Positions 1-64,000 of a DNA stretch of 64,000 bases are shown here, one piece after another. The stretch spans positions 248,001-312,000 of the forward strand of contig NZ_JACRVF010000003.1 of the NCBI RefSeq assembly GCF_014306105.1, in the 5' to 3' direction. The number at the start of each line of letters is the position of its first letter. Positions within the stretch are counted from its first letter, which is position 1. Origin of the DNA: Pontibacter cellulosilyticus. Its GTDB lineage: Bacteria; Bacteroidota; Bacteroidia; Cytophagales; Hymenobacteraceae. The notes beneath the pieces were generated by a model. It saw only the letters and a program-made list of their open reading frames with translations, had not been told where the DNA came from and ran no database searches. A program made the position numbers and the translations under genes.

Positions 1-1
1 T

Positions 2-319
2 TTTGAATTTTATAGTGACTATATAAAGGAGGTATATGAAAGGCAGCCAAAATTTTTATTCCAATTAAACATTGATTTATTACAGCTTTATTTTAAATTA
101 CTGAAGCTGAACAAGCCACTCCGGTACACTACATTTTACAGTGAGCAGGCTCCGGAAAACGTGTTGGACTTAAGAAATAAGATTCATCCCAAAATCTATC
201 CTGACAATTTGCACGTAAAACCCTATACACAAGTATTTGGCAAACAATTTGTACCAGAGCTAAGTATAATTGACTTGTTGTTTACCCAAGGGCCAGCATC
301 GCTTTCATATCTGCAGTAG
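2..319 (+). CDS. WbqC-like family protein, C-terminal part (5' end outside window)
   Basis: An open frame runs from the window edge to TAG at 317-319 and encodes the last 105 residues of a protein. The tail has the shape of the WbqC-like family: a helical stretch rich in Leu and Tyr, a segment with HPK and Y-P-D, then the closing motif LSIIDLLFTQGP followed by SLSYLQ. WbqC-like proteins are common in Bacteroidota and are often linked to surface polysaccharide loci, but their reaction is not settled. The start and most of the protein lie upstream of the window, so length and operon context cannot be judged. The family call rests on this C-terminal motif only. Confidence 0.7.
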   Translation, partial: FEFYSDYIKEVYERQPKFLFQLNIDLLQLYFKLLKLNKPLRYTTFYSEQAPENVLDLRNKIHPKIYPDNLHVKPYTQVFGKQFVPELSIIDLLFTQGPASLSYLQ

Positions 320-431
320 GGGTTCGTGATTACTGAACATTAATACTGCACAGCTTGTTTAAAGGTAGCGTTCGAAGTAAGCTTCAGCCAATTAACATTT
401 TTTGACTTTTTTAAGATTATATAAAGTATAC

Positions 432-3032
432 ATGGAAGCTAAATTCTCAAACCGAGTGAAAGAGGTTATCTCGCTCAGCCGTGAGGAAGCTATCCGTCTT
501 GGTCATGACTATATTGGCACTGAACACCTGGTGCTGGGCATGATACGGGAAGGAGAAGGTACAGCCATTGCTCTGCTTAAGAAGCTTGGCGTTTCGATAG
601 ATGAGTTAAAGTACGCTTTAGAACAAGCTACCCGAAATACAGCGACGCAAAGCAGCAACATTACCGGCAGTATCCCGCTTACCAAGCAGACTGAGAAGGT
701 GCTGAAGATAACATACCTGGAGGCGAAGATCTTCAAGAGTGATATCATTGGTACAGAACACCTCTTATTATCCATCCTGCGGGATGAAGACAACATTTCT
801 TCACAAATCTTAGCGAAATTCAACGTGAACTACGAAGCAATAAGAGACTCCCTGGATTATCATAGTAATAATCCACTGGCATCGTCTGATACAGACGACA
901 CAGATGATTCGGACAAGTTTTTGGGCAGTTCTTCATCTCGCTCAAGCAGCAGTAAAAAGCCAGGCGAAAAATCGCGCACCCCGGTGCTCGATAACTTTGG
1001 CCGCGACCTAACAAAGCTGGCAGAAGATGATAAACTGGATCCAATTGTTGGCCGTGAAAAAGAAATTGAGCGTGTGGCACAGGTACTTAGCCGCCGCAAA
1101 AAGAACAACCCTATACTTATAGGTGAGCCAGGTGTTGGTAAAACAGCCATCGCCGAAGGTTTGGCCTTGCGTATTATCCAGAAAAAGGTAAGCCGTGTGT
1201 TGTTTAACAAACGTGTGGTTACTTTGGATCTTGCTTCGCTGGTTGCCGGTACTAAGTATAGAGGTCAGTTTGAAGAGCGTATGAAAGCCGTGATGAACGA
1301 ATTGGAGAAGTCTCCGGACGTGATCCTGTTCATCGACGAGTTGCATACGATTGTGGGTGCCGGTGGTGCCTCTGGCTCCTTGGATGCCTCTAACATGTTT
1401 AAGCCTGCGCTTGCCCGTGGCGAGATTCAGTGCATCGGTGCCACTACTTTGGATGAGTACCGCCAGTACATCGAGAAAGATGGTGCCCTTGCCCGTCGTT
1501 TCCAGATTGTAATGGTAGACCCTACTACGCCGGAAGAGACGATCGAGATATTGAACAATATCAAGGACAAGTACCAGGATCACCACCATGTAAACTATAC
1601 TGATAAGGCTATTGAGGCCTGCGTTAAGCTTTCAGATCGTTACATGAGTGACCGCTTCCTTCCAGACAAAGCCATCGATATTTTGGATGAGGCTGGTGCG
1701 CGTGTGCACATCAACAACATCATTGTTCCGGATGACATTCTGAAGCTTGAAGAGCAGATCGAGAACATTAAAGTGGAGAAAAACCGTGTAGTAAAGAGCC
1801 AGAAGTATGAAGAGGCTGCTCAACTGCGCGATAAAGAGAAAAAACTCATCGATCAGCTTGAAACGGCTAAGCGTGACTGGGAAGAAGAGACGAAGAAGAA
1901 GCGTTATACCGTAAAAGAGGAAAATGTGGCAGAGGTTATTGCCATGATGACAGGTATTCCGGTAAAACGTATCGCTCAGAATGAGGGCGTGAAGCTCCTG
2001 AACATGGGCGAAGAGCTGAAAGGCAAAGTGATTGGTCAGGACAAGGCGATTACGCAGCTGGTGAAAGCCATCCAGCGTACACGTGTAGGTTTGAAAGATC
2101 CGAAGAAGCCGATTGGTTCATTTGTGTTCCTTGGCCCGACTGGTGTAGGTAAAACAGAACTTGCCAAAGTATTGGCTACGTACCTGTTCGATAAGGAAGA
2201 TGCGCTGGTGCGTATAGACATGAGTGAGTACATGGAGAAATTCAGTGTATCTCGCTTGGTCGGAGCGCCTCCGGGATATGTGGGTTACGAAGAAGGTGGC
2301 CAGCTGACTGAAAAGATCCGTCGTAAGCCATACTCTGTAGTATTGCTGGATGAGATTGAGAAAGCGCACCCGGATGTATACAACCTGTTACTGCAGGTGC
2401 TAGATGATGGTATACTTACTGACGGATTAGGCCGTAAGGTTGACTTCCGTAACACGATCATCATCATGACATCCAACATCGGTGCCCGTGACTTGCAGGA
2501 CTTCGGTGCCGGTATCGGCTTCATGTCGAAGAGCAAGCAGGAGAACGTAGACGATATCATGAAGAGCACTATTGCAAGTGCGCTGAAGAAAACGTTCTCG
2601 CCTGAGTTCCTGAACCGTCTGGACGACGTGATCGTGTTTAACTCGCTTAACCGTGAGGATATGCACAAGATTATCGAGCTTTCTCTTGGCAAGCTGTTCA
2701 AGCGTGTGGAAGGACTTGGTTACAAGATCGAGCTTACTGCTAAAGCCAAAGACTTTGTTGCCGAGAAAGGCTATGATCCGAAGTATGGTGCTCGTCCGCT
2801 GAACCGTGCTATCCAGAAGTACATCGAAGATCCAATTGCTGAGGAGATCCTGAAAGCAGAGGTGAATCAGGGTGATTTGATAAAAGTAGACTACGAAGAA
2901 GGCAAAGAGCAACTTAGCTTCACATCAGCCAAGTCGAATGGCAAGAAAGGCAAAGCCTCTTCAGCCTCCGATGAGGAAGAAACAGAGCCTACTAAATCAT
3001 CAGGAACAGATAAGACCAAAGACAAAGAGTAA
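432..3032 (+). CDS. clpC: ATP-dependent Clp protease ATP-binding subunit ClpC
   Basis: AAA+ unfoldase that feeds substrates to ClpP in the cytoplasm. The 866-residue protein has two N-terminal Clp_N repeats (about residues 1-150), a low-complexity Asp/Ser linker (about 150-185), a first AAA+ module with Walker A GEPGVGKT near residue 231, a UVR-like coiled segment near 450-475, and a second AAA+ module with Walker A GPTGVGKT near 568. The UVR region and overall plan fit ClpC rather than ClpB or ClpA. The C-terminal 30 residues are a Lys/Ser/Glu-rich extension. I chose ATG at 432 because [12 protein letters not shown] matches the usual ClpC N-terminus; an upstream TTG at 402 adds ten unlikely residues. 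AAGTATA sits just before the start. A strong terminator follows. Confidence 0.96.
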
Positions 3033-3051
3033 CTCAAATAAAGCATAGTAT

Positions 3052-3084
3052 AAAGGCTGCCTGTCTCAGGCAGCCTTTATTTTT
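3052..3084 (+). terminator. Rho-independent terminator of clpC
   Basis: Perfect 12-bp stem (AAAGGCTGCCTG at 3052-3063, its complement at 3067-3078) with a 3-base loop, followed by a T-rich run. It lies 20 bases after the clpC stop. Confidence 0.93.
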
Positions 3085-3247
3085 TAAAAGCCTCAGCACT
3101 AACTATTCTACATTTGCCGTGTTATTTTCTTATCTGCTCTAAACTATATATTCAAAAATTGCTGTAATAGTACCGGATTTAGGAGCAGAGTTTTTAAATT
3201 TGAGAATTAATCTATTTGAATCCTTAACATAGTTATACTACATATAC

Positions 3248-4807
3248 ATGGCCGGAGAAATCAGAGAAGCCCAAATAGCAACACTTGAGCGTAAAAACGC
3301 AGAAGCCCTTTTGGGTGGCGGAGAAGACCGAATAGCAGCACAGCATAAAAAAGGAAAATTAACAGCCCGTGAGAGAATTCACCTGTTAATGGATGAAGGC
3401 TCTTTTGAAGAGATTGGCAAGTTTGTGATGCACCGCTCCAAAGACTTCGGCCTGGACAAGCAGTACTTCCTGGGCGATGGTGTGGTAACCGGTTATGGCA
3501 CAATTAACGGCCGATTGGTTTATGTTTTCTCACAGGACTTTACTGTACTGGGAGGCTCACTTTCTGAGACACACGCCGAGAAGATCGTAAAGATAATGGA
3601 GCTTGCCATGAAGAATGGTGCCCCGGTTATTGGCCTGAATGACTCAGGTGGTGCCCGTATCCAGGAAGGTGTGGTATCGTTGGGTGGCTATGCCGATATT
3701 TTCTACCGCAACACGCTGGCTTCTGGCGTAATTCCACAGATCTCAGCTATTATGGGACCATGCGCAGGTGGCGCTGTATATTCACCTGCCATCACCGACT
3801 TTATCATGATGGTGGAGAACACATCTTACATGTTCGTAACCGGCCCTAACGTAGTAAAGACAGTAACGCACGAGGAAGTTACTTCTGAAGAGCTTGGCGG
3901 TGCCAGCACCCACAGCACAAAAAGCGGTGTTACCCACTTCTCCTGCGCCAATGAAGTAGAATGTATCAACTACATCAAAAAACTGTTAAGCTATATTCCT
4001 CAAAACTGCGAAGAGCTTCCGCCATCATTGCCTTATGAGCCAAAAGCCGACGAAACACGCAATGTGCTGGACACGATCATTCCTGAAAACCCGAACCAGC
4101 CTTACGATATCCGTGAAGTAATTGAGGGCATTATAGATGAGGACACTTTCTTTGAAGTACACAAGAACTTCGGCGATAACATAGTAGTTGGTTTTGCCCG
4201 TTTGGGTGGCAGAAGTATAGGCATTGTGGGCAACCAGCCTGCTGTACTTGCCGGTGTACTCGACATCAATGCAAGCACTAAAGCTGCCCGTTTCGTACGT
4301 TTCTGCGATAGCTTTAACGTGCCTTTGCTTGTATTAGAGGATGTACCGGGCTTCCTGCCGGGTACAGACCAAGAGTGGCGTGGCATTATCACCAACGGTG
4401 CCAAGCTGCTTTATGCTTTCTGCGAGGCTACTGTACCGCGCATCACCGTAATTACACGTAAAGCCTATGGCGGTGCTTACGACGTAATGAACTCCAAGCA
4501 CATTGGTGCCGACATGAACTTTGCCTGGCCAACCGCTGAAATTGCAGTAATGGGTGCACAGGGCGCTGCTGAAATTATCTTCAAGCGTGAAATCGCTGAA
4601 TCAGAAAATCCTGCGGAGAAGCTGGCTGAAAAAGTACAGGAGTATAAAGATAAATTTGCCACTCCTTACCGTGCCGCGCACCGTGGATTCATTGATGAAG
4701 TTATACTTCCGTCTGAGACACGTTCCAAGCTGATTAAGGCATTTAAGATGCTGGAAAATAAGGCTGTGTCTTTACCTCGCAAAAAACACGGAAACATTCC
4801 GCTATAA
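3248..4807 (+). CDS. pccB: Acyl-CoA carboxylase carboxyltransferase subunit (propionyl-CoA carboxylase beta type)
   Basis: Carboxyltransferase subunit that moves the carboxyl group from carboxybiotin to an acyl-CoA, most likely propionyl-CoA, giving methylmalonyl-CoA. The 519-residue length is normal for the family. Both crotonase-like halves are present: the N-terminal half has GGARIQEGV near residue 138 and [12 protein letters not shown] near 170; the C-terminal half has [12 protein letters not shown] near 325 and [10 protein letters not shown] near 404. The long form without a zinc finger separates it from bacterial AccD. No biotin carboxylase or biotin carrier gene is adjacent, so the partner is encoded elsewhere. 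Substrate preference (propionyl versus other acyl-CoA) cannot be read from sequence alone. Confidence 0.9.
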
Positions 4808-4903
4808 ACACACATATACTATACCTATGGCCTGTGCTCCGGTTAATTTGCCAGAGCACAGGCTCATTTGATTAAACACTAACCAAACAACCTCACCTTG
4901 AAC

Positions 4904-5974
4904 ATGAGACAAGAATCTTTCGATTTCTTACAGAAGTACCTAAACAACTCCTCTCCTACCGGATTTGAATCGGAAGGCCAGAAGCTGTGGCTGGAGTATA
5001 TAAAACCATACATCGACGAGCATTTTGTTGACACTTATGGCACTGTAGTGGGCGTTATCAACCCGCAGGCAGAGTATAAAGTAGTAATAGAGGCACATGC
5101 TGATGAGATCAGCTGGTTTGTGAACTACATTACACCAGAAGGTTATATTTATCTGAAGCGAAACGGCGGCTCTGATGCTTTGATCGCACCGTCAAAACGT
5201 GTAAATATTTATACTGCCAAAGGTATTGTAAAAGCAGTTTTCGGCTGGCCAGCCATTCACGTACGTAAGGTAGAAAACGACAAAGCCCCTACCATTGAAA
5301 CTGTGTTCCTTGACTGTGGTGCCAGCAACCGCGAAGAAGTGGAGGCCATGGGTATACATATTGGCTGCGTAGCTACTTTTGAGGACGAGTTTACTGTGAT
5401 GAACGACCGCTACTACGTTGGTCGTGCTCTTGATAACCGTGTGGGCGGCTTTATGATAGCTGAGGTAGCGCGTATGATCAGAGAAAACAAAAATGAGCTG
5501 CCTTTTGGCCTGTACATCGTGAATGCGGTGCAGGAGGAGATCGGTTTACGTGGTGCAGAGATGATCGCGCATCGTATTAACCCTGATGTGGCCATCATCA
5601 CCGATGTAACCCACGATACGCAATCCCCGATGTACGACAAGAAAACCAGCGGAGACATTCATTGCGGCAAAGGTCCGGTAATAGCCTATGGCCCTGCTGT
5701 GCAGAACAATGTGCGCGACCTGGTTATCCGTACAGCCCAAGAAAAAGAGATACCGTTCCAGCGTTCTGCTGTGTCGCGTGCCACAGGTACCGATACTGAT
5801 GCGTTTGCTTACTCCAATGCTGGTGTGGCCTCTGCACTTATCTCGTTGCCATTAAAGTACATGCACACTACCGTAGAAACCGTGCACAAAGACGACGTTG
5901 ACAATGTGATCAAGTTAATTTACGAAACTGTACTTAAGATTCAGGATAAGCAGGACTTCCGCTACCTGAGCTAA
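4904..5974 (+). CDS. M42 family metallopeptidase (glutamyl aminopeptidase/endoglucanase-like)
   Basis: Cytosolic dinuclear metal aminopeptidase of clan MH. The expected metal and catalytic residues are visible: HADE near residues 64-67, the bridging Asp in ALDNRVGG near 176, the catalytic EE in QEEIGLRGA near 210, Asp in DVTHD near 232 and His in KYMHTTVE near 320. Length of 356 is typical. There is no signal peptide. ATG at 4904 is preferred to a TTG two codons upstream. The gene faces an amidohydrolase gene, with which it shares a two-way terminator. Members of this family were once called endoglucanase M; cellulase activity should not be assumed. Confidence 0.92.
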   Translation: MRQESFDFLQKYLNNSSPTGFESEGQKLWLEYIKPYIDEHFVDTYGTVVGVINPQAEYKVVIEAHADEISWFVNYITPEGYIYLKRNGGSDALIAPSKRVNIYTAKGIVKAVFGWPAIHVRKVENDKAPTIETVFLDCGASNREEVEAMGIHIGCVATFEDEFTVMNDRYYVGRALDNRVGGFMIAEVARMIRENKNELPFGLYIVNAVQEEIGLRGAEMIAHRINPDVAIITDVTHDTQSPMYDKKTSGDIHCGKGPVIAYGPAVQNNVRDLVIRTAQEKEIPFQRSAVSRATGTDTDAFAYSNAGVASALISLPLKYMHTTVETVHKDDVDNVIKLIYETVLKIQDKQDFRYLS

Positions 5975-5992
5975 GATTTATACTTATACTTT

Positions 5993-6028
5993 AAAAGCCT
6001 CACAGCCTATTTGGCTTGTGAGGCTTTT
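5993..6028. terminator. Bidirectional terminator between convergent genes
   Basis: Inverted repeat AAAAGCCTCACAGCC / GGCTTGTGAGGCTTTT with one bulged T and a 5-base loop. A-tracts and T-tracts on both sides let it serve both the M42 gene and the amidohydrolase gene. Confidence 0.88.
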
Positions 6029-6046
6029 GCTTTTAATACAGAGAAT

Positions 6047-7435
6047 CTAGTCTCTATATACTACCCCGTCTTTTATAACAGTTTTAGCCTTCAGCAGATT
6101 TTCAGATTTATCTAAAGGATTTGCCGAAAACAAAACTAAGTTAGCTCTTTTACCGACTTCTACTGTACCAATTGTATCTGCCCTACCTATAGCTTTAGCT
6201 CCATTTAGTGTAGCAATTTTAAACACATCTACCATAGGAATACCTATATCGTTTAACTCAAGCATTTCAGACAAGGCAGCCTTACCAGGGTCGTCCCAGT
6301 CGGTGCCAAGGTTTAGCTGTACACCTGCCTCGTGCATAAGCTTGATGTATTGTCCCATGATTGCATAGCCTTGCCTGCAGCGATTTCTCTCCTCCGCTGT
6401 CAGATACTCTGTGTAGTCATAGGCTGGGAGTTTGGCCGGTGTGGTAAAGTATGTCAGGCCGAAACGCTGAGCAAATAAATGGATAGTAGGCGTTACAGAA
6501 ACCTGGTTTTCTTTTAGCAACTGTATCAGCTCCATCATTCGTGGTTGATCGGGCCCTAGCTGATTAAACAGCTCCATCCTGGAAATAAAGAAACTTCCAT
6601 CTACAACATTATTTTTAATAGCCTTTGGGTAATGATCTACAAAAGCCCATGAGTTTATATATTCATACTTTGATGAATCGATGGCAGCTACTCCTATAGT
6701 ATAAGCGTGCTCAATATTCTTCAGTCCCAGTGCTATCGCTTTATCGAGTGGCAGCACCTTATAATCTACATGACCGAAAGGCTGTATTCCCAACTCTTTT
6801 GCTCTGCTTATAGCAGCTGCAAATTCAGGCTCGCGCAGGCGCCAGTATAATTTTGTATTTGTAAAGCCAAGTTTGTGGTATTGGTCGATCTTAGCGTTTG
6901 CCTCCTCCGGGTTGTTTACAACTACATGGCCAGCATAAACAGGTCTGGGGTCTTGTGGAGTTGAAACAAGCGCTGCACCAACTGCCAGAAAATCGGGATG
7001 AGCAGGCGATTGCTCCTGCCATTTCTGTAGCATTGGAATGTATTGCTCACTGTCGCCACCTGAGCGAACAGTTGTTACGCCATATGGCAAGTATGATTCT
7101 GAGAACTTATGCCTGTATAGAGCTATAGAATCCGCATCGGCGCTAAGTTTTTTGCCCAGTATTTCTGAAGTATGAAAGTGCACATCCACCAATCCGGGTG
7201 TAAGAAGTTGCCCATCTGCCTTTATAATTTTTGTGGCATCTTTAGTTGTAACCCTTTTGCTGGCAGGTGAAAAAGCTGCAATTTTTCCGTCTTTCACAAA
7301 CACGTGTTGCAGCCTTGTCTCGCCTGAGCGCACATCCAACACATTGGCATCTGTTATTACTAAGTCGTATACATTATTTGTGCACGACATTAATCCACTA
7401 AGAGCCAAAGTAATAAAGAGTATCCTCCTGATCAT
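6047..7435 (-). CDS. Amidohydrolase family lipoprotein
   Basis: Metal-dependent amidohydrolase of the imidazolonepropionase/dihydroorotase-like superfamily, predicted to be an exported lipoprotein. From ATG at 7435 the N-terminus is a short basic segment, a hydrophobic stretch and the lipobox LMSC with Cys at residue 18. The HxH metal motif is VDVHFHTS (His 86 and 88); later metal ligands fit GHVDY, IEHAY and the Asp in GTDWDDPG. The C-terminus returns to the small beta-domain (ANLVLFSANPL). Length 462. The longer frame beginning at 7486 adds 17 residues without a signal-peptide logic, so I reject that start. Substrate unknown; related enzymes act on peptides, prolidase-type dipeptides or cyclic amides. 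Confidence 0.85.
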   Translation of the reverse strand: MIRRILFITLALSGLMSCTNNVYDLVITDANVLDVRSGETRLQHVFVKDGKIAAFSPASKRVTTKDATKIIKADGQLLTPGLVDVHFHTSEILGKKLSADADSIALYRHKFSESYLPYGVTTVRSGGDSEQYIPMLQKWQEQSPAHPDFLAVGAALVSTPQDPRPVYAGHVVVNNPEEANAKIDQYHKLGFTNTKLYWRLREPEFAAAISRAKELGIQPFGHVDYKVLPLDKAIALGLKNIEHAYTIGVAAIDSSKYEYINSWAFVDHYPKAIKNNVVDGSFFISRMELFNQLGPDQPRMMELIQLLKENQVSVTPTIHLFAQRFGLTYFTTPAKLPAYDYTEYLTAEERNRCRQGYAIMGQYIKLMHEAGVQLNLGTDWDDPGKAALSEMLELNDIGIPMVDVFKIATLNGAKAIGRADTIGTVEVGKRANLVLFSANPLDKSENLLKAKTVIKDGVVYRD

Positions 7436-7539
7436 TTTAGAATTTGTTTGTTTTACATTTAAAGCAAACGTAAACATTATTTCCAAATTATGCGGCCATC
7501 ATCCGCCCAAACTGATTTCCTGCCATACTCTAAAAGCTT

Positions 7540-7547
7540 TACCTTTG
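7540..7547 (+). promoter_or_regulatory. Possible Bacteroidota -7 element (TACCTTTG)
   Basis: Exact match to TAnnTTTG only 4 bases before the ATG at 7552. No good TTTG lies 19-20 bases upstream. If used, the transcript would be leaderless. Confidence 0.3.
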
Positions 7548-7551
7548 AAGT

Positions 7552-8355
7552 ATGAACCTTCCTATCATCTCCAAAGATCAAATGGGCCACAGCTTAGTGC
7601 TGGAGCAACTGCCACAGCGCATCTTATCGTTGGTTCCTTCTCAAACCGAGCTACTCTTTGATCTTGGCTTGGGAGATAGAATAGTAGGCGTAACTAAATT
7701 CTGCATTCACCCTAAAGAGCAGGTAAAGCAGAAACCAAAGATTGGAGGCACTAAGAATTTTAAGTTTGATGTAATTGACCAACTGCAACCTGACCTGATA
7801 ATTGGCAACAAAGAAGAAAACTACCAGGAGGGAATAGAGCAGCTACAGCAAAAGTATAACGTATGGATGAGTGATATTTATACTTTGGATGATGCGCTGG
7901 AGATGCTGAGGCAGGTAGGGCAGCTAACAGGTACCGAAGCAAAAGCCGCTGAGCTAGAACAAAGTATAAAAGCCGGTTTTGAGCAGCTAAAGCCACTGCA
8001 GCCAAGTATAAAAACAGCTTACTTTATCTGGCGGAAGCCTTATATGGCCGTAGGAACCAACAACATTATAGACCATATGCTGCAGCGCTGCGGACTAGAC
8101 AATGTGTTTGGACATCTCTCACGCTACCCCGAAATAACAGCCGAGCAACTGCAACAGGCAAACCCACAGCTTATACTTTTATCATCAGAGCCCTATCCTT
8201 TTAAAGAAAAGCACATACAGGAGTTTCAGGAAATTTGCCCGCAGGCAAGTATAAAAGTAGTGGACGGCGAGATGTTTAGTTGGTACGGCAGCAGGCTGTT
8301 GCAGGCTCCGGCTTATCTGCAGCAGGTTATTGATGAGGTTCGGCAGGAAGCTTAA
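7552..8355 (+). CDS. Helical-backbone metal receptor (BtuF/FepB-like), no signal peptide
   Basis: A periplasmic-binding-protein fold of the helical backbone metal receptor type (the BtuF class): LSLVPSQTELLFDLGL near residue 25, GGTKNF near 65, LQPDLIIGNKEENY near 75, and a C-terminal lobe ending SRLLQAPAYL. Such proteins bind corrinoids, haem or ferric chelates. This one is 267 residues and has no signal peptide or lipobox, and no permease or ATPase gene is next to it, so a classic uptake role is doubtful; short stand-alone forms are common in Bacteroidota. ATG at 7552 fits the family N-terminus. The coding sequence carries six copies of AAGTATA/TATACTT. It converges on the next gene with a single base between the two stops. 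Confidence 0.83.
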   Translation: MNLPIISKDQMGHSLVLEQLPQRILSLVPSQTELLFDLGLGDRIVGVTKFCIHPKEQVKQKPKIGGTKNFKFDVIDQLQPDLIIGNKEENYQEGIEQLQQKYNVWMSDIYTLDDALEMLRQVGQLTGTEAKAAELEQSIKAGFEQLKPLQPSIKTAYFIWRKPYMAVGTNNIIDHMLQRCGLDNVFGHLSRYPEITAEQLQQANPQLILLSSEPYPFKEKHIQEFQEICPQASIKVVDGEMFSWYGSRLLQAPAYLQQVIDEVRQEA

Positions 8356-8356
8356 A

Positions 8357-8881
8357 TTACAACCTGTCCAACAGCTTCAGCGCCTTCTTCGATACATCCT
8401 CATAGTAGGCAGCATCGCGTTGTAGTTGCTCAATTGTTTTGCCTTTAACTTCTCGTTTGTTTGTTGGATCTGCTAAAGAGGTGAGTGTTATAATTTGCCT
8501 TATGCGCTTTTTCTGAGAAGAGTCTATACTTTCTATTGTCATCTCCTGCAGCCGCTCCACAACTAAGTGCCGGAAGTCTTTTTTCTCCAGCGCCTCTTCG
8601 TCCAGCAAACGCATAATGGCAGCCACGGCCTCATCTTCATGAGGCGATATTATAGCAACCGTGATCAACTCATCCGTGGTAGGAAGCGGTAGCCTGATCA
8701 GCAGTTCGTAGCCTCCTGTACTTTGCTCACCCGCAGTAGTATAGTATTTCATCCAGAACCTGCCGGAACCGGAATCTCTGTAAACAGCTGCCAACCCACC
8801 AGCGGCTTCTTCCATCAGCTGCATGTTGCTCAGGAGCTCATTTATAAGACTGGCGTCACCGTACAGCTTCCGTTCTTCCAT
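8357..8881 (-). CDS. Hypothetical protein, last gene of the aro operon
   Basis: I do not recognise this 174-residue protein. It is acidic, without signal peptide or membrane segment. The first two thirds look like a mixed alpha/beta domain (strands around FWMKYYTTAG and YELLIRLPLP, then an acidic helix), and the last third is helical and charged. It starts 5 bases after the aroA stop, so it is very probably co-transcribed with aroF, aroB and aroA, and it ends one base from the convergent metal-receptor gene. The close coupling suggests a conserved housekeeping role, but nothing in the sequence names it. Confidence 0.7.
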   Translation of the reverse strand: MEERKLYGDASLINELLSNMQLMEEAAGGLAAVYRDSGSGRFWMKYYTTAGEQSTGGYELLIRLPLPTTDELITVAIISPHEDEAVAAIMRLLDEEALEKKDFRHLVVERLQEMTIESIDSSQKKRIRQIITLTSLADPTNKREVKGKTIEQLQRDAAYYEDVSKKALKLLDRL

Positions 8882-8886
8882 GGGCT

Positions 8887-10116
8887 TTAATCGTTATACT
8901 TTATCTCAAATGCTGCCTTTTGCAGGTCCTCCCAAAACCCTGGATACGACTTACGCACAACTGTGGGTTCCTGTATTTGAGTCGGAGCCAGTAGTGCCAG
9001 CGGAGCAAAAGCCATAGCCATACGGTGGTCCTGGTAGGTACGGAAATTAAACTTCTCTTTAGAGATAATGCCAGGCTCCATTCTGAACACGCCCGGCGTT
9101 ATTTCTTCCAGCTTACTGCCCATACTTAACAGCTCTATCTGCAGTGCCTGTATGCGATCAGTTTCTTTTATCCGCAGGCTTTCCAGACCGGTTATCTCCA
9201 GCTTAACACCTAGTGCTGCCCCTAAGGCTACTACAGTCTGGGCCAGGTCCGGGCAATCGGAAAAGTCATACGACAGAAACTTCTCGCAATGCTTCTTGGT
9301 AAGCTGAATGCCTTTATCCGTAAAAGAAGTATAGACACCGAGATGCGCCATAATATCGGCTACAGCGCTATCTCCCTGAAAAGAATCTTTTCTTAACCCA
9401 AGCAAGGTAACATCAGCCTCTTTTGCCAGCGCCACTATACTATACCAATAGCTTGCCGCCGACCAGTCTGACTCTACCTCAAAGCTGGCTGATTTGTACT
9501 TTTGGTGCGGAACAGTGATGATATTTCCTTCGAAAGCAGCCTCTACGCCAAAGTGCTTCATCAGCGAGAGGGTCATGTTGATATAGGGCCTGGAGCCGAT
9601 CTTACCATCTAACTCCAGCACTAAGCCTTCCGGCAGAAGCGGCGCTACCATCAGCAAAGCCGAAATATACTGGCTGCTGATATCGCTGCGTACTTTTAAA
9701 TGCTTTTTCCCGCTGCCTTTAAATGCTTCTATTTTCAAAGGAGGATAGCCCTCCTCGCCAAGATAAGTTATACTTGCCCCTAACTCACGCAGGGCATCTA
9801 CCAGCACTTTTATAGGCCGCTGGCACATGCGTTCTGTTCCTACTAACGTTTTCGACTGACCTGTGATAGCATAGTAAGCAGTTAAAAATCTCATAACCGT
9901 ACCAGCATCCTCAGCATCTATAGTTTCAGAATCGCTGTTCAGCAAACGCTGCAGCAGTTGCGTATCGTTGGCTTCGGATAAATTGTGTAGCTCAGCGGCC
10001 GAACCAGAAAGCACTGATATAATCAGAGCTCTGTTCGCCTCACTTTTAGAGGCAGGTAATTTTATACTTGTATGGATAACACCTGTAGGGTGACTCAGGG
10101 TAAGACTTTTACTCAT
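8887..10116 (-). CDS. aroA: 3-phosphoshikimate 1-carboxyvinyltransferase (EPSP synthase)
   Basis: Transfers the enolpyruvyl group of PEP to shikimate-3-phosphate, step six of the shikimate pathway. 409 residues. Visible family features: the substrate-binding LPASKSEANRALI near residue 20, DAEDAGTVMRFLTAY near 60-75 (the variant of the usual NAGTAMR segment), SQYISALLM near 148, ESDWSAASYWY near 197, KETDR near 315 and the C-terminal DHRMAMAFA near 362. Starts inside the aroB stop with the ATGA overlap, so translation is likely coupled. It is somewhat shorter than the E. coli enzyme (427), as in many Bacteroidota. Confidence 0.95.
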   Translation of the reverse strand: MSKSLTLSHPTGVIHTSIKLPASKSEANRALIISVLSGSAAELHNLSEANDTQLLQRLLNSDSETIDAEDAGTVMRFLTAYYAITGQSKTLVGTERMCQRPIKVLVDALRELGASITYLGEEGYPPLKIEAFKGSGKKHLKVRSDISSQYISALLMVAPLLPEGLVLELDGKIGSRPYINMTLSLMKHFGVEAAFEGNIITVPHQKYKSASFEVESDWSAASYWYSIVALAKEADVTLLGLRKDSFQGDSAVADIMAHLGVYTSFTDKGIQLTKKHCEKFLSYDFSDCPDLAQTVVALGAALGVKLEITGLESLRIKETDRIQALQIELLSMGSKLEEITPGVFRMEPGIISKEKFNFRTYQDHRMAMAFAPLALLAPTQIQEPTVVRKSYPGFWEDLQKAAFEIKYND

Positions 10117-11150
10117 AATAAGCTATAGTAACGCAACGACTCAACTATTTGCTGCACCGTTACAGGCTGATCGTACACTGCCTTGCCAATGCCGCTCAGC
10201 AATGTGCAGTTGATGGTGGTACGCGTATTTTTTTTATCTTGAAGGGCCAGTTGAGCTATACTTTGGATATCAGCCTCCGTTAACGATACCTTCTTATAAA
10301 TTGATATCAGAAACGTTTCTATCTTATCCAGCTCCTCCTGCGACAGCAGCTTATGGTATACAGATAGCCATGCCTCGCACAACATACCCACTGCTACAGC
10401 CTCACCGTGTAGCAATGCCCTTTCCGGCTTCTCCAGCAGATAGCTTTCTACGGCATGGCCAACCGTGTGGCCAAAGTTGAGCACTTTACGGTAGCCGCCT
10501 TCCAATGGATCAGCTTCAACCACTTTCGATTTTATACTTACCGAATGGCGAATCAGCTCTTCCCAGTCTTCTGTAAACAGCCCCACATGCCGCTGCGTCT
10601 GAAAAGCCTCTTTGTCGGCAATGAGCCAGTGCTTGATAATTTCGGCATAACCTGACTTTAGCTGGCGAGGCGGCAGCGTTTGCAGAAAAGCAGGGTTGAT
10701 AAACACCGCCTGTGGCTCCTGATAAACGCCAATATGGTTTTTGAGCCCATGAAAGTCTATTCCGGTTTTACCACCTACACTGGCATCTACCTGCGCCAGC
10801 AGTGTTGTAGGAACCTGCACAAAGTATAAACCACGCTTAAAAACAGCCGCACAAAAGCCACCCATATCCCCTATCACACCGCCACCCAGGTTTACCAGCA
10901 CCGACCAGCGGTCCAGGCTCAGCTCCGTCATGCGCTGCCAGATGTACTCGCAGGTTTGCAGCGTTTTATGCTCCTCGCCGCTTTGCACCTGAATCAGGTC
11001 GTGCTCCGGCAAGTATGGTTTTACTGGTGGATAACAATGGTGTAGGGTGTTTTCATCTACCATCACGGCTACCTTGGTAAAGGCACGGTTCTGTAAAAAA
11101 TCCTTCAGCTCCTGTAGCGCGCTTTGCCCTATGTGTATGGTTTCTGTCAT
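10113..11150 (-). CDS. aroB: 3-dehydroquinate synthase
   Basis: Converts DAHP to 3-dehydroquinate, step two of the shikimate pathway, using NAD and a divalent metal. 345 residues. Seen: the NAD-binding glycine-rich LGGGVIGDMGGF near residue 95, PTTLLAQVDASVGGKTG near 117-133, the metal-ligand Glu in SGYAEIIKHW near 170, and the metal-ligand histidines in NFGHTVGHAVE near 227-237 and in LLHGEAVAVGM near 248. Lies 87 bases after the aroF fusion gene and overlaps aroA by 4 bases, all on the minus strand. Confidence 0.96.
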   Translation of the reverse strand: MTETIHIGQSALQELKDFLQNRAFTKVAVMVDENTLHHCYPPVKPYLPEHDLIQVQSGEEHKTLQTCEYIWQRMTELSLDRWSVLVNLGGGVIGDMGGFCAAVFKRGLYFVQVPTTLLAQVDASVGGKTGIDFHGLKNHIGVYQEPQAVFINPAFLQTLPPRQLKSGYAEIIKHWLIADKEAFQTQRHVGLFTEDWEELIRHSVSIKSKVVEADPLEGGYRKVLNFGHTVGHAVESYLLEKPERALLHGEAVAVGMLCEAWLSVYHKLLSQEELDKIETFLISIYKKVSLTEADIQSIAQLALQDKKNTRTTINCTLLSGIGKAVYDQPVTVQQIVESLRYYSLL

Positions 11151-11237
11151 TCTGGGTTAGTGAGTTAGAGAGTATGGGAGTTAAAAAGCCGTTCTTGCTG
11201 CAAAACAACAATCAACAATTTAACCATCAGCAATTAA

Positions 11238-12323
11238 TTACTCCTCGTTTAGTATCTGAGTTTGCTTACGAATAGATTCAACGTGGATCAGCTTGTACAG
11301 TTCAGCCACAAAATCAGGGTTGATTCCTGCTTCTTCGGCCCAATCGGCACGGCTCCTGAAAATCTCTTTCCAGCGCTCCAGTTGCAGTACTTGCACGTTG
11401 TTCTGCTTTTTATACTCACCGATCTGCTCTACCAGCGCCATGCGTTTGGCTAATGCGGCAATAATATCATGGTCAGCGGCATCTATCTGTAAACGCAATT
11501 CCTCGGCACGGTTTACCAGTTCTGCATCATCGTAATTTGTTTTGCGCACCTGCAGCTTTTCAAAGATCTCTGCAAGCCTGGCTGGTGTTACTTGCTGCTC
11601 AGAGTCACTTAGGGCATTGTCCGGGTCTGGGTGCGTCTCAATCATCACGCCATCATAACCTAAATCCAAGGCCTTCTGAGACACCTGGGAAATAAGGTCG
11701 CGGTTGCCGGCAATATGGCTCGGATCTACAATAATTGGCAAGCTCTGGAACTGCGCTTTCAACTCTATTGGAATCTGCCACACCGGCGCATTTCTATACT
11801 TCGACTTTTGGTAAGACGAAAATCCGCGATGTATGGCCGCCAGATCTGTAACTCCTGAACTATAGATTCGTTCAATAGCCCCGATCCAAAGCGCCAGATC
11901 CGGGTTTACAGGGTTCTTGATCATCACCGGCACCTGCACTCCTTTTAAGGCATCGGCAATCTCTTGCACTGCAAAAGGATTTACGGTGGTGCGTGCCCCA
12001 ATCCACAGTACGTCTATGCCATATTTTAATGCCTCCTCTACGTGCCTGGCATTGGCAACTTCTGTGGTTACACTTAAACCAAACTCCTGCTTTACACGGC
12101 TCAACCATTCCAAACCTTTGTAGCCAATGCCTTCAAAAGTATTGGGTCTTGAGCGTGGTTTCCAGATGCCTGCCCTGAATAAATGCACCTTTCCTGCAAG
12201 TGCCTGGGCTGTTTGCATTACCTGCGCTTCACTTTCTGCACTGCAAGGCCCGGCTATTTTAAGCGGCCCCTGTTCTGCTGCACGCAGCCTGGTAAAAAAA
12301 GACTCTTTATTATTAAACTTCAT
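11238..12323 (-). CDS. Bifunctional DAHP synthase / chorismate mutase
   Basis: Two enzymes of aromatic amino acid synthesis in one 361-residue chain. Residues 1-255 are a type I-beta (KDO8P-like) DAHP synthase: IAGPCSAESEAQV near 18, the RAGIWKPRSRPNTFEG stretch near 50-65, IGARTT near 107, HRGFSSY near 145 and PIIVDPSHIAGNRD near 195. Residues about 265-355 are an AroQ-type chorismate mutase: AEELRLQIDAADHDIIAALAKR followed by the EIGEYK-like helix and the RSRADWAEEAG segment. DAHP synthase first, mutase second is the arrangement usual in Bacteroidota. In such fusions the mutase part can mediate feedback by prephenate; that is family knowledge, not seen here. First gene of the aro operon. 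Confidence 0.93.
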   Translation of the reverse strand: MKFNNKESFFTRLRAAEQGPLKIAGPCSAESEAQVMQTAQALAGKVHLFRAGIWKPRSRPNTFEGIGYKGLEWLSRVKQEFGLSVTTEVANARHVEEALKYGIDVLWIGARTTVNPFAVQEIADALKGVQVPVMIKNPVNPDLALWIGAIERIYSSGVTDLAAIHRGFSSYQKSKYRNAPVWQIPIELKAQFQSLPIIVDPSHIAGNRDLISQVSQKALDLGYDGVMIETHPDPDNALSDSEQQVTPARLAEIFEKLQVRKTNYDDAELVNRAEELRLQIDAADHDIIAALAKRMALVEQIGEYKKQNNVQVLQLERWKEIFRSRADWAEEAGINPDFVAELYKLIHVESIRKQTQILNEE

Positions 12324-12510
12324 CTAATGTTGCTAATTGCCGTAAAGTTAACCTTTGTTGAGACAAATGACCACTATTTATACTTTGCAGCAGCAATAAC
12401 AGCTCCTGTAAAATTTATAGTTAGGTGGCCTTGTTCAGAACATTAAATGAGGCACTTCTGTTTCTAGTTTGGTTTTTCGCTGAAATAAAGCCTAATTGAA
12501 TCCTTAAATG

Positions 12511-12541
12511 GTTGTGAACTATACCCGAAGCAGTATCTTTG
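12511..12541 (+). promoter_or_regulatory. Bacteroidota-type promoter of the proline dehydrogenase gene
   Basis: GTTG at 12511-12514, a 19-base spacer, then TATCTTTG at 12534-12541, an exact TAnnTTTG. The ATG follows 19 bases later. This is one of the best promoter matches in the window. Confidence 0.7.
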
Positions 12542-12560
12542 CAGCGCAAAATATTATTAC

Positions 12561-13745
12561 ATGAACCCGATTACCAACGTATCTTTCGATGATACGGCCG
12601 TAGCCTTTTCATCGAAATCCGACGCTGAATTATACAAAATGTACCTGCTGTTTAAGTCTATGAACAGTAACTCCTTTGTAAAACTTGGCGGCACCCTTTT
12701 AAACACAGCCATCAACCTGCACCTGCCGGTAAACTTTATCATCAAGCCTACTATTTTTAATCACTTCTGCGGTGGCGAGACCATCGAAGAATCAGAGCGT
12801 GCCATTAAAGAGCTGAGCAAGTATAATATAGGCACCATTCTGGATTACTCTGTAGAGGGCGAGGGAAACGACAAAAGCTTTGATGCCACTCGTGATGAAC
12901 TGCTTCGCGCTATCGAGAAAGCACATGGCAACAAGAACATTCCGTTTGCGGTGTTCAAGATCACAGGTTTGATCGATATCAAGCTGCTGGAAAAGGTACA
13001 GAAAAGACAGGAGCTTTCTGTTAATGAGCGTGCTGCCTACGAACGTGGCCGCGACAGGGTGAATGAGATCTGCAAGCGTTGCTACCAGCGAGATGTGCGC
13101 GTTTTTATTGATGCAGAAGAAAGCTGGATACAGGATACGATCGATAACCTGACCTACGAGATGATGGAGCTCTACAATAAAGAGAAGGCCAACATCTACA
13201 ATACCTACCAACTTTACCGCCACGACAGACTTGATGTGCTTCAGCGCGATCACGAGAACGCTTTAAAGAACGGTTATTACCTTGGTGCTAAACTTGTACG
13301 CGGCGCCTACATGGAAAAAGAACGTAAGCGTGCACAACAAGAAGGTTACCCTAGCCCTATAAACCCAACTAAAGAAGCATCAGACAAACTATTTGATGAC
13401 GCCCTCCGCTTTTGCGTGGAGAATATTGACAGGATATCTTTCTGCAATGGTACCCACAACGAGGCCAGCTGTTATTTACTTATAGAGCTGATGGACAAAT
13501 ATGATATTGCTCCTAACGACCCGCGCGTGTACTTTGCGCAACTTTACGGCATGAGCGATAACCTTTCTTACAACCTGGCACATGCCGGCTATAACGTGGC
13601 CAAGTATGTACCCTACGGACCGGTAAAAGAAGTAATGCCTTACTTATTGCGCAGGGCAAACGAGAATACAGCCATTGCCGGGCAGAGCAGCCGCGAGTTT
13701 CAGCTGATAAGGAGCGAAATGGAGCGCCGCAAAAAGAAACGATAG
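12561..13745 (+). CDS. putA: Proline dehydrogenase (monofunctional)
   Basis: FAD-dependent oxidation of proline to pyrroline-5-carboxylate, the first step of proline catabolism. The 394-residue protein has the family signatures: FDATRDEL near 110, VRVFIDAEESWIQDTID near 180, LVRGAYMEKER near 250, FCNGTHNEAS near 296, YFAQLYGMSDNLSYNLA near 325 and VAKYVPYGPVKEVMPYLLRRANEN near the end (read here as its two halves, YVPYGPV and YLLRRANEN). Only the ProDH domain is present; there is no DNA-binding or P5C dehydrogenase part, so the second step is elsewhere. It is cytoplasmic or peripheral membrane. A good promoter precedes and a terminator follows it, so it is a single-gene unit. The symbol follows common usage for ProDH and does not imply the fused enzyme. 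Confidence 0.92.
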   Translation: MNPITNVSFDDTAVAFSSKSDAELYKMYLLFKSMNSNSFVKLGGTLLNTAINLHLPVNFIIKPTIFNHFCGGETIEESERAIKELSKYNIGTILDYSVEGEGNDKSFDATRDELLRAIEKAHGNKNIPFAVFKITGLIDIKLLEKVQKRQELSVNERAAYERGRDRVNEICKRCYQRDVRVFIDAEESWIQDTIDNLTYEMMELYNKEKANIYNTYQLYRHDRLDVLQRDHENALKNGYYLGAKLVRGAYMEKERKRAQQEGYPSPINPTKEASDKLFDDALRFCVENIDRISFCNGTHNEASCYLLIELMDKYDIAPNDPRVYFAQLYGMSDNLSYNLAHAGYNVAKYVPYGPVKEVMPYLLRRANENTAIAGQSSREFQLIRSEMERRKKKR

Positions 13746-13751
13746 ACAGAG

Positions 13752-13776
13752 AGGCCAGCGTTGCTGGCCTTTTTTA
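13752..13776 (+). terminator. Terminator of the proline dehydrogenase gene
   Basis: 8-bp stem AGGCCAGC/GCTGGCCT (13752-13759, 13763-13770), 3-base loop, then a T-run. Confidence 0.92.
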
Positions 13777-13810
13777 TGAGGAACTGCTGTTTGTAGATAA
13801 GGGCAACAAA

Positions 13811-13848
13811 AAAGCGGGACCTCGCACTTTTGTACGAGGTCCCGCTTT
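13811..13848 (-). terminator. Terminator of the small lipoprotein gene
   Basis: 14-bp perfect stem AAAGCGGGACCTCG and its complement at 13835-13848, with a 10-base loop. On the minus strand it is followed by a T-run (the A-tract at 13808-13813), so it serves the gene at 13891-14082. Confidence 0.88.
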
Positions 13849-13890
13849 GTGTTTCGAACTATAAGCTTTTCGCTGTAGTTCTTGCTTTAA

Positions 13891-14082
13891 TTACTGTACT
13901 GGAGCAACAGTAGTGTCAGCCTCAACAGCAGTAGTGTCTTCTACTACAGTCTCTTCAACAACTGGAGTCTCTTCAACAACTTCAGTCTCAACTGCTTCAG
14001 TTTCAGTAGTTGCTTCTTCGTTGTTGCAAGCTGTGAAAGAAAGAGCAAGAGCTACGATAGCGAAAGTGAATAAATTTTTCAT
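13891..14082 (-). CDS. Small acidic lipoprotein, hypothetical
   Basis: A 63-residue predicted lipoprotein. Residues 1-19 are a signal peptide with lipobox FTAC (Cys 19); the mature part is almost wholly Glu, Val, Thr and Ala in short repeats of the type VEET and VVEETVV, with two Asn after the Cys and no tryptophan, lysine or histidine. Such low-complexity acidic lipoproteins are frequent in Cytophagales; no function is known to me. It is read away from the ECF sigma factor gene, and the shared 145-base region holds an inverted repeat, so joint regulation is possible. A strong terminator ends it. Confidence 0.8.
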   Translation of the reverse strand: MKNLFTFAIVALALSFTACNNEEATTETEAVETEVVEETPVVEETVVEDTTAVEADTTVAPVQ

Positions 14083-14145
14083 TTTGTGTTTGTGATTAAG
14101 TGTTTTGGTTTCGATTTTGGAACTTCATACCGAAACCGCAGATAG

Positions 14146-14193
14146 GTAACCCAACTTTTTAAAAAAATTAAAAAAAAATTTTTCGTGGGTTAC
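14146..14193. promoter_or_regulatory. Inverted repeat between lipoprotein and sigma factor genes
   Basis: GTAACCCA at 14146-14153 and its exact complement TGGGTTAC at 14186-14193, separated by 32 bases of almost pure A/T tract. It sits in the divergent promoter region. It could be a paired operator or sigma recognition elements on both strands; there is no direct proof. Confidence 0.35.
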
Positions 14194-14227
14194 AATCCTG
14201 CCTTTAATGTATTAAAAATTGACTGGA

Positions 14228-14803
14228 ATGAAGAAGAGTTTGTATGAGACGGATGAGGCGGTGATAGATGGCATCCGGCGCGATGACGAACGAGCGCTGG
14301 CTTATCTGTACAAACTTTATTTTCCGATGATATCTCATTTTATTTTGAGTAACAGCGGAACCGATGACGAGGCCAAGGACATTTACCAGGAGGGCGTTAT
14401 TGTGTTCTATGAGAAGATCAGGGATAACAGTCTGGAACTAAGCTGCCAGATCAAAACCTACCTGTACTCTGTTTGCAGAAGGCTTTGGCTGAAGCGGCTG
14501 GCCGAAAAAGGGCGATATGCCACCAAACTGGAAGACACTGACAACTTTGTGCCCGTTGAGGAGGATACGCAGCAGCATGAAGAGCAGGAAAAGCAGTTCG
14601 GCATAATGGGAGAAGCCCTTGGGCAGCTCGGAGAACCCTGCCGCTCGTTGTTAGAAGATTATTACATAAATACTCAGCCAATGCAGGTGATTACGGAGAA
14701 GTTTGGCTATACCAACACCGATACCGCTAAGAACCAAAAGTATAAATGCCTGCAACGCCTGAAGAAAATATTTTTTGCCGCCTATAAGCCGGGTGTTGAG
14801 TAA
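14228..14803 (+). CDS. RNA polymerase sigma-70 family factor, ECF type
   Basis: 191-residue sigma factor with region 2 (DDERALAYLYKLYFPMISHF, then DEAKDIYQEGVIVFYEK and the region 2.3/2.4 equivalent around QIKTYLYSVCRRLWLK) and region 4 (LGEPCRSLLEDYY, then a helix-turn-helix MQVITEKFGYTNTDTAKNQK with YKCLQRLKK). Regions 1 and 3 are absent. ATG at 14228 fits; the frame also allows TTG at 14219. The next gene, 42 bases downstream, encodes a membrane protein whose cytoplasmic part resembles an anti-sigma factor, so the pair probably forms a regulator module. Its targets are unknown; the nearby stress and lipoprotein genes are candidates. Confidence 0.9.
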   Translation: MKKSLYETDEAVIDGIRRDDERALAYLYKLYFPMISHFILSNSGTDDEAKDIYQEGVIVFYEKIRDNSLELSCQIKTYLYSVCRRLWLKRLAEKGRYATKLEDTDNFVPVEEDTQQHEEQEKQFGIMGEALGQLGEPCRSLLEDYYINTQPMQVITEKFGYTNTDTAKNQKYKCLQRLKKIFFAAYKPGVE

Positions 14804-14845
14804 TTGGCTTAGATATTAATCGGCAGTAGCCAAATTTAGAAGAAG

Positions 14846-15931
14846 ATGTTAGAGTACCGCGCTTACGAACAGATTGAACGCTACCTGAACGGAGAGATGG
14901 CGATTGAAGAACAGCAGGCTTTCGAAGCGCTGTTGCACACCGATGTGCGCCTGTCCGAGCAAGTGCGTGAGCATAAGCAGCTACTAAACTCTCTGCAAAA
15001 GTATGGCAAACGCCAGTCGCTAAAGCAACAGCTGCAAAACATCCACACCGAAATGGAAGCCGAAACCATTGAAGCTACACCAAGTGGCTGGAAAGTATTC
15101 TGGAATCGCCACAAGCAAACTGTTGCGGTGGCCGCCAGTGTATCTATGCTATCAGTTTTCGGAACTCTTTGGAGCGTACAGCAGCTAAAAACACCAGTGC
15201 AGCAGCAAACAGCCCGTTACGTAGAGCTACGCCGCGAGGTAGAGCGACTCAAAAAAACACAGACAGCCATTATCAATGGCATCAACGACGCCAGCAAGCC
15301 TATTCCACGTGCAGCTGCTTTTAGCGGCACTGGCTTCGCTATCTCTGCTGACGGATATTTAGTTACCAGCTCCCACGTAGTAGAAGGTGCCGACTCTATC
15401 ATGATCGAGAACAAGAGCGGGTTAAAGTATAAAGTAAGCGAAGTATACCGCGACGAGATCCACGATTTGTCTATACTTAAAATTTCTGATCCTGCCTTCT
15501 CGGGTTTTGGCAAGCTACCTTATACTTTTAAAACGAATGAGTCTGACCTGGGAGAGAAAGTATTTACTTTGGGCTATCCACGCGAGGACATTGTTTTTGG
15601 CGAGGGCTCTCTGAGTTCCGGATCGGGTTTTGAAGGAGACACAACCGCCTACCAGATATCTATTCCGCTAAACCCTGGCAACAGCGGTGGCCCGTTGTTA
15701 GATGACAAAGGCAATCTTATTGGAGTAATCAGCGGCAAGCAAGCCGGACAGGAAGGCGCAGCCTTTGCTGTTAAGTCGGCCTATTTGCTTCAGATGATAC
15801 ACGAATTGCCGGCTTCCACTACCATGGCCCCAATGTCTTTACCTAAGCATAATTCACTTTTAGGTAACACAAGACCACAGCAGCTTAAAAAACTAAAAGA
15901 CTACGTTTTTGTAGTGAAGGTCTATAATTAA
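14846..15931 (+). CDS. Membrane-anchored trypsin-like serine protease with anti-sigma-like N-terminus
   Basis: 361 residues in three parts. Residues 1-90 look like the cytoplasmic part of a Bacteroidota anti-sigma protein (IERYLNGEM, EEQQAFEALLHTDVRLSEQV). Residues about 91-110 are one membrane helix. After a short coiled segment (120-142) comes an S1C/DegP-like trypsin domain: TSSHVVE (His 177), EIHDLSIL (Asp 207) and NPGNSGGPL (Ser 280) give a complete catalytic triad. There is no PDZ domain. The inferred topology puts the N-terminus in the cytoplasm and the protease in the periplasm. It follows the sigma factor gene by 42 bases, as an anti-sigma gene would. This suggests envelope stress sensing in one chain, but the link between protease and sigma control is inference. 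Confidence 0.85.
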   Translation: MLEYRAYEQIERYLNGEMAIEEQQAFEALLHTDVRLSEQVREHKQLLNSLQKYGKRQSLKQQLQNIHTEMEAETIEATPSGWKVFWNRHKQTVAVAASVSMLSVFGTLWSVQQLKTPVQQQTARYVELRREVERLKKTQTAIINGINDASKPIPRAAAFSGTGFAISADGYLVTSSHVVEGADSIMIENKSGLKYKVSEVYRDEIHDLSILKISDPAFSGFGKLPYTFKTNESDLGEKVFTLGYPREDIVFGEGSLSSGSGFEGDTTAYQISIPLNPGNSGGPLLDDKGNLIGVISGKQAGQEGAAFAVKSAYLLQMIHELPASTTMAPMSLPKHNSLLGNTRPQQLKKLKDYVFVVKVYN

Positions 15932-16088
15932 GCAGTTAACACAGTTTCTTTTTTAGCGAAAGCTTTTTCTTGGCACCTGTGCACTTCAGCCCTGAATGTA
16001 TATAGGTTAACATTTTTCGTACTGTTCCAGTTTAAATAGAGTGGGTGTGGGTTTATAAACACCTGCATATTAAACTAGAACGAAAGCT

Positions 16089-16748
16089 ATGAAAAAGAAA
16101 TTTATAACTCCGGTTGTTGCGGCAGCTGTTTTATCACTTTCGCTGTTTGGCTGTGCCAGTTCCAGCGAAACAACAGCTATGGATGAGACTACCACCATGA
16201 GTGAGACTCAGACTATGGCTGGAGAAACAGAGATGGAAACAACAGAGGCAGCCAGTAATATTTCTCTTACTAACACCGAGGAGTATGACGAAATGTTTAA
16301 GAACGTTTCTGACACAAAGCAATATGACTTGATTGCTTTAGCTAAGACCAGCCCTAACCTTTCAACTTTTGCCGCCATGGTAGAGGCCGCAGGTATAGCC
16401 AGCGCTATCACTCCTGACAAGAAATTCACCATTTTCGCACCTACTAACGAGGCATTCAGCGCTATGCCAAGAGCTGAGTTGGATAGGCTAATGAAGCCAG
16501 AGAACAAAGCCGAACTTATTAAAGTGCTGCAGCTTCACATCTTGCCAAACGAAGTTGCCTCAACCCGCTTTACGGATAATCAACGTATTAAAGCCGGTGA
16601 AGATATGTATATAAACATTGAGGTAGATAATGCGCGCGGAGTAACTGTTGGTGGGGCTAACGTAATAAAGCCAGATGTCATGGCGTCTAACGGAGTACTC
16701 CATGTAGTAGATGGAGTAATAACAACCACCTCCGGCACTACAAAATAA
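16089..16748 (+). CDS. Fasciclin (FAS1) domain lipoprotein, first of three
   Basis: 219 residues. Signal peptide with lipobox LFGC (Cys 22), then a 45-residue Thr/Met/Glu-rich spacer (TTAMDETTTMSETQTM), then one FAS1 domain of about 135 residues: H1-type motif FTIFAPTNEAFSAM, LQLHILPNEVAS, and the closing NGVLHVVDGVI. FAS1 domains mediate adhesion or matrix contacts; in bacteria they are often surface or periplasmic lipoproteins. The spacer is nearly the same as that of the next gene, so the pair is a recent duplication. The start is preceded by AAAGCT, the same context as for two other genes nearby. Confidence 0.9.
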   Translation: MKKKFITPVVAAAVLSLSLFGCASSSETTAMDETTTMSETQTMAGETEMETTEAASNISLTNTEEYDEMFKNVSDTKQYDLIALAKTSPNLSTFAAMVEAAGIASAITPDKKFTIFAPTNEAFSAMPRAELDRLMKPENKAELIKVLQLHILPNEVASTRFTDNQRIKAGEDMYINIEVDNARGVTVGGANVIKPDVMASNGVLHVVDGVITTTSGTTK

Positions 16749-16767
16749 TCACCCTTCAAAACTTATA

Positions 16768-16802
16768 GCTTGCTGTATTTCCAAAAGGAGAATACAGCAA
16801 GC
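16768..16802. terminator. Hairpin between first and second fasciclin genes
   Basis: Perfect 12-bp stem GCTTGCTGTATT / AATACAGCAAGC with an 11-base loop, 20 bases after the stop. There is no T-run, so it may be an mRNA-stabilising or attenuating hairpin rather than a full terminator. Confidence 0.6.
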
Positions 16803-16863
16803 GCTTATGTCCGGATATAAATAATATTCGGTGAATTATTTTTTAAACTTAAAACTTGAATTT

Positions 16864-17580
16864 ATGAAAAAGATAGAATTTTTAGCAATAGCATTCGCAT
16901 CTACAACACTGTTCAGTTGTGCCAGCTCTGATGAGATGAACGATACAACCGCTATGGACGATGCAACGACAATGAGCGAAACACAAGTTATGGGTGGCGA
17001 AACCGATGATATGGACAATGCCGAAGGCGTTGTAGTAGAAACAGAAGTTGTTGTACCAGTAGCTACCATTCCTCTTGCTACGCTTTCTCTTACAAACTCC
17101 GAGGAGTTGAACGACATGTTTGAGAGTATAGATGAAACCGAGCAGTACAACTTGATGGACCTGGCTAAGAAAAGCCCTAACCTGAGTACTTTTGCTTACC
17201 TGGCAGAGGCAGCAGGTATAAACGACGACCTGATGCGCGATGGAGACTTTACACTGTTCGCACCTACCAACGAGGCCTTTTCCAAACTATCGAAGCAAGA
17301 TTTAGAAATGCTTTTGTTACCTGAAAACAGAGCTAAGTTAACAGCCATACTTCAGGCGCATGTGCTGCCTTCAGAGGTAGCTTCTACTCAATTTAACTCA
17401 ACTCAGCGAATTACATTATCCGATAACCGCTACTTACCAATAACTACAACTGGTAACAATGTATCAATCGCAGGCGCAACGATAGTTGTACCAAACGTAG
17501 AGGCATCTAACGGTATGTTACATGTAGTAGACCGCGTAATTATCCCAAGTCAGGATGCCCGAGAAGGTGACTTGCGTTAA
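16864..17580 (+). CDS. Fasciclin (FAS1) domain lipoprotein, second of three
   Basis: 238 residues from ATG 16864. Signal peptide MKKIEFLAIAFASTTLFSC with Cys 19, then a spacer TTAMDDATTMSETQVM that closely copies the first gene, an extra Val/Glu-rich stretch, and a FAS1 domain: FTLFAPTNEAFSKL, LQAHVLPSEVAS, NGMLHVVDRVI. The upstream frame to 16831 adds 11 residues before the signal peptide and is rejected. Followed by a good terminator, which separates it from the third paralogue. Confidence 0.9.
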   Translation: MKKIEFLAIAFASTTLFSCASSDEMNDTTAMDDATTMSETQVMGGETDDMDNAEGVVVETEVVVPVATIPLATLSLTNSEELNDMFESIDETEQYNLMDLAKKSPNLSTFAYLAEAAGINDDLMRDGDFTLFAPTNEAFSKLSKQDLEMLLLPENRAKLTAILQAHVLPSEVASTQFNSTQRITLSDNRYLPITTTGNNVSIAGATIVVPNVEASNGMLHVVDRVIIPSQDAREGDLR

Positions 17581-17602
17581 TAAGTTATATAGCATTTAAC
17601 AA

Positions 17603-17635
17603 AAAAGCTCTCCCTTATGCCGGAGAGCTTTTTTT
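17603..17635 (+). terminator. Terminator after second fasciclin gene
   Basis: Stem AAAAGCTCTCC (17603-17613) pairing with GGAGAGCTTTT (17622-17632), 8-base loop, then further T residues. Confidence 0.9.
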
Positions 17636-17709
17636 ATTCTATATGCTTCGTATTCCATCATTTTACCGTAGAAACAGAAACAGGTTATGTATCACACAAA
17701 AACTATACT

Positions 17710-18351
17710 ATGAAAAAGAGAACGTACATCCTCCTTATACTTGGCTTCGGAGCTTTTAACATAGTTGGCTGTGCCAGTTCCGACAGCACCACAGACACAG
17801 CCATGGGCACTGAAACAGAAACAGCTATCCGGACTGAAGATGCTCCGCCAAAGGAGGCTATGGAAGCAGACACTGAAATGGAAGCCGAAGAAAAGGCAGA
17901 CGTTAATGTTTCTGCTAACAACCCTATTGGCAGCGAGTCAAGCATTGTGGCGCTCATACAGCAAAACCCAAATCTGTCTACATTCCTGGAATTGATCAGA
18001 GCAGCAAATATGGTGGTAGTACTGGAAAGCCCCGCGCCCTATACTGTTTTTGCTCCTACCAACCAGGCATTCGCAGCTTTGCCAGCGGGAACCGTAGAAG
18101 CTCTGAAAAAGACAGACGACAAGATAGAACTTAGGCGCCTTCTGCAGTCTCACATCCTCCCCAATAAGATAACAACAGCAGAAATGCGCGACAACATGCC
18201 TATGAAGACGGCCCAGGGAGAGGAGGTGATTGCCCGCAGAAAAGGTCAGATTTTAACTGTGGGCGATGCCACTGTAGTTACAGCTGATGTAAACGCATCT
18301 AACGGTGTGGTACATGTGATAGACAGAGTACTTGCACCACCTCAGAAATAA
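17710..18351 (+). CDS. Fasciclin (FAS1) domain lipoprotein, third of three
   Basis: 213 residues from ATG 17710. Signal peptide with lipobox VGC (Cys 20) followed by ASSDSTTDTAM, a Glu/Thr/Ala-rich spacer, and a FAS1 domain: YTVFAPTNQAFAAL, LQSHILPNKITT, NGVVHVIDRVLAPP. It is more diverged than the first two, but shares the CASS start of the mature protein. The start codon follows TATACT directly (TATACTATG). The longer frame from 17617 passes through the preceding terminator region and is not a credible start. Confidence 0.9.
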   Translation: MKKRTYILLILGFGAFNIVGCASSDSTTDTAMGTETETAIRTEDAPPKEAMEADTEMEAEEKADVNVSANNPIGSESSIVALIQQNPNLSTFLELIRAANMVVVLESPAPYTVFAPTNQAFAALPAGTVEALKKTDDKIELRRLLQSHILPNKITTAEMRDNMPMKTAQGEEVIARRKGQILTVGDATVVTADVNASNGVVHVIDRVLAPPQK

Positions 18352-18512
18352 TTGCCTAGCTTACCAGAATCAACCCTTTAAACTAACTGTCTTATTGCAG
18401 CACCGGTAAAGCGAGCGTAACTAAAAGGTGATGACACCGTTATTATAAACCAACAGCTAAAAAGTGTTTTTGGCTGCTATGATACACAAATTGATAAAAC
18501 TAAATAAAAGCT

Positions 18513-19052
18513 ATGATGGACAAAAGAGATAATTCAGGCATGATGACTGCCATGTTCCGTGACAGAGAGAGCGCAGAACGCGCTTACAACGAACTACGCG
18601 CACGTGGATATGATAAAGACGATATAAACGTTGTAATGACAGATAAAGCCCGCGAACGTCATTTCGGCGATGATGACGATGAACGCGGTGATACTGAGCT
18701 TGGTAACAAATCACTGGAAGGTACAGGAGCTGGTTCAGCGATCGGTGGTACGTTAGGCGCCATTGTTGGTGCCGTTGCTGCTATCGGTACATCAGTAGCC
18801 ATACCTGGACTTGGATTAGTAATAGCTGGCCCGTTGGCGGCTGGTTTGGCCGGCGCTGGTGCTGGTGGTTTAACAGGTGGCCTGATTGGAGCCTTGGTGG
18901 GTGCAGGTATACCTGAAGAGCGCGCTAAAGTATATGAGACCGGCATTAAAGAAGGTAACATTGTACTTGGATTCAAACCTCATTCTTCTGAGGATGCGCG
19001 TTATTTTGAAACGCACTTCCAGAAGCACAGAGGTGAGCATATTTACTACTAA
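18513..19052 (+). CDS. General stress protein with YflT-like domain and glycine-zipper segment
   Basis: 179 residues. The N-terminal part (MMTAMFRDRESAERAYNELR, GYDKDDINVVM) has the pattern of the general stress protein 17M/YflT-like domain, which folds like a small ferredoxin-type repeat. The middle (about 70-130) is a long Gly/Ala-rich hydrophobic glycine-zipper stretch, and the end returns to the alpha/beta repeat (YETGIKEGNIVLGFKPHS, ARYFETHFQKH). Members are often induced by general stress in other bacteria; that is family knowledge. A weak stem-loop (18452-18475) lies upstream and a terminator follows. AAAGCT precedes the start, as in 16089 and 20976. Confidence 0.8.
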   Translation: MMDKRDNSGMMTAMFRDRESAERAYNELRARGYDKDDINVVMTDKARERHFGDDDDERGDTELGNKSLEGTGAGSAIGGTLGAIVGAVAAIGTSVAIPGLGLVIAGPLAAGLAGAGAGGLTGGLIGALVGAGIPEERAKVYETGIKEGNIVLGFKPHSSEDARYFETHFQKHRGEHIYY

Positions 19053-19075
19053 GCTTTAATTGCTTAAACATACAG

Positions 19076-19114
19076 AAAGGACCTGTCTTATACTTTAAGG
19101 CAGGTCCTTTTTAT
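19076..19114 (+). terminator. Terminator with TATACTT in its loop
   Basis: 10-bp stem AAAGGACCTG / CAGGTCCTTT (19076-19085, 19101-19110) followed by T-rich sequence. The 15-base loop contains TATACTT. Confidence 0.9.
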
Positions 19115-19165
19115 TTTAGAACACTTCTCCAACGCACCGCTTGTAACGCTAAGGCAAACAATTTT

Positions 19166-19186
19166 CTGTTGTTTCGTATGCAACAG
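19166..19186. promoter_or_regulatory. Inverted repeat upstream of the DUF4142 lipoprotein gene
   Basis: CTGTTG-N9-CAACAG, perfect 6-bp arms, 29 bases before the start at 19215. A possible operator or short hairpin; weak evidence on its own. Confidence 0.25.
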
Positions 19187-19214
19187 GTATAAACCTTATC
19201 TTAAATACCGAACT

Positions 19215-19832
19215 ATGAAAAAATATTTGATAGCTGCTGTTTGTCTCTTCCTAAGCCTTAGTTTTAGTGCATGTGATTCCGGAAACAAGGAAGAAGTTGG
19301 CGGAAACACAGCTGAAGTCGCATCGGACTCTATGCTAACAGAAGAGCACCAGGAGCATATGATGACAGTGGCGCGCTACATTATGCTGCAAAAAGAACTT
19401 GCCAGGCTGGCACTTGAGAAAAGTGAAACGCAAAACGCCAAAGCATATGGCCAGGACCTGATGAATTGGGCAAATACAAAGCAAAGCGAGCTTCAGGAAA
19501 TGGCACAGACATATGGTGTAACGCTACCACAGCAGATGGAGGATAGTCAAACAAAGCATATAGATGATATTGCGGAAGTGGAAGCTAAAAACTATAAGTA
19601 TGATGAGGAGCTTTGGGATACAATAAAAGATGCGCAGCGAGACGCAGTGGAGGACTTTGATAAAGCCCTGAACGATGTAGACGAAGCATCCGGAACAGCA
19701 TATACATTGTGGTTACGCAACACAACCAAAGAACTCAGAGCACATTTAGAACAAGCTGCGGCCTATGACCTGGAGCTTAAGAATCGGGAAGGCGGCATCT
19801 CTGAACAAATCGTTGAAGATATAAATAACTAA
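19215..19832 (+). CDS. DUF4142-like lipoprotein
   Basis: 205 residues. Signal peptide with lipobox FSAC (Cys 20), then an Asp/Glu/Thr spacer and an all-helical domain of about 150 residues rich in Gln, Glu and Asp. The pattern (ARLALEKSETQNAKAYGQDL, then LQEMAQTYGVTLPQQM and AYTLWLRNTTKELRAHLEQA) resembles DUF4142, a ferritin-like four-helix family of periplasmic proteins with no known reaction. It sits in a row of stress-type genes. Domain assignment is by eye and moderate; the lipoprotein call is firm. Confidence 0.78.
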   Translation: MKKYLIAAVCLFLSLSFSACDSGNKEEVGGNTAEVASDSMLTEEHQEHMMTVARYIMLQKELARLALEKSETQNAKAYGQDLMNWANTKQSELQEMAQTYGVTLPQQMEDSQTKHIDDIAEVEAKNYKYDEELWDTIKDAQRDAVEDFDKALNDVDEASGTAYTLWLRNTTKELRAHLEQAAAYDLELKNREGGISEQIVEDINN

Positions 19833-19838
19833 AAGTAT

Positions 19839-19870
19839 AAAAGCGGGACAGTTCAACTTGTCTCGCTTTT
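19839..19870. terminator. Bidirectional terminator between convergent genes
   Basis: AAAAGCGGGACA / TGTCTCGCTTTT (one G-T pair) with an 8-base loop. It overlaps the last two bases of the esterase gene and is preceded by AAGTATA at 19833. Confidence 0.85.
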
Positions 19871-20426
19871 ATATTTCCAGCATTTCCTTAAGCACATCCC
19901 ATGTGTGCTTAGCTAACAATTTATGTCCCTCTGCATTGGGATGTACCCCATCGGGTAAGTTCAGGTGCCGCATACCCACTACTCCTTCCAGCAGAAAAGG
20001 AATAAAAGCAATGTTGTTCTTAAGGGCTAATTCTCTAAACAGTTTTCTGAACTCAGCAGCGTATCGCCCCGGCACAATATCAGGTATCTCCATCCCGGAA
20101 AGTATGATTTTAGCTTCCGGGTGATGCAATTTTACTTTATCAATTATCTGTTGCAGGTTCTGAGATGTTTCGCGGGTAGGTATACCTCTCAGTCCATCGT
20201 TGGCTCCTAAAGCCAACACAAAAATATCTATTGGCTGCGAGAGCCATCTATCTACCCTATAAAGGCCTCCTGAAGAGGTATCGCCACTTAGCCCGGCATT
20301 AAGTACCTTGTAACGGGTATATCCTTCTTCGCTGAGCTTACTCTGTATAAGGCTTGGGTAAGCTTGTGCCGCAGGCAACCCATATCCAGCTGTTAAACTG
20401 TCTCCTAGAAAAAGTATGTTTTTCAT
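19869..20426 (-). CDS. SGNH/GDSL hydrolase, arylesterase (TesA-like)
   Basis: 185-residue esterase of the SGNH fold. Block I GDSLTAGYG (residues 8-16, nucleophile Ser 10), block II Gly in NAGLSGDTSSGG, block III GANDGLRG, and block V DGVHPNAEGH with the catalytic Asp and His. This arrangement matches TesA/arylesterase proteins. TesA of E. coli is exported; here there is no signal peptide, as the block I motif starts at residue 8, so the enzyme should be cytoplasmic. Substrates are likely short acyl esters or lysophospholipids. Its stop lies inside the two-way terminator shared with the DUF4142 gene. Confidence 0.9.
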   Translation of the reverse strand: MKNILFLGDSLTAGYGLPAAQAYPSLIQSKLSEEGYTRYKVLNAGLSGDTSSGGLYRVDRWLSQPIDIFVLALGANDGLRGIPTRETSQNLQQIIDKVKLHHPEAKIILSGMEIPDIVPGRYAAEFRKLFRELALKNNIAFIPFLLEGVVGMRHLNLPDGVHPNAEGHKLLAKHTWDVLKEMLEI

Positions 20427-20469
20427 ATTGCTATAGTTTTAGAGAGCGCTGCAAAGTATACTTCAATTT

Positions 20470-20505
20470 TAAAAAAAAAGGGTTGCCCTGGCCGGGCAAC
20501 CCTTT
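20470..20505 (-). terminator. Terminator of the DUF2383 gene
   Basis: 12-bp stem AAAGGGTTGCCC / GGGCAACCCTTT with loop TGGCC; on the minus strand a run of nine T follows (A-tract at 20471-20479). Confidence 0.93.
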
Positions 20506-20523
20506 CTAGCATATATCATCTAC

Positions 20524-20976
20524 TTAATCAGCAGCATGCTTCATCTGGCGCAGACGCTCACAAGTAGCCATAGAGGCATTTTTCTGCTTCTCTACCATCT
20601 GTACTACGTTTGGTGGTAACTCGCCTTTATGATCCAAGGCATCATTATAAGCTTTCTGGGCCCATTCCTCGCCATATATGTTAGATTCTATTACCGCTTC
20701 TTCATCACTGCCTGTAACTGTATTTTTTACATCCATCCAGCCACGGTAAATTTTACCTTTAGCTGTAGTGCCAGTTTCTGTAGAACCACCCAGGCTGCTG
20801 ATTGTGCTGTTTATCTCGTTAGAGAACTTTGTACTCTGGTTAACCAGATCGTTATAATAAGACTGATGTGCAGGATCCTTTGTGAGTTTAGCGGCATGCT
20901 TATAGCCTTCAATTCTGTCGTTAACAAATTGATTAAGTTCCTGCAAAACATCTACTGCTTTTTGATTGTTATTCAT
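20524..20976 (-). CDS. PA2169/DUF2383 family four-helix-bundle protein
   Basis: 150 residues, all helical, with the pattern of the PA2169/DUF2383 family: QKAVDVLQELNQFVNDRIEG, GYKHAAKLTKDPAHQSYYND, then two more helices (IYRGWMDVKNTVTG, EEWAQKAYNDAL) and a C-terminal helix. The family folds like a ferritin-type bundle without a known reaction and is common in stress-related loci. ATG at 20976 gives the expected N-terminus MNNNQKAVDV; the TTG at 20985 is an alternative. No signal peptide. It is followed by a strong terminator and is probably a single-gene unit. Confidence 0.85.
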   Translation of the reverse strand: MNNNQKAVDVLQELNQFVNDRIEGYKHAAKLTKDPAHQSYYNDLVNQSTKFSNEINSTISSLGGSTETGTTAKGKIYRGWMDVKNTVTGSDEEAVIESNIYGEEWAQKAYNDALDHKGELPPNVVQMVEKQKNASMATCERLRQMKHAAD

Positions 20977-21196
20977 AGCTTTCAATTTTTGTTTCTATAA
21001 TCGGAAACGAAAAAAACCAGCGGATAGTTATAATAACTGTATATAACAATCGTATCGTATAGATAAATAAGGCCTTAATCTGGATAATACCTAAGACTGT
21101 ATAAAGCAGTGGCCAGTTTTATGATTTAAGTTGTATAAATACTACATTACGTTCTAATATCTGCAAAATTTATAAAGCCAAACATGAGTGCGGCAT

Positions 21197-21204
21197 TACT
21201 TTTG
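21197..21204 (+). promoter_or_regulatory. Possible -7 element (TACTTTTG) of the tail-specific protease gene
   Basis: Exact TAnnTTTG match 34 bases before the start at 21239. The base run at the proper -33 distance is AAAG, not TTTG, so only the -7 half is supported. Confidence 0.35.
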
Positions 21205-21238
21205 CACAAACTAAACCGGGTTCAACTAACTTAATTAG

Positions 21239-23347
21239 ATGCTATCATTGACAACCAGAATAAAAATTATTGTTTCGGTACTTGCAGTTGTGTTACTGAC
21301 AGGTTCGTTTATTCTTTATAGAACTTCAGATGTTCCTGAGGGCAAAAACGAAATCCTGATTAAGGCACTGTTGCAGGGCCTGAACCAGGGCCACTACCGC
21401 CCAGAGAAAATAGATGATTCTTTTTCTAAAAAGGCGTTTGGCTTATACTTAGACAGGTTAGACTACAATAAGAAGTTTTTACTAGCTTCTGATGTAGCCC
21501 AGCTGCGCAAGTATGAAACCGCCATCGACGATCAGTTGCGCGAAGGCTCTTATGAGTTCTTTGATATGTCTGCCGCACTTATAGAGCAGCGTGTTAAAGA
21601 AACGGAAGGATATTACAAAGAGATTCTTGCAAAGCCATTCGACTTCGGCACAGACGAAGCCATTGAGTTGGAGAGCAAGAAGCTTTCTTACGCCAAAGAT
21701 AGAGCAGCTCTGAAAGAAGAGTGGCGCAAGCAGCTGAAGTATCAGACTTTGGTACGCTTGGCTGATATGCAGAAAGACCAGGAGCAGGCACTTGCCAAAG
21801 GCGAAAAAGTTGAGAAAAAGACTTTTGAGCAGATGGAGAAAGAGGCTCGTGAAAAGCTTACCAAGAACTACAAAGATCTGTACGACCGCCTGAATAAGAT
21901 TAATAAAGAAGACCGTCGTGCCACTTTTATTAATGCAGTTGCCAATGTGTACGATCCACACACTGGGTACTTCCCTCCGAAGGCCAAGTCTGATTTCGAC
22001 ATTAACTTTACAGGAAGACTGGAAGGTATAGGTGCATCGCTGCTTGAGGTAGATGGCAATATCAAAGTAAACGAGATTGTGCCAGGCAGCCCATCATACC
22101 TGCAAGGAGACCTGAAGCCAGGCGATGTAATCCAGAAAGTAGCACAGGGCAAAGATGAACCTGTTATTGTAATGGGTATGCGCATCGATGATGCTATCCA
22201 GCTAATTCGTGGTAAAAAAGGCACAGAAGTACGCTTAACAGTTAAAAAGCCTGATGGAACGATCAAAGTTGTTCCTATCATCCGCGATGTGATTGTATTT
22301 GAAGAAACTTATGCACAGTCTGCGTTGATAGATGGCAAAGAGAAAATCGGTTATATTAAACTACCTGGTTTTTATGCTGACTTTGAGCGCAACGGTGGCC
22401 GCAACAGCGGCGCTGATGTGAAGGCAGAGGTTGAAAAACTGAAAGCTGCCGGCATGAAAGGCTTAATACTTGACCTGCGAAACAATGGTGGTGGCTCATT
22501 GGGCGACGCTGTAGAAATGGCCGGTTTATTTATTGATAAAGGCCCGGTTGTTCAGGTGAAGACAGCATCAGGCAAAGCGATTGTTTTAGACGACCGCGAC
22601 CCTAAAGTACAGTACGATGGCCCGCTCACCATACTTGTAAATGCAAACAGTGCATCTGCCTCAGAGATTCTGGCAGCGGCCATGCAGGATTATAAGCGTG
22701 CAGTAATTGTGGGTAGCCCTACTTACGGTAAAGGTACAGTACAGCAGTTTTTTGAGCTAGACGAAGCGCTGCCGGCACAGTTTAATGCCTACAAGCCATT
22801 CGGTGCATTAAAACTGACTACTCAGAAGTTCTATAGAATTAACGGCGGTACAACGCAGTTGCGTGGCGTAACCCCTGATGTTATACTTCCGGATGCTTAC
22901 AGTTACATGGAGTTTGGTGAGAAAGAGCAGGATTACCCGCTTCCTTTTGATGAGATCACTCCTGCTAGCTATAAAACCTGGATGAACAACAAATTGAATA
23001 TCTCGAAAGTACAGGCGAGCAGCAAGAACAGAATTGCTCAAAACAAATCATTCGCTCTGATAAAAGAGAGTGGTGAGCGCCTTAAAAAGCAGTCAGAGAA
23101 CACAGTGCGTTCATTGCAGTTCGAGAAATATCTAGCAGAAGAGAAAAAGGCTGAAGCAGAAGCAAAACGTTACGAAGAAGCGCAGAAAGAGGTACCGGTG
23201 TTAAATGTAAGCCGTTTGCCACAGGATCTGAAGCTTATCGCAAACGACACAGCGCAGGTAGCCCGTAACAAGGAATTCCTGAAGAGCCTTCGTAAAGATA
23301 TTTACATCGAAGAAGCTGTAGCCATTATCCAGAACGATCTTAAATAA
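21239..23347 (+). CDS. prc: Carboxy-terminal processing (tail-specific) protease, S41 family
   Basis: 702-residue periplasmic protease of the Prc/Tsp type, which trims or degrades proteins from their C-termini. N-terminal hydrophobic segment (residues 8-28) serves as signal or anchor. A helical N-domain (about 35-230) is followed by a PDZ domain (IGASLLEVDGNIKVNEIVPG, GDVIQKVAQG, near 255-330), the S41 core (GYIKLPGFY, LILDLRNNGGG near 415) and the catalytic Ser/Lys dyad in NANSASASE (near 469) and SPTYGKGTVQQ (near 497). The C-terminal extension of about 150 residues is the DUF3340-like part found in long Prc forms. Ends at a strong terminator; a single-gene unit. Confidence 0.94.
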   Translation: MLSLTTRIKIIVSVLAVVLLTGSFILYRTSDVPEGKNEILIKALLQGLNQGHYRPEKIDDSFSKKAFGLYLDRLDYNKKFLLASDVAQLRKYETAIDDQLREGSYEFFDMSAALIEQRVKETEGYYKEILAKPFDFGTDEAIELESKKLSYAKDRAALKEEWRKQLKYQTLVRLADMQKDQEQALAKGEKVEKKTFEQMEKEAREKLTKNYKDLYDRLNKINKEDRRATFINAVANVYDPHTGYFPPKAKSDFDINFTGRLEGIGASLLEVDGNIKVNEIVPGSPSYLQGDLKPGDVIQKVAQGKDEPVIVMGMRIDDAIQLIRGKKGTEVRLTVKKPDGTIKVVPIIRDVIVFEETYAQSALIDGKEKIGYIKLPGFYADFERNGGRNSGADVKAEVEKLKAAGMKGLILDLRNNGGGSLGDAVEMAGLFIDKGPVVQVKTASGKAIVLDDRDPKVQYDGPLTILVNANSASASEILAAAMQDYKRAVIVGSPTYGKGTVQQFFELDEALPAQFNAYKPFGALKLTTQKFYRINGGTTQLRGVTPDVILPDAYSYMEFGEKEQDYPLPFDEITPASYKTWMNNKLNISKVQASSKNRIAQNKSFALIKESGERLKKQSENTVRSLQFEKYLAEEKKAEAEAKRYEEAQKEVPVLNVSRLPQDLKLIANDTAQVARNKEFLKSLRKDIYIEEAVAIIQNDLK

Positions 23348-23365
23348 TATAAGACACTCCTACTT

Positions 23366-23407
23366 AAAGCGCCCGCTATATTGAACATAGCGGGCGCTTT
23401 TTTTATA
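23366..23407 (+). terminator. Terminator of prc
   Basis: 14-bp perfect GC-rich stem AAAGCGCCCGCTAT and complement (23387-23400), 7-base loop, then T-run. Confidence 0.95.
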
Positions 23408-23434
23408 TTACCTCTCTAAACCTCATCTTATACT

Positions 23435-25186
23435 ATGTCAAAAAGAATTACCCACTGTGCAAAGTATACTGCAGCTGCCTCTGTACTAAAAGCATGGCTG
23501 CTTTTGATAGCTGTACTGCCTGCGCTTTTCAGTAGCTGCACCAGAACGACACAACTTAAAGAGACTAGCCAGCGTGGCTACACCGCTGATAAAGCCATGG
23601 TAGTGTCGGCCCACCCGGATGCCACACGCATTGGGGTAGAAATACTAAGAAAGGGAGGCAACGCCTTTGATGCAGCCATCGCAACGCAATTTGCACTGGC
23701 AGTAGCCTTTCCGGCAGCTGGCAATATTGGCGGAGGCGGCTTTCTGGTTTACCGGCAGGCAGACGGAAGTATAGGCACCCTGGATTACCGCGAAATGGCT
23801 CCTGCCGCTGCTACTGAAAAAATGTACCAGGATGCACAGGGTAATGTGATCGAAGACCTGAGCCTATCAGGGCACCTTGCCTCTGGAGTGCCTGGCAGCG
23901 TGGCCGGCATGTTTGAGACGCACCAGAAGTTTGGCTCGCTGCCATGGGCTGAACTGGTACAACCATCCATAGAGCTTGCCCGCAACGGTGTGGTACTGAC
24001 TGAAAAAGAAGCCGCAGGCCTTAACAGCAACAGGGAGCGCTTTATCAAGTATAACAAACACCTCCCTTACCTAACAAATGAAAATAACTGGAAAGCTGGT
24101 GACAAGTTAAAGCATAAAGACCTTGCCCGCACGCTGGAGCGTATCCGTGACAATGGCCGCGACGGGTTTTACAAAGGCGAAACCGCAGACCTTATCGTAA
24201 AGGAAATGCAGCGCGGCAACGGCATTATCAGCCATCAGGACCTGGAGAACTATACTGCAGCATGGCGTCAACCCATCACAGGCAAGTATAAAGACTATAA
24301 AGTTATCTCGATGGGGCCGCCCTCCAGCGGAGGTGTAGCTTTGCTACAACTGCTAACTATGGTAGAGCCTTATAACCTTAGCAAGTATGGCTGGCAGAGC
24401 CCTGAAACGATACAGCTAATGGTAGAAGCAGAACGCCGCGCCTATGCAGATCGTGCCGCTTACCTCGGCGACCCAGATTTTGTGAAGGTGCCTGTTGAAC
24501 AACTGCTGGATGAAGACTATTTGAAAGACAGAATGAAATCTGTTGACCTTGCCCGTGCAACTGCCTCTAACGAAATAAAAGAGGGTTCACTGCCAGTTTA
24601 TGAATCGGAGCAAACAACCCATTTAAGTATAGTAGATGCTGCGGGTAATGCAGTCTCTGTAACCACCACACTAAACGGCAGCTACGGCTCTAAAGTGGTG
24701 GTAGAGGGTGCCGGCTTTTTGCTTAATAACGAGATGGATGATTTTAGTGTAAAGCCTGGCTCTCCGAATATGTATGGCCTGGTGGGTGGCAAAGCAAACG
24801 CGATTGCACCGGGCAAGCGCATGCTCAGCTCCATGACTCCCACCATAGTTGAAAAAGACGGCAAGCTCTTTATGGTTGTGGGTACACCAGGCGGTTCTAC
24901 CATTATTACATCAGTTTACCAAGCAATACTAAACGTGATAGAGCACAACATGACAATGCAGCAGGCCGTGGCCGCGCCGCGCTTCCATCACCAGTGGTTA
25001 CCTGATGAAATACAGCACGAGCCAAAAGCGATAACACCTGAGGTAAGGGCTATACTACAGAACAGAGGCTATAAACTACAGGAACGTGGCACCTATGGCC
25101 GCGTAGACGCCATACTTGTGCTGCCAAACGGTAAACTCGAAGGCGGTGCGGATCCACGCGGTGATGATAAGGCAGCCGGATACTAA
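23435..25186 (+). CDS. ggt: Gamma-glutamyltransferase
   Basis: N-terminal nucleophile hydrolase that cleaves the gamma-glutamyl bond of glutathione-like compounds and transfers or hydrolyses the glutamyl group. 583 residues. N-terminus has a hydrophobic signal with lipobox-like FSSC (Cys 35), so it is likely a lipoprotein. The large subunit shows GGNAFDAAIATQFALAV near 72 and NIGGGGFLVY near 98. The autoprocessing Thr is in EQTTHLSIVD near residue 393; then VTTTLNGSYGS, the small-subunit GKRMLSSMTPTIV and GTPGGSTI near 490 follow. The start codon follows TATACT directly. It is flanked by terminators, so transcribed alone. Confidence 0.94.
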   Translation: MSKRITHCAKYTAAASVLKAWLLLIAVLPALFSSCTRTTQLKETSQRGYTADKAMVVSAHPDATRIGVEILRKGGNAFDAAIATQFALAVAFPAAGNIGGGGFLVYRQADGSIGTLDYREMAPAAATEKMYQDAQGNVIEDLSLSGHLASGVPGSVAGMFETHQKFGSLPWAELVQPSIELARNGVVLTEKEAAGLNSNRERFIKYNKHLPYLTNENNWKAGDKLKHKDLARTLERIRDNGRDGFYKGETADLIVKEMQRGNGIISHQDLENYTAAWRQPITGKYKDYKVISMGPPSSGGVALLQLLTMVEPYNLSKYGWQSPETIQLMVEAERRAYADRAAYLGDPDFVKVPVEQLLDEDYLKDRMKSVDLARATASNEIKEGSLPVYESEQTTHLSIVDAAGNAVSVTTTLNGSYGSKVVVEGAGFLLNNEMDDFSVKPGSPNMYGLVGGKANAIAPGKRMLSSMTPTIVEKDGKLFMVVGTPGGSTIITSVYQAILNVIEHNMTMQQAVAAPRFHHQWLPDEIQHEPKAITPEVRAILQNRGYKLQERGTYGRVDAILVLPNGKLEGGADPRGDDKAAGY

Positions 25187-25188
25187 CA

Positions 25189-25260
25189 AAGTATAATTTG
25201 GCTGCTCCGAAGTATAAGCTCAGAATAAAACGCCTTGCCTATACTTTGAGATTTATACTT
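25189..25260. repeat. Cluster of four AAGTATA/TATACTT heptamers
   Basis: In 72 bases after ggt there are AAGTATA at 25189 and 25210 and TATACTT at 25240 and 25254. This is the densest intergenic cluster of the dispersed motif described in the findings. Confidence 0.85.
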
Positions 25261-25265
25261 ATAAA

Positions 25266-25310
25266 AAACAGAAGAGCCTGCCGGGTATAATCCTGCAGGC
25301 TCTTCTGTTT
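25266..25310. terminator. Bidirectional terminator between ggt and the T9SS nuclease gene
   Basis: 16-bp perfect stem AAACAGAAGAGCCTGC and complement at 25295-25310, 13-base loop, with A/T-rich tracts on both sides. Its outer stem AAACAGAAGAGCC recurs in the dnaJ terminator at 63521. Confidence 0.93.
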
Positions 25311-25326
25311 ATACAGTAAATAAATT

Positions 25327-28317
25327 TTACTGTTTCATTAGTCTTGTCTGGTATACTTCGTTTCCAGCATTGATCTTAATCACATAAACTCCTTTAGCCA
25401 GGTTACTTATTTTTCTGTTCAGGTCCTGGTTTGCTGAGTGCAAGTTAGCAGTTGTCTCGAACACTCTTCTGCCGTCTACAGACCAAACACTCAGGTTAAT
25501 ATTGCCCTTTGTCGCTTTCTCTGGCAACACCAGGTTCACATAGCTGCTGGTTGGGTTAGGGTATACTTTGAACTGTCCTTTGGTGGCATCGGCAATGCCG
25601 GTAGTGTTGTCGGTGCTTATGTAGAAACGTGCTGAAACCGGCAAATGATCCGAAGTGGTAGATCTGAAATCTGCTATACTTTCCAGCAACTGCGATTCAA
25701 TCATAATGGAATTTGCGATATACTCATCCTCCAAAGTATTAGAGACGATCATATGGTCCAAGAAGCTTTTCAGCGATCCCGACTCGTACGTAAATGCACC
25801 GGCTACACTTAAATCGTATGTAAGGGTTTTGTAATTGTTGTCTGAAACAAACATATTGAACGATGACGGCTGATTTGTACCTACCACTGACACATCCACA
25901 TCATCATTATAATCGCCAAGTATAATCAAGTTAGCGTTTGCATATTGTGCATTCAAAGAGTCTTTAAGTACCTGTGCATCGTATACGCGCCTGTTGTAAT
26001 CTTCAGTTGGGTTAGTAGTGTTTGCTTTCGCATGGAAATTCACAATGTTATACAGCTGTTTTACGCCATCAATGTTTGCCTCAAACTGTACCATATAAGG
26101 TAGGCGACCGCTCGCCCAGAACAGGGAGCTACTAACAGGATAACCAGTTAGCGTTGTTCTACCAGCTCTGATATCCTCATACAGTTTAGAGAGCAGCACC
26201 TTCTCCTTCTTAACTGTAACAACTTCTGGTTTGTACAAAAATGCAACTTTCTGCTCCGAACTTCCCTGCCATGACATGGTCATACTTTCGTAGCCATACC
26301 CAATTTCTGTTGCAAGTGCGCGTAATTTGTTTTCGTCCACTATCTCTTGCACACCGATAACATCAGCGTTTAAGTTTAAAATTACTTGCTTAGCGTTTTC
26401 GTACTGAAGCACCTCATTCGATGGCCCGTTACTCGTTGATCCAAACCACTCAATGTTCCAGGTAACTACATCAAGCGTTTTTGATTTAAGAATAGAAGAA
26501 CCTTTAAGTATGCCACGTGTAATAGACGGACTGGTGCCACTGGTAAAGCTTACTGCACCTTCGTTCATCGCAACAGCAGTAAGTGGCTTAAATCGTACAT
26601 AGACTGTGTTATTAGCAGCAGCCTCTGCAGGCGTGTACGTTAAGGCTGTTGTGAATGCTGTACCATCCTTTGAAAGTTCAAAATTTGTTGGGGCAGCAAC
26701 GATTAGATTTTCAGTGAAGCCGCCACCCTGGAACGTAAACTGCTGTGCAGCAGACACACTTCCTACTGCTGTTTCGGCAAATCTCAAGGTCGCAAGATTG
26801 GTACTAATAAAGCTCTCCACGTTCTGTACAGCAAAGTTATCGAGTGTCCAACGGGCCGAGGCAGAAGTTGTGGAAGTATAAACTAAAGCAACGTAGGTGT
26901 TCGCTGATTTGTAGGCAGCAAGACTTAAATTTTCAAGCAATTTCCATTCATCAGAATTGTCTGCAGTTAAGGTTGCAAGGTTTGCCCAAGTTGCCGCAGC
27001 AGGATTACCTGTACCACTGTAGTTTGTCGACACTTTTACAACAAGGTCGTTACCGGAATATTTTGTCCTGTGGTTTACAGACAGCAACGGAATGTTAAAC
27101 GCACTGAAGTCCATGTTAGGAGAGATCAGCCAATCTTCGTTTGCATTGCTGGAGCTTGTATAGCCGCTTATTTGTACACCGTTGCCATCTTTACCGAATG
27201 TTGTGCAGGCCCAGGTTTGGTCTCCGGTTACGCTATAATGTGACCAGCCGCCAACCAGGTTTGCTCCATCCGTGCAATTATTAAAGCTCTGCACATACGC
27301 ACTATAAATATCTGCCGATACCGTAACATTTACATTGGCAATGTTAGGCGCTGCGTGTACAATGGAACCTGCGTAGAATCCTGCCGCGCCTGTGTTTACT
27401 TTAACATACAGCACTTTGCCGCTTGCCAGCTCAGCCCCAGAAAATGTCTTGCTTTGTATAAAACCACTGGTTTCAATATCTGAGATCATGAACGGACTTG
27501 CCGCTGTAACGGTAACGTTTCCTGATAGATTGTTAGACGTAAGCGTGTAAGACAACACATTGCTTTGTTCACCAGCTGCTATCGAGCCAAAGTTTAAGGA
27601 GGCGACACTTGTTGTAAGTGGGTTTGGAGTAGCTACAGCATCTGTAACTACCAGGTTATCCAGCGCAATACCGTCTCTGGATCCTGTTACTCCGGTAACC
27701 AGAATTTCATACGTGATCCAGCGCAGTTGCACAAGGGATTTATTTTCAGCCTCAGCAGGAAGCGTCACTTCAAAAGAACGGATTGCTTCCTCTGTTGCAA
27801 CACCTTCGCTACTGTAGTCGGAACCGGCAACGGTAGTCCAGCTATCTGATTGGCCAACTCTGTATTGCAGCGTTACCCCTACTGAGCGAGACTGATTACT
27901 GATCAACTCAATGTCGTAGGACACCCTGATACCGGTTTTGCCTGTGGTATTAACAGCCGTTGCAATTTGATTGGACCCGTTTGTTGTATTACTTGTGAGC
28001 TGCACGTAAAGCCGATTATTACTGCCTAATGTATAATTGTAGGCACTTGATCCGCTTAATTGTTTCTCGGCTGTTGCCACAATTGGCGCATTTGCAGATG
28101 GCACAGAGGTTTCAGCTGCTCCTTTTGAATTGCTGTATGCTGTTAGCCACACGGCTATTCCTGCTGGTAAAATAGTAGTGTTTTGCATACTGCTGAAATC
28201 AGTAGTATAAGGCAGCGTTTGTGCAGCGGGGTTGCTTTGCCCGTGCCCAAAATGGCTTATACTTAAAAAAACAGCAATGAATAAAAAGTAGGTAAGTTTC
28301 TGTAAAGGTTTTATCAT
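25327..28317 (-). CDS. T9SS-secreted endonuclease/exonuclease/phosphatase family protein
   Basis: 996-residue secreted multidomain protein. Residues 1-26 form a signal peptide (HFGHGQ). Two beta-rich regions follow: a jelly-roll-like module (about 30-230) and a choice-of-anchor-like domain (about 330-490), joined by abnormal-spindle/immunoglobulin-like linkers (LNFGSIAAGEQS; LRFAETAVGSVS). The EEP (DNase I-like) catalytic domain spans about 612-890: VVTWNIEWFG, NADVIGVQEIVD, VNFHAKAN, LGDYNDDVD and SDHLPVSARF. Residues about 917-996 are a type A T9SS C-terminal signal (FKVYPNPTSSYVNL, SVWSVDGRRVFE, KGVYVIKI, RLMKQ). It likely acts outside the cell or on its surface on nucleic acids; phosphoesterase activity on other substrates is possible. 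Confidence 0.88.
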   Translation of the reverse strand: MIKPLQKLTYFLFIAVFLSISHFGHGQSNPAAQTLPYTTDFSSMQNTTILPAGIAVWLTAYSNSKGAAETSVPSANAPIVATAEKQLSGSSAYNYTLGSNNRLYVQLTSNTTNGSNQIATAVNTTGKTGIRVSYDIELISNQSRSVGVTLQYRVGQSDSWTTVAGSDYSSEGVATEEAIRSFEVTLPAEAENKSLVQLRWITYEILVTGVTGSRDGIALDNLVVTDAVATPNPLTTSVASLNFGSIAAGEQSNVLSYTLTSNNLSGNVTVTAASPFMISDIETSGFIQSKTFSGAELASGKVLYVKVNTGAAGFYAGSIVHAAPNIANVNVTVSADIYSAYVQSFNNCTDGANLVGGWSHYSVTGDQTWACTTFGKDGNGVQISGYTSSSNANEDWLISPNMDFSAFNIPLLSVNHRTKYSGNDLVVKVSTNYSGTGNPAAATWANLATLTADNSDEWKLLENLSLAAYKSANTYVALVYTSTTSASARWTLDNFAVQNVESFISTNLATLRFAETAVGSVSAAQQFTFQGGGFTENLIVAAPTNFELSKDGTAFTTALTYTPAEAAANNTVYVRFKPLTAVAMNEGAVSFTSGTSPSITRGILKGSSILKSKTLDVVTWNIEWFGSTSNGPSNEVLQYENAKQVILNLNADVIGVQEIVDENKLRALATEIGYGYESMTMSWQGSSEQKVAFLYKPEVVTVKKEKVLLSKLYEDIRAGRTTLTGYPVSSSLFWASGRLPYMVQFEANIDGVKQLYNIVNFHAKANTTNPTEDYNRRVYDAQVLKDSLNAQYANANLIILGDYNDDVDVSVVGTNQPSSFNMFVSDNNYKTLTYDLSVAGAFTYESGSLKSFLDHMIVSNTLEDEYIANSIMIESQLLESIADFRSTTSDHLPVSARFYISTDNTTGIADATKGQFKVYPNPTSSYVNLVLPEKATKGNINLSVWSVDGRRVFETTANLHSANQDLNRKISNLAKGVYVIKINAGNEVYQTRLMKQ

Positions 28318-28606
28318 GATACCTATAAAAAAGGATTGACTTTCTGTTACTAAAGCGGTGGGGTTAATAATAAGTACAAAGCATTACTAAGAAAACCGCA
28401 CTGTAATTGATACAATATTAATGATATAATCTTAAAAAGAGATTACTAAAACATTATGTATTCGGTATTTACAATAAAACCGAGATAAATTGAGAAAGTA
28501 TCTTTTAATATCACAACTACTTATATATCTATTGTTACCAAACCTGCTATAGATTTTGATTATATGTAAGTGAGCGCTACTGCGACTAAAATACCTCAAA
28601 ATAAAA
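28318..28606. other. A/T-rich intergenic region upstream of the T9SS nuclease gene
   Basis: About 290 bases before the nuclease gene start. I see no ORF of note, no TTTG-N19-TAnnTTTG pair on the minus strand and no clear structure. The promoter of the gene must lie here. Confidence 0.5.
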
Positions 28607-28634
28607 AAGCCTGCCACTTAGAAGTGACAGGCTT
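28601..28634 (-). terminator. Terminator of the second T9SS protein gene
   Basis: AAGCCTGCCACTT paired with AAGTGACAGGCTT across one C-A mismatch and a 2-base tip; T-run on the minus strand from the A-tract at 28603-28608. Confidence 0.85.
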
Positions 28635-28656
28635 CCCGGATTTATACTAAGTATAG

Positions 28657-29652
28657 TTAGTTCTTCAGAAGTTTAGTCTGATATACTTCTTTACCAGCAG
28701 TTACATTCACAAAGAACATACCTTTAGATAATGAAGCCATTTTGCTGTTAAGCGACTCCTGCACCTGTGCCTGAGAACCAGTTGCCTTGAAAAGCTCTTT
28801 GCCTTCTACAGACCAAACAGTAAGGCTAACTTTCTGAGAGCCGATGTGGCCAGGAAGAGAAAGTCTTACATTCTGGCTCTGCATTGGGTTAGGATAAATG
28901 CTGAACATACCTTTAGTAGCGTCAGCGATGCCTGTGGTAGTTGCAGCAGTTAAAGTCAACGTGAAATCATCAATAGCATATAGTCCATCACTACCTCCAT
29001 CATTTGGGTCACTCCATCTGATCCATAAATTTGAACCAGGAGCTAAGGTAATTCCTGAAATGGTACCAGATATACTTGTCTTGTTAGCAGCATCATTTCC
29101 ATTAACTGCAGTGTTGTCAGTTACGGTCTTAAGTTTCTCAACTAAGTCCATTGACGTCAATGCAGTCCAGGTTGCATTAGCATCGTTTATTCCTGTAGCA
29201 TTAAAACTATATTCGAAGGCCGAAATTTCATCTGCTGTTGCACTAGAACCCGATCTCCACTGCTCCATAGTAGCGGCAAACTGCACCGTTCCAATTGTAC
29301 TTGTTGTTCCATTAGTGAAACCCGCTCCAAACCTAACACTTGTAGAATTTGAGCTTATACTTCCAAATGCTCTGTCTGTAGCATCAGTTGTTCCTACATT
29401 ATATATTGCACCTGAGTTTGCTGAACCATCAGTTATAACAGGCGTAAGAACAGCTCCTAGTTCACCGGTACCAGCATATCGAACTGCTGTCCAGCCATTT
29501 GGAAAGGTGGTTGGTGTAGTAGTCCCCATTCCATCAAAGTTCTGAGTATATGTTAGGCTGGTTAAATTAATCTGCGCACTTGCTTCGTTTCCTGCCAATA
29601 AAGCAAAACCTAACAGCGCAAGAGCAGCAGTTTTTTGTAAATGTTTAATCAT
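28657..29652 (-). CDS. T9SS type A sorting domain-containing secreted protein
   Basis: 331 residues. Signal peptide of 26 residues ending ASAQ, then one beta-rich domain of about 215 residues that opens with the phrase TYTQNFDGMG, common at the start of choice-of-anchor-like lectin folds in Bacteroidota, and contains IDDFTLTL near its end. Residues about 250-331 are a T9SS type A sorting signal (FSIYPNPMQSQNVRLSL, SVWSVEGKELFK, KGMFFVNV, KLLKN). The linker TTGIADATKG before the sorting domain also occurs in the T9SS nuclease, so the two C-termini are paralogous. No catalytic motif is visible; a binding or adhesion role is plausible. Confidence 0.85.
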   Translation of the reverse strand: MIKHLQKTAALALLGFALLAGNEASAQINLTSLTYTQNFDGMGTTTPTTFPNGWTAVRYAGTGELGAVLTPVITDGSANSGAIYNVGTTDATDRAFGSISSNSTSVRFGAGFTNGTTSTIGTVQFAATMEQWRSGSSATADEISAFEYSFNATGINDANATWTALTSMDLVEKLKTVTDNTAVNGNDAANKTSISGTISGITLAPGSNLWIRWSDPNDGGSDGLYAIDDFTLTLTAATTTGIADATKGMFSIYPNPMQSQNVRLSLPGHIGSQKVSLTVWSVEGKELFKATGSQAQVQESLNSKMASLSKGMFFVNVTAGKEVYQTKLLKN

Positions 29653-29847
29653 AAAAGTTTAGATTAGATTTGGTTGATTTTTATACTCTGACAGATGATA
29701 TGCTAAAGCTAACAGCTTAGATAATCAGCACTTAACATCGTGTTACAAATCTAATCCGATTTTTAATATTTAATGTAATCTATATATTAATTTTTTGCTG
29801 CTTTTGTCTATCTTAATTAAATGGCACCTTTAGCTATACAAAAGTCA

Positions 29848-31032
29848 TTAAATTTCTTCCAGCGCTTGCTCTATATCCCTAATCAAATACTCCGGATCTT
29901 CCAGCCCAATATAAAAACGCACCAGGTTAAAAGGCAGCGTAGGTTTCAAACCATGATCAGTATAAGAAGCAGCGATGGGGTAAATCAAAGATTCATGCCC
30001 ACCCCAGGAGGCTGCCATCAGGAAATGCTGTAGCCGATCGCAGAAGGCTTCTACTTTTTTAATGTTTTCCGTTTTCAGTAAAACAGAGAACTGTCCTGTG
30101 TTATTGCGCAATTGTTTTTGCGCTAAATTGTACTGTGGATGCGACGACAGTAATGGGAAATGTACTTTCTCTACCTTCGGATGTTTCACAAGAAAATCAA
30201 CAACTTTGCTGGTAGAGGCTGCAATACGCTCCATTCTCACTGGTAAGGTTCGCAAACCTCTAATTAACAACCAGGCATCGTGGGGCGAAAGTATGGCTCC
30301 AAGCGTCATGTACTCCCGTTCAAATATCCTGTTTATAGTTTCACGTGAGCCACAGACAATGCCGCCCATTGTATCGGAGTGGCCACCGATATACTTAGTA
30401 CAGGAATGCACCACTAAATCTACCCCAAAGGCTATGGGGTTTTGGTTTACAGGGCTAGCGAAGCTGTTGTCGATGATAGTTTTGCAGTTGTGCTCTTTGG
30501 CAATGGCCACTACTGCCGCTATGTCTTGTAACTCAAATGTGTAAGAGTTAGGGCTTTCCAGGTATAGCAGGCGTGTATTTAGCTTGATAGCGTTTCGGTA
30601 GTTTTCCGGGTCGGTGCCATCCACCATGGTTACCTCTACGCCAAACCTGGGCAGAAACCGCTTCATTAGGGTATTAGTCCAGGTGTAAGGCTTTTTTACA
30701 CAAACAACATGGTCGCCTGTGTTTACCTGAGACAACACTGCCGCCGATACTGCTGCAATGCCACTACCAAAAGCAATGGCATGCTCGGCCCCCTCAAGGG
30801 CTGCTATCTTTTTCTCCAGTATGGTTACAGTGGGATTATTGCCCCGGGTATACAGGTGCGCCTCAGGCTCGTGCTGTAGCATGTGCCTAAGATCTGCCAC
30901 AGAGCGGGCAGCAAAATTACTGGTTTGTAAAATAGGCGGGGCAACTGCATTAAAGTATAGCTCCCGATCTTCTCCTAACTCGTTTAGTATGTATGATAGC
31001 TCCATCGTTTCTACTTCAGTTCCTGCTTTCAT
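29848..31032 (-). CDS. PLP-dependent Cys/Met metabolism enzyme (cystathionine gamma-synthase/lyase family)
   Basis: 394-residue fold-type I PLP enzyme of the trans-sulfuration group. Seen: YTRGNNPTVTILEKKIAALE near 61-80, AFGSGIAAVSAAVLS near 87, LYLESPNSYT near 157, TIIDNSFASP near 186 (Asp that holds the pyridine nitrogen), the PLP lysine in SCTKYIGGHSD near 211, and GLRTLPVRMERIAAS near 260. These proteins add or remove sulfur groups at C-gamma or C-beta; sequence alone does not separate cystathionine gamma-synthase, cystathionine lyase and methionine gamma-lyase. ATG at 31032 is taken; Met 10 (MELSYILN) is an alternative. No sulfur genes are adjacent. Confidence 0.88.
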   Translation of the reverse strand: MKAGTEVETMELSYILNELGEDRELYFNAVAPPILQTSNFAARSVADLRHMLQHEPEAHLYTRGNNPTVTILEKKIAALEGAEHAIAFGSGIAAVSAAVLSQVNTGDHVVCVKKPYTWTNTLMKRFLPRFGVEVTMVDGTDPENYRNAIKLNTRLLYLESPNSYTFELQDIAAVVAIAKEHNCKTIIDNSFASPVNQNPIAFGVDLVVHSCTKYIGGHSDTMGGIVCGSRETINRIFEREYMTLGAILSPHDAWLLIRGLRTLPVRMERIAASTSKVVDFLVKHPKVEKVHFPLLSSHPQYNLAQKQLRNNTGQFSVLLKTENIKKVEAFCDRLQHFLMAASWGGHESLIYPIAASYTDHGLKPTLPFNLVRFYIGLEDPEYLIRDIEQALEEI

Positions 31033-31307
31033 ACTCTTATTTCACACCTGTTGTTTTGCCAGGTAAAGCAACAGATTTATACTTATCTACTTTATCTGTT
31101 AAAGTTACTTTTATACGCATTTAACATATAAGAAAAACGCACCTCAACAAGCTCACTTTCAAAGCTTTACAAACACTAAAGTATTAAATATAAATAATTT
31201 TTAAATCACATCACAAAGCACTGTAAATCAATTATTTACAAATTATAAATACGTGCATTTTTCTATTGATTCTGCAACTACAAAAGCCTGATTTTTGTTA
31301 TTTAGAC

Positions 31308-32333
31308 ATGAAAGAGAAAGAAGAAAACAACGTATTTCAGCTTACCCAATCCGAACCGGCAGAGCAGGACAAGGAATGGCAAAAGTCTATTCCTGCACAG
31401 GTGTTTCTGAACTACATTTTTGCGATAAGTTACCATATTCAGCACGGCGAAACGAGTGGTATAGAGCAGCTGGCTTTTCTGAGAGAGTCGCAGGAGGCGC
31501 TAACTGAGCAAGACCTTGAAACAGTAAAGCGTTATCTGCTTAACTCCTGGAGCACTGAATATGCTATGCGCACTACTGCCGCTCTTGGCGACGAAGCTTA
31601 TATGCGCAATGCCCTCCACTGGACATTCCCGCAGGCTTATTACACTGTATTCTCAGGTTTGCAGGCATTCTTGCACACGCGTGGCGTTAAATCCAGTAAT
31701 GAGGCGCTTATACTTCGAGAGGCTGGCAGATTGGTGGTAAAAAATGCTTATCCAAAAGCGATTGGCTTCTATGCCTCTGGTCACTACGATGACTTTAACA
31801 TACATCGCTTGCCGTTGTCGCACTATAAGCCTGGCTTACAGATAGCAGGCAAAGAGCTGGAAGCTCAGGCACAGATCGGTCAGTTTCTGCGTACCACGCG
31901 CCGCCAGAAGGCAAAGAGTGTAAGACAACAGGTACAGGCAAATGCTGCCACTGCCATCCGCAGCAAAAGCGGGGAGGTATTGCAGAAGTTTGGGCCGCAG
32001 CATTGGCAGCAACTTACCTGGCGCGTAGGCTATACTACACTTTTCGATTTGCTGTCACGGCTGCGCATATCCTCCTCTCACCGTGAGATTGAGCGTTTTG
32101 TGCTGGCCGATATTGACTTTAAGTTGTTCCATGAGTCGCTGCTAGAGATTGTTAGCTACCTAAATGGCATACACGAAAGCTATGTGGCGCAGGCTATGGG
32201 CGTACAACAGTATGAGGCATTTATAAAAGAACTGCCTACATACTTGCAGCATTCTTTTGTTGCTGCAAGGCTGCAAAAGCATATCAAGCCACTTTTCGGC
32301 GACGAAGAGTATCAACTTGGTCAGGCAGCATAA
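31308..32333 (+). CDS. Hypothetical helical protein
   Basis: A 341-residue protein I do not recognise. It is nearly all helical, without signal peptide or membrane segment. The region around residues 90-130 (MRNALHWTFPQAYYTVFSGL, then AFLHTRGVKSSNEA) recalls HEPN-type helices, but the canonical R-x4-6-H motif is not there, so I do not assign the family. A basic stretch RTTRRQKAKSVRQQ lies near residue 215, which might contact nucleic acid. Start ATG 31308 is chosen over an upstream start at 31266 because the latter runs through the candidate promoter. A terminator follows, so it is probably transcribed alone. Confidence 0.7.
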   Translation: MKEKEENNVFQLTQSEPAEQDKEWQKSIPAQVFLNYIFAISYHIQHGETSGIEQLAFLRESQEALTEQDLETVKRYLLNSWSTEYAMRTTAALGDEAYMRNALHWTFPQAYYTVFSGLQAFLHTRGVKSSNEALILREAGRLVVKNAYPKAIGFYASGHYDDFNIHRLPLSHYKPGLQIAGKELEAQAQIGQFLRTTRRQKAKSVRQQVQANAATAIRSKSGEVLQKFGPQHWQQLTWRVGYTTLFDLLSRLRISSSHREIERFVLADIDFKLFHESLLEIVSYLNGIHESYVAQAMGVQQYEAFIKELPTYLQHSFVAARLQKHIKPLFGDEEYQLGQAA

Positions 32334-32357
32334 CAGAGTTTTCCTTATTTATACTTT

Positions 32358-32393
32358 AAGCTCCTGTAGGTTTATACTTGCAGGAGCTTTTTT
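32358..32393 (+). terminator. Terminator with TATACTT in its loop
   Basis: 9-bp stem AAGCTCCTG / CAGGAGCTT (32358-32366, 32381-32389), loop containing TATACTT, then T-run. Confidence 0.92.
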
Positions 32394-32604
32394 ATGCTAA
32401 AGAATAACCAGTACAAGCTTCATAGCCGCCGCCGCCGTAAGGATAGTTCTCAATCTACTCTAACAGCTCTTTAATTCCTGTGTTATACTTACTACACCAT
32501 CCAACGAATAGCAATCAACAATAACAATTAAGTCTTTAAAAGCTGCCAAATATTTAGCAATTTTGCAGCTTGATTTTTAGACGTCAATTATAGTATAAGA
32601 TCGC

Positions 32605-34152
32605 ATGCAACTGAGCGAACAGGAATTACGCAGACGCCATGAGCGTGAAGAGCTGGAGAAAATGGGTATTAACCCATATCCCTCTGAAACATTTGAAGTT
32701 ACGGCTACTGCCAAAGAGATAAAGGAAAATTTCGATAAGGAAGGAAATAACTACCAGAACGTAACATTGGCGGGCCGCCTGATGAGCCGTCGTATTATGG
32801 GCAAAGCCTCTTTTGCGGAGCTGATGGATAGCACTGGCCGTATCCAGATCTATGTTTCGCGAGATGATATTGCTCCTGGAGAGAACAAGGACATGTACAA
32901 CACCGTGTTCAAGAAAATGCTCGACATCGGTGACTTTATCGGTATCAAAGGCTATGCTTTCGTAACGCAGGTGGGTGAGATTTCGGTGCATGTTACTGAG
33001 CTTGTTGTACTTGCCAAGTCGCTAAAGCCGCTTCCAATTGTGAAGCGTGAGGTAGACGAGAACGGCGTGGAGCACGTGTATGATGCCTTCAATGATCCTG
33101 AACTCCGTTATCGCCAGCGTTACGTAGACCTGATCGTGAACCCGAACGTGCGTGAGACTTTCAAAAAGCGTACGCAGCTTGTAAACTCAATGCGCCAGTA
33201 TTTGGGCAATAAAGGATACCTGGAGGTAGAAACGCCAATTTTGCAGCCTTTGTACGGTGGTGCGGCGGCGCGTCCGTTTAAAACGCACCACAATACCCTG
33301 GACATGACGCTGTACCTGCGTATTGCCAACGAACTATACTTAAAGCGCCTGATCGTGGGTGGTTTTGACGGTGTATTCGAGTTTGCAAAAGACTTCCGCA
33401 ATGAAGGTATGAGCCGTTTCCATAACCCAGAATTTACGCAAGTAGAGCTATACGTAGCTTACAAAGATTATAACTGGATGATGGACCTGGTAGAGGAAAT
33501 GGTAGAGAAAGTAGCTCTTGACCTGCACGGTAAAACAGAAGTACAGGTTGGTGAGAACGTAATCAACTTTGCCCGTCCATGGAAACGCTATACCATGTTC
33601 GAAGCAATTGAGCATTTCACTAAGATCGACATTTCAGAAATGGACGAGGCTGAACTGCGCCAGACCGCTCAGAAACTTGGTATCCATGTAGAGGCATCGA
33701 TGGGCAAAGGTAAACTGATCGACGAGATCTTCGGTGAGACCTGCGAACCATACCTGATTCAGCCAACTTTCATCACAGACTATCCTGTAGAGATGAGCCC
33801 ACTGGCGAAGAAGCACCGCAGTAAGCCAGGATTGGTTGAGCGTTTTGAGGCTATCTGTAACGGCAAGGAGATTTGTAACGCCTTCTCTGAACTGAATGAC
33901 CCTATTGATCAGCGTGCCCGCTTTGAAGAGCAGTTAGAGCTTGGCAAGCGCGGCGACGTAGAGGCCATGGTACTTGACGAAGACTTCCTGAGAGCCCTAG
34001 AGTACGGTATGCCACCAACAGCTGGTCTGGGTATCGGCATAGATCGTTTAAGTATGATCATGACCAACTCCCATTCTATTCAGGATGTGTTGTTCTTCCC
34101 GCAGATGAAGCCGGAGAAGCAAGACAAGAAAGAAGAAGAAAAAGTAGGTTAA
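32605..34152 (+). CDS. lysS: Lysyl-tRNA synthetase (class II)
   Basis: Charges tRNA-Lys. 515 residues. N-terminal OB-fold anticodon-binding domain ([21 protein letters not shown] near 55-75), class II motif 1 around [11 protein letters not shown] near 172, motif 2 in [16 protein letters not shown] near 263-278, and motif 3 in [13 protein letters not shown] near 475. The HNPEFTQ and [13 protein letters not shown] segments are lysine-specific. Length is normal; the C-terminus ends in a Lys/Glu tail. Upstream (32540-32571) is a hairpin AAGCTGC/GCAGCTT of unclear role. A very long two-way terminator follows. Confidence 0.97.
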
Positions 34153-34163
34153 TCTCCTGCACT

Positions 34164-34218
34164 AAGTATAAAAAGAAAGCGCCTGCTACAATGTAGCAGG
34201 CGCTTTCTTTTTATACTT
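34164..34218. terminator. Long bidirectional terminator that includes the AAGTATA motif
   Basis: Two 27-base arms (34164-34190 and 34192-34218) are exact complements around a single central A. The core is AAAGCGCCTGCTAC; the outer ends are AAGTATA and TATACTT. It serves lysS and the convergent YtxH gene. Confidence 0.95.
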
Positions 34219-34224
34219 CAGAGC

Positions 34225-34683
34225 TTACAAACCCGGTGTTTTACGGGCATCGTTAATCATTCTGTTCACTTCCTGGTCATCCCAATTACTGTTGTTACCA
34301 GTAGAGGTGCCAGTGGTTGTGCTACCCATTGTGCCTGGCTGGTTCTTACTCAGGTTAGGGTTTTTGTATGGTTCTTTTTTGCCTGTCCAAGAGTTAACCT
34401 TGTCTTTGGTAGCCGAATAGCTTTTGCTTACCTGATCACCAAACTTAGTGGCAGAGTCAGCTACCTTTTTGCGGGTAATAGTACCTTTGTCTGGAGCAAG
34501 TAGTACTCCTGCAATTGCACCGGCTGCCGCGCCGGCTAGCAAACCAAGTGCCACAGCACCTGATGTTTTGCTCTTCTCTTTTTTATTTGCTGCGTTTTGT
34601 TGTCTTATCTGTCGCACCGAAGCGTTAGTTGAATATGTTGATCTTTCCTCTCCAAGTGATCTGCTTTCCATTTTCGTTCTCAT
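34225..34683 (-). CDS. YtxH domain-containing protein, first of three
   Basis: 152 residues. A basic, Ser/Asn-rich N-terminus is followed near residue 42 by the YtxH signature, a Gly/Ala-rich hydrophobic segment GAVALGLLAGAAAGAIAG with VLLAPDKG after it, then an amphipathic helix and a Thr/Gly/Asn-rich tail (TMGSTTTGTSTG). YtxH proteins are small membrane-associated stress proteins in many bacteria, with no defined activity. Three members lie in a row here on the same strand, separated by 160-270 bases each. The C-terminal WDDQEVNRMINDAR is specific to this copy. Confidence 0.82.
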   Translation of the reverse strand: MRTKMESRSLGEERSTYSTNASVRQIRQQNAANKKEKSKTSGAVALGLLAGAAAGAIAGVLLAPDKGTITRKKVADSATKFGDQVSKSYSATKDKVNSWTGKKEPYKNPNLSKNQPGTMGSTTTGTSTGNNSNWDDQEVNRMINDARKTPGL

Positions 34684-34803
34684 AGTTGTATTTCTATTTT
34701 GTTTATATGTTAACTTAAAAATGTATGCTATTAGTATACATCTATTTAATATTTAATAACGCGATACCTTCTCACAGGTTTGAAAATAGGATCCCCAAAA
34801 AAC

Positions 34804-34834
34804 AAAAACGCCTGCTGAAATAAAACAGCAGGCG
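34804..34834 (-). terminator. Terminator of the second YtxH gene
   Basis: 9-bp stem CGCCTGCTG / CAGCAGGCG with an 8-base loop; the minus strand continues in a T-rich run. It lies 116 bases past the stop of the gene at 34951-35307. Confidence 0.8.
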
Positions 34835-34950
34835 CATTCGCAGGCGTATCGTATAGCTGCCTCAGCAGACTATCACAGTATATGCAACAGTCTCAGCTAT
34901 AGTGCCAATAAGCACAGAACACACCCTCTATAAACGTAATCTATACTTTA

Positions 34951-35307
34951 TTAAGCGTTGCCGCCAGTAGAACCTGTGCCGCCTGTGTTGCCAGCACCTG
35001 ATGTGCCTGAGCCACTGCTGGTTGTGCTACCGCCAGTAGAACCTGTATTGTCACCGGTTTTACCTGAGGTGCTTCCACCTGTGTTGCCAGCGCCTGTCTT
35101 ACCAAATGCGCCACCGCTCATGTTCTTAATTTCATCCATGCCAGCCTGCAGGTTTTTCTCCAGGTCTTTGCTAAGTTTACCAGCCCATTTCTTTACGCTG
35201 CCGCGAGTAACCTCGCCAGTATCCGGAGCCATAAGCAAGCCTGCAATTACACCTGCACTAGCACCTGCTAAAAGGGCCAAAAGCACTTTTCCGCTATTGT
35301 CTTTCAT
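34951..35307 (-). CDS. YtxH domain-containing protein, second of three
   Basis: 118 residues. MKDNSGKVLLALLAGASAG begins the YtxH segment at once (membrane-like to about residue 27, ending LLMAPDTG), then a Lys/Glu-rich helix (KKWAGKLSKDLEKNLQAG), and a C-terminal third made almost only of Gly, Ser, Thr and Asn in repeats of the type GSTGG and GAGNTGG. The N-terminus aligns residue by residue with the third copy. The Gly/Ser/Thr tail is low-complexity and encoded by GC-rich repeats. Confidence 0.82.
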   Translation of the reverse strand: MKDNSGKVLLALLAGASAGVIAGLLMAPDTGEVTRGSVKKWAGKLSKDLEKNLQAGMDEIKNMSGGAFGKTGAGNTGGSTSGKTGDNTGSTGGSTTSSGSGTSGAGNTGGTGSTGGNA

Positions 35308-35470
35308 AGTTGTTATAATTTATTAATTTGTATTTACATTTTATTGTGTACTAATAACGACAGTAAACAGCATTAAGTTATATCTATACAACAGAATACT
35401 ATTATACTTTAATTAAAAGTACGAAAAATGTTCGAAGAGCCGGTTTTAAGTGTCGTTAGTTACGCACTGC

Positions 35471-35875
35471 CTAGCTTCTAAAGTCAGCCAGTAGCCTTAG
35501 CACTTCGTCTTTGGTCTTATTTAGTCGGGTTTGCAGACGGCTCAGCAATTCATTCTCTCTGCCTTCACTGTAATGTAGGTCTTCTTCTGTGAGCTCTTCA
35601 TAGTTCTGGCTTAGCTGGCGTTTAATATCTTCCCAAGAGCCATACATTACAAGCTGCTCGTCTTGTGGGCTATTGGTTTTTGCCATTTTGTTTTTCAGGT
35701 TGTCTGTCCAGCTTTTAACAGTGGTGTTCAGATCGTCCCCGGCTTTGGTTAGCGTACGCATTAAATCTTCGCGGTTTCCTTGTCCGTTTTTGGGCGCAAG
35801 CAAAATACCGGCTGCAACACCGGCTCCGATGCCTGCAAGTGTTGCCATCAAAATTTTGCTGTTGTTATTCTTCAT
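35471..35875 (-). CDS. YtxH domain-containing protein, third of three
   Basis: 134 residues from ATG 35875 (ATG 35884 is possible). MKNNNSKILMATLAGIGAG aligns with the second copy; the hydrophobic segment ends ILLAPKNG. The rest is an amphipathic helix (LMRTLTKAGDDLNTTVKSW) and a charged C-terminal region (EDLHYSEGRENELLSRLQTR) unlike the other two copies. Likely role as for the family: membrane-associated, stress-linked, activity unknown. Confidence 0.82.
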   Translation of the reverse strand: MKNNNSKILMATLAGIGAGVAAGILLAPKNGQGNREDLMRTLTKAGDDLNTTVKSWTDNLKNKMAKTNSPQDEQLVMYGSWEDIKRQLSQNYEELTEEDLHYSEGRENELLSRLQTRLNKTKDEVLRLLADFRS

Positions 35876-35970
35876 GTTATCCATGCGCTGTTTTATATAG
35901 TGTTATAGTTTTATCGGCGCAGCTTATCATCAGTAACTTATCAGGGAAAACGCCTAATTCAGATAATTTA

Positions 35971-35993
35971 GATACTTTTGCGCTTCAAGTATC
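35971..35993. promoter_or_regulatory. Inverted repeat with embedded -7-like element
   Basis: GATACTT-N9-AAGTATC, a near copy of the dispersed motif in two facing halves, overlaps TACTTTTG (35973-35980), an exact TAnnTTTG. It lies 100 bases upstream of the Kazal gene; no TTTG is at the correct -33 distance. Confidence 0.3.
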
Positions 35994-36079
35994 ATACGGT
36001 TGCAGCCCTACTTGGTTAGTTGGCGGCACAAAACGGTACGTTACCGTATAATATCCTGTTATAGAAATCACATAACACT

Positions 36080-36319
36080 ATGAAGAAAATCTTTGCCTTA
36101 CTACCGCTTGCAGCATTGCTTATGAGCAACGCCTGCACAAAGACAGGCCAGAACGGAGCAGCCTGTATTGACGAGAGCAAAATAAACCCAGAGCAGATTT
36201 GCACGATGCAGTACGACCCCGTGTGCGGTTGCGACGGAAAAACCTACGGCAACAGCTGCGAAGCAGACCGTGCTGGCGTTACCTCTTATACCAAAGGCGA
36301 ATGCCCAGAGAAAAAATAA
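36080..36319 (+). CDS. Kazal-type serine protease inhibitor domain lipoprotein
   Basis: 79 residues. Signal peptide with a lipobox-like SNAC (Cys 19), then one Kazal domain: [20 protein letters not shown] is the family signature, followed by SCEADRAGV and the last Cys in KGEC. Six cysteines of the mature domain fit the usual three disulfides. Kazal domains block serine proteases by a substrate-like loop. In Bacteroidota they occur as small exported proteins; what this one inhibits is unknown. A small palindrome ACGGTA-CGT-TACCGT (36033-36047) lies upstream. The cupin gene follows by 17 bases and is probably co-transcribed. Confidence 0.88.
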
Positions 36320-36336
36320 CCAATACAATAAACGAA

Positions 36337-36708
36337 ATGAGCAATAAGAAATATATTAAGCAAACGAATCCGTTTAAGGTGCCTACCACCGACGGTAAGT
36401 TGATAGAGGAACATTTTGGCCACGCCTCCACCCGCACAGGCGGCTTTAGCGTAGCGCACATGGTTGCTCCGCCTCACTGGGGTGAACCACACCAGAGTCC
36501 AGAGTTTGATGAGGTAACCATAGTAATAAAAGGAAGGAAGCTAATTGAAATTGACGGCGAGGAAGTAGAGGTAAAAGCTGGTGAAACAATTCTGATAAAA
36601 GCCGGTAGCCGTGTGCGTTACTCCAATCCTTACGACGAAGAAACAGAGTATTGGTCGGTATGTGTGCCAGCCTTTGATATTAACACAGTGCACCGCGAGG
36701 AGGAGTAG
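36337..36708 (+). CDS. Cupin domain-containing protein
   Basis: 123 residues, one cupin barrel. The metal-binding motifs are APPHWGEPHQSPEFDEV near residues 44-60 (cupin motif 1) and GETILIKAGSRVRYSNP near 83-99 (motif 2, here without the usual His, so the metal site may be incomplete). I start at ATG 36337, 17 bases after the Kazal gene stop; the frame upstream overlaps that gene in another frame and is not real. Function unknown; single-domain cupins include isomerases, dioxygenases and storage-like proteins. Confidence 0.85.
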   Translation: MSNKKYIKQTNPFKVPTTDGKLIEEHFGHASTRTGGFSVAHMVAPPHWGEPHQSPEFDEVTIVIKGRKLIEIDGEEVEVKAGETILIKAGSRVRYSNPYDEETEYWSVCVPAFDINTVHREEE

Positions 36709-36729
36709 CTAAGCAATTTAATTATAAAC

Positions 36730-36768
36730 AAAAAGCCCCAGCTAAAGTATAGCCGGGGCTTTTTGTTG
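36730..36768 (+). terminator. Terminator with AAGTATA in its loop
   Basis: 10-bp stem AAAAAGCCCC / GGGGCTTTTT (36730-36739, 36755-36764); the 15-base loop holds AAGTATA and can form a small inner GCTA/TAGC pair. Confidence 0.92.
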
Positions 36769-36793
36769 TACTTCAATATCTGAAGCTAAAATT

Positions 36794-37606
36794 TTATTTA
36801 GAGATCATATCTACAATATCCTCAGAGATACCCATGCTGCTGAAGCCGCCATCGTGCATCAGGTTCTGCATAGTTACGTAACGCGTCAGGTCTGAGAAAA
36901 GGGTAATAGTATAATCAGCACATGCCTCTGCAGATGCGTTGCCAAGCGGCGACATCTTATCGGCATAGTCGTAGAACGCGTCGAAACCACCTACACCAGT
37001 ACCAGCTGTTGTTTTAGTTGGTGACTGAGAGATAGTGTTTACTCTGATCTTTTTGCTACGGCCCAAACGGTAGCCATAGTTACGTGCAATAGACTCCAGC
37101 ACCGCCTTTGCCTGCGACATATCAGTATAATCAGGGAATACACGCTGAGCTGCAATGTAAGAAAGGGCAACAATAGAGCCCCACTCATTCATAGCATCCT
37201 GCTTCTCGGCCACGTGCATTACCTTGTGGAAAGACAGCGCAGAGATGTCCAGCGTCTTCAGGAACCAATCATAGTTCAGGTCGCCATACGTTTTGCCTTT
37301 ACGGATGTTAGGACTCATGCCGATAGAGTGCAGCACGAAGTCAATTTTACCGCCTAAGATTTCTTGTGCCTTTGAGAACAGGTTTTCCAGATCTTCAACA
37401 GAAGTAGCATCGGCAGGTATAATCTGCGCCTCGCACTCTTCTGCCAGTTTATTGATCTCGCCCATACGCATAGCTAGCGGGGCATTAGTCAGTACAAACT
37501 CAGCACCTTCTTCCTTGGCACGCTTCGCAACTTTCCAGGCAATAGATTTTTCGTCCAGTGCTCCGAAAATAATTCCTTTCTTTCCTTTAAGCAGATTATA
37601 AGACAT
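36794..37606 (-). CDS. fabI: Enoyl-[acyl-carrier-protein] reductase (NADH)
   Basis: Last reduction step of each fatty acid elongation cycle. 270 residues, atypical short-chain dehydrogenase of the FabI type: cofactor-binding GIIFGALDEKSIAWKVAKRA near 10-30 (the FabI variant of the glycine motif), DATSVEDLENLF near 66, LHSIGM near 92, and the catalytic pair in SYIAAQRVFPDYTDMSQAKA near 150-168 (Tyr then Lys). C-terminal SPLGNASAEACADYTITLFSD is also typical (split here as SPLGNASAEA and YTITLFSD). It is probably essential. The region upstream holds repeat element 1. Confidence 0.95.
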   Translation of the reverse strand: MSYNLLKGKKGIIFGALDEKSIAWKVAKRAKEEGAEFVLTNAPLAMRMGEINKLAEECEAQIIPADATSVEDLENLFSKAQEILGGKIDFVLHSIGMSPNIRKGKTYGDLNYDWFLKTLDISALSFHKVMHVAEKQDAMNEWGSIVALSYIAAQRVFPDYTDMSQAKAVLESIARNYGYRLGRSKKIRVNTISQSPTKTTAGTGVGGFDAFYDYADKMSPLGNASAEACADYTITLFSDLTRYVTMQNLMHDGGFSSMGISEDIVDMISK

Positions 37607-37717
37607 ATCTGTATCGTTATTTTATACTTTCAAAGATTTGAGCCGGCAATATAGCAATAACTCAGTATAACTCAAGATGCGAGGCAAGTACATTCTGGTG
37701 AACGTGTTGCAGCACAT

Positions 37718-37927
37718 GGTCCAACCACCCCTGCCCCTCCTTATCTAAGGAGGGGAACTCTGCTACCACTGTCTCAACTCTTATCACAATAGCTGCGGCT
37801 CTTCTTCTTGTCGTTATAAGAAAATTTTATTTAGAGTGAGGTTAAGCAATAGCTATGAGCCGATACTTTAGCAGAAGTAATAGGGGGCTCCCCTCCTTAG
37901 GTAAGGAGGGGCAGGGGTGGTTGGACC
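37718..37927. repeat. Repeat element copy 1 (inverted-repeat, MITE/REP-like), 210 bp
   Basis: Outer arms of about 40 bp read GGTCCAACCACCCC... inward from both ends and differ at two positions. Each arm itself contains a short palindrome of the type CCCCTCCTTA/TAAGGAGGGG. The inner part is unrelated to protein coding. The inner sequence runs opposite to that of copy 3 (TAACCTC and TACTTCTGC appear on the other strand). It lies between recN and fabI. Same length class as copy 3 (209 bp). Confidence 0.88.
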
Positions 37928-37938
37928 AGATATCTTAA

Positions 37939-37985
37939 AAAATAAACAGCCCTCTCCTACCAAATAGAAGAGGGCTGTTTATTTT
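37939..37985 (-). terminator. Terminator of recN
   Basis: 17-bp perfect stem AAAATAAACAGCCCTCT and complement at 37969-37985, 13-base loop, T-rich on the minus strand. Confidence 0.93.
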
Positions 37986-37999
37986 ATACTTTCTACAAG

Positions 38000-39679
38000 T
38001 TACATCGACAGTAATTCCTTTGCACTCTTAAAAGCACTAGCGCTTGGGTTAGCGCCAGCAATCATGTGTGCAATTTCGTTTACACGTTCTTCTTTGTTCA
38101 GCTTTTTGATGCGGCTGATGGTGCGGTCTTCGGTATCGTGCTTGTAGACAAAGTAATGCGCGTTGCCCTGTGCAGCAATTTGTGGCAAGTGCGAGATAGC
38201 AATGATCTGGTGCTTCTGCGCCATCTGCTGCATCATCTTACCCACTTTAACTGCCACTTCTCCGGATATACCCGTGTCAATCTCATCAAAAATGATGGTT
38301 GGCAAGGCGGTTTTATCAGCTAGCATGTACTTCACACTAAGCATCAACCTGGAGAACTCACCACCAGAAGCAGCTTTTACCAGCGACTGCGGTTGTGCGC
38401 CTTTGTTAGCGCTGAAAAGTATACTTATCTCGTCAGTACCTGTAGCAGACGGTGTTGTATTAGCGTGCTGGATAACGATACGTGCATTTGGCATACCAAG
38501 CTCAGCAAGCAAAGTATAAAGTTCCTGCTCAAACTGGCCGAATGATGACTTACGACGCTCAGAAAGTATAGCTGCTTTGCCAAGAACCTCCTTCTCTGCC
38601 TCTTCCATGGCTTTTTTAGTGCTGGCAATGGCAGCATCTAAGTTAAGTACGCTTCCAACTTTCCCTTCCAGATCACGCTGTATCTCCAGTAACTCTGCAT
38701 TAGACTGCACCTGGTGCTTACGCTGTAAAGTATAAATCATATTCAGGCGTTCCTGCACTTCTACGGTACGCTCAGGGTCTGCTTCTGTCTTACGTTCTGC
38801 ATCTTCCAACTCACCGGCAATATCGTTCAGCTCAATCATGCAGCTCTCGGTACGAGTGCGTAACTCGTCATACTTCGGAGAGAATTGCGCCAGCTGCCCG
38901 ATCAGATGTGCTGTGTCTTTTAAAGCTGATGTGATGTTGAATTCCGACTCTGTGAGGTACTGCACGGCCTGCGTTAGCTTTACCTTAATATCTTCAGCGT
39001 TTTCCAGCTGCTTCAGTTCATTCTCCAGTTCTTCCTGCTCGTTCTCCTGCAGGTTTGCCTCCTCCAGTTCGTTCAGCAGGAATGTGTGGTAGTCGAGTTC
39101 TTTCTGTGCCTGCGCCAGCTGGTCTTCCAGCTTACGGTACTCTGATTCCAGTTTCTTATACTTGCGATAGGTGTCGTTATAGTCTTTTAAGTAAGACAGG
39201 TTTCCAGCATAAATATCCAGCGAGGTATTGCCGGCATACACGTCAAGTATATTTAGCTGATAGCTGGTATCACCTAGCTGCAGCGTGTCGTGCTGCGAGT
39301 GGATGTCCATCAGGTTCTCCCCTATTTTACGGATCACATCCAAAGTTACAGGCGTGTCATTTACAAACGCGCGCGACTTGCCGCTTGGGCTGATCTCACG
39401 GCGCAGAATGCACTGGTCATCATAATCCAGGTCCTCAGCAGTAAACACCTCTTTCAGGTTGTACGACGAAATATCAAACACCCCTTCTATCACACACTTC
39501 TGCTCCTGGTCAAACAGCAGCTTGGAGTCGGCGCGGTTGCCCAGCAGTAAGCCAATAGCCCCCAGCATGATGGATTTACCGGCACCGGTTTCGCCTGTAA
39601 TAATGTTCAGCACCGGAGACGGGTTCATCTCCAGCTTCTCGATCAGGGCGTAATTCTTTATTTTAAGATCTATCAGCAT
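38000..39679 (-). CDS. recN: DNA repair protein RecN
   Basis: SMC-like ATPase for double-strand break repair. 559 residues: Walker A GETGAGKS at residues 29-36 after the typical start MLIDLKIKNYALIEKLE, a Q-loop region HSQHDTLQLG near 127, two long coiled-coil arms (about 165-235 and 300-375), then the C-terminal ATPase half with the signature segment AASGGEFSRLMLSVKY near 443 and Walker B TIIFDEIDTGISGEVA near 470. It is slightly longer than E. coli RecN (553). A perfect 14-bp palindrome sits 5 bases before the ATG. It is the distal gene of the bamD-rpoZ-coaBC-DUF4835 neighbourhood. Confidence 0.96.
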   Translation of the reverse strand: MLIDLKIKNYALIEKLEMNPSPVLNIITGETGAGKSIMLGAIGLLLGNRADSKLLFDQEQKCVIEGVFDISSYNLKEVFTAEDLDYDDQCILRREISPSGKSRAFVNDTPVTLDVIRKIGENLMDIHSQHDTLQLGDTSYQLNILDVYAGNTSLDIYAGNLSYLKDYNDTYRKYKKLESEYRKLEDQLAQAQKELDYHTFLLNELEEANLQENEQEELENELKQLENAEDIKVKLTQAVQYLTESEFNITSALKDTAHLIGQLAQFSPKYDELRTRTESCMIELNDIAGELEDAERKTEADPERTVEVQERLNMIYTLQRKHQVQSNAELLEIQRDLEGKVGSVLNLDAAIASTKKAMEEAEKEVLGKAAILSERRKSSFGQFEQELYTLLAELGMPNARIVIQHANTTPSATGTDEISILFSANKGAQPQSLVKAASGGEFSRLMLSVKYMLADKTALPTIIFDEIDTGISGEVAVKVGKMMQQMAQKHQIIAISHLPQIAAQGNAHYFVYKHDTEDRTISRIKKLNKEERVNEIAHMIAGANPSASAFKSAKELLSM

Positions 39680-39684
39680 ATAAG

Positions 39685-39698
39685 TAGTCTCGAGACTA
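39685..39698. promoter_or_regulatory. Palindrome upstream of recN
   Basis: TAGTCTCGAGACTA, a perfect 14-bp palindrome, ends 5 bases before the recN start codon. A possible operator. No SOS box consensus for this group is known to me, so LexA control is only a guess. Confidence 0.4.
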
Positions 39699-39924
39699 TA
39701 GACATAAGATGTAAGACTTTTTGCCTATGCTAAAGTTCGGTATTTCTGTAAAATTTTTGATGTGGTGGAAGTATAAATTATACTTTGCTTCTGCACTCAA
39801 GGTAATGATAAAATTCTCTGTTGGTTAGAAGGCGTCTGTTTTACTAATATCACTAGCTTAACCTCCCTCCTTTAAAGAACCCTTCCGGATTATAAAGCAG
39901 AGAAAACATAGGCTGAAGTATACT

Positions 39925-40155
39925 TTAATAAGGAGCCTCTATATCGTAGATGATTTCCTCTACCTCCTCTGGCAGGAACTCATGCTTATTAAATCTGAAA
40001 TCCTTTAGCTGCAGTTTACCTGAATTTATACTTGATAATGAGCCCGCTAACACTACTTTGCTGCGTAGCACCACTTGTACAGCAGGTTGCTGCACCAGCT
40101 CTGGCAGGTGTTTCTCTAAGTCTTTCCGGAAGATGCGGACCTGGCGTTTGCCCAT
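39925..40155 (-). CDS. Small conserved-looking protein with Sm-like pattern
   Basis: 76 residues. After a basic helix (KRQVRIFRKDLEKHLPELV) the chain shows five probable beta strands: AVQVVLRSKVVLAG, GSLSSINSG, KLQLKDFRFN, KHEFLPEE and VEEIIYDIEAPY. The order helix plus five short strands, with a V-x-L-x-x-x-V-x-x-G-x-L start and a closing I-x-x-I segment, resembles Sm/Hfq-type barrels. Sequence identity to Hfq is not evident, so this is a fold guess. It lies between the DUF4835 gene (74 bases) and recN (245 bases) on the same strand, so it may be co-transcribed with the former. Function unknown. Confidence 0.6.
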   Translation of the reverse strand: MGKRQVRIFRKDLEKHLPELVQQPAVQVVLRSKVVLAGSLSSINSGKLQLKDFRFNKHEFLPEEVEEIIYDIEAPY

Positions 40156-40229
40156 TGTGTAAAGTATAAAATCAAGCAGGTTGTTCTGCTGCCGTGAAGT
40201 TACACCCTTTTACTGGAATTCTAAAAATT

Positions 40230-41135
40230 TTAGCGTTTTAGCAAAACTTCGTACTTGCTGTTGTTGGTAGGATCGGTTTGGGAGAGTAAGGCGTATGCCT
40301 GCTGCTTTTGTGCCGGCGCTGCATTCTTAAACATGTTCACCAGTTCGTCGGCCTTAGCGTCGAAGAAAGAGCGGACCACAGCTGAATTTGGCTTTTGCTG
40401 CTGCAGGCGCTGTATACTTTCCAGAGCAGTCAGCACAGATTGGCGCGCCTTTTCTGGATTTTCGATCATGATATCCAGCCCATTGCGGTGCATGTTGTAT
40501 AGCCCCTCACGAAACGGAAGGAACTGCGGGTCCTGCATGTTATCTATGAGCCAATAACGGTTGCGGTTGCTGTCAAAAGCTTTCCAGCCCTGGTAGCCGG
40601 GCCCTTGTGAGGCAGCCAGGTTAAGCACGCCCCTTGCCTTATCAAAAGCAGATGCACCTCCTAAACGGCCAAAGCTATCGTTGTCTATGCCAATGATCAT
40701 AAAGGCATAAAACGCCAACATAGATGACAAATTGGAAGTATAGCTGTTCTCGGCAAAATCAAGTGGCTGGGCAGTGTTAAACTGGAAGGTCCAGTCTTTA
40801 TCGATAAAAGAGAAAAGGGTAGACTCGTAGCCTGTGCCGTACGCCGGTCTTACCGACACTACCTGCACATTGGCCTTGAACACTCCAATCTCCGGCATCT
40901 CCGTCAGGTTGATAAGGAGGCGGCATTTAATACGCTCTTCTGGTCTGTAGGCTTGTTCTGTCCAGCGGCGGTTGTTCATGAACTCGAAGATGCGTGTTTG
41001 CATATCCGTGAACAATTGCTTGTCGGTGTACTGTACTTGTTCGCTGTTAACTACCACATCGCACTGCAGCTCCTGGGCTTTGGCAGTCCAGGCTGTCAGG
41101 CAAAACATCAGCAAAACAAGTATTTTCTTAGCCAT
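40230..41135 (-). CDS. DUF4835 family protein, exported
   Basis: 301 residues. Signal peptide MAKKILVLLMFCLTAWTAKA with cleavage before QELQC. The mature protein matches the DUF4835 family of Bacteroidota: VVVNSEQVQYTDKQLF near 28, NNRRWTEQAYRPEERIKC near 55, ENSYTSNLSSMLAFYAFMII near 128, and GPGYQGWKAFDSNRNRYWL near 175. Its function is unknown; the gene's place directly after coaBC and near recN is conserved in the phylum as far as I know. Its start overlaps the coaB end by 8 bases, so it is in the same operon. Confidence 0.88.
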   Translation of the reverse strand: MAKKILVLLMFCLTAWTAKAQELQCDVVVNSEQVQYTDKQLFTDMQTRIFEFMNNRRWTEQAYRPEERIKCRLLINLTEMPEIGVFKANVQVVSVRPAYGTGYESTLFSFIDKDWTFQFNTAQPLDFAENSYTSNLSSMLAFYAFMIIGIDNDSFGRLGGASAFDKARGVLNLAASQGPGYQGWKAFDSNRNRYWLIDNMQDPQFLPFREGLYNMHRNGLDIMIENPEKARQSVLTALESIQRLQQQKPNSAVVRSFFDAKADELVNMFKNAAPAQKQQAYALLSQTDPTNNSKYEVLLKR

Positions 41136-41790
41136 TTATTCGCTCCCAGATCAGGTTTACAATGTCTTCGGCTACCGCAGTTTTTTGTTTCAACTCAAAA
41201 GCAGTAGTAGCGTCTTTTTCTATAATCGTTACTTTGTTCGTGTCGTGCTTAAAGCCTGCTCCCGGATCGTTCAATGAGTTTAGCACGATCATATCCAGGT
41301 TCTTTTTCTGCAGCTTTTCACGGGCATTGGCGCTTTCGTTATGTGTTTCCAGAGCAAAACCAACCGAAAACTGTCCTTCTTTCTTCTCTTTACCCAGAGC
41401 CGACGCTATATCAACGTTCTTAACAAGTTCTATCGTAAGTTCGTTGCCGCTTTTTTTAATCTTTTTATCGGCAACCACTTTAGGCTTGTAATCGGCTACT
41501 GCCGCAGCATATACCAATATATCAGCCTCCAGAGCTAACTGCTTTACAGCGGCATACATCTCGTCTGCAGTTGTAACAGATGTTACATTTATACTTTGGT
41601 GTTCCGCTTTTATACTTACCGGACCTGAAATTAACTGCACATTGGCACCACGCGCTGCAAAACAGGCTGCCAAGGCATAACCCATTTTACCCGTAGAGTG
41701 GTTCCCGATAAAACGCACCGGGTCTATTGGCTCGTAGGTTGGGCCTGCTGTTAATACTACTGTTTTACCTTTAAACGATCTTTCGGTCAC
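41128..41790 (-). CDS. coaB: Phosphopantothenate-cysteine ligase half of CoaBC (separate frame)
   Basis: Second half of coenzyme A biosynthesis protein CoaBC: it joins phosphopantothenate and cysteine with a nucleotide triphosphate. The frame shows KGKTVVLTAGPTYEPIDPVR, FIGNHSTGKMGYALA, AAVADYKP and KKSGNELTIELVKNVDI, all typical of CoaB. In most Bacteroidota this follows CoaC in one chain; here it lies in the +1 frame relative to coaC, with overlap. No ATG is near; GTG at 41790 (MTERSFKGKT) is a plausible separate start, TTG at 41796 or 41820 less so. The change could be a real split, a +1 frameshift or a sequence error of one T. Length from GTG: 220 residues. Confidence 0.82.
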   Translation of the reverse strand: MTERSFKGKTVVLTAGPTYEPIDPVRFIGNHSTGKMGYALAACFAARGANVQLISGPVSIKAEHQSINVTSVTTADEMYAAVKQLALEADILVYAAAVADYKPKVVADKKIKKSGNELTIELVKNVDIASALGKEKKEGQFSVGFALETHNESANAREKLQKKNLDMIVLNSLNDPGAGFKHDTNKVTIIEKDATTAFELKQKTAVAEDIVNLIWERING

Positions 41791-42331
41791 CTGCAAAGAA
41801 ATTCTGAAGCACTTGAACAATCTCTTCTGGCTCTGCCATACGCCCCTGCCCTACCAAGCCGCTTGCCAGCTCACCGTAACCGGCTTCGATAATACGGTTA
41901 CCGTAGCCGCGCAATTTGGTAAAGTTGCCCTGCACCGACGGATGCTGGTACATATCCAGGTCCATGGCCGGAGCTACAAAAACCGGGCATCGTGCCGACA
42001 GATAAGTGGCTGAAAGCAGGTTATCGCAAAAGCCATTAGCCATTTTGGCTACGGTATTGGCACTTGCCGGTGCCACCACCATAGCGTCTGCCCAAAGCCC
42101 CAGGTCCACATGGTTTGTCCAAACGCTGGTGTCGTCTTTAACGAACTCTGTAAATACCGGCCTCTTGGAAAGCGTAGCTAATGTAAGAGGGGTAATAAAG
42201 GCAGAAGCAGAAGTAGTCAGGATTACCTGTACCTCTGCTTCTTCTTTTATGAGTTGCCGTACCAGTATGGCTGCTTTGTAAGCAGCTATACTTCCGCAAA
42301 CTCCTAATATGATCTTTTTATGCCGGAGCAT
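41771..42331 (-). CDS. coaC: Phosphopantothenoylcysteine decarboxylase half of CoaBC
   Basis: FMN-dependent decarboxylase of coenzyme A synthesis, 186 residues. GVCGSIAAYKAAILVRQL near 11-28 is the family start; then TTSASAFITPLTLATLS, NHVDLGLWADAMVVAPASAN near 73-93 (His of the active site and ASANT flavin motif), AKMANGFCDNLL with the conserved Cys, and APAMDLDMY near 120. It ends GRMAEPEEIVQVLQNFF and a short tail at TAA 41771-41773, exactly where other Bacteroidota CoaBC chains continue into CoaB. Starts 9 bases after rpoZ. Confidence 0.92.
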   Translation of the reverse strand: MLRHKKIILGVCGSIAAYKAAILVRQLIKEEAEVQVILTTSASAFITPLTLATLSKRPVFTEFVKDDTSVWTNHVDLGLWADAMVVAPASANTVAKMANGFCDNLLSATYLSARCPVFVAPAMDLDMYQHPSVQGNFTKLRGYGNRIIEAGYGELASGLVGQGRMAEPEEIVQVLQNFFAGDRKIV

Positions 42332-42340
42332 TTGCCCGTA

Positions 42341-42670
42341 TTACAGGGAAATTTCCTCTGAAGTCTCCTCGTCTGGTGCACGGAAGTAAACTTTCTCTTC
42401 CAGGAACTCCTCGATAGCCAGGCTAGTAGGTTTTGGTAAACGCTCATAGTATTTAGAGATCTCGATCTGCTCGCGGTTCTCGAATACTTCCTCCAGGTTA
42501 TCTACAGTAGTTGCAAATTCAGCCAACTTAGAGTTCAACTCTTCTTTTATCTTAACTGCAACCTGGTTCGCTCTTTTAGAGATGATAGCCACAGACATGT
42601 ATACGTTGCCGGTTTGCTCTGCAAAGTCGGCCATGTTGCGCGTAACGATAGATGATGGAACTGATGCCAT
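42341..42670 (-). CDS. rpoZ: DNA-directed RNA polymerase subunit omega (Bacteroidota type)
   Basis: Small assembly subunit of RNA polymerase. 109 residues. The Bacteroidota form is recognised by SSIVTRNMADFAEQTGNVY near 5-24, SVAIISKRANQVAVKIKEEL near 26-45 (the core omega helix), DNLEEVFENREQIEISKYYE near 57-76 and the final KVYFRAP. The protein is longer than E. coli omega (91). It lies between bamD (11 bases) and coaC (9 bases) in a tight operon. Confidence 0.92.
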   Translation of the reverse strand: MASVPSSIVTRNMADFAEQTGNVYMSVAIISKRANQVAVKIKEELNSKLAEFATTVDNLEEVFENREQIEISKYYERLPKPTSLAIEEFLEEKVYFRAPDEETSEEISL

Positions 42671-42681
42671 ATATTTTATAC

Positions 42682-43515
42682 TTAAGAATTTGCTTGTGCT
42701 TGATTATTTGATTTCTTGATCTTTTCAAGGTTTGCCAGCGTGTCTTCATACACCTGCAGGGCATTACGGGTAAACTTGCTGTCAGGATACTGATCAATAA
42801 AGTTCTGATAGTACTCCGCTGCCAATTGCAAACGCTCTTCCTGCTTGCTTGGTATACTTTCCAGCGCGTAACGGTACTGTGCATCCAGTTTTAGGAAAGC
42901 CGCCTCTTCGCTGTATGGAGACGAAGCGTGCTCCTTCAGGAAATTATCGAGTGCAACCACTGCAGATCTCCAATTACGCAGTTGGTAGTATAGACGCGCA
43001 TTATCGAATGCTTTCTTGTCCAGCTTCACCAGCAGCTCGTCAATCAGCTCATTGGCTTCTTTTACGCGATCGCTGCTTGGGTAACGTACCATAAACTCCT
43101 GCAAGGCCTCAATGGCTGTAACCGTTGTAGTCTGGTCCTGCTCAAAGCTTGGCGACTGATTGTACAGGGCAAGTGCTTGATTATACATAGCCTGCTCTGC
43201 CAGCGGGCTGCGCGGATATGTCTGGTAAAATGTCTTGAAATGAAAATCGGCCAGCAGGTAGTCTCCCATTTCGTAATAGGTGTCTGCGAGGTAAAATTTA
43301 GCCTGCTCTGCCTGTTCGCTACCAGTTAAAAGAGGCGACACCTGCTCCAGCAACTGATTGGCGCGGTAGTAGTCTTCTTTCTCGTAGTACTCCAGGGCAG
43401 CTTTGTATTTCTTTTCAACGTCGTCGCTCTTCAAGAGCTTCTGAAAATTGCTGCAGCCGGACACAACTAGCAACAAGCCTACTATTACGACGGTATGTAA
43501 AAAGCCTTTCTTCAT
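42682..43515 (-). CDS. bamD: Outer membrane protein assembly factor BamD
   Basis: Outer membrane lipoprotein of the BAM complex, which inserts beta-barrel proteins. 277 residues: signal peptide with lipobox VSGC (Cys 21), then five TPR-like repeats, for example YYEKEDYYRANQLLEQV, QAKFYLADTYYEMGDYLLAD and NQALALYN, ending in a Lys/Asn/Gln-rich tail. First gene of the bamD-rpoZ-coaC-coaB-DUF4835 operon. A good promoter (43523-43554) sits so close that the transcript may have almost no leader. Confidence 0.93.
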   Translation of the reverse strand: MKKGFLHTVVIVGLLLVVSGCSNFQKLLKSDDVEKKYKAALEYYEKEDYYRANQLLEQVSPLLTGSEQAEQAKFYLADTYYEMGDYLLADFHFKTFYQTYPRSPLAEQAMYNQALALYNQSPSFEQDQTTTVTAIEALQEFMVRYPSSDRVKEANELIDELLVKLDKKAFDNARLYYQLRNWRSAVVALDNFLKEHASSPYSEEAAFLKLDAQYRYALESIPSKQEERLQLAAEYYQNFIDQYPDSKFTRNALQVYEDTLANLEKIKKSNNQAQANS

Positions 43516-43522
43516 GAACGGG

Positions 43523-43554
43523 CAAAATTATACAATATCTATGTGATTTACAAG
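43523..43554 (-). promoter_or_regulatory. Bacteroidota-type promoter of the bamD operon
   Basis: On the minus strand: CTTG (43554-43551), 20-base spacer, TAATTTTG (43530-43523), an exact TAnnTTTG. The bamD ATG starts 8 bases beyond the -7 box, so the leader would be only a few bases. Confidence 0.6.
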
Positions 43555-43593
43555 ACTGAAATATCAGGGCAGAATTTCCTGAGTTAAGCGTAC

Positions 43594-45279
43594 TTATTTA
43601 TTTTTTTTCAGTGGCTGCGGTTTTGCAGCCTTTTTGGTGGCCGGTTTGTTTGCCGGTGTTTTCTTAGGCTTTGTTGCCTCTTTAGCCTTTACCGGTATCC
43701 GTGTGGCAAACACATCCTTTTTTGTTGGCCTCAGTTCGGCCATCCAGCTAAAGCCTTCCAAGCGCCTCAAATCTTCCTGCAGTTCATGAGGAGGAATAAA
43801 GTTGGCATCCGGCTGCACCAAGAACGAGATTGTCTTCAGTTTATTTTCCCCGAACTTTAAAACCATGTTACTGCAGATAGCTTTGTTCATGCCGGTTAAT
43901 GTGCTGTCTCCTTCCAAAGCAAAGTATAAACTTTCTCCATTGCCGTTCACATTAACGCGCCGCAGATCGCCATCCTGAAAATAAGCCACCATGTTTCGGC
44001 CCTTTACCTGGTTGTAGTTTTTAAGCGTATCTTCTGATGAGATAAAGGCATTGCTGTACATGTACATCCTGTCGATGGTCTTGTTGCGCATCTGCACATG
44101 TATGGTATCTGAAACCAGTTGGCTGCTTTCGCTCCAGAGCACCGGCTTGCGGTTCAGGTGCATTACAGAGTCGGTGCGGTTGTAGCTTAGCGAGTCGGCT
44201 TTGCCCTGCAGGTCCGATTTAAAGATTTTTACGTTAGGATAGGCGAACACCATACTTTTCGTTCTGCCGGCTTTGGCCTCCCTGGAGTAAAGCGTATCCG
44301 CAGACAAGTATAAGGTATCTTTGTCTAGTATAGATTCCATTACCGGACTACCGTATACTTTCGCCTCGCCCCTGTCGCGCCAGTAGCGGCCTATCTGCCC
44401 TCTTATAGTTACATCATCTTTGAGCGAGCGCAGCGACACGTTTTTCTCTGCATAGCCATAACCCTTGTTCTGGTCATAGTATAGCTTATCGCCTCCCAGC
44501 CTGTACTCTTTTGTAAGAATGTAGGCATTGCGGCCGAAGTTAGAGACTTTAGTTAGTGTATTATAGGTACCTTCTTCGGCATACAGGTCGCCCTGCTCGC
44601 CACGTATAAAGGTTGGGCCTTGAAAGTATACTATTTTACTTTGCGTGTTGTAGCGCAGGTTTTGAGCTGTAATATTATAGTCTTTGGTCGTTACTTTTAC
44701 ATCCTGCTGAAAAGTATACATCTTAGAACGGGTATCGTAGGAGCCACGGCGGCTTTCGAGCCTGTTCTCTGGGTCTACGATCACGCCACCTTCTGTGTAA
44801 TAAGCTGTCTTCTCGTTCAGGTTGTAATCCATACTTGGTGTCGTCAGCGTCATGCGCGGGTCCTGCATCACTACATTTCCCGTCATCTTGGCAATTCTGG
44901 CATTGCCGTCATACGTGGCCTTATCACTGCGCATGGTTACGGTATCTGCCTGCTGTATCCGCACGTTCCCGAAAGCCTCTAAAAAATTACGATCTTTATA
45001 TTGGTAAACAGAATCGGCGTACAAGAGCGCGTCACGCTGCTTAAACTTCACATTTCCTATCAGTTTGTCGATACGCTGTCCGTTAAACACGCCGCCTACC
45101 AAAGAATCAGCCCCTTGTAGTTCTACCCTATCGCCCTGTGTCTGAGGTTTAGGTTGTTGTTGCCTTGGCTGCTGTGTTTGCTGTTTTGGCTGTTGCTGCC
45201 GCTTTAATTGCTCCTGCCCGAAAACCGCTACCGAAAGCAGGGTAAAGACAAGAGAAAACAGTATTTTTGTGTAATTCAT
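43594..45279 (-). CDS. OstA/LptA-like LPS transport protein
   Basis: 561 residues. Signal peptide (NYTKILFSLVFTLLSVAVFG), a Gln-rich low-complexity stretch (about residues 22-50), then repeated OstA-type beta segments: IGNVKFKQRDALLYADSVYQ, FGNVRIQQADTVTMRSDKAT, MTGNVVMQDPRMTLTTPSMD and YYTEGGVIVDPENRLESRRG and further repeats to about residue 420. Such beta-jellyroll repeats bind lipopolysaccharide and bridge the periplasm in the Lpt system. The C-terminus is Lys/Pro/Ala-rich and basic. The chain is much longer than E. coli LptA (185), as usual for Bacteroidota OstA-like proteins. ATG 45279 is chosen; the TTG at 45294 is rejected. Confidence 0.86.
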   Translation of the reverse strand: MNYTKILFSLVFTLLSVAVFGQEQLKRQQQPKQQTQQPRQQQPKPQTQGDRVELQGADSLVGGVFNGQRIDKLIGNVKFKQRDALLYADSVYQYKDRNFLEAFGNVRIQQADTVTMRSDKATYDGNARIAKMTGNVVMQDPRMTLTTPSMDYNLNEKTAYYTEGGVIVDPENRLESRRGSYDTRSKMYTFQQDVKVTTKDYNITAQNLRYNTQSKIVYFQGPTFIRGEQGDLYAEEGTYNTLTKVSNFGRNAYILTKEYRLGGDKLYYDQNKGYGYAEKNVSLRSLKDDVTIRGQIGRYWRDRGEAKVYGSPVMESILDKDTLYLSADTLYSREAKAGRTKSMVFAYPNVKIFKSDLQGKADSLSYNRTDSVMHLNRKPVLWSESSQLVSDTIHVQMRNKTIDRMYMYSNAFISSEDTLKNYNQVKGRNMVAYFQDGDLRRVNVNGNGESLYFALEGDSTLTGMNKAICSNMVLKFGENKLKTISFLVQPDANFIPPHELQEDLRRLEGFSWMAELRPTKKDVFATRIPVKAKEATKPKKTPANKPATKKAAKPQPLKKNK

Positions 45280-45330
45280 CAAAGTTCCTGACAAAGGACA
45301 GAAGACAATTTGATTAAGGACAGCTATTTC

Positions 45331-45362
45331 TTTTGTCCTCTCTCTAATAGTCTTTCGTCTAA
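45331..45362 (+). repeat. Short dispersed repeat, copy upstream of tilS
   Basis: Contains CTAATAGTCTTTCGTCT; a similar 33-base stretch lies after tilS at 46796-46828 (shared CTAATAGTCTTT and flanking TTTTG/TAA). Both sit in sequence rich in GGACAAAA-type words on either strand. Identity of the family is unknown. Confidence 0.5.
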
Positions 45363-45404
45363 TTTATACTTCAAAATTATAAAATTTTTACCAGCCGCTG
45401 CTTT

Positions 45405-46736
45405 ATGCTACAGAAAGTTTCAGGTTTTATACAAGCGCAAGATCTTTGCCAACCCGACAGTAAAATTTTAGCAGCCGTTAGTGGCGGCATCGATTCGGTA
45501 GTGCTCTGCGAAGTGCTGCACCAGCTAAAGTATGATTTTGCCATCGCACACTGCAACTTCGGACTACGCGCTGAAGACGCCGAGGCCGATCAACTATTCG
45601 CCAAAAAGCTTGCCAAACAATACGATGTGCCGTTCTTTACCGAAAACTTTAACACACGTGCCTTTGCCGAGCAGGAAAAAATATCTATCCAGATGGCTGC
45701 CCGCACATTGCGCTACGAATGGTTTGAGCAGGTGCGCCAGCAGCAAGGATATGATTACATTGCCACTGCCCACCATAGTAACGACCTCACCGAAACCATA
45801 TTGCTGCACCTGACCAGAGGCACAGGCATTGCAGGGCTACATGGTATACCACCTAAAAACGGCCACATCATACGCCCAATGCTCACAGTTACCAAAGACG
45901 ATATCTACGACTTTGTAACCTCCTCTAAGCTGATCTGGCGCGAAGATGTATCCAATGAGACCACCAAGTACCAGCGTAACAAAATAAGGCTTGAGGTAAT
46001 TCCGGTACTAAAGGAGATAAACCCGAGCCTGGAGGAAACCATGCAGCAAACTGCCGAGCGTGTAAGCCACGCTGAAAGTATAGTGGCAGCCTATATACAG
46101 AACCTGCGCGAGCAAAGTATAAAAGAGGCCGAAAATGCATGGTACATCTCACTAGTGCCGCTGCAGAATGCCACAGGCATGCCAGTTGTGCTGCACGAGC
46201 TGCTGCGCCCGTTCAACTTTAGCTACACTGTGGTGCTGGAGTTGGCAGAGGCACTGGAGGGCATATCAGGCAAACAATTCGACTCCCCTACTCACACCTT
46301 GGTAAAAGACCGGGACCAACTGGTGATTACGCCACGCAACCTGAGCACCTTCGGAAGTATACTTATAAACGAAGGAGACACTGAGGTAGAAGCCGGCAAT
46401 TTATACTTCAGCATAAAATATGTGGATGCCGATAAGTATAAACTGAACATCAAACCACACGTAGCCGCACTGGATGCTGACCAGCTTAAGTTTCCGTTGA
46501 AGCTGCGCAACTGGCAGGAAGGCGACTGGTTTGTGCCGCTGGGCATGAACGGCAAGAAAAAAATCAGCGATTTTCTGATAGACAAGAAAATCCCGGCCAA
46601 CCTTAAGCCCCAAACACTAGTACTGGTATCTGACCAATCCATCGCCTGGATCGTTAATCAGCGGCTGGATAACCGCTTTAAAGTAACAGATAAGACGGAG
46701 CGGGTAGTGGAGATAAGCGTGCAGGCAAAGCCTTAG
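45405..46736 (+). CDS. tilS: tRNA(Ile)-lysidine synthetase
   Basis: Modifies C34 of tRNA-Ile(CAU) to lysidine so that it reads AUA. 443 residues. N-type ATP pyrophosphatase P-loop SGGIDS at residues 26-31, AHCNFGLR near 49, ATAHHSNDLTETILLHL near 122, GIPPKNGHIIRP near 148, and NETTKYQRNKIRLEVIP near 185. The C-terminal domain (KFPLKLRNWQEGDWFVPLGM, KKISDFLIDKKIP near 365-400) is the TilS-C tRNA-binding module. AUA decoding matters here, as the genome-wide AAGTATA motif often places ATA codons in genes. The gene is bracketed by a short repeat on both sides. Confidence 0.95.
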   Translation: MLQKVSGFIQAQDLCQPDSKILAAVSGGIDSVVLCEVLHQLKYDFAIAHCNFGLRAEDAEADQLFAKKLAKQYDVPFFTENFNTRAFAEQEKISIQMAARTLRYEWFEQVRQQQGYDYIATAHHSNDLTETILLHLTRGTGIAGLHGIPPKNGHIIRPMLTVTKDDIYDFVTSSKLIWREDVSNETTKYQRNKIRLEVIPVLKEINPSLEETMQQTAERVSHAESIVAAYIQNLREQSIKEAENAWYISLVPLQNATGMPVVLHELLRPFNFSYTVVLELAEALEGISGKQFDSPTHTLVKDRDQLVITPRNLSTFGSILINEGDTEVEAGNLYFSIKYVDADKYKLNIKPHVAALDADQLKFPLKLRNWQEGDWFVPLGMNGKKKISDFLIDKKIPANLKPQTLVLVSDQSIAWIVNQRLDNRFKVTDKTERVVEISVQAKP

Positions 46737-46795
46737 GCTTCTTGAAAAAGGACGATTTGACAAAAGAAAAAGGACTAAATTATGTATAAAAAATC

Positions 46796-46828
46796 TTTTG
46801 CCATTTGTCTAATAGTCTTTTGTCCTAA
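46796..46828 (+). repeat. Short dispersed repeat, copy downstream of tilS
   Basis: Contains CTAATAGTCTTTTGTCC, the partner of the copy at 45331-45362. Roughly three quarters of aligned bases agree by eye. Confidence 0.5.
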
Positions 46829-46906
46829 ACCAAAGGTTTTAATAATAGATTTTCCTAATTTTACGGGAGTTAACTGAATCTCAAACAAAATAAATCATAT
46901 CCGATA

Positions 46907-47848
46907 ATGAAAGTAACTGTAGTTGGAGCTGGTAACGTAGGTGCAACCTGCGCTGACGTATTAGCTTACCGCGAAATCGCGAACGAAGTAGTTTTAGTGG
47001 ATATTAAAGAAGGTTTTGCTGAGGGCAAAGCGCTTGATATCTGGCAGAAAGCCCCTATCAACCTATACGACACACGCACTGTAGGTGTAACTAACGATTA
47101 CAGCAAAACAGCAGGTTCTGATGTAGTGGTTATCACATCTGGTTTGCCACGTAAGCCAGGCATGACCCGCGACGACCTTATTTCTACCAACGCGGGCATC
47201 GTTACTTCAGTAACTGAGAACATTGTTAAGCACTCTCCGGATGCGATCATCATCGTGGTTTCTAACCCACTTGATGTAATGACTTACGCTGCACACATTA
47301 CTTCTAAGCTTCCACGCACAAGAGTAATGGGTATGGCTGGTATCCTGGATACAGCACGTTACAGAGCTTTCCTTGCTGAGGCCTTGAATGTATCTCCAAA
47401 AGATATCCAGGCGGTATTGATGGGTGGCCACGGCGACACAATGGTTCCGCTTCCGCGTTACACTACAGTTGGCGGTATCCCGGTTACGGAGCTTATCGAT
47501 GAAGAAACATTGAACGCTATTGTTGACCGTACTAAGAACGGTGGTGGCGAGCTTGTAAAACTGATGGGTACTTCTGCCTGGTATGCTCCGGGTTCAGCTG
47601 CTGCTCAGATGGTTGAGGCTATCGTACGTGACCAGCGTCGTGTATTCCCAGTTTGCATGAAACTGGAAGGCGAGTACGGTATTGACGGCGTATACTTAGG
47701 TGTACCAGTTATACTTGGTAAGAACGGTATCGAAAGAATCATCGAACTTGACCTGAACGAAGATGAGAAACAATTGCTTGAGACGTCTCGCGGTCACGTG
47801 AAAGAAGTAATGGACGCGCTTGACAACATCAACGCTGCCAAAGCTTAA
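46907..47848 (+). CDS. mdh: Malate dehydrogenase (LDH-like, NAD)
   Basis: Oxidises malate to oxaloacetate in the TCA cycle. 313 residues, of the LDH-like MDH group. NAD-binding VVGAGNVGATCADVL at 5-19, the acidic Asp of VLVDI near 31 (NAD preference), substrate-loop arginines in SGLPRKPGMTRDDLI near 78-92, VSNPLDVMTY near 117, AGILDTARYRAFLA near 144 and the catalytic His in GGHGDTMVP near 174. A terminator follows. Codon use is even and strongly biased, as in highly expressed genes. Confidence 0.96.
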   Translation: MKVTVVGAGNVGATCADVLAYREIANEVVLVDIKEGFAEGKALDIWQKAPINLYDTRTVGVTNDYSKTAGSDVVVITSGLPRKPGMTRDDLISTNAGIVTSVTENIVKHSPDAIIIVVSNPLDVMTYAAHITSKLPRTRVMGMAGILDTARYRAFLAEALNVSPKDIQAVLMGGHGDTMVPLPRYTTVGGIPVTELIDEETLNAIVDRTKNGGGELVKLMGTSAWYAPGSAAAQMVEAIVRDQRRVFPVCMKLEGEYGIDGVYLGVPVILGKNGIERIIELDLNEDEKQLLETSRGHVKEVMDALDNINAAKA

Positions 47849-47873
47849 TTCTTAAAGTATACTTATTGATTTG

Positions 47874-47909
47874 AAAGCGGCGCTTCGGAAACGGAGCGCC
47901 GCTTTTTGT
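47874..47909 (+). terminator. Terminator of mdh
   Basis: AAAGCGGCGCT / AGCGCCGCTTT (47874-47884, 47895-47905), GC-rich, then T-run. The palindrome AAGTATACTT lies just upstream at 47855. Confidence 0.93.
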
Positions 47910-47962
47910 TTGACCATAGATTAAAGGAATTAGATTGATTTTTAGGATTGTCTGCAGTACTA

Positions 47963-48227
47963 GGTCCAACCACCCCTAACCCCTCCTTGTCTAATGCGGG
48001 GAATTTCCTGCATACGATTATCACCCCCCTACCCCCCTTCAAAAGGGGACTTTCGGTCCTGCTTTTTGCAGAAGTATTAGTTCTGTAGTTTTCTTTTAAC
48101 CTCCCTTCACACAAGATCTTTACAAGATGACAAAGAGGAAGAATGGCTTTAAATATATTGATGGTAGTTGGAGCAGTAAGTATAAATTCCCCGCCTTGGA
48201 CAAGGAGGGGTTAGGGGTGGTTGGATC
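47963..48227. repeat. Repeat element copy 2 (inverted-repeat, MITE/REP-like), 265 bp
   Basis: Outer arms begin GGTCCAACCACCCC on the left and end GGGGTGGTTGGATCC on the right; inner arm ends differ more (CCCCTCCTTGTCTAATGCGG against CCCCGCCTTGGACAAGGAGG). It is longer than copies 1 and 3, with an extra C-rich stretch near 48025-48060. The inner box AAGATCT-T-ACAAGATGACAAAG is shared with copy 3 in the same orientation. Located between convergent mdh and rhomboid genes. Confidence 0.85.
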
Positions 48228-48244
48228 CGGTAACTGCCAAACAA

Positions 48245-48274
48245 AAAAGCCAACCTTGATTAGAGATGGCTTTT
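48245..48274 (-). terminator. Terminator of the mutL-rhomboid operon
   Basis: AAAAGCCA / TGGCTTTT (48245-48252, 48267-48274), 14-base loop, T-rich on the minus strand. Confidence 0.75.
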
Positions 48275-48322
48275 AGTTCTTTCCAGACACTCGCAGGAAC
48301 TGCGCACACTGCAAGGTCTACC

Positions 48323-49231
48323 CTACTCCTTCTGACTCGCCTGGAACAGCTTCTGCTTTTCTTCCTTAGACAAACTCTCATAGCCTGAGCTGGAGATTTT
48401 ATCAAGTATGCGATCTATTTCGTGCTGGCTCGGCTTGCCTCCTGGCTGGGTAGTAGCGGAACTTCGGCCGTTAGAAAAGGTACTACTCGTGGTTCGATGG
48501 GTTACTTTAAGTTTAGGCCTGCTCTTAAACAAATTTGCAAAGAAGTCGGTTACGGCTAACACAGGTCGGCCCATGTCGTTGCCGCGCTGCAGCTGCTTTA
48601 CGAATAACCAACCAATAAAGGCGCCACCCAAGTGTGCAATGTTACCTCCTGCATTATCTCCCACAGCCCCTGAAATAGACAGCAGCACCAGGAAAGCAGC
48701 GATATACTTAATGCGGATCGGCCCTATCAGGATCAGGTTGAAAGTATAGTTTGGCAACAGCGTAGCCGCAGCCACCACAATAGCCAGCACACTAGCCGAT
48801 GCACCAATCATAAACGAAGCGGCTGCTCTATCGGCAAAGTATGGGATAAAGTTATAGCTAAGCATGTACAACACACCGCCGGCTATACCACCCAATATAT
48901 AAAGGCTTAAAAGTTTCCGTTCGCCGAGGTACTCTCTAATTAACTGCCCGAACCAGTATAGGTTAAGCAGGTTAAAAATGATGTGCAGAAAACCTTCATG
49001 AGTAAAAAAGTAGGAGATCAGCGTCCAGGGGCGGGTAATAAACACCAACGGATCAGAGTTAAGCGCAATAAACTCCATCAACGTGTTGTATACGCCGCCT
49101 CCACCGGTAAGCACCAATATAGTACGCGTTATGATCAGCACCACAAACACGATCACGTTAATCAGGATAAGCTGTTTAAGTGTGTTGTTTTGCTGCTTAA
49201 AAGAGTGCTTTATATCTTCAAAAATGCTCAT
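48323..49231 (-). CDS. Rhomboid family intramembrane serine protease (with C-terminal soluble tail)
   Basis: 302 residues. Six membrane helices between about residues 20 and 210. Catalytic serine is Ser 145 in IGASASVL (motif G-x-S-x) and the partner His 200 in NIAHLGGAFIG. The second-helix HN motif appears as LHIIFNLLNLYWFG near 82-95. The last 90 residues are soluble and include a charged helical end (EIDRILDKISSSGYESLSKE) typical of Bacteroidota rhomboids with the small C-terminal domain. Substrates unknown. Lies 6 bases after the other rhomboid gene, in the mutL operon. Confidence 0.9.
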   Translation of the reverse strand: MSIFEDIKHSFKQQNNTLKQLILINVIVFVVLIITRTILVLTGGGGVYNTLMEFIALNSDPLVFITRPWTLISYFFTHEGFLHIIFNLLNLYWFGQLIREYLGERKLLSLYILGGIAGGVLYMLSYNFIPYFADRAAASFMIGASASVLAIVVAAATLLPNYTFNLILIGPIRIKYIAAFLVLLSISGAVGDNAGGNIAHLGGAFIGWLFVKQLQRGNDMGRPVLAVTDFFANLFKSRPKLKVTHRTTSSTFSNGRSSATTQPGGKPSQHEIDRILDKISSSGYESLSKEEKQKLFQASQKE

Positions 49232-49237
49232 TATTTG

Positions 49238-50017
49238 TTAGAAGTTATCCTGGTAATCGCTGCGTTGCCACATCTTCACAAGTATATACGCGAACAGCAT
49301 GCCGCCAAGGTGCGCAAAGTGAGCTACGTTATCGCCGGGCATGCGGTTAAACCCGGAGTATAGCTCGAAGGCCCCATACATCAGCACAAAATACTTTGCT
49401 TTTATAGGCACCGGGAAGAACAGCAGCATGAGCTCAAGGTTCGGGAACAGCAAACCAAAAGCCATCAGTATACCGAAAACAGCACCGGAGGCTCCAAGCA
49501 TCGGCACATTCACCAGTTCGTTGTATACTTCCTTTACGGCGCTTTTGCTCTCTTCAATGTAAGCTTGATTGTCTGGGTTGCGCCGGTACTCCACTACAAA
49601 CTGTCGCTGGTACCTACCCTCAAAATGATCCTCCAAAAAATTGTAGAAAGCCATTGGGGTTGGGCTTTCAATATAGGCCGAGGCATCTTCTCGTACCTCG
49701 TTCAATTCATATGCCCTTACACCAGAGTAAAGCAAACTAGCACCTAGACCAGTTATCAGGTAAAAGGCCAGAAACCGCTGTGGTCCCCAGAACCGCTCCA
49801 GCAGTGGTCCGAAAATAAACAAGCTGAACATGTTGCTGAATACATGTGCCCAGCCCCCATGCAGGAACATGTGCGTAAACAGCTGCACCGGCTGAAAGTA
49901 CTCGGAGCTAAAGTGGTACAAGGCAAACTGCCCTGTTGGGAACAGCCTGTCCTGAAGTATAAAAATGACCACGTTGATGATCAGGAGATTCCTGACCATA
50001 GGGGTGATATTGAACAT
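49238..50017 (-). CDS. Rhomboid family intramembrane serine protease
   Basis: 259 residues. Membrane helices at both halves; Ser 177 in MLGASGAVFGILMA and His 236 in NVAHFAHLGGM form the catalytic dyad; LHGGWAHVFSNMFSLFIFG near 52-70 is the helix-2 motif. A soluble insert of about 70 residues (102-172, rich in Glu, Arg and Tyr) separates the first three helices from the catalytic part; it is longer than in typical short rhomboids. Follows mutL by 134 bases and precedes the second rhomboid gene by 6 bases. Confidence 0.9.
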   Translation of the reverse strand: MFNITPMVRNLLIINVVIFILQDRLFPTGQFALYHFSSEYFQPVQLFTHMFLHGGWAHVFSNMFSLFIFGPLLERFWGPQRFLAFYLITGLGASLLYSGVRAYELNEVREDASAYIESPTPMAFYNFLEDHFEGRYQRQFVVEYRRNPDNQAYIEESKSAVKEVYNELVNVPMLGASGAVFGILMAFGLLFPNLELMLLFFPVPIKAKYFVLMYGAFELYSGFNRMPGDNVAHFAHLGGMLFAYILVKMWQRSDYQDNF

Positions 50018-50151
50018 GCGCGTATCAGTTAAAAAGTATAAGCCATGAACTGCTTATACTTAAGGCTTATACTTTAGATAAATAGTTGTGTTGTAAATTC
50101 AGGCTATACTCCTGAAACAACATTAAAAAAATTAATAATCAAGCAATTTAC

Positions 50152-52011
50152 TTACCCTTTCAGGAAGAGTTCGTGCAGCTGGCTCAGTTCCATAATCACC
50201 AACGTCTTTTGCCCTCCCGGAGTATAGCTTGGCACCTGGCAGGCGAAAAGCTTGTCTACAAGTGAGTTCATCTCCAAATCCGACATACGTGCCAGAGAAC
50301 GCGAAGCCATGCGCTTGGCCATGGCCCTTGCAAGGTTCTCGCTTTTATCAAGCTTTAAAGTGGCTAAATTGTTTTTATACTGCTCTACCAGTTCCTCCAG
50401 CAGTTCTTTCTCGTTAGCGGCATGCACATCGGCAGGTATACCATTAAGTATGATGGTGTTACCGCCGAAATCCTCAAACTGAAATCCCATGGCTTTAAAC
50501 TCCGAAGCCAACTCTTTTACAAGTATAGCATCAGCCGCCGACAGTTCTATGGTCTGCGGGAAGAGCAAAGCCTGCGAGGCACCTGTTTTCTTTTGTAATG
50601 AGTTGCTATACTTTTCGTAAAGAATACGCTCCTGGGCCGCCTGCTGGTCTATGATCATCATACCAGATTTAACCTGCACGAGTAAATACTTTTGATGGAT
50701 TTGGATGGCCTTATTTGCTGTGCCCGCTCCCACCGATTCTGCAGCAAACGCATCATCCAGCAGGCCCATTCCTGATGTGGCTGAGCTAACTCTTTCTTCC
50801 TGTGCCGGCTGTTGCCGCAGAGGCTCATACAACTGCTCCCACCCTTTAGAGGTTGCCCTTCTGGCTGATGCCGGTGGCGTAAAACCCGGAAAAGCTGTAC
50901 TGCCTCCTCCACCCGACGATGGGCGGCTTTCCGTGTCAAATTCATTAAACCCGCCCTGTACGCGTATTGGCTGCAAAGGTGCAAAGTTTACATCACCGTC
51001 AAAATCCAACGACGGCGCAATGTTGTAGGCACCTAATGCTTTTTTAACGGCAGCGTGCACAATGGCATATACCGTTTTCTCGTCTTCAAATTTGATTTCG
51101 GTTTTGGTTGGGTGTACGTTTATGTCAATCTTCTCTGGCTCCAACTCTATAAAAAGCACGTAAAACGGATAGCTGTCTTTAGGGAGTAGCCCTTCAAAGG
51201 CTGTCATCACGGCATGGTTCAGGTAACCGCTTTTTACAAACCGGTTGTTTACAAAAAAGAACTGCTCACCACGGCTTTTCTTTGCATGCTCTGGTTTGCC
51301 AATATAGCCCTTTACGCTCAGGAAAGAAGTATCCTCTTCGCAGTAGGCCATCTGCTCCTTATAGTTGCTGCCCAGTATTCCTACTATTCGCTGGCTAAGT
51401 TTAGTGGCTGGCAGGTTAAACACCTCCACATCGTTATGGTACAGGCTAAAAGCCACTTCCGGGTAAGCCAATGCCACTCTTTGGAACTCATCCAGTATAT
51501 GGCGCATCTCCACTGCATTCGTCTTCAGGAAGTTGCGCCGCGCAGGCACATTGTAAAAAAGGTTTTTAACAGCAATAGACGTTCCCTCTGGTGCGGCCAC
51601 CGGCTCCTGCAGCACAACCGCAGAACCCTCGATTAAAAGCTTAGTGCCGGTTTCGGCATCTTTTGTTTTCGTTTTAAGCTCTACCTGGGCTACAGCACCT
51701 ATAGATGCCATCGCCTCTCCCCTGAAACCCATTGTCCGGATTCTGAACAAATCTTCGGTAGTACTGATTTTAGAAGTAGCATGGCGCTCAAAGCACATCC
51801 GAGCATCGGTCTCAGACATGCCAATGCCGTTGTCTACCAGTTGGATAAGCTGCTTGCCTGCCTCCTTTACAATCAGTTGTATGTTTGTAGCTCTGGCATC
51901 TATCGCATTCTCCAGCAGTTCTTTTACAACCGATGCAGGGCGCTGCACCACTTCGCCGGCGGCGATCTGGTTAGCCAGGAAATCAGGCAATAAATGTATG
52001 ATATCGGGCAT
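50152..52011 (-). CDS. mutL: DNA mismatch repair protein MutL
   Basis: Couples MutS recognition to strand processing. 619 residues. N-terminal GHKL ATPase: LLENAIDARATNI near 31-43, DNGIGMSETDA near 60, TMGFRGEAMASIGAV near 92, and NVHPTKTEIKF near 300. A low-complexity linker (about 355-430) precedes the C-terminal dimerisation domain. The metal-binding endonuclease motif reads DQQAAQERILYE near 460, with Gln in place of His of DQHA, and the usual C-terminal CPHGRP-like motif is not visible (FACQVPSYTPGGQKT instead). So nicking activity is uncertain. First gene of the mutL-rhomboid-rhomboid set. Confidence 0.95.
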   Translation of the reverse strand: MPDIIHLLPDFLANQIAAGEVVQRPASVVKELLENAIDARATNIQLIVKEAGKQLIQLVDNGIGMSETDARMCFERHATSKISTTEDLFRIRTMGFRGEAMASIGAVAQVELKTKTKDAETGTKLLIEGSAVVLQEPVAAPEGTSIAVKNLFYNVPARRNFLKTNAVEMRHILDEFQRVALAYPEVAFSLYHNDVEVFNLPATKLSQRIVGILGSNYKEQMAYCEEDTSFLSVKGYIGKPEHAKKSRGEQFFFVNNRFVKSGYLNHAVMTAFEGLLPKDSYPFYVLFIELEPEKIDINVHPTKTEIKFEDEKTVYAIVHAAVKKALGAYNIAPSLDFDGDVNFAPLQPIRVQGGFNEFDTESRPSSGGGGSTAFPGFTPPASARRATSKGWEQLYEPLRQQPAQEERVSSATSGMGLLDDAFAAESVGAGTANKAIQIHQKYLLVQVKSGMMIIDQQAAQERILYEKYSNSLQKKTGASQALLFPQTIELSAADAILVKELASEFKAMGFQFEDFGGNTIILNGIPADVHAANEKELLEELVEQYKNNLATLKLDKSENLARAMAKRMASRSLARMSDLEMNSLVDKLFACQVPSYTPGGQKTLVIMELSQLHELFLKG

Positions 52012-52243
52012 CTGGTAGTTAAGTATTCTTAATTACTATATTTTTATACTCTAAATCAGCCGTTTAACTAATTCCGGTAAAGTTTTTGCTTTTTTAATAA
52101 TGTAAAAACAGAACTTATTCGGAATTAAATTTATTACTAATTTACAGACTGATTCATATCAGACGTTCTTTAAATTGCTAATTAGGTACGATGATTGATT
52201 AATTCTTAAAAAAGAACTAATTCCTGTATCTGTGATGGGGCTG

Positions 52244-52352
52244 GTGGCGTTAGCAATAATAGGTAGCTACTCTTGATGCCACGAAAGCTTTAGGCCGGCA
52301 TTTAGGTTCAACACCTTTCTTTCCTATCAGCGTTGGCCTAGGGCAATGCATC
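52244..52352. ncRNA. Candidate structured RNA in the mutL/GH3 intergenic region
   Basis: In an otherwise A/T-rich 426-base gap, a GC-richer island can fold: GCTTTAGGCC (52287-52296) with GGCCTAGGGC (52335-52344), 10 pairs including two G-U; below it GATGC (52275) with GCATC (52348); inside the loop AGGT/ACCT. GTGGC (52244) and GCCAC (52278) offer an alternative pairing. No known RNA family matches to my eye, and the strand is undetermined. It could also be a leader structure of the GH3 gene. Confidence 0.35.
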
Positions 52353-52437
52353 TGATTAGTAGCCTGTCTTTATGAATCGTCTGTTGCAAAAATAGGCTTA
52401 ATTTTTACTTGTTCCAATTAATTAAATAGTAGTGCGG

Positions 52438-55389
52438 ATGTTGAAGAGTTTTAGCTTAGGGTTATTGATTATACTTTTTCTTGGTATGGGGCCGCTGATG
52501 TCTTTAAAGTCATCAGACAGCATCGTTGTGAGTACCAAAGAACAAAGTTGGGTCGATAGCGTTATGATCTCTCTTTCCCCTGAACAGCGTATTGGACAGC
52601 TGTTTATGGTAGCCGCCTACTCGAATAAATCTGAAAAACACTTCCGCGAAATAGATACACTTGTGAGCCGTTATGGGATTGGTGGTGTGATGTTTATGCA
52701 GGGTGGTCCGATGCGCCAGGCAAAACTCACTAACCGTTTCCAGAGCCAGGCTAAGGTGCCGATGCTTGTAGCCATGGATGCTGAGTGGGGTTTGGGTATG
52801 CGCCTGGACAGCACCATGCAGTTTGCCCGTCAGATGACCTTAGGCGCGATGAGCGATGAGAAGTATGTGTACCTGATGGGCCGTGAGATTGCTTTAAAGA
52901 TGAAGCGTCTGGGCGTTAATGTGAGCTTCTCGCCAGTGTTGGATGTGAACGTAAATTCTAAAAACCCTGTAATCGGTAACCGCTCTTTCGGTGAGTCTAA
53001 AGAAGAAGTAACACGCAGGGGCATAGCTTATATCAGAGGATTACAGGACCATGGTGTGGTGGCTGTTGCCAAGCACTTCCCAGGGCACGGTGATACGGAT
53101 GTAGATTCGCATCATGCACTGCCTATTGTGCCGCACGACATGAAGCGCCTGACTGAAGTGGAGCTTTACCCTTTCCATAAATCTTTTGAAGCTGGTGTGA
53201 TGGGCGTGATGGTAGCCCACCTGTACATGCCTAAAATAGATAGCACCCGAAATTTAGCCACTACCCTATCAAAGCCGCTTGTTACAGGCCTTCTTCAGGA
53301 GAAAATGAAGTATAGAGGCTTGGTGTTTACAGATGCCTTAAACATGAAAGGCGTAAGCAAATACTACAAGCCTGGAGAGGTAGACCTGAAGGCTCTGATG
53401 GCCGGCAACGATGTGTTGCTGTTTCCGGAAGATGTACCGGTTGCTATCCGAAAAATTAAAGGCGCTATAGCTGCCGGCCAGTTAACACAGGCTGAAGTAG
53501 ACCATCATGTGCGCAAAATACTACACACAAAATACTGGGCTGGTTTAAACAACCCAAAACCCGTTACGCTAGACAACCTGCAGGAGGAAATGGAAAGACC
53601 AGTGAGCAATGTGGTACAGGAGCAATTATACAACCATGCCGTTACGGTAGTACAAAACAAAAGTAACCTGCTGCCTTTCCGTACGCTGGATACACTGAAT
53701 ATTGCTTCGGTGGCAATAGGCGTTACGGAGGTTAACAAGTTTCAGGAAACACTGGGATACTATGCTCCGGTAACAAAATTTGCCATCTCGGATCGTTTTG
53801 CACCGGATTCTGCTTTTGCAAGGCTCATTCCGAAGCTACAGGATAAAAACGTAGTGGTAGTAAGTATACATAACATGAACTCCACACCTGCCAAAGATTA
53901 TGGTATAGGTTTGGGTACTCGTGCATTTATACAGTACCTGCAGGAGCGCACTGATAAAAAGGTGATTGTGGCTGTTATGGGAAATGCCTACAGCTTAAAG
54001 CACTTTGAAAAGAGCAATTGGCTGCTTTGCGGCTACGAAGATAACCCGGTGGCGCAGTCGCTGGTGCCGCAAGTAATATTTGGGGCAAGGGCGGCAAATG
54101 GCAAATTACCTGTTACAGCTTCTCCTAAATTTAAAGTGGGCATGGGCGTTGCCACTCCTACACTTGGCCGCTTAAAGTATGGCGTACCCGAAAGCGTGGG
54201 CATGGATTCTAAAGTGTTGGCTCAGATAGATAACGTTGCCCGCGAAGCCATTGCCTATGCCGCTACACCAGGTGCACAAGTGCTTGTGGTAAAAGACGGT
54301 ACTGTAATCTTTAACAAAGCTTACGGCTACCATACTTACGACAAGACCAAGCCGGTTACCACCAGCACTGTTTACGATGTAGCCTCTATTACCAAAGTAG
54401 CAGCTACGTTGCAGGCCATCATGTTCCTGAAAGACCAGGGCAAGATAAACCTTGATGCGAAAGTATCTACTTACCTGCCCGAGCTAAAAGGCACGAACAA
54501 ACAAAATATCGTACTCCGTGACGTGCTGGCGCACCAGGCCGGTTTGCAGGCAGGCTTACCTGCATGGCAGACCACGCTTAAATCAGTAGAGACGAAGAAG
54601 GTGTTCTACGCCAGCCGCCAGAATGATGTGTATACTAATGAGGTAGTGCCGGGCTTCTACTCCATCAGAAGTATGGAAGACTCGCTTTGGGCCTGGACAG
54701 TGAAAACCAGAATGCTACCACCGCGCAAAGACGGTAAAGGCTACGATTACAAGTATAGCGACCTTGATTTTTATGTGCTGAAACGTTTGGCAGAGCGTAT
54801 GCTAAACCAGCCACTCGACGAGTTTATGGACCAGAATTTCTATGCGCCGCTTGGCCTGAGCACCATGACCTACAAGCCACTGCTCAAGCATCCGCAGGAA
54901 AAGATAGCTCCTACCGAAGACGATAAGTATTTCCGCCATAACCTGCTGTGGGGCAGCGTGCACGACCAGGGAGCCGCTATGATGGGTGGTGTGGCAGGCC
55001 ATGCCGGCTTGTTCTCCAACGCTAACGACCTGGCTATACTTTTGCAGATGAACCTGCAGAACGGTAGCTATGGCGGCCATAAATTCTTTAATACTCCTGT
55101 GGTGGCGGAGTTCTCTAAAAAGCAATTTAAGAACAGCCGCCGCGGCCTTGGCTGGGATAAGCCGGAACCTGAAAGCGGAGGACCGACCTCAAGTATGGCA
55201 TCGCTGAGTACTTTTGGCCATACTGGTTTTACAGGTACTGGCGCATGGGTAGATCCTGAGAATAACCTAATTTACATCTTCCTGTCAAACAGAGTATACC
55301 CAGATGCAGGCAACAATAAACTGGTTACCTATAACATCCGGACACGTATACACGATGTGATATATAAAGCGATAATTCCTAAAACATAA
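52438..55389 (+). CDS. Glycoside hydrolase family 3 / beta-lactamase-like fusion protein
   Basis: 983 residues, exported (hydrophobic N-terminus residues 3-20). Residues about 35-370 are a GH3 domain of the NagZ type, with KHFPGHGDTDVDSHH near 215, which contains the His/Asp acid-base pair typical of beta-N-acetylglucosaminidases. Residues about 380-570 are a GH3 C-terminal-like domain. Residues about 585-983 are a serine beta-lactamase/D-Ala-D-Ala peptidase-type domain: DVASITKVAAT (Ser-x-x-Lys near 650), KYSDLDF (Tyr-x-Asp/Asn near 772) and FGHTGFTGTG near 930 (the KTG equivalent, HTG). The fusion suggests combined action on peptidoglycan glycan and peptide, or esterase activity. ATG 52438 is preferred to GTG 52432. 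Confidence 0.9.
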   Translation: MLKSFSLGLLIILFLGMGPLMSLKSSDSIVVSTKEQSWVDSVMISLSPEQRIGQLFMVAAYSNKSEKHFREIDTLVSRYGIGGVMFMQGGPMRQAKLTNRFQSQAKVPMLVAMDAEWGLGMRLDSTMQFARQMTLGAMSDEKYVYLMGREIALKMKRLGVNVSFSPVLDVNVNSKNPVIGNRSFGESKEEVTRRGIAYIRGLQDHGVVAVAKHFPGHGDTDVDSHHALPIVPHDMKRLTEVELYPFHKSFEAGVMGVMVAHLYMPKIDSTRNLATTLSKPLVTGLLQEKMKYRGLVFTDALNMKGVSKYYKPGEVDLKALMAGNDVLLFPEDVPVAIRKIKGAIAAGQLTQAEVDHHVRKILHTKYWAGLNNPKPVTLDNLQEEMERPVSNVVQEQLYNHAVTVVQNKSNLLPFRTLDTLNIASVAIGVTEVNKFQETLGYYAPVTKFAISDRFAPDSAFARLIPKLQDKNVVVVSIHNMNSTPAKDYGIGLGTRAFIQYLQERTDKKVIVAVMGNAYSLKHFEKSNWLLCGYEDNPVAQSLVPQVIFGARAANGKLPVTASPKFKVGMGVATPTLGRLKYGVPESVGMDSKVLAQIDNVAREAIAYAATPGAQVLVVKDGTVIFNKAYGYHTYDKTKPVTTSTVYDVASITKVAATLQAIMFLKDQGKINLDAKVSTYLPELKGTNKQNIVLRDVLAHQAGLQAGLPAWQTTLKSVETKKVFYASRQNDVYTNEVVPGFYSIRSMEDSLWAWTVKTRMLPPRKDGKGYDYKYSDLDFYVLKRLAERMLNQPLDEFMDQNFYAPLGLSTMTYKPLLKHPQEKIAPTEDDKYFRHNLLWGSVHDQGAAMMGGVAGHAGLFSNANDLAILLQMNLQNGSYGGHKFFNTPVVAEFSKKQFKNSRRGLGWDKPEPESGGPTSSMASLSTFGHTGFTGTGAWVDPENNLIYIFLSNRVYPDAGNNKLVTYNIRTRIHDVIYKAIIPKT

Positions 55390-55411
55390 AAGATATTATG
55401 TAGTTTAGCAG

Positions 55412-55436
55412 GTGCAGCCCTTTATATTGGCTGCAC
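55412..55436 (+). terminator. Hairpin after the GH3 fusion gene
   Basis: GTGCAGCC / GGCTGCAC with a 9-base loop, 22 bases after the stop; T-poor tail, so a weak terminator or a processing site. Confidence 0.55.
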
Positions 55437-55462
55437 TTGTTATTTACACAGCAAGCACAACT

Positions 55463-56599
55463 ATGAGAATCGGAATAGTTTGTTACCCTACCTTCGGTGG
55501 TAGCGGGGTGGTAGCCACAGAGCTAGGTAAAGAACTCGCTCTAAAGGGCCATAAAGTTCACTTTATCACCTATAGCCAACCTGCGCGCCTCGATATTTTT
55601 AACGAGAACCTGTTCTACCACGAAGTATACATCCCTACTTACCCGCTTTTCCAGTACCCTCCATACGAGCTGGCGCTGGCAAGCAAAATGGTAGACATCG
55701 TACAGTTCGAGAAACTTGATGTGCTGCATGTGCACTATGCCATACCGCACGCATCGGCGGCTTATATGGCCAAGCAGATCCTGCGCACTAAAGACATCAA
55801 CATACCGGTTATTACTACCCTGCATGGCACTGATATTACGCTGGTAGGTAAAGATGCTTCTTTTGAGCCGGTGGTAACGTTCAGCATCAACCAATCAGAT
55901 GGTGTAACAGCTGTTTCGGATAGCCTGCGTACTGAGACATATGAATACTTTCAGATCGAGAAAGACATCGCCGTCATTCCGAACTTCATTAACCTCGAAA
56001 AATTCCGCCGCCAGAAAAAGGAGCACTTCCGAATGGCTATCAGCCCCAACGATGAAAAGCTGTTAGTGCATACTTCTAACTTCAGATCGGTGAAGCGCGT
56101 GGAGGATGTAATCCAGATTTTTGCAGAAGTACGCCGTAATATGCCAAGTAAACTGCTGCTGGTAGGCGATGGCCCTGAGCGCCCTAAAATGGAAAAGCTG
56201 TGCCGCGAACTGCAAATCTGCAACGATGTGCGTTTCCTGGGCAAGCTGGACGCCGTGGAAGAAGTACTTTCTATTGCCGACCTGTTTTTGATGCCATCAG
56301 AGAAAGAGAGCTTTGGATTGGCAGCCCTAGAGGCAATGGCCTGTGAGGTACCGGTTATCTCATCTAACGCAGGTGGTATACCAGAACTTAATATCGATGG
56401 CGTCACAGGCTTCACAAGTCCAGTGGGTGCCGTTGGCGAAATGGTGCAGAATGCCCTTACTATACTTGACGATGCCAACCTGCCGCGCTTTAAAGCCAGT
56501 GCCTTGGAAAGAGCCAAGGATTTTGACATTGGGAAGATCGTACCTAAGTATGAAGAGTTTTACCAGAAGATAATAGACGAACAGCTGGCATTACTTTAA
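55463..56599 (+). CDS. bshA: N-acetyl-alpha-D-glucosaminyl L-malate synthase BshA
   Basis: First step of bacillithiol synthesis: a GT4 glycosyltransferase that joins UDP-GlcNAc and L-malate. 378 residues from ATG 55463, which gives MRIGIVCYPTFGGSGVVATE, the family start with its glycine-rich loop. Further motifs: HVHYAIPHASAAYMA near 90-104, TTLHGTDITLVG near 118, GDGPERPKM near 236, and the nucleotide-binding MPSEKESFGLAALEAMACE near 277-295 with the E-x7-E pattern. The annotated-length frame from 55412 runs through the preceding hairpin and is rejected. BshA presence is usual in Bacteroidota. Confidence 0.93.
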   Translation: MRIGIVCYPTFGGSGVVATELGKELALKGHKVHFITYSQPARLDIFNENLFYHEVYIPTYPLFQYPPYELALASKMVDIVQFEKLDVLHVHYAIPHASAAYMAKQILRTKDINIPVITTLHGTDITLVGKDASFEPVVTFSINQSDGVTAVSDSLRTETYEYFQIEKDIAVIPNFINLEKFRRQKKEHFRMAISPNDEKLLVHTSNFRSVKRVEDVIQIFAEVRRNMPSKLLLVGDGPERPKMEKLCRELQICNDVRFLGKLDAVEEVLSIADLFLMPSEKESFGLAALEAMACEVPVISSNAGGIPELNIDGVTGFTSPVGAVGEMVQNALTILDDANLPRFKASALERAKDFDIGKIVPKYEEFYQKIIDEQLALL

Positions 56600-56617
56600 T
56601 TTTCAGACTGTTTGCTT

Positions 56618-56652
56618 AAAATCCGGTTGCTGCGTAAGCAACCGGATTTTTT
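56618..56652 (+). terminator. Terminator of bshA
   Basis: 14-bp stem AAAATCCGGTTGCT and complement at 56637-56650, 5-base loop, then further T residues and TATACTT. Confidence 0.95.
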
Positions 56653-56713
56653 ATACTTATATTTAATAAGGCTCCTGCTGCCGTACCTGTACATCCTCTA
56701 TAGCATCCGCACT

Positions 56714-58606
56714 ATGAATAAAGACAAATACTTTATACTTGATTTCGATAGCACCTTTACTAAAGTAGAGGCCTTGGATGAACTAGGAGAAATCTCGCTG
56801 CGCGACGAGCAGAACAAGGAGGAGATACTGCAGCAGATTAAAGAACTGACGGATAGCGCTATGAATGGCAACAGCTCATTCTCAGAAGGACTCACCAAAC
56901 GGCTACAGTTGTTAAAAGCCAATCGAAAGCATCTGCAGGAGCTCATTGCTATACTTCAGGAGAAGGTATCAGACTCTATTCACCGCAACAAAGCCTTCTT
57001 CGAAGAGTTTGCTGACCAAGTCCTGATTGTGTCAAGCGGGTTCAAGGAATTTATACTTCCTATCGTATCAGCCTACGGCATAAAGGAGGAGAACGTGCAT
57101 GCTAATACGTTTGAGTTTGATGAGCAGGGTAATATTATTGGCTACGACCCTGACAATGTGCTGTGCCAGGATAAAGGCAAAATAAAGCTGCTGGACCAGT
57201 TGGGCCTGAGTGGTGATGTGTACGTGCTGGGAGATGGCTACACAGACTACGAAATAAAAGAAGCCGGACTTGCCAACAAGTTCTATGCCTTCACTGAAAA
57301 CGTGGTGCGCGACAAGGTAGTGGAGAAGGCAGAACACGTAGCTCCAACGCTGGAAGAGTTTCTGTACCAGAACAAGCTGCCCATGGCTGTTTCCTATCCT
57401 AAAAATCGTATTAAGGTACTGCTGCTGGAGGGCATCCATCCAAACGCTGTTGAACTGTTTAAACTGGAAGGCTACCAGATAGAGACTGTACCCGGCGCTT
57501 TAAATGAAGAGGAATTGTGCAATCAGGTGAAGGATGTATCTATACTTGGTATCAGATCTAAAACACAGGTAACAGCCAAAGTGCTGGAGCACGCTAATCG
57601 CCTGATGAGCATCGGAGCTTTCTGCATCGGCACTAACCAAATAGCATTAGACACCTGCCTCAAAGCCGGTATTACTGTTTTTAACGCGCCTTTTAGCAAT
57701 ACCCGAAGTGTGGTAGAGTTGGCGTTGGGTGAGATCATTATGCTATCCCGTAGGATCTTCGACAAAAGTATGAAGATGCACCAGGGCGTATGGGATAAAT
57801 CTGCCGCCGGAAGTATAGAAGTGCGCGATAAGAAACTGGGTATTGTAGGCTATGGCAACATTGGTGCGCAGCTGTCGGTGCTGGCCGAGGCGATGGGCAT
57901 GCAGGTATACTATTACGATGTAGTGGAGAAGCTGCAATTGGGCAATGCCCGCAAATGCGAAACCCTACAAGAGCTGCTGCAATTAGCTGACTTTGTAACA
58001 CTGCACGTGGATGGCAGCCCAAGTAACACCAATTTATTTGGTAAGGCAGAGTTTGACGCCATGAAGCCCGGCGCTGTTTTCCTGAACCTGAGCCGAGGAC
58101 ATGTAGTAGAGATTCCGGCACTGGTAGAGGCGCTTAAGTCTGGAAAGTTGGCAGGTGCAGCTGTTGATGTTTTCCCTTATGAGCCTGCCAGCAACAATGA
58201 GGAATTTGTAAACGAACTGCGTGGCCTAGCTAATGTGATACTTACCCCACACATTGGCGGCAGCACCACCGAAGCACAGGAGAACATTGCACGCTTTGTA
58301 CCCACCCGGATCATGCAGTACATTAATACCGGCAACACATACCAAAGCGTAAATTTCCCGAATATACAGCTGCCTGAGCTTAATAACGCACACCGCCTTA
58401 TTCACATACATGCCAACGTACCAGGAGTGCTCGCCAACATCAACAATGCTTTAGCCCGAAACGAGGTGAACATACTTGGGCAGTACCTCAAAACAAATGA
58501 GCAGATCGGATATGTGATCACTGATATTGATAAAGCTTACGATAAGCAGGTTGTGAGCGAGCTACGAAAAATACCGCACACCATCAAGTTCAGGATACTA
58601 TACTAG
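56714..58606 (+). CDS. serA: Phosphoserine phosphatase / D-3-phosphoglycerate dehydrogenase fusion
   Basis: 630 residues joining the last and first enzymes of serine synthesis. Residues 1-220: HAD phosphatase of the SerB kind, with ILDFDSTFTKVEALDELG (nucleophile Asp 10, Asp 12), LIVSSGFKEFI near 107 (motif II Ser) and GDGYTDYEIKEAG near 173 (motif IV, Asp-x3-Asp). Residues about 230-545: SerA with GAFCIGTNQIAL near 306, LGIVGYGNIGAQLSVLAEA near 375 (NAD binding), VTLHVDGS near 430, LNLSRGHVVE near 457, and the catalytic His in TPHIGGSTTEAQ near 513. Residues about 555-630: ACT domain (IHANVPGVLANIN), the usual L-serine regulatory module. ATG 56714 is chosen; the upstream frame runs through the bshA terminator. 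SerC must be elsewhere. Confidence 0.9.
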   Translation: MNKDKYFILDFDSTFTKVEALDELGEISLRDEQNKEEILQQIKELTDSAMNGNSSFSEGLTKRLQLLKANRKHLQELIAILQEKVSDSIHRNKAFFEEFADQVLIVSSGFKEFILPIVSAYGIKEENVHANTFEFDEQGNIIGYDPDNVLCQDKGKIKLLDQLGLSGDVYVLGDGYTDYEIKEAGLANKFYAFTENVVRDKVVEKAEHVAPTLEEFLYQNKLPMAVSYPKNRIKVLLLEGIHPNAVELFKLEGYQIETVPGALNEEELCNQVKDVSILGIRSKTQVTAKVLEHANRLMSIGAFCIGTNQIALDTCLKAGITVFNAPFSNTRSVVELALGEIIMLSRRIFDKSMKMHQGVWDKSAAGSIEVRDKKLGIVGYGNIGAQLSVLAEAMGMQVYYYDVVEKLQLGNARKCETLQELLQLADFVTLHVDGSPSNTNLFGKAEFDAMKPGAVFLNLSRGHVVEIPALVEALKSGKLAGAAVDVFPYEPASNNEEFVNELRGLANVILTPHIGGSTTEAQENIARFVPTRIMQYINTGNTYQSVNFPNIQLPELNNAHRLIHIHANVPGVLANINNALARNEVNILGQYLKTNEQIGYVITDIDKAYDKQVVSELRKIPHTIKFRILY

Positions 58607-58615
58607 CATTAAAAG

Positions 58616-58657
58616 AAAAAGGGGCCACAACTATACTTGCTGTGGCCCCTTTTTTAT
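58616..58657 (+). terminator. Terminator of the SerB-SerA fusion, TATACTT in its loop
   Basis: 14-bp stem AAAAAGGGGCCACA and complement at 58641-58654; the 11-base loop is ACTATACTTGC; T-run follows. Confidence 0.95.
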
Positions 58658-58669
58658 TTTGATCATATT

Positions 58670-59203
58670 TTAAAATACCTGCCCTATCTCCTGCTTTACA
58701 AAGCTGATGGCACGTGCAGTCGGGTCACTTTCGGAAGCAAGTATCGTTTCCAGAATTTTTTTGGCCAGGTCGGTTCCTTTTGCATTTTCGGGCAGCTCCC
58801 TGTACGTTTTGTTGATCAGGTTTACTACTTCCTCGCGGGCATGTTTTACCTGCTGCCATGCCTGCTCCGTCATGTACACCTGCTGTGACATATTGTGGTT
58901 AAACTCGCTCCGGATCTCAGCCAACAACAAACGGTGGTACTCAGCAGCTGTTTGTCCGGCGGCACCAACGCGTAGCAGCATGTTGCTTGGTGTGATGCGC
59001 TCCAGCAGCAGCACAACACGCTCATAGGCCTGCAGTCTAATCGGCAATACTGTATCCGCGTTCTTTTTGCGCAGGTCCAGCAAACGCAACTTATAGTCAC
59101 GCTCATAATGCTTCTTTACAAGGTAATACATAGCTCCTGCCACAATTATAGCCGGAAGCGCAATTTTGATAAGCTCTATGATAAGTATGGTTACTTCTTG
59201 CAT
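58670..59203 (-). CDS. Membrane-anchored hypothetical protein of a Bacteroidota family
   Basis: 177 residues. One N-terminal membrane helix (residues 4-30, LIIELIKIALPAIIVAGAMY), then a charged helical domain: RDYKLRLLDLRKKNADTVLP near 35-53, LQAYERVVLLLERITPSNML near 57-76, AEYHRLLLAEIRSEFNHNMS near 86-105 and VYMTEQAWQQVKHAREEVVN near 109-128. No catalytic motif. I believe such proteins form a conserved family of unknown function in Bacteroidota. The N-out/C-in topology is inferred from the positive charges after the helix. It converges with the SerB-SerA gene and is read away from the IscA-type gene. Confidence 0.8.
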   Translation of the reverse strand: MQEVTILIIELIKIALPAIIVAGAMYYLVKKHYERDYKLRLLDLRKKNADTVLPIRLQAYERVVLLLERITPSNMLLRVGAAGQTAAEYHRLLLAEIRSEFNHNMSQQVYMTEQAWQQVKHAREEVVNLINKTYRELPENAKGTDLAKKILETILASESDPTARAISFVKQEIGQVF

Positions 59204-59327
59204 TTCTGTTTTCTGGTTTGGCTATAAATATCGCAAAAAATTAATCTAATACCCATGAATCATTTATTCGCTTTACCTGTTAACTTATTAGAACGATTCG
59301 CCACGAGCATAATTAAGAAGAATTGCT

Positions 59328-59335
59328 TAAGTTTG
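59328..59335 (+). promoter_or_regulatory. Possible -7 element (TAAGTTTG) of the IscA-type gene
   Basis: Exact TAnnTTTG match, 28 bases before the ATG at 59364. No TTTG at the normal -33 spacing. Confidence 0.35.
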
Positions 59336-59363
59336 TGGCTACAAATAATGAATAGCTTATACT

Positions 59364-59711
59364 ATGGCAACAGAAACAAAAACTGCACCTATTACTCTAA
59401 CAGAAAGAGCTTTAGCTGAAGTTAAAAATATAATGCAGGAGAAGAATGTACCAGCAGAATACGGTTTGCGCGTTGGTGTGCAGGGCGGTGGCTGTTCTGG
59501 TATGTCTTACCTGTTGGGCTTCGATAAGGCGAAGGATTCTGACGAAATCTTCCATTTGGAAGGCGTTGACCTGATCATGGACAAGAAACATGCGATGTAT
59601 GTGCTTGGCATGCAGGTTGATTTTCAGGATGGTTTAAATGCCCGTGGATTTGTTTTCAACAACCCTCAGGCTACAAGCACCTGCGGCTGTGGCAGCTCCT
59701 TCTCAGCATAA
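59364..59711 (+). CDS. Iron-sulfur cluster assembly A-type carrier (IscA/SufA/ErpA family)
   Basis: Carries or passes Fe-S clusters or iron during cofactor assembly. 115 residues. The three conserved cysteines are present: Cys 44 in GGGCSGMSYLLGFD, and Cys 107 and Cys 109 in STCGCGSSF. Start: TATACT directly before ATG. Which of SufA, IscA or ErpA it matches in role cannot be told by sequence; no suf or isc gene is adjacent. A terminator follows, then repeat element 3. Confidence 0.93.
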   Translation: MATETKTAPITLTERALAEVKNIMQEKNVPAEYGLRVGVQGGGCSGMSYLLGFDKAKDSDEIFHLEGVDLIMDKKHAMYVLGMQVDFQDGLNARGFVFNNPQATSTCGCGSSFSA

Positions 59712-59739
59712 GTAAGATACCTTCTTTCTCTTTAGATAG

Positions 59740-59768
59740 GCAAAGCCCGGCATATAGTCGGGCTTTGC
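59740..59768 (+). terminator. Terminator of the IscA-type gene
   Basis: 10-bp stem GCAAAGCCCG / CGGGCTTTGC, 9-base loop, followed by TGTTTT. Confidence 0.85.
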
Positions 59769-59825
59769 TGTTTTAGATCAGGATTAGCAGGATGAATGGA
59801 TGAACAGGATTGCCTGCAGCAACTT

Positions 59826-60034
59826 GTCCAACCACCCCTGCCCCTCCTTATCCAAGGAGGGGAGCTCTGGAACTACTTCTGCAAATTAACATGGCCTTTA
59901 GCTTCTGCGTAACCTCCCATCTACCAAGATCTCTCCAAGATGACAAAGAATATAACATCAACTATTGTGATGGCAGAAGAGAAAGTAAATAAAAGCTCCC
60001 CTCCTTGGATAAGGAGGGGCAGGGGTGGTTGGAC
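59826..60034. repeat. Repeat element copy 3 (inverted-repeat, MITE/REP-like), 209 bp
   Basis: The outer 41 bases at each end (59826-59866 and 59994-60034) are exact inverted copies. The arms contain GTCCAACCACCCCTG next to a palindrome CCCCTCCTTA/AAGGAGGGG. The inner 127 bases include AACCTCCC and a box AAGATCT-C-CCAAGATGACAAAG shared with copy 2. The left flank TGCAG-N-AC before the arm is also kept in copies 1 and 2. Just upstream, GGATTAGCAGGATGAATGGA is a second repetitive-looking stretch. No coding capacity. Located between convergent genes. Confidence 0.9.
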
Positions 60035-60160
60035 CCGGCAACTATAGGAAGCTAGCCTGGAGACTCGCACGCACCCTAGATACCCGCCCCAGAAGTATAA
60101 TCTAGTAATAGGTCTGAAACAGAAACTTATACTTCTCTACCTCAATACTTTTCTAACTTT

Positions 60161-61048
60161 CTAATAAGTCCTCGTCATACTTGCCGGCACTACAAGTATA
60201 AAGTCTGCCTTATTTTTGTGCTCCTCCGACAGCTTTTCCAGGTCCTCCTGCAGCACTGTGGTGATGGTAAACGTCTTAAGCTGAGGATTGCCTTGTTTCA
60301 GATACCAGCCTATTCCTTCAAAATTATCGGAGTGGTAGGCTCCATTGAAATGCAGCACCTTTTTGCCTGCATTTACCTGACCAAGTATAAAATGCGCCAT
60401 GGTAGCATCTTTCAGAGCCTGTGCCTGCACAATGTTCTGGCTTTTAGTATTGCCGTGTGTACTGCTTCCAAACATGGCTAGCATATTTTTATAGCCCAGC
60501 AACTCCATATCTACCTTTATAGGCAGCGGTGCGATATACTTTTTTGCATCAGCAGAAACATTCTCCAAAGCAGTTAGACTTCCGGCGGCAACTGTGGCTG
60601 CATAACGGCGCGGCACATTGGTGGCAATAAAGGGTAACTTGTTATCCTTGGCGTAACGCACCAGTGGTTTGTAATCAGTCTTATAGTTAGTCCAGATGCG
60701 TGACTCCTGCTCAAAGTTGTTTTCTGGCACTACGCCAGCCAGGTACTCGTTCAGCACTAGTTGTACATCGGCTTCAAACATTTCGGCACCCAAGGCTAAG
60801 TTTTGCTTATGCTCTTTGTGGAGGTCTTTTGACAATTCCAGTTGCAGCCAGTGCGCAATAGGATCATTGTGCTGCTCCCCGAACAACACCACATCAGCCT
60901 CCTCCAACTCATCCAGCATCTTGCTATACTTTATACTTTTGCCATTCTTTGTGAATAGCTGGTAAGCCGGCTTATCTTTATTCTGGGCAAATGTTGTAAG
61001 TGCTGTCATCATCAGAAACAGAATAAGGGCAGGTAATATGTTTTTCAT
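60161..61048 (-). CDS. ChaN family (haem-binding uptake, Tiki-like) exported protein
   Basis: 295 residues. Signal peptide of about 21 residues ending TFAQ. The ChaN/Tiki superfamily core is clear: DVVLFGEQHNDPIAHWLQLE near 53-72 (the GEQHN motif), LALGAEMFEADVQLVLNEYL near 84-103, ATNVPRRYAATVAAG near 143 and KVLHFNGAYHSDNFEGIGWY near 229-248 (GAYHSD motif). ChaN of Campylobacter binds two haems; Tiki members are metal-dependent proteases. Here no lipobox Cys is seen, so it is probably a soluble periplasmic protein. Role in iron or haem handling is inferred from the family only. Confidence 0.85.
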   Translation of the reverse strand: MKNILPALILFLMMTALTTFAQNKDKPAYQLFTKNGKSIKYSKMLDELEEADVVLFGEQHNDPIAHWLQLELSKDLHKEHKQNLALGAEMFEADVQLVLNEYLAGVVPENNFEQESRIWTNYKTDYKPLVRYAKDNKLPFIATNVPRRYAATVAAGSLTALENVSADAKKYIAPLPIKVDMELLGYKNMLAMFGSSTHGNTKSQNIVQAQALKDATMAHFILGQVNAGKKVLHFNGAYHSDNFEGIGWYLKQGNPQLKTFTITTVLQEDLEKLSEEHKNKADFILVVPASMTRTY

Positions 61049-61078
61049 CTAAGCGTGATTTTATACTTCAAGATACAA

Positions 61079-61108
61079 AAAAGCCGGTACTGCAGAGCAC
61101 CGGCTTTT
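61079..61108 (-). terminator. Terminator of the ABC exporter operon
   Basis: AAAAGCCGGT / ACCGGCTTTT with a 10-base loop; T-run on the minus strand. Confidence 0.9.
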
Positions 61109-61125
61109 ATACTTTATACTTGTAG

Positions 61126-62475
61126 CTATACTCTGTAGAAGAGCCACTTCGAAAGTTCTTTGTAGTTGATCTTTTTGCCGTACATCAGGATACCAATGCG
61201 GTAAATACGGGCCGCTATCCAGGTGGTAAAGACGAAACCCAGTACCAGCAGCGCCATCGAAAGCAGTAGTTCCCAGGCAGGTACACCAAACGGCACGCGC
61301 ACCATCATCACAATCGGAGAGGTTAAAGGTATAATCGACATCCAAAATGCAACTGGTCCGTCAGGGTTTTTGAGCACCAACGTATACGACATGATAAAAG
61401 AGATGATCAGCGGGATCGTAATCGGGAACATGAACTGCTGCGTGTCTGTCTCGTTGTCTACGGCTGCACCTATGGCCCCGAATAGGGAGCCATACAGCAG
61501 GTAGCCTCCTAAAAAGTAAAACAGGAAACTACCAAGTATAAGCGGAAAGTTCAGGTTAGAGATGGCTGCCATACTTTCGCTGACCACTTTTGCTGCTCTG
61601 TCTTCTTCCTGTGCCTGTGCATCGGCATCATCCACTTCTTCTCCCAATGCAGCTTCTCGGCCGCTCGCCATTTGCTCTAAAGGCGTTGGCGGCGGCTTCA
61701 CACCAAACGCTGACTGCACCCCTCCCACTACAATCAGCGAGAGAACAATCCAGAGCAGGAACTGCGTGAGTCCCACGGCAGCTATACCTACTACCTTACC
61801 CATCATTAGTTGGAACGGCTTTACCGAAGAAATAATCACCTCAATAATGCGATTCGTTTTCTCCTCTATCACGCCGCGCATAATCTGCACACCATACATA
61901 AAGATGAAGAAGTAGATAATCACGGCTCCTGCCACACCTGCTATGGAGTTAGCCACCACACTGCTGTCTCTCTCACCTTCATCACTCAGGTTGATGGTTG
62001 TCAGCGAAATGTCTGCTTTTATTTTCTCGAGCGTTTCACGTTCCATGCCAGAGGCAATAAAGCGCTGGTTCTCCACCTCTTTTTCCAGCGCATTCTCCAG
62101 GCGCACTTTGGTTTGCAAGCTGGCACTCTTCTTAGAGTAGATAACTACTTTCTCCGGTTCACTTATACTAAAATCCCTTGGGATATAAAGCAAAGCAGTA
62201 TTGTCTGTTTCGCGGTACACCGTTTTAGCTTGGTCCAGCGTCCCGGCCAACGGCAAGAACTTCAGGTCTTTTTTATCTTCCAACTTATCGGCAAACAGGC
62301 CACTTTCGTCCAGCACCATTACGGTTTCGGCACTATCGGAGATGGTAACCAACCAGGCAGGCACAATCATAAAGGCTGCCAGCAACAGCGGGGTAAGCAG
62401 CGTCATGATGATGAAGCTTTTCTTACGCACTCGTGTCAGGTACTCACGCTGAATTATTAGCCAGATTTTATGCAT
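61126..62475 (-). CDS. ABC-2 type transporter permease (NatB-like)
   Basis: 449 residues. One membrane helix at residues 19-44 (SFIIMTLLTPLLLAAFMIVP), a periplasmic domain of about 140 residues, then six helices: GAVIIYFFIFMYGVQIMRG near 183, MGKVVGIAAVGLTQFLLWIV near 228, a loop rich in Asp/Glu/Ala, LILGSFLFYFLGGYLLYGSL near 317, IPLIISFIMSYTLV near 357 and LLSMALLVLGFVFTTWIAAR near 414. The plan matches NatB/YhaP-type ABC-2 exporters; EEKTNRIIEVIISSVKP near 211 is a typical family segment. Overlaps the end of the ATPase gene by 8 bases, so translation is coupled. Substrate (Na+, peptide or drug) unknown. Confidence 0.9.
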   Translation of the reverse strand: MHKIWLIIQREYLTRVRKKSFIIMTLLTPLLLAAFMIVPAWLVTISDSAETVMVLDESGLFADKLEDKKDLKFLPLAGTLDQAKTVYRETDNTALLYIPRDFSISEPEKVVIYSKKSASLQTKVRLENALEKEVENQRFIASGMERETLEKIKADISLTTINLSDEGERDSSVVANSIAGVAGAVIIYFFIFMYGVQIMRGVIEEKTNRIIEVIISSVKPFQLMMGKVVGIAAVGLTQFLLWIVLSLIVVGGVQSAFGVKPPPTPLEQMASGREAALGEEVDDADAQAQEEDRAAKVVSESMAAISNLNFPLILGSFLFYFLGGYLLYGSLFGAIGAAVDNETDTQQFMFPITIPLIISFIMSYTLVLKNPDGPVAFWMSIIPLTSPIVMMVRVPFGVPAWELLLSMALLVLGFVFTTWIAARIYRIGILMYGKKINYKELSKWLFYRV

Positions 62476-63379
62476 GGTGGGTTTCTTTTACTTTTCTGAT
62501 AAAGATATCGTTTATACTTGGCACCAACTCTATAAAAGAGTGTATCTCTACCCGCGGAATCAGGTACGCCAGCAGATCATTGGGCTTGGTATTGTTAAGT
62601 AGCTTAATATTGGCCCTGAAAATGCCATGGCTCTCATGTTGCTCCAGCACCTCAAAATCAGGTGAGGTAACGAGTAAATGGCCATTGCCTATTATCTGGT
62701 ATGTATCGGTTTTGTAGGCATCCTTCACTTCTTTTACCGGGCCATCCAACACTTTCCGAGAACGGTTTATCAAAGCAATATAATCGCAAAGCTCCTCTAC
62801 CGACTCCATGCGGTGCGTAGAGAAGATAATGGTGGCACCCCGCTCACGCAAACGCAGTATCTCGTCTTTTATCAGGTTGGCGTTGATTGGGTCAAATCCA
62901 GAGAAAGGCTCATCAAGTATGATCAGGGCTGGCTCGTGCATAACGGTAGCAATAAACTGCACCTTCTGCTGCATCCCCTTAGATAGATCTTCGATCTGCT
63001 TGCCCATCCACTCTTTAATCTCAAACCTGTCAATCCACTCCTTTATCCTGGTTTTGGCTTCGTCTTTACTTAGGCCTTTCAGTTGCGCCAGGTACAGTAA
63101 CTGCTCCCCTACCTTCATCTTTTTGTAAAGGCCGCGCTCTTCAGGCAAGTAGCCAATGTCTTTTATATGAGCAGGCTTCAGGCGTTCCCCCTTAAAGTAT
63201 ACTTCGCCGCTATCAGCTCCGGTTATCTGAGTAATAATGCGAATCAGAGAGGTTTTACCGGCGCCATTCGGACCCAGTAAGCCAAAGATGCAGCCAGTAG
63301 GAATCTCGAAGCTCACGTTATCGAGGGCAGTATGGTTGCTATAGCGCTTGGTTACGCCGTCAATTTTCAGGATGCTCAA
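62468..63379 (-). CDS. ABC transporter ATP-binding protein (NatA-like)
   Basis: 303 residues, ATPase of the exporter with the next gene. Walker A GLLGPNGAGKTSLIRI near 33-48, Q-loop TQITGADSG near 51, signature DLSKGMQQKVQFIATVMHE near 134-152 (variant of LSGGQ, as LSKGM), Walker B ALIILDEPFSGFDPI near 154-168, and switch His in IFSTHRMESVEEL near 186. The C-terminal 80 residues form the small domain usual for DrrA/NatA proteins. A promoter of the CTTG-N20-TATATTTG type lies 24 bases upstream. Confidence 0.92.
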   Translation of the reverse strand: MSILKIDGVTKRYSNHTALDNVSFEIPTGCIFGLLGPNGAGKTSLIRIITQITGADSGEVYFKGERLKPAHIKDIGYLPEERGLYKKMKVGEQLLYLAQLKGLSKDEAKTRIKEWIDRFEIKEWMGKQIEDLSKGMQQKVQFIATVMHEPALIILDEPFSGFDPINANLIKDEILRLRERGATIIFSTHRMESVEELCDYIALINRSRKVLDGPVKEVKDAYKTDTYQIIGNGHLLVTSPDFEVLEQHESHGIFRANIKLLNNTKPNDLLAYLIPRVEIHSFIELVPSINDIFIRKVKETHHA

Positions 63380-63402
63380 CGTTGAATTGCTTTTGATGTA
63401 CT

Positions 63403-63434
63403 CAAATATAGGTTTATACTATGTTTAGGACAAG
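63403..63434 (-). promoter_or_regulatory. Bacteroidota-type promoter of the ABC exporter operon
   Basis: Minus strand CTTG (63434-63431), 20-base spacer, TATATTTG (63410-63403). Same spacing as the bamD promoter. Confidence 0.6.
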
Positions 63435-63520
63435 TTTTCCTAAGGTATAGCCAATGTATAATCGACTAAGCTGCATATACGCCGGACCAATAAGAAAGTA
63501 TGAAGGATTAAGAAGTATAA

Positions 63521-63565
63521 AAACAGAAGAGCCGCTCTCCACGTGGAAAAGCGGCTCTTCTGTTT
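63521..63565 (-). terminator. Terminator of dnaJ
   Basis: 16-bp perfect stem AAACAGAAGAGCCGCT and complement at 63550-63565; the loop contains TCCACGTGGA, a 10-bp palindrome that can extend the structure. AAGTATA lies 8 bases outside it. Confidence 0.92.
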
Positions 63566-63579
63566 AGTATCAGCCTCTG

Positions 63580-63999
63580 TTACTGAAAGTAATCCTTCAC
63601 TTTCTCAAAGAAGCCTTTTTCGTTTTTACCCGGGTGTGGAGCAAAGTTTCTTGACTCACGCAGGCCTTCCAGCACAGCACGCTCCTCGTTGCTCAGAGAT
63701 TTCGGGGTCCATACGTTAATGTGGATCAACTGATCGCCGGTGCCGTAGCCGTTTATATCTTTGATGCCTTTCCCGCGCAGCCTGAAAATCTCTCCGCTTT
63801 GCGTACCTGGCTTAATGCTGATCTTTACTTTGCCTGTTATGGTCGGTACTTCGATCTCGGCACCCAGCGCAGCATCAACAAAGCTGATGTACTGGTCATA
63901 GATCACGTTATTGCCATCGCGCTTCAGGGTTGGATGCTGCTCCTCCTCTATCTGTATAAGCAAGTCGCCTGGTATTCCGCCACGTTCTGGCACGTTACC
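63580..63999 (-). CDS. dnaJ: Chaperone protein DnaJ, C-terminal part (5' end outside window)
   Basis: The frame is open to the window edge (first full codon at 63999) and gives the last 139 residues of the C-terminal substrate-binding region of DnaJ: GGIPGDLLIQIEEEQHPTLK, FVDAALGAEIEVPTITGKVK, IKPGTQSGEIFRLRGKGIKD and GDQLIHINVWTPKSLSNEER, then a Gly/Asn/Lys-rich end FFEKVKDYFQ. These are the beta-domain motifs of type I DnaJ. The J domain and zinc-finger region lie outside the window. The grpE and dnaK genes usually nearby cannot be checked. Confidence 0.93.
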   Translation of the reverse strand, partial: GNVPERGGIPGDLLIQIEEEQHPTLKRDGNNVIYDQYISFVDAALGAEIEVPTITGKVKISIKPGTQSGEIFRLRGKGIKDINGYGTGDQLIHINVWTPKSLSNEERAVLEGLRESRNFAPHPGKNEKGFFEKVKDYFQ

Positions 64000-64000
64000 T

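Follow-up and report, generated by a model that had tools for sequence, protein, structure and literature searches.

The heptamer AAGTATA is a word scattered at high density over chromosomes of the genus Pontibacter, where it occurs in three dialects, AAGTATA, AGGTATA and AACTATA, that share a constant TATA core. We propose that it is a chromosome-wide self mark resembling the DNA uptake sequences, upheld by biased transformation or recombination through a putative pilus-free receptor, and we give this proposal an even chance of being right.

The window, by which we mean the whole 64-kb stretch of Pontibacter cellulosilyticus DNA that was analysed, holds 149 AAGTATA sites (65 on the plus and 84 on the minus strand), against 10.4 ± 2.8 (maximum 17) in 100 dinucleotide shuffles and 30.1 expected from a third-order Markov model of the window. 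The 4.61-Mb genome to which it belongs has 9,120 copies (4,391 plus, 4,729 minus), or 1978 per Mb, and 531 copies of the reversed word (263 plus, 268 minus). In 464 kb of this genome, 994 sites stand against 203.6 expected from a third-order model and 74 from the same model with the sites masked, a 13.4-fold enrichment, and over three genomes the enrichment above the site-masked model is 13- to 24-fold. The excess in both orientations described in the sequence-only reading is confirmed and is larger than first claimed. Other A/T-rich heptamers are not equally enriched: 20 of the 21 one-mismatch forms of AAGTATA occur at 0.93- to 2.24-fold in the window's genome, and the lone outlier, AAGTATG (6.0-fold), belongs to the motif, whose information ends about 2 bases beyond the core. 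Base composition, codon usage or an artefact can be dismissed as the cause with near certainty; the word is rich in A and T, and one of its frames can yield common codons, but the model excess, the rarity of the reversed word in the same genomes, the use of all six reading frames, a density that (by mechanical ORF calls) is higher between genes than within them, and the enrichment of a one-base variant instead of the word in sister species all speak against it.

Sites in the window, together with genes that carry them, include the following.

402-3032: clpC-like gene with four sites (424, 1112, 1254, 2411)
7552-8355: periplasmic-binding-protein gene (PF01497 match)
7852..7858, plus strand: site in the periplasmic-binding-protein gene
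7879..7885, minus strand: site in the periplasmic-binding-protein gene
7962..7968, plus strand: site in the periplasmic-binding-protein gene
8004..8010, plus strand: site in the periplasmic-binding-protein gene
8172..8178, minus strand: site in the periplasmic-binding-protein gene
8247..8253, plus strand: site in the periplasmic-binding-protein gene
20454..20463: palindromic double site AAGTATACTT
38000-39679: recN (TIGR00634), seven sites in total
38417..38426: palindromic double site AAGTATACTT inside recN
39916..39925: palindromic double site AAGTATACTT
45405-46736: tilS (TIGR02432)
46076..46082, plus strand: site in tilS
46115..46121, plus strand: site in tilS
46355..46364: palindromic double site AAGTATACTT in tilS, an overlap of the sites at 46355 and 46358
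46402..46408, minus strand: site in tilS
46434..46440, plus strand: site in tilS
47855..47864: palindromic double site AAGTATACTT
61108..61121, minus strand: two sites end to end
63195..63204: palindromic double site AAGTATACTT

All six copies earlier counted in the periplasmic-binding-protein gene are present, and tilS has six sites rather than the five reported. The clpC-like gene had been considered poorer, with about three sites; it has four, and its 1.5 per kb is not clearly below the coding mean of 1.8 per kb. The more general claim that the word is scarcer in conserved genes did not hold for the clpC-like gene; of three further genes, two have few sites (lysS with 0.65 and mutL with 1.08 per kb) but recN is rich in them (4.17 per kb).

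Between genes, as delimited by the same mechanical ORF calls, site density peaks in the convergent gaps in three of the four sets, and there is a mild excess of sites within the first 25 bases past stop codons. A promoter or terminator role was rejected, with 80 sites oriented with and 66 against gene direction in the tandem gaps of the window genome's sample and no fixed distance to gene starts. Tandem or fixed spacing was likewise rejected, the 6-bp series in the same sample coming mostly from one (AAGTAT)n array (G000:C1:235320); a similar 6-bp series is seen in the AGGTATA sample of HSC-36F09. AAGTATA and AGGTATA are non-palindromic. Inverted pairs at up to 30 bases are not prominent in the window genome's sample (18 convergent against 10 divergent, overlapping palindromes excluded), and the palindrome AACTATAGTT is frequent in the AACTATA clade, with 71 occurrences in 240 kb, yet not the rule.

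The sites are nearly free of orientation. They split 499 to 495 in 464 kb of the window's genome; in the AACTATA clade, 20 samples from one complete chromosome show a weak bias by GC-skew strand, 667 to 588 (53:47), and the strand asymmetry of the sites there correlates with GC skew (r 0.62). Chi sites are likewise short, frequent and lineage-specific, and in length, density and spelling they are compatible with the Pontibacter word. A chi-like recombination hotspot for an AddAB/RecBCD-type nuclease, one of three roles offered in the sequence-only reading, would agree with the correlation in the AACTATA clade, but chi should be strongly enriched on the leading strand, and a hotspot with so little polarity would be unusual. 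We regard this explanation as very improbable, and chi- or KOPS-like polarity was rejected, the strand bias being only slight.

The dialects follow the phylogeny of the genus. In a RecN tree, AGGTATA marks one clade of 12 genomes (support 100) and AACTATA one clade of seven (support 99), three of which are mixed with AAGTATA; AAGTATA is the word of the remaining marked genomes. Marked genomes carry their clade's own word at about 0.8 to 3.1 per kb. Genomes of mixed dialect have 11,674 AACTATA and 5,110 AAGTATA sites (G047), 6,094 and 9,116 (G033), 8,118 and 7,552 (G027), and 3,531 and 10,614 (G044), respectively. Altogether 39 of the 50 genus genomes are marked and 11 show little or no enrichment, on whole-genome AGGTATA counts that cover 37 of the 50, with G041, G048 and G049 assigned to AGGTATA from their RecN loci, and G043 (scored unmarked) and G038 (pure AACTATA) both classified without an AGGTATA count. 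Genome handles and named loci were paired where sizes and counts agreed exactly. The unmarked group includes borderline genomes: G007 has 0.59 sites per kb, about four times the reversed-word control, and several others reach 1.8 to 2.5 times the control, as do some other genera of the family. The word appears to have been lost in about five lineages. The unmarked genomes have a median size of 5.8 Mb, larger than the 4.6 Mb of the marked ones, a difference that comes down to four or five independent lineage pairs, too few for a sign test to reach significance, with rounded sizes for the relatives. Outside the genus, AAGTATA at this density was not seen among 49 genomes of the family and order.

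Sites arise by point substitution, since alignment gaps affect only 0.4 to 0.8% in AAGTATA-to-AAGTATA comparisons, and in six of seven close species pairs they are conserved more often than control words of the same GC content. The window's locus and L001 share 25 of 36 sites (control 0.346) and L007 and L009 share 26 of 28 (control 0.482); the L022-L028 pair, with 4 of 13 (control 0.333), shows no excess. These conservation and gap counts include only sites with 60% identity or more over the flanking 60 columns, a filter that also makes gaps harder to detect; the truncated locus L016 was excluded from the alignments, and many of the comparisons draw on few distinct sites (28 to 81 columns per row in most substitution comparisons). 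When 66 AGGTATA sites are aligned with an AAGTATA species, 14 read AAGTATA there; displaced sites give a mean of 0.2 (maximum 2), and unmarked species give 1 of 66. In the opposite direction, 14 of 155 AAGTATA sites have the spelling AGGTATA in an AGGTATA species, but so do 9 in an unmarked one, and 10 of 60 AACTATA sites are co-located across dialects. The change of dialect is partly in place, for a minority of sites, and most dialect sites are not co-located.

Origin by point substitution, the high density in intergenic DNA and the disregard of reading frame are also what a mutational or repair bias of the very-short-patch type, converting near-words into the word without selection, might produce. 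Such a bias should drain its substrate words, but none of the one-mismatch neighbours is clearly depleted relative to the site-masked model, the lowest values being 0.93 in the window's genome, 0.78 in P. mucosus (15 observed) and 0.69 in HSC-36F09, whose word is AGGTATA (18 against 26 expected). Very-short-patch-type repair was rejected on this ground, and we consider a mutational bias in general unlikely. That one-mismatch words lie mostly at or above expectation is as drive with mutational decay would give.

A mutational bias should also act on resident plasmids, yet the word is scarce there. Four plasmid-like contigs, one of them supported as a plasmid by conjugation genes and the other three plasmid-like, average 0.23 to 0.40 sites per kb, against 0.82 to 1.98 for whole genomes (contig samples of 100 of 116, 100 of 204, 74 of 74 and 40 of 64 kb set against whole-genome means). 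The contig with relaxase, TraG and TraM genes has 0.27 per kb in a genome of 1.74, and one 20-kb stretch of the second contig of G020 (G020:C2) reaches 1.00 per kb, which exceeds the 0.82 averaged over that genome. The low density could alternatively reflect the recent arrival of these contigs.

ComEC is the inner-membrane DNA channel of transformation. It was matched in all 50 genus genomes, with an in-frame stop in two marked ones (G009 and G022), and since these matches include the 11 unmarked genomes, ComEC does not explain presence or absence of the word. Among eight 3.8-kb ComEC loci one gene is common to six and none distinguishes the dialects. Characterised uptake-sequence systems use type IV pili; a search of the 50 genomes for the type IV pilus ATPase (PF00437) gave weak partial matches only, three of them barely above the cut-off.

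A different possibility is that selection keeps the word dense for binding or modification of the chromosome, by an orphan methyltransferase or by a protein of the nucleoid, of segregation or of repair, and that uptake plays no part, which would make it a word like HIP1 of cyanobacteria. HIP1 reaches a comparable density (about 500 to 2500 copies per Mb), in some genomes its place is taken by other words, whether related to it or not, much as the variants in Pontibacter replace one another, and several of these words match a predicted methyltransferase (PMC4390886). The Pontibacter word shows little one-mismatch halo at its central T and A (0.84 to 1.23 in the window's genome and P. mucosus, except for C in place of the central A, at 1.5 to 1.7), resembling the HIP1 bias against deviation at methylated positions (PMC4390886). 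However, HIP1, an octamer linked to known methyltransferases, is a palindrome, and so are its variants (PMC4390886). AAGTATA has no such symmetry, and of the four N6-adenine methyltransferase families PF01555, PF07669, PF02384 and PF02086, none tracks the word at the family level, at which many orthologous groups are pooled, so that a single group could still do so. Nineteen of the 50 genomes lack PF01555, among them the window's genome and all four that are purely AACTATA, and 37 lack PF02086. PF02384 has only short weak matches in the window's genome (23.0 and 20.6 bits); PF07669 was matched in 38 of 39 marked and 9 of 11 unmarked genomes, in the window's genome by one partial match above the cut-off (41 bits, in a 1162-codon frame) and one below. 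A nucleoid role alone would not predict scarcity in resident plasmids. We hold an explanation of this kind, which retains the chromosome-binding role suggested in the sequence-only reading, to be possible but doubtful.

Of the three roles suggested there, the best fit is the uptake-signal-like one: the word has dialects, lies on both strands alike and is thinly spread in plasmid-like contigs. We propose that a sequence-specific DNA-binding component of uptake, or of the hand-over of incoming DNA to recombination, would favour the clade's word; word-bearing fragments would then replace alleles without it, and sites would accumulate by molecular drive where coding permits. A one-base shift in receptor specificity may have led to re-spelling, partly in place, and so to the three dialects with their constant core, and loss of the receptor's preference would let the sites decay. 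This receptor would presumably be something other than a type IV pilin. In favour of the self mark are a non-palindromic word in both orientations, dialects that follow the RecN tree, mixed genomes, in-place re-spelling, the low density of the plasmid-like contigs, ComEC throughout the genus and the larger size of unmarked genomes. Against it count the failure to find a type IV pilus ATPase in the 50 genomes, the presence of ComEC in unmarked genomes as well, the few inverted pairs, the majority of dialect sites that are not co-located, the weak GC-skew-strand bias and the site-rich stretch of G020.

Inverted pairs are typical of Neisseria uptake sequences. The core of the Pasteurellaceae uptake signal sequence (USS) is non-palindromic and begins with AAG, as the Pontibacter word does; the USS also has spaced flanking tracts, and the information of the Pontibacter word ends about 2 bases outside its core. 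DNA uptake words are known from the Pasteurellaceae and Neisseriaceae (PMC1939737). Like the DUS of Neisseriaceae, the Pontibacter word is short and non-palindromic, has thousands of copies and dialects following phylogeny, and keeps an invariant inner core, CTG in DUS and TATA in Pontibacter (PMC3630211); both are unevenly distributed with respect to mobile elements (for DUS, PMC7371117), and high density is shared with the USS (PMC7811141, PMC12616744). Unlike DUS, it has 7 rather than 10 bases, belongs to a different phylum, lacks a detected type IV pilus ATPase and forms few inverted pairs, and its function is a proposed one. No earlier description of such a word in Bacteroidota was found among the matches listed from the open-licence PMC literature.

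How DNA uptake words arise and change is debated. The 50 genomes of this one genus, among which there are three dialects, genomes that mix them and some five losses, amount to a natural experiment, in which the contrast of dialects and losses lets a trans-acting factor be sought by gene content and makes selection, drive and mutation separable. The word also shapes coding sequence, 13% of all ATA codons in the sample of the window's genome lying wholly within sites. It is conceivable, with chances somewhat short of even, that Pontibacter independently evolved a pilus-free, self-recognising system for uptake or recombination, that this system has three dialects or more, each accounting for thousands of sites in its clade's genomes, that about five lineages lost it, and that its receptor represents, in Bacteroidota, a novel class of sequence-specific DNA-import protein. 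If the word is not an uptake mark, it is a second riddle of the HIP1 kind with better comparative power; if it is, it points to a novel DNA receptor in Bacteroidota and to a barrier to gene transfer between species.

The word AAGTATA (TATACTT on the other strand), described in a sequence-only reading as dispersed at very high density, has 149 copies in the window where dinucleotide shuffles average 10.4, none of 100 shuffles reaching that count, and stands far above the 30.1 copies expected by a third-order Markov model of the window. The genome of which the window is a part (4.61 Mb in 13 contigs, the window lying at G000:C7:248001-312000) carries 9120 copies against 531 of the reversed word, the same letters written backwards, which bears out the density described. 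In 464 kb of this genome AAGTATA ranks first among over-represented 6-, 7- and 8-mers and is 13.4-fold in excess when sites are masked prior to model fitting; by the same site-masked model AAGTATG is a weaker form of the motif (6.0-fold). The base right after the word is preferentially A (57%), T being avoided (6%), and the motif information is small past two bases either side of the core. The window's RecN (38000-39679) shares 98% identity with the Pontibacter aydingkolensis protein, which places the organism in Pontibacter, and T9SS sorting domains in two window proteins agree with Bacteroidota.

A search of 99 genomes (this one plus 49 further genus members, 11 from the family and 38 from the order) extended the comparison to related genera: only members of the genus strongly exceeded the reversed-word control, the ratio elsewhere being at most about 2.5. 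Among the genomes searched the strong excess is confined to Pontibacter, where the word exists in dialects. AGGTATA replaces AAGTATA as top word at named loci of some species, and nine genomes of this type counted whole hold 5,748-9,303 copies. Five genus genomes whose counts were low or intermediate were sampled. Three of them (G018, G031 and G045) use AACTATA, at 194-257 copies per 80 kb where 12-15 are expected; both AACTATA and AAGTATA are used in G047, and neither in the G002 sample. Whole-genome counts of AACTATA reach 13,168. In the loci of the three AACTATA genomes (L144-L155) the word tends toward a palindrome, AACTATAGTT being frequent there with 71 copies in 240 kb. Within the limits of the counts made, we classify the 50 genus genomes as 19 AAGTATA, 12 AGGTATA, 4 AACTATA, 4 mixed and 11 unmarked. 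In a tree built from RecN alone, with weak support on 15 of 52 inner branches, the 12 AGGTATA species make up a single clade (support 100), another clade of 7 (support 99) unites the AACTATA users with three mixed genomes, AAGTATA is scattered across the remaining branches, and the distribution of marked and unmarked genomes requires five changes.

MAFFT alignment of a syntenic region among Pontibacter species placed gaps opposite AAGTATA sites in just 0.4% of comparisons; the sites therefore come from substitutions. An AAGTATA site is shared in 47% of same-dialect comparisons against 6% in unmarked species, and an AGGTATA site in 70% against 5%, closer kinship of same-dialect species contributing to the 47% and 70%. 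In a second alignment, 14 of 66 distinct AGGTATA sites are AAGTATA in an AAGTATA species (displaced-site control: mean 0.2, maximum 2) and one is AAGTATA in an unmarked species. For AACTATA, 10 of 60 sites fall on AAGTATA sites, a number set against the displaced control alone (mean 0.2). The reverse direction gives a weaker contrast, 14 of 155 AAGTATA sites being AGGTATA in AGGTATA species and 9 of 155 in unmarked species. Since sites coincide and many are private (86 of the 155 occur in a single one of the 12 species), the dialects have changed partly by re-spelling in place and partly by turnover.

By mechanical ORF calls, the word lies in genes as well as between them, as first described, at 1.81 sites per kb in coding and 4.46 in intergenic sequence of the 464 kb; for P. 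mucosus the two values are 1.71 and 7.77. Sites in the 464 kb fall in every one of the six reading frames (60 to 222 per frame), the gaps of tandem genes hold 80 sites along the gene direction and 66 opposite, and there is a mild excess directly past stop codons; no fixed distance from site to gene start was found in the gaps between genes. In the 464 kb the strands divide 499 to 495 and spacing is approximately random with mild clustering; in one complete chromosome of the AACTATA clade (twenty 20-kb samples) a slight bias by GC-skew strand, 667 to 588, tracks GC skew (r 0.62). A microsatellite built of the word itself lies at G000:C1:235320 (L092:15320) in the window's own genome, where eleven copies overlap in an (AAGTAT)n array. 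Same-orientation AGGTATA spacings of 6, 12, 18, 24 and 30 are in excess in HSC-36F09 (L101-L110; 18, 13, 13, 10 and 11 cases), and a similar array therefore probably lies there.

Other repeats were also seen. An element with a form like GTCCAACCACCCCT...CCCCTCCTTA/G...AAGGAGGGG resembles a REP/BIME-type repeat and lies at three places in the window as inverted pairs, the members about 200-250 bases apart:

37719-37926, inverted pair
47964-48223, inverted pair
59826-60034, inverted pair

In unmarked P. beigongshangensis (L122-L131, L021), ATTAGAATAA and ATTATTCTAA, which occur 26 and 24 times in 222 kb, are perhaps a small repeat element. The sister genus Hymenobacter may have frequent words of its own: CTAGGCCA is dispersed at roughly one per kb throughout the loci of H. 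wooponensis (L054, 22 copies) and H. fodinae (L073, 25), where 21.6 kb should hold about 1.6, and the palindrome ACCTAGGT occurs at 9 places in H. crusticola (L072) against 0.2 expected. A mostly 7-bp tandem array in H. piscis (L080:7997-8204) holds 21 copies of AATTAAGA.

Four plasmid-like contigs (G000:C13 and the second contigs of the relatives G001, G020 and G021) carry 0.23-0.40 word copies per kb against 0.82-1.98 in the genomes holding them, with the reversed word at 0.07-0.28; one 20-kb stretch of G020:C2, at 1.00, is an exception. G021:C2 encodes a relaxase, TraG and TraM; G000:C13, which encodes P-type ATPases and an RND pump, is a candidate plasmid, as are the second contigs of G001 and G020.

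A repair process consuming specific precursor words could also keep up such a word. One-mismatch words in the window's own genome stand at 0.93-2.24 of the site-masked expectation, AAGTATG excepted, and the lowest ratios elsewhere, from small counts, are 0.78 for P. mucosus and, with AGGTATA as the word, 0.69 in HSC-36F09. No clear depletion thus appears in these three genomes, which speaks against such repair and is the pattern given by drive or by selection balanced by mutation; a molecular-drive view of uptake words appears in PMC1939737. At family level, the distribution of four N6-adenine methyltransferase families in the 50 genus genomes does not follow the word. Unmarked genomes have a median size of 5.8 Mb and marked ones of 4.6 Mb (Mann-Whitney p 3.6e-6), but with just 4-5 independent pairs their larger size is only suggestive. 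ComEC is matched in 50 of 50, with one in-frame stop in two marked genomes (G009:C76:160505-161305 and G022:C1:2771217-2771876) that may reflect a pseudogene or an assembly error, and no type IV pilus ATPases were found in the same 50 beyond weak partial PF00437 matches.

Among the matches listed in the open-licence literature, none reports AAGTATA from Pontibacter, nor an uptake word from Bacteroidetes/Bacteroidota. HIP1 and its replacements (PMC4390886) are the closest parallel that does not involve uptake, and a HIP1-like chromosome word ranks next among the readings as a rather doubtful one. The dialects find their nearest parallel in the DUS dialects of Neisseriaceae (PMC3630211), and a DNA-uptake-sequence-like mark is the likeliest reading, one that we hold with middling confidence. 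The type IV pilus feature of the DUS/USS systems was looked for in Pontibacter and not found, and we do not claim membership of that class; on the reading we favour, the Pontibacter word would work like a DUS or USS.
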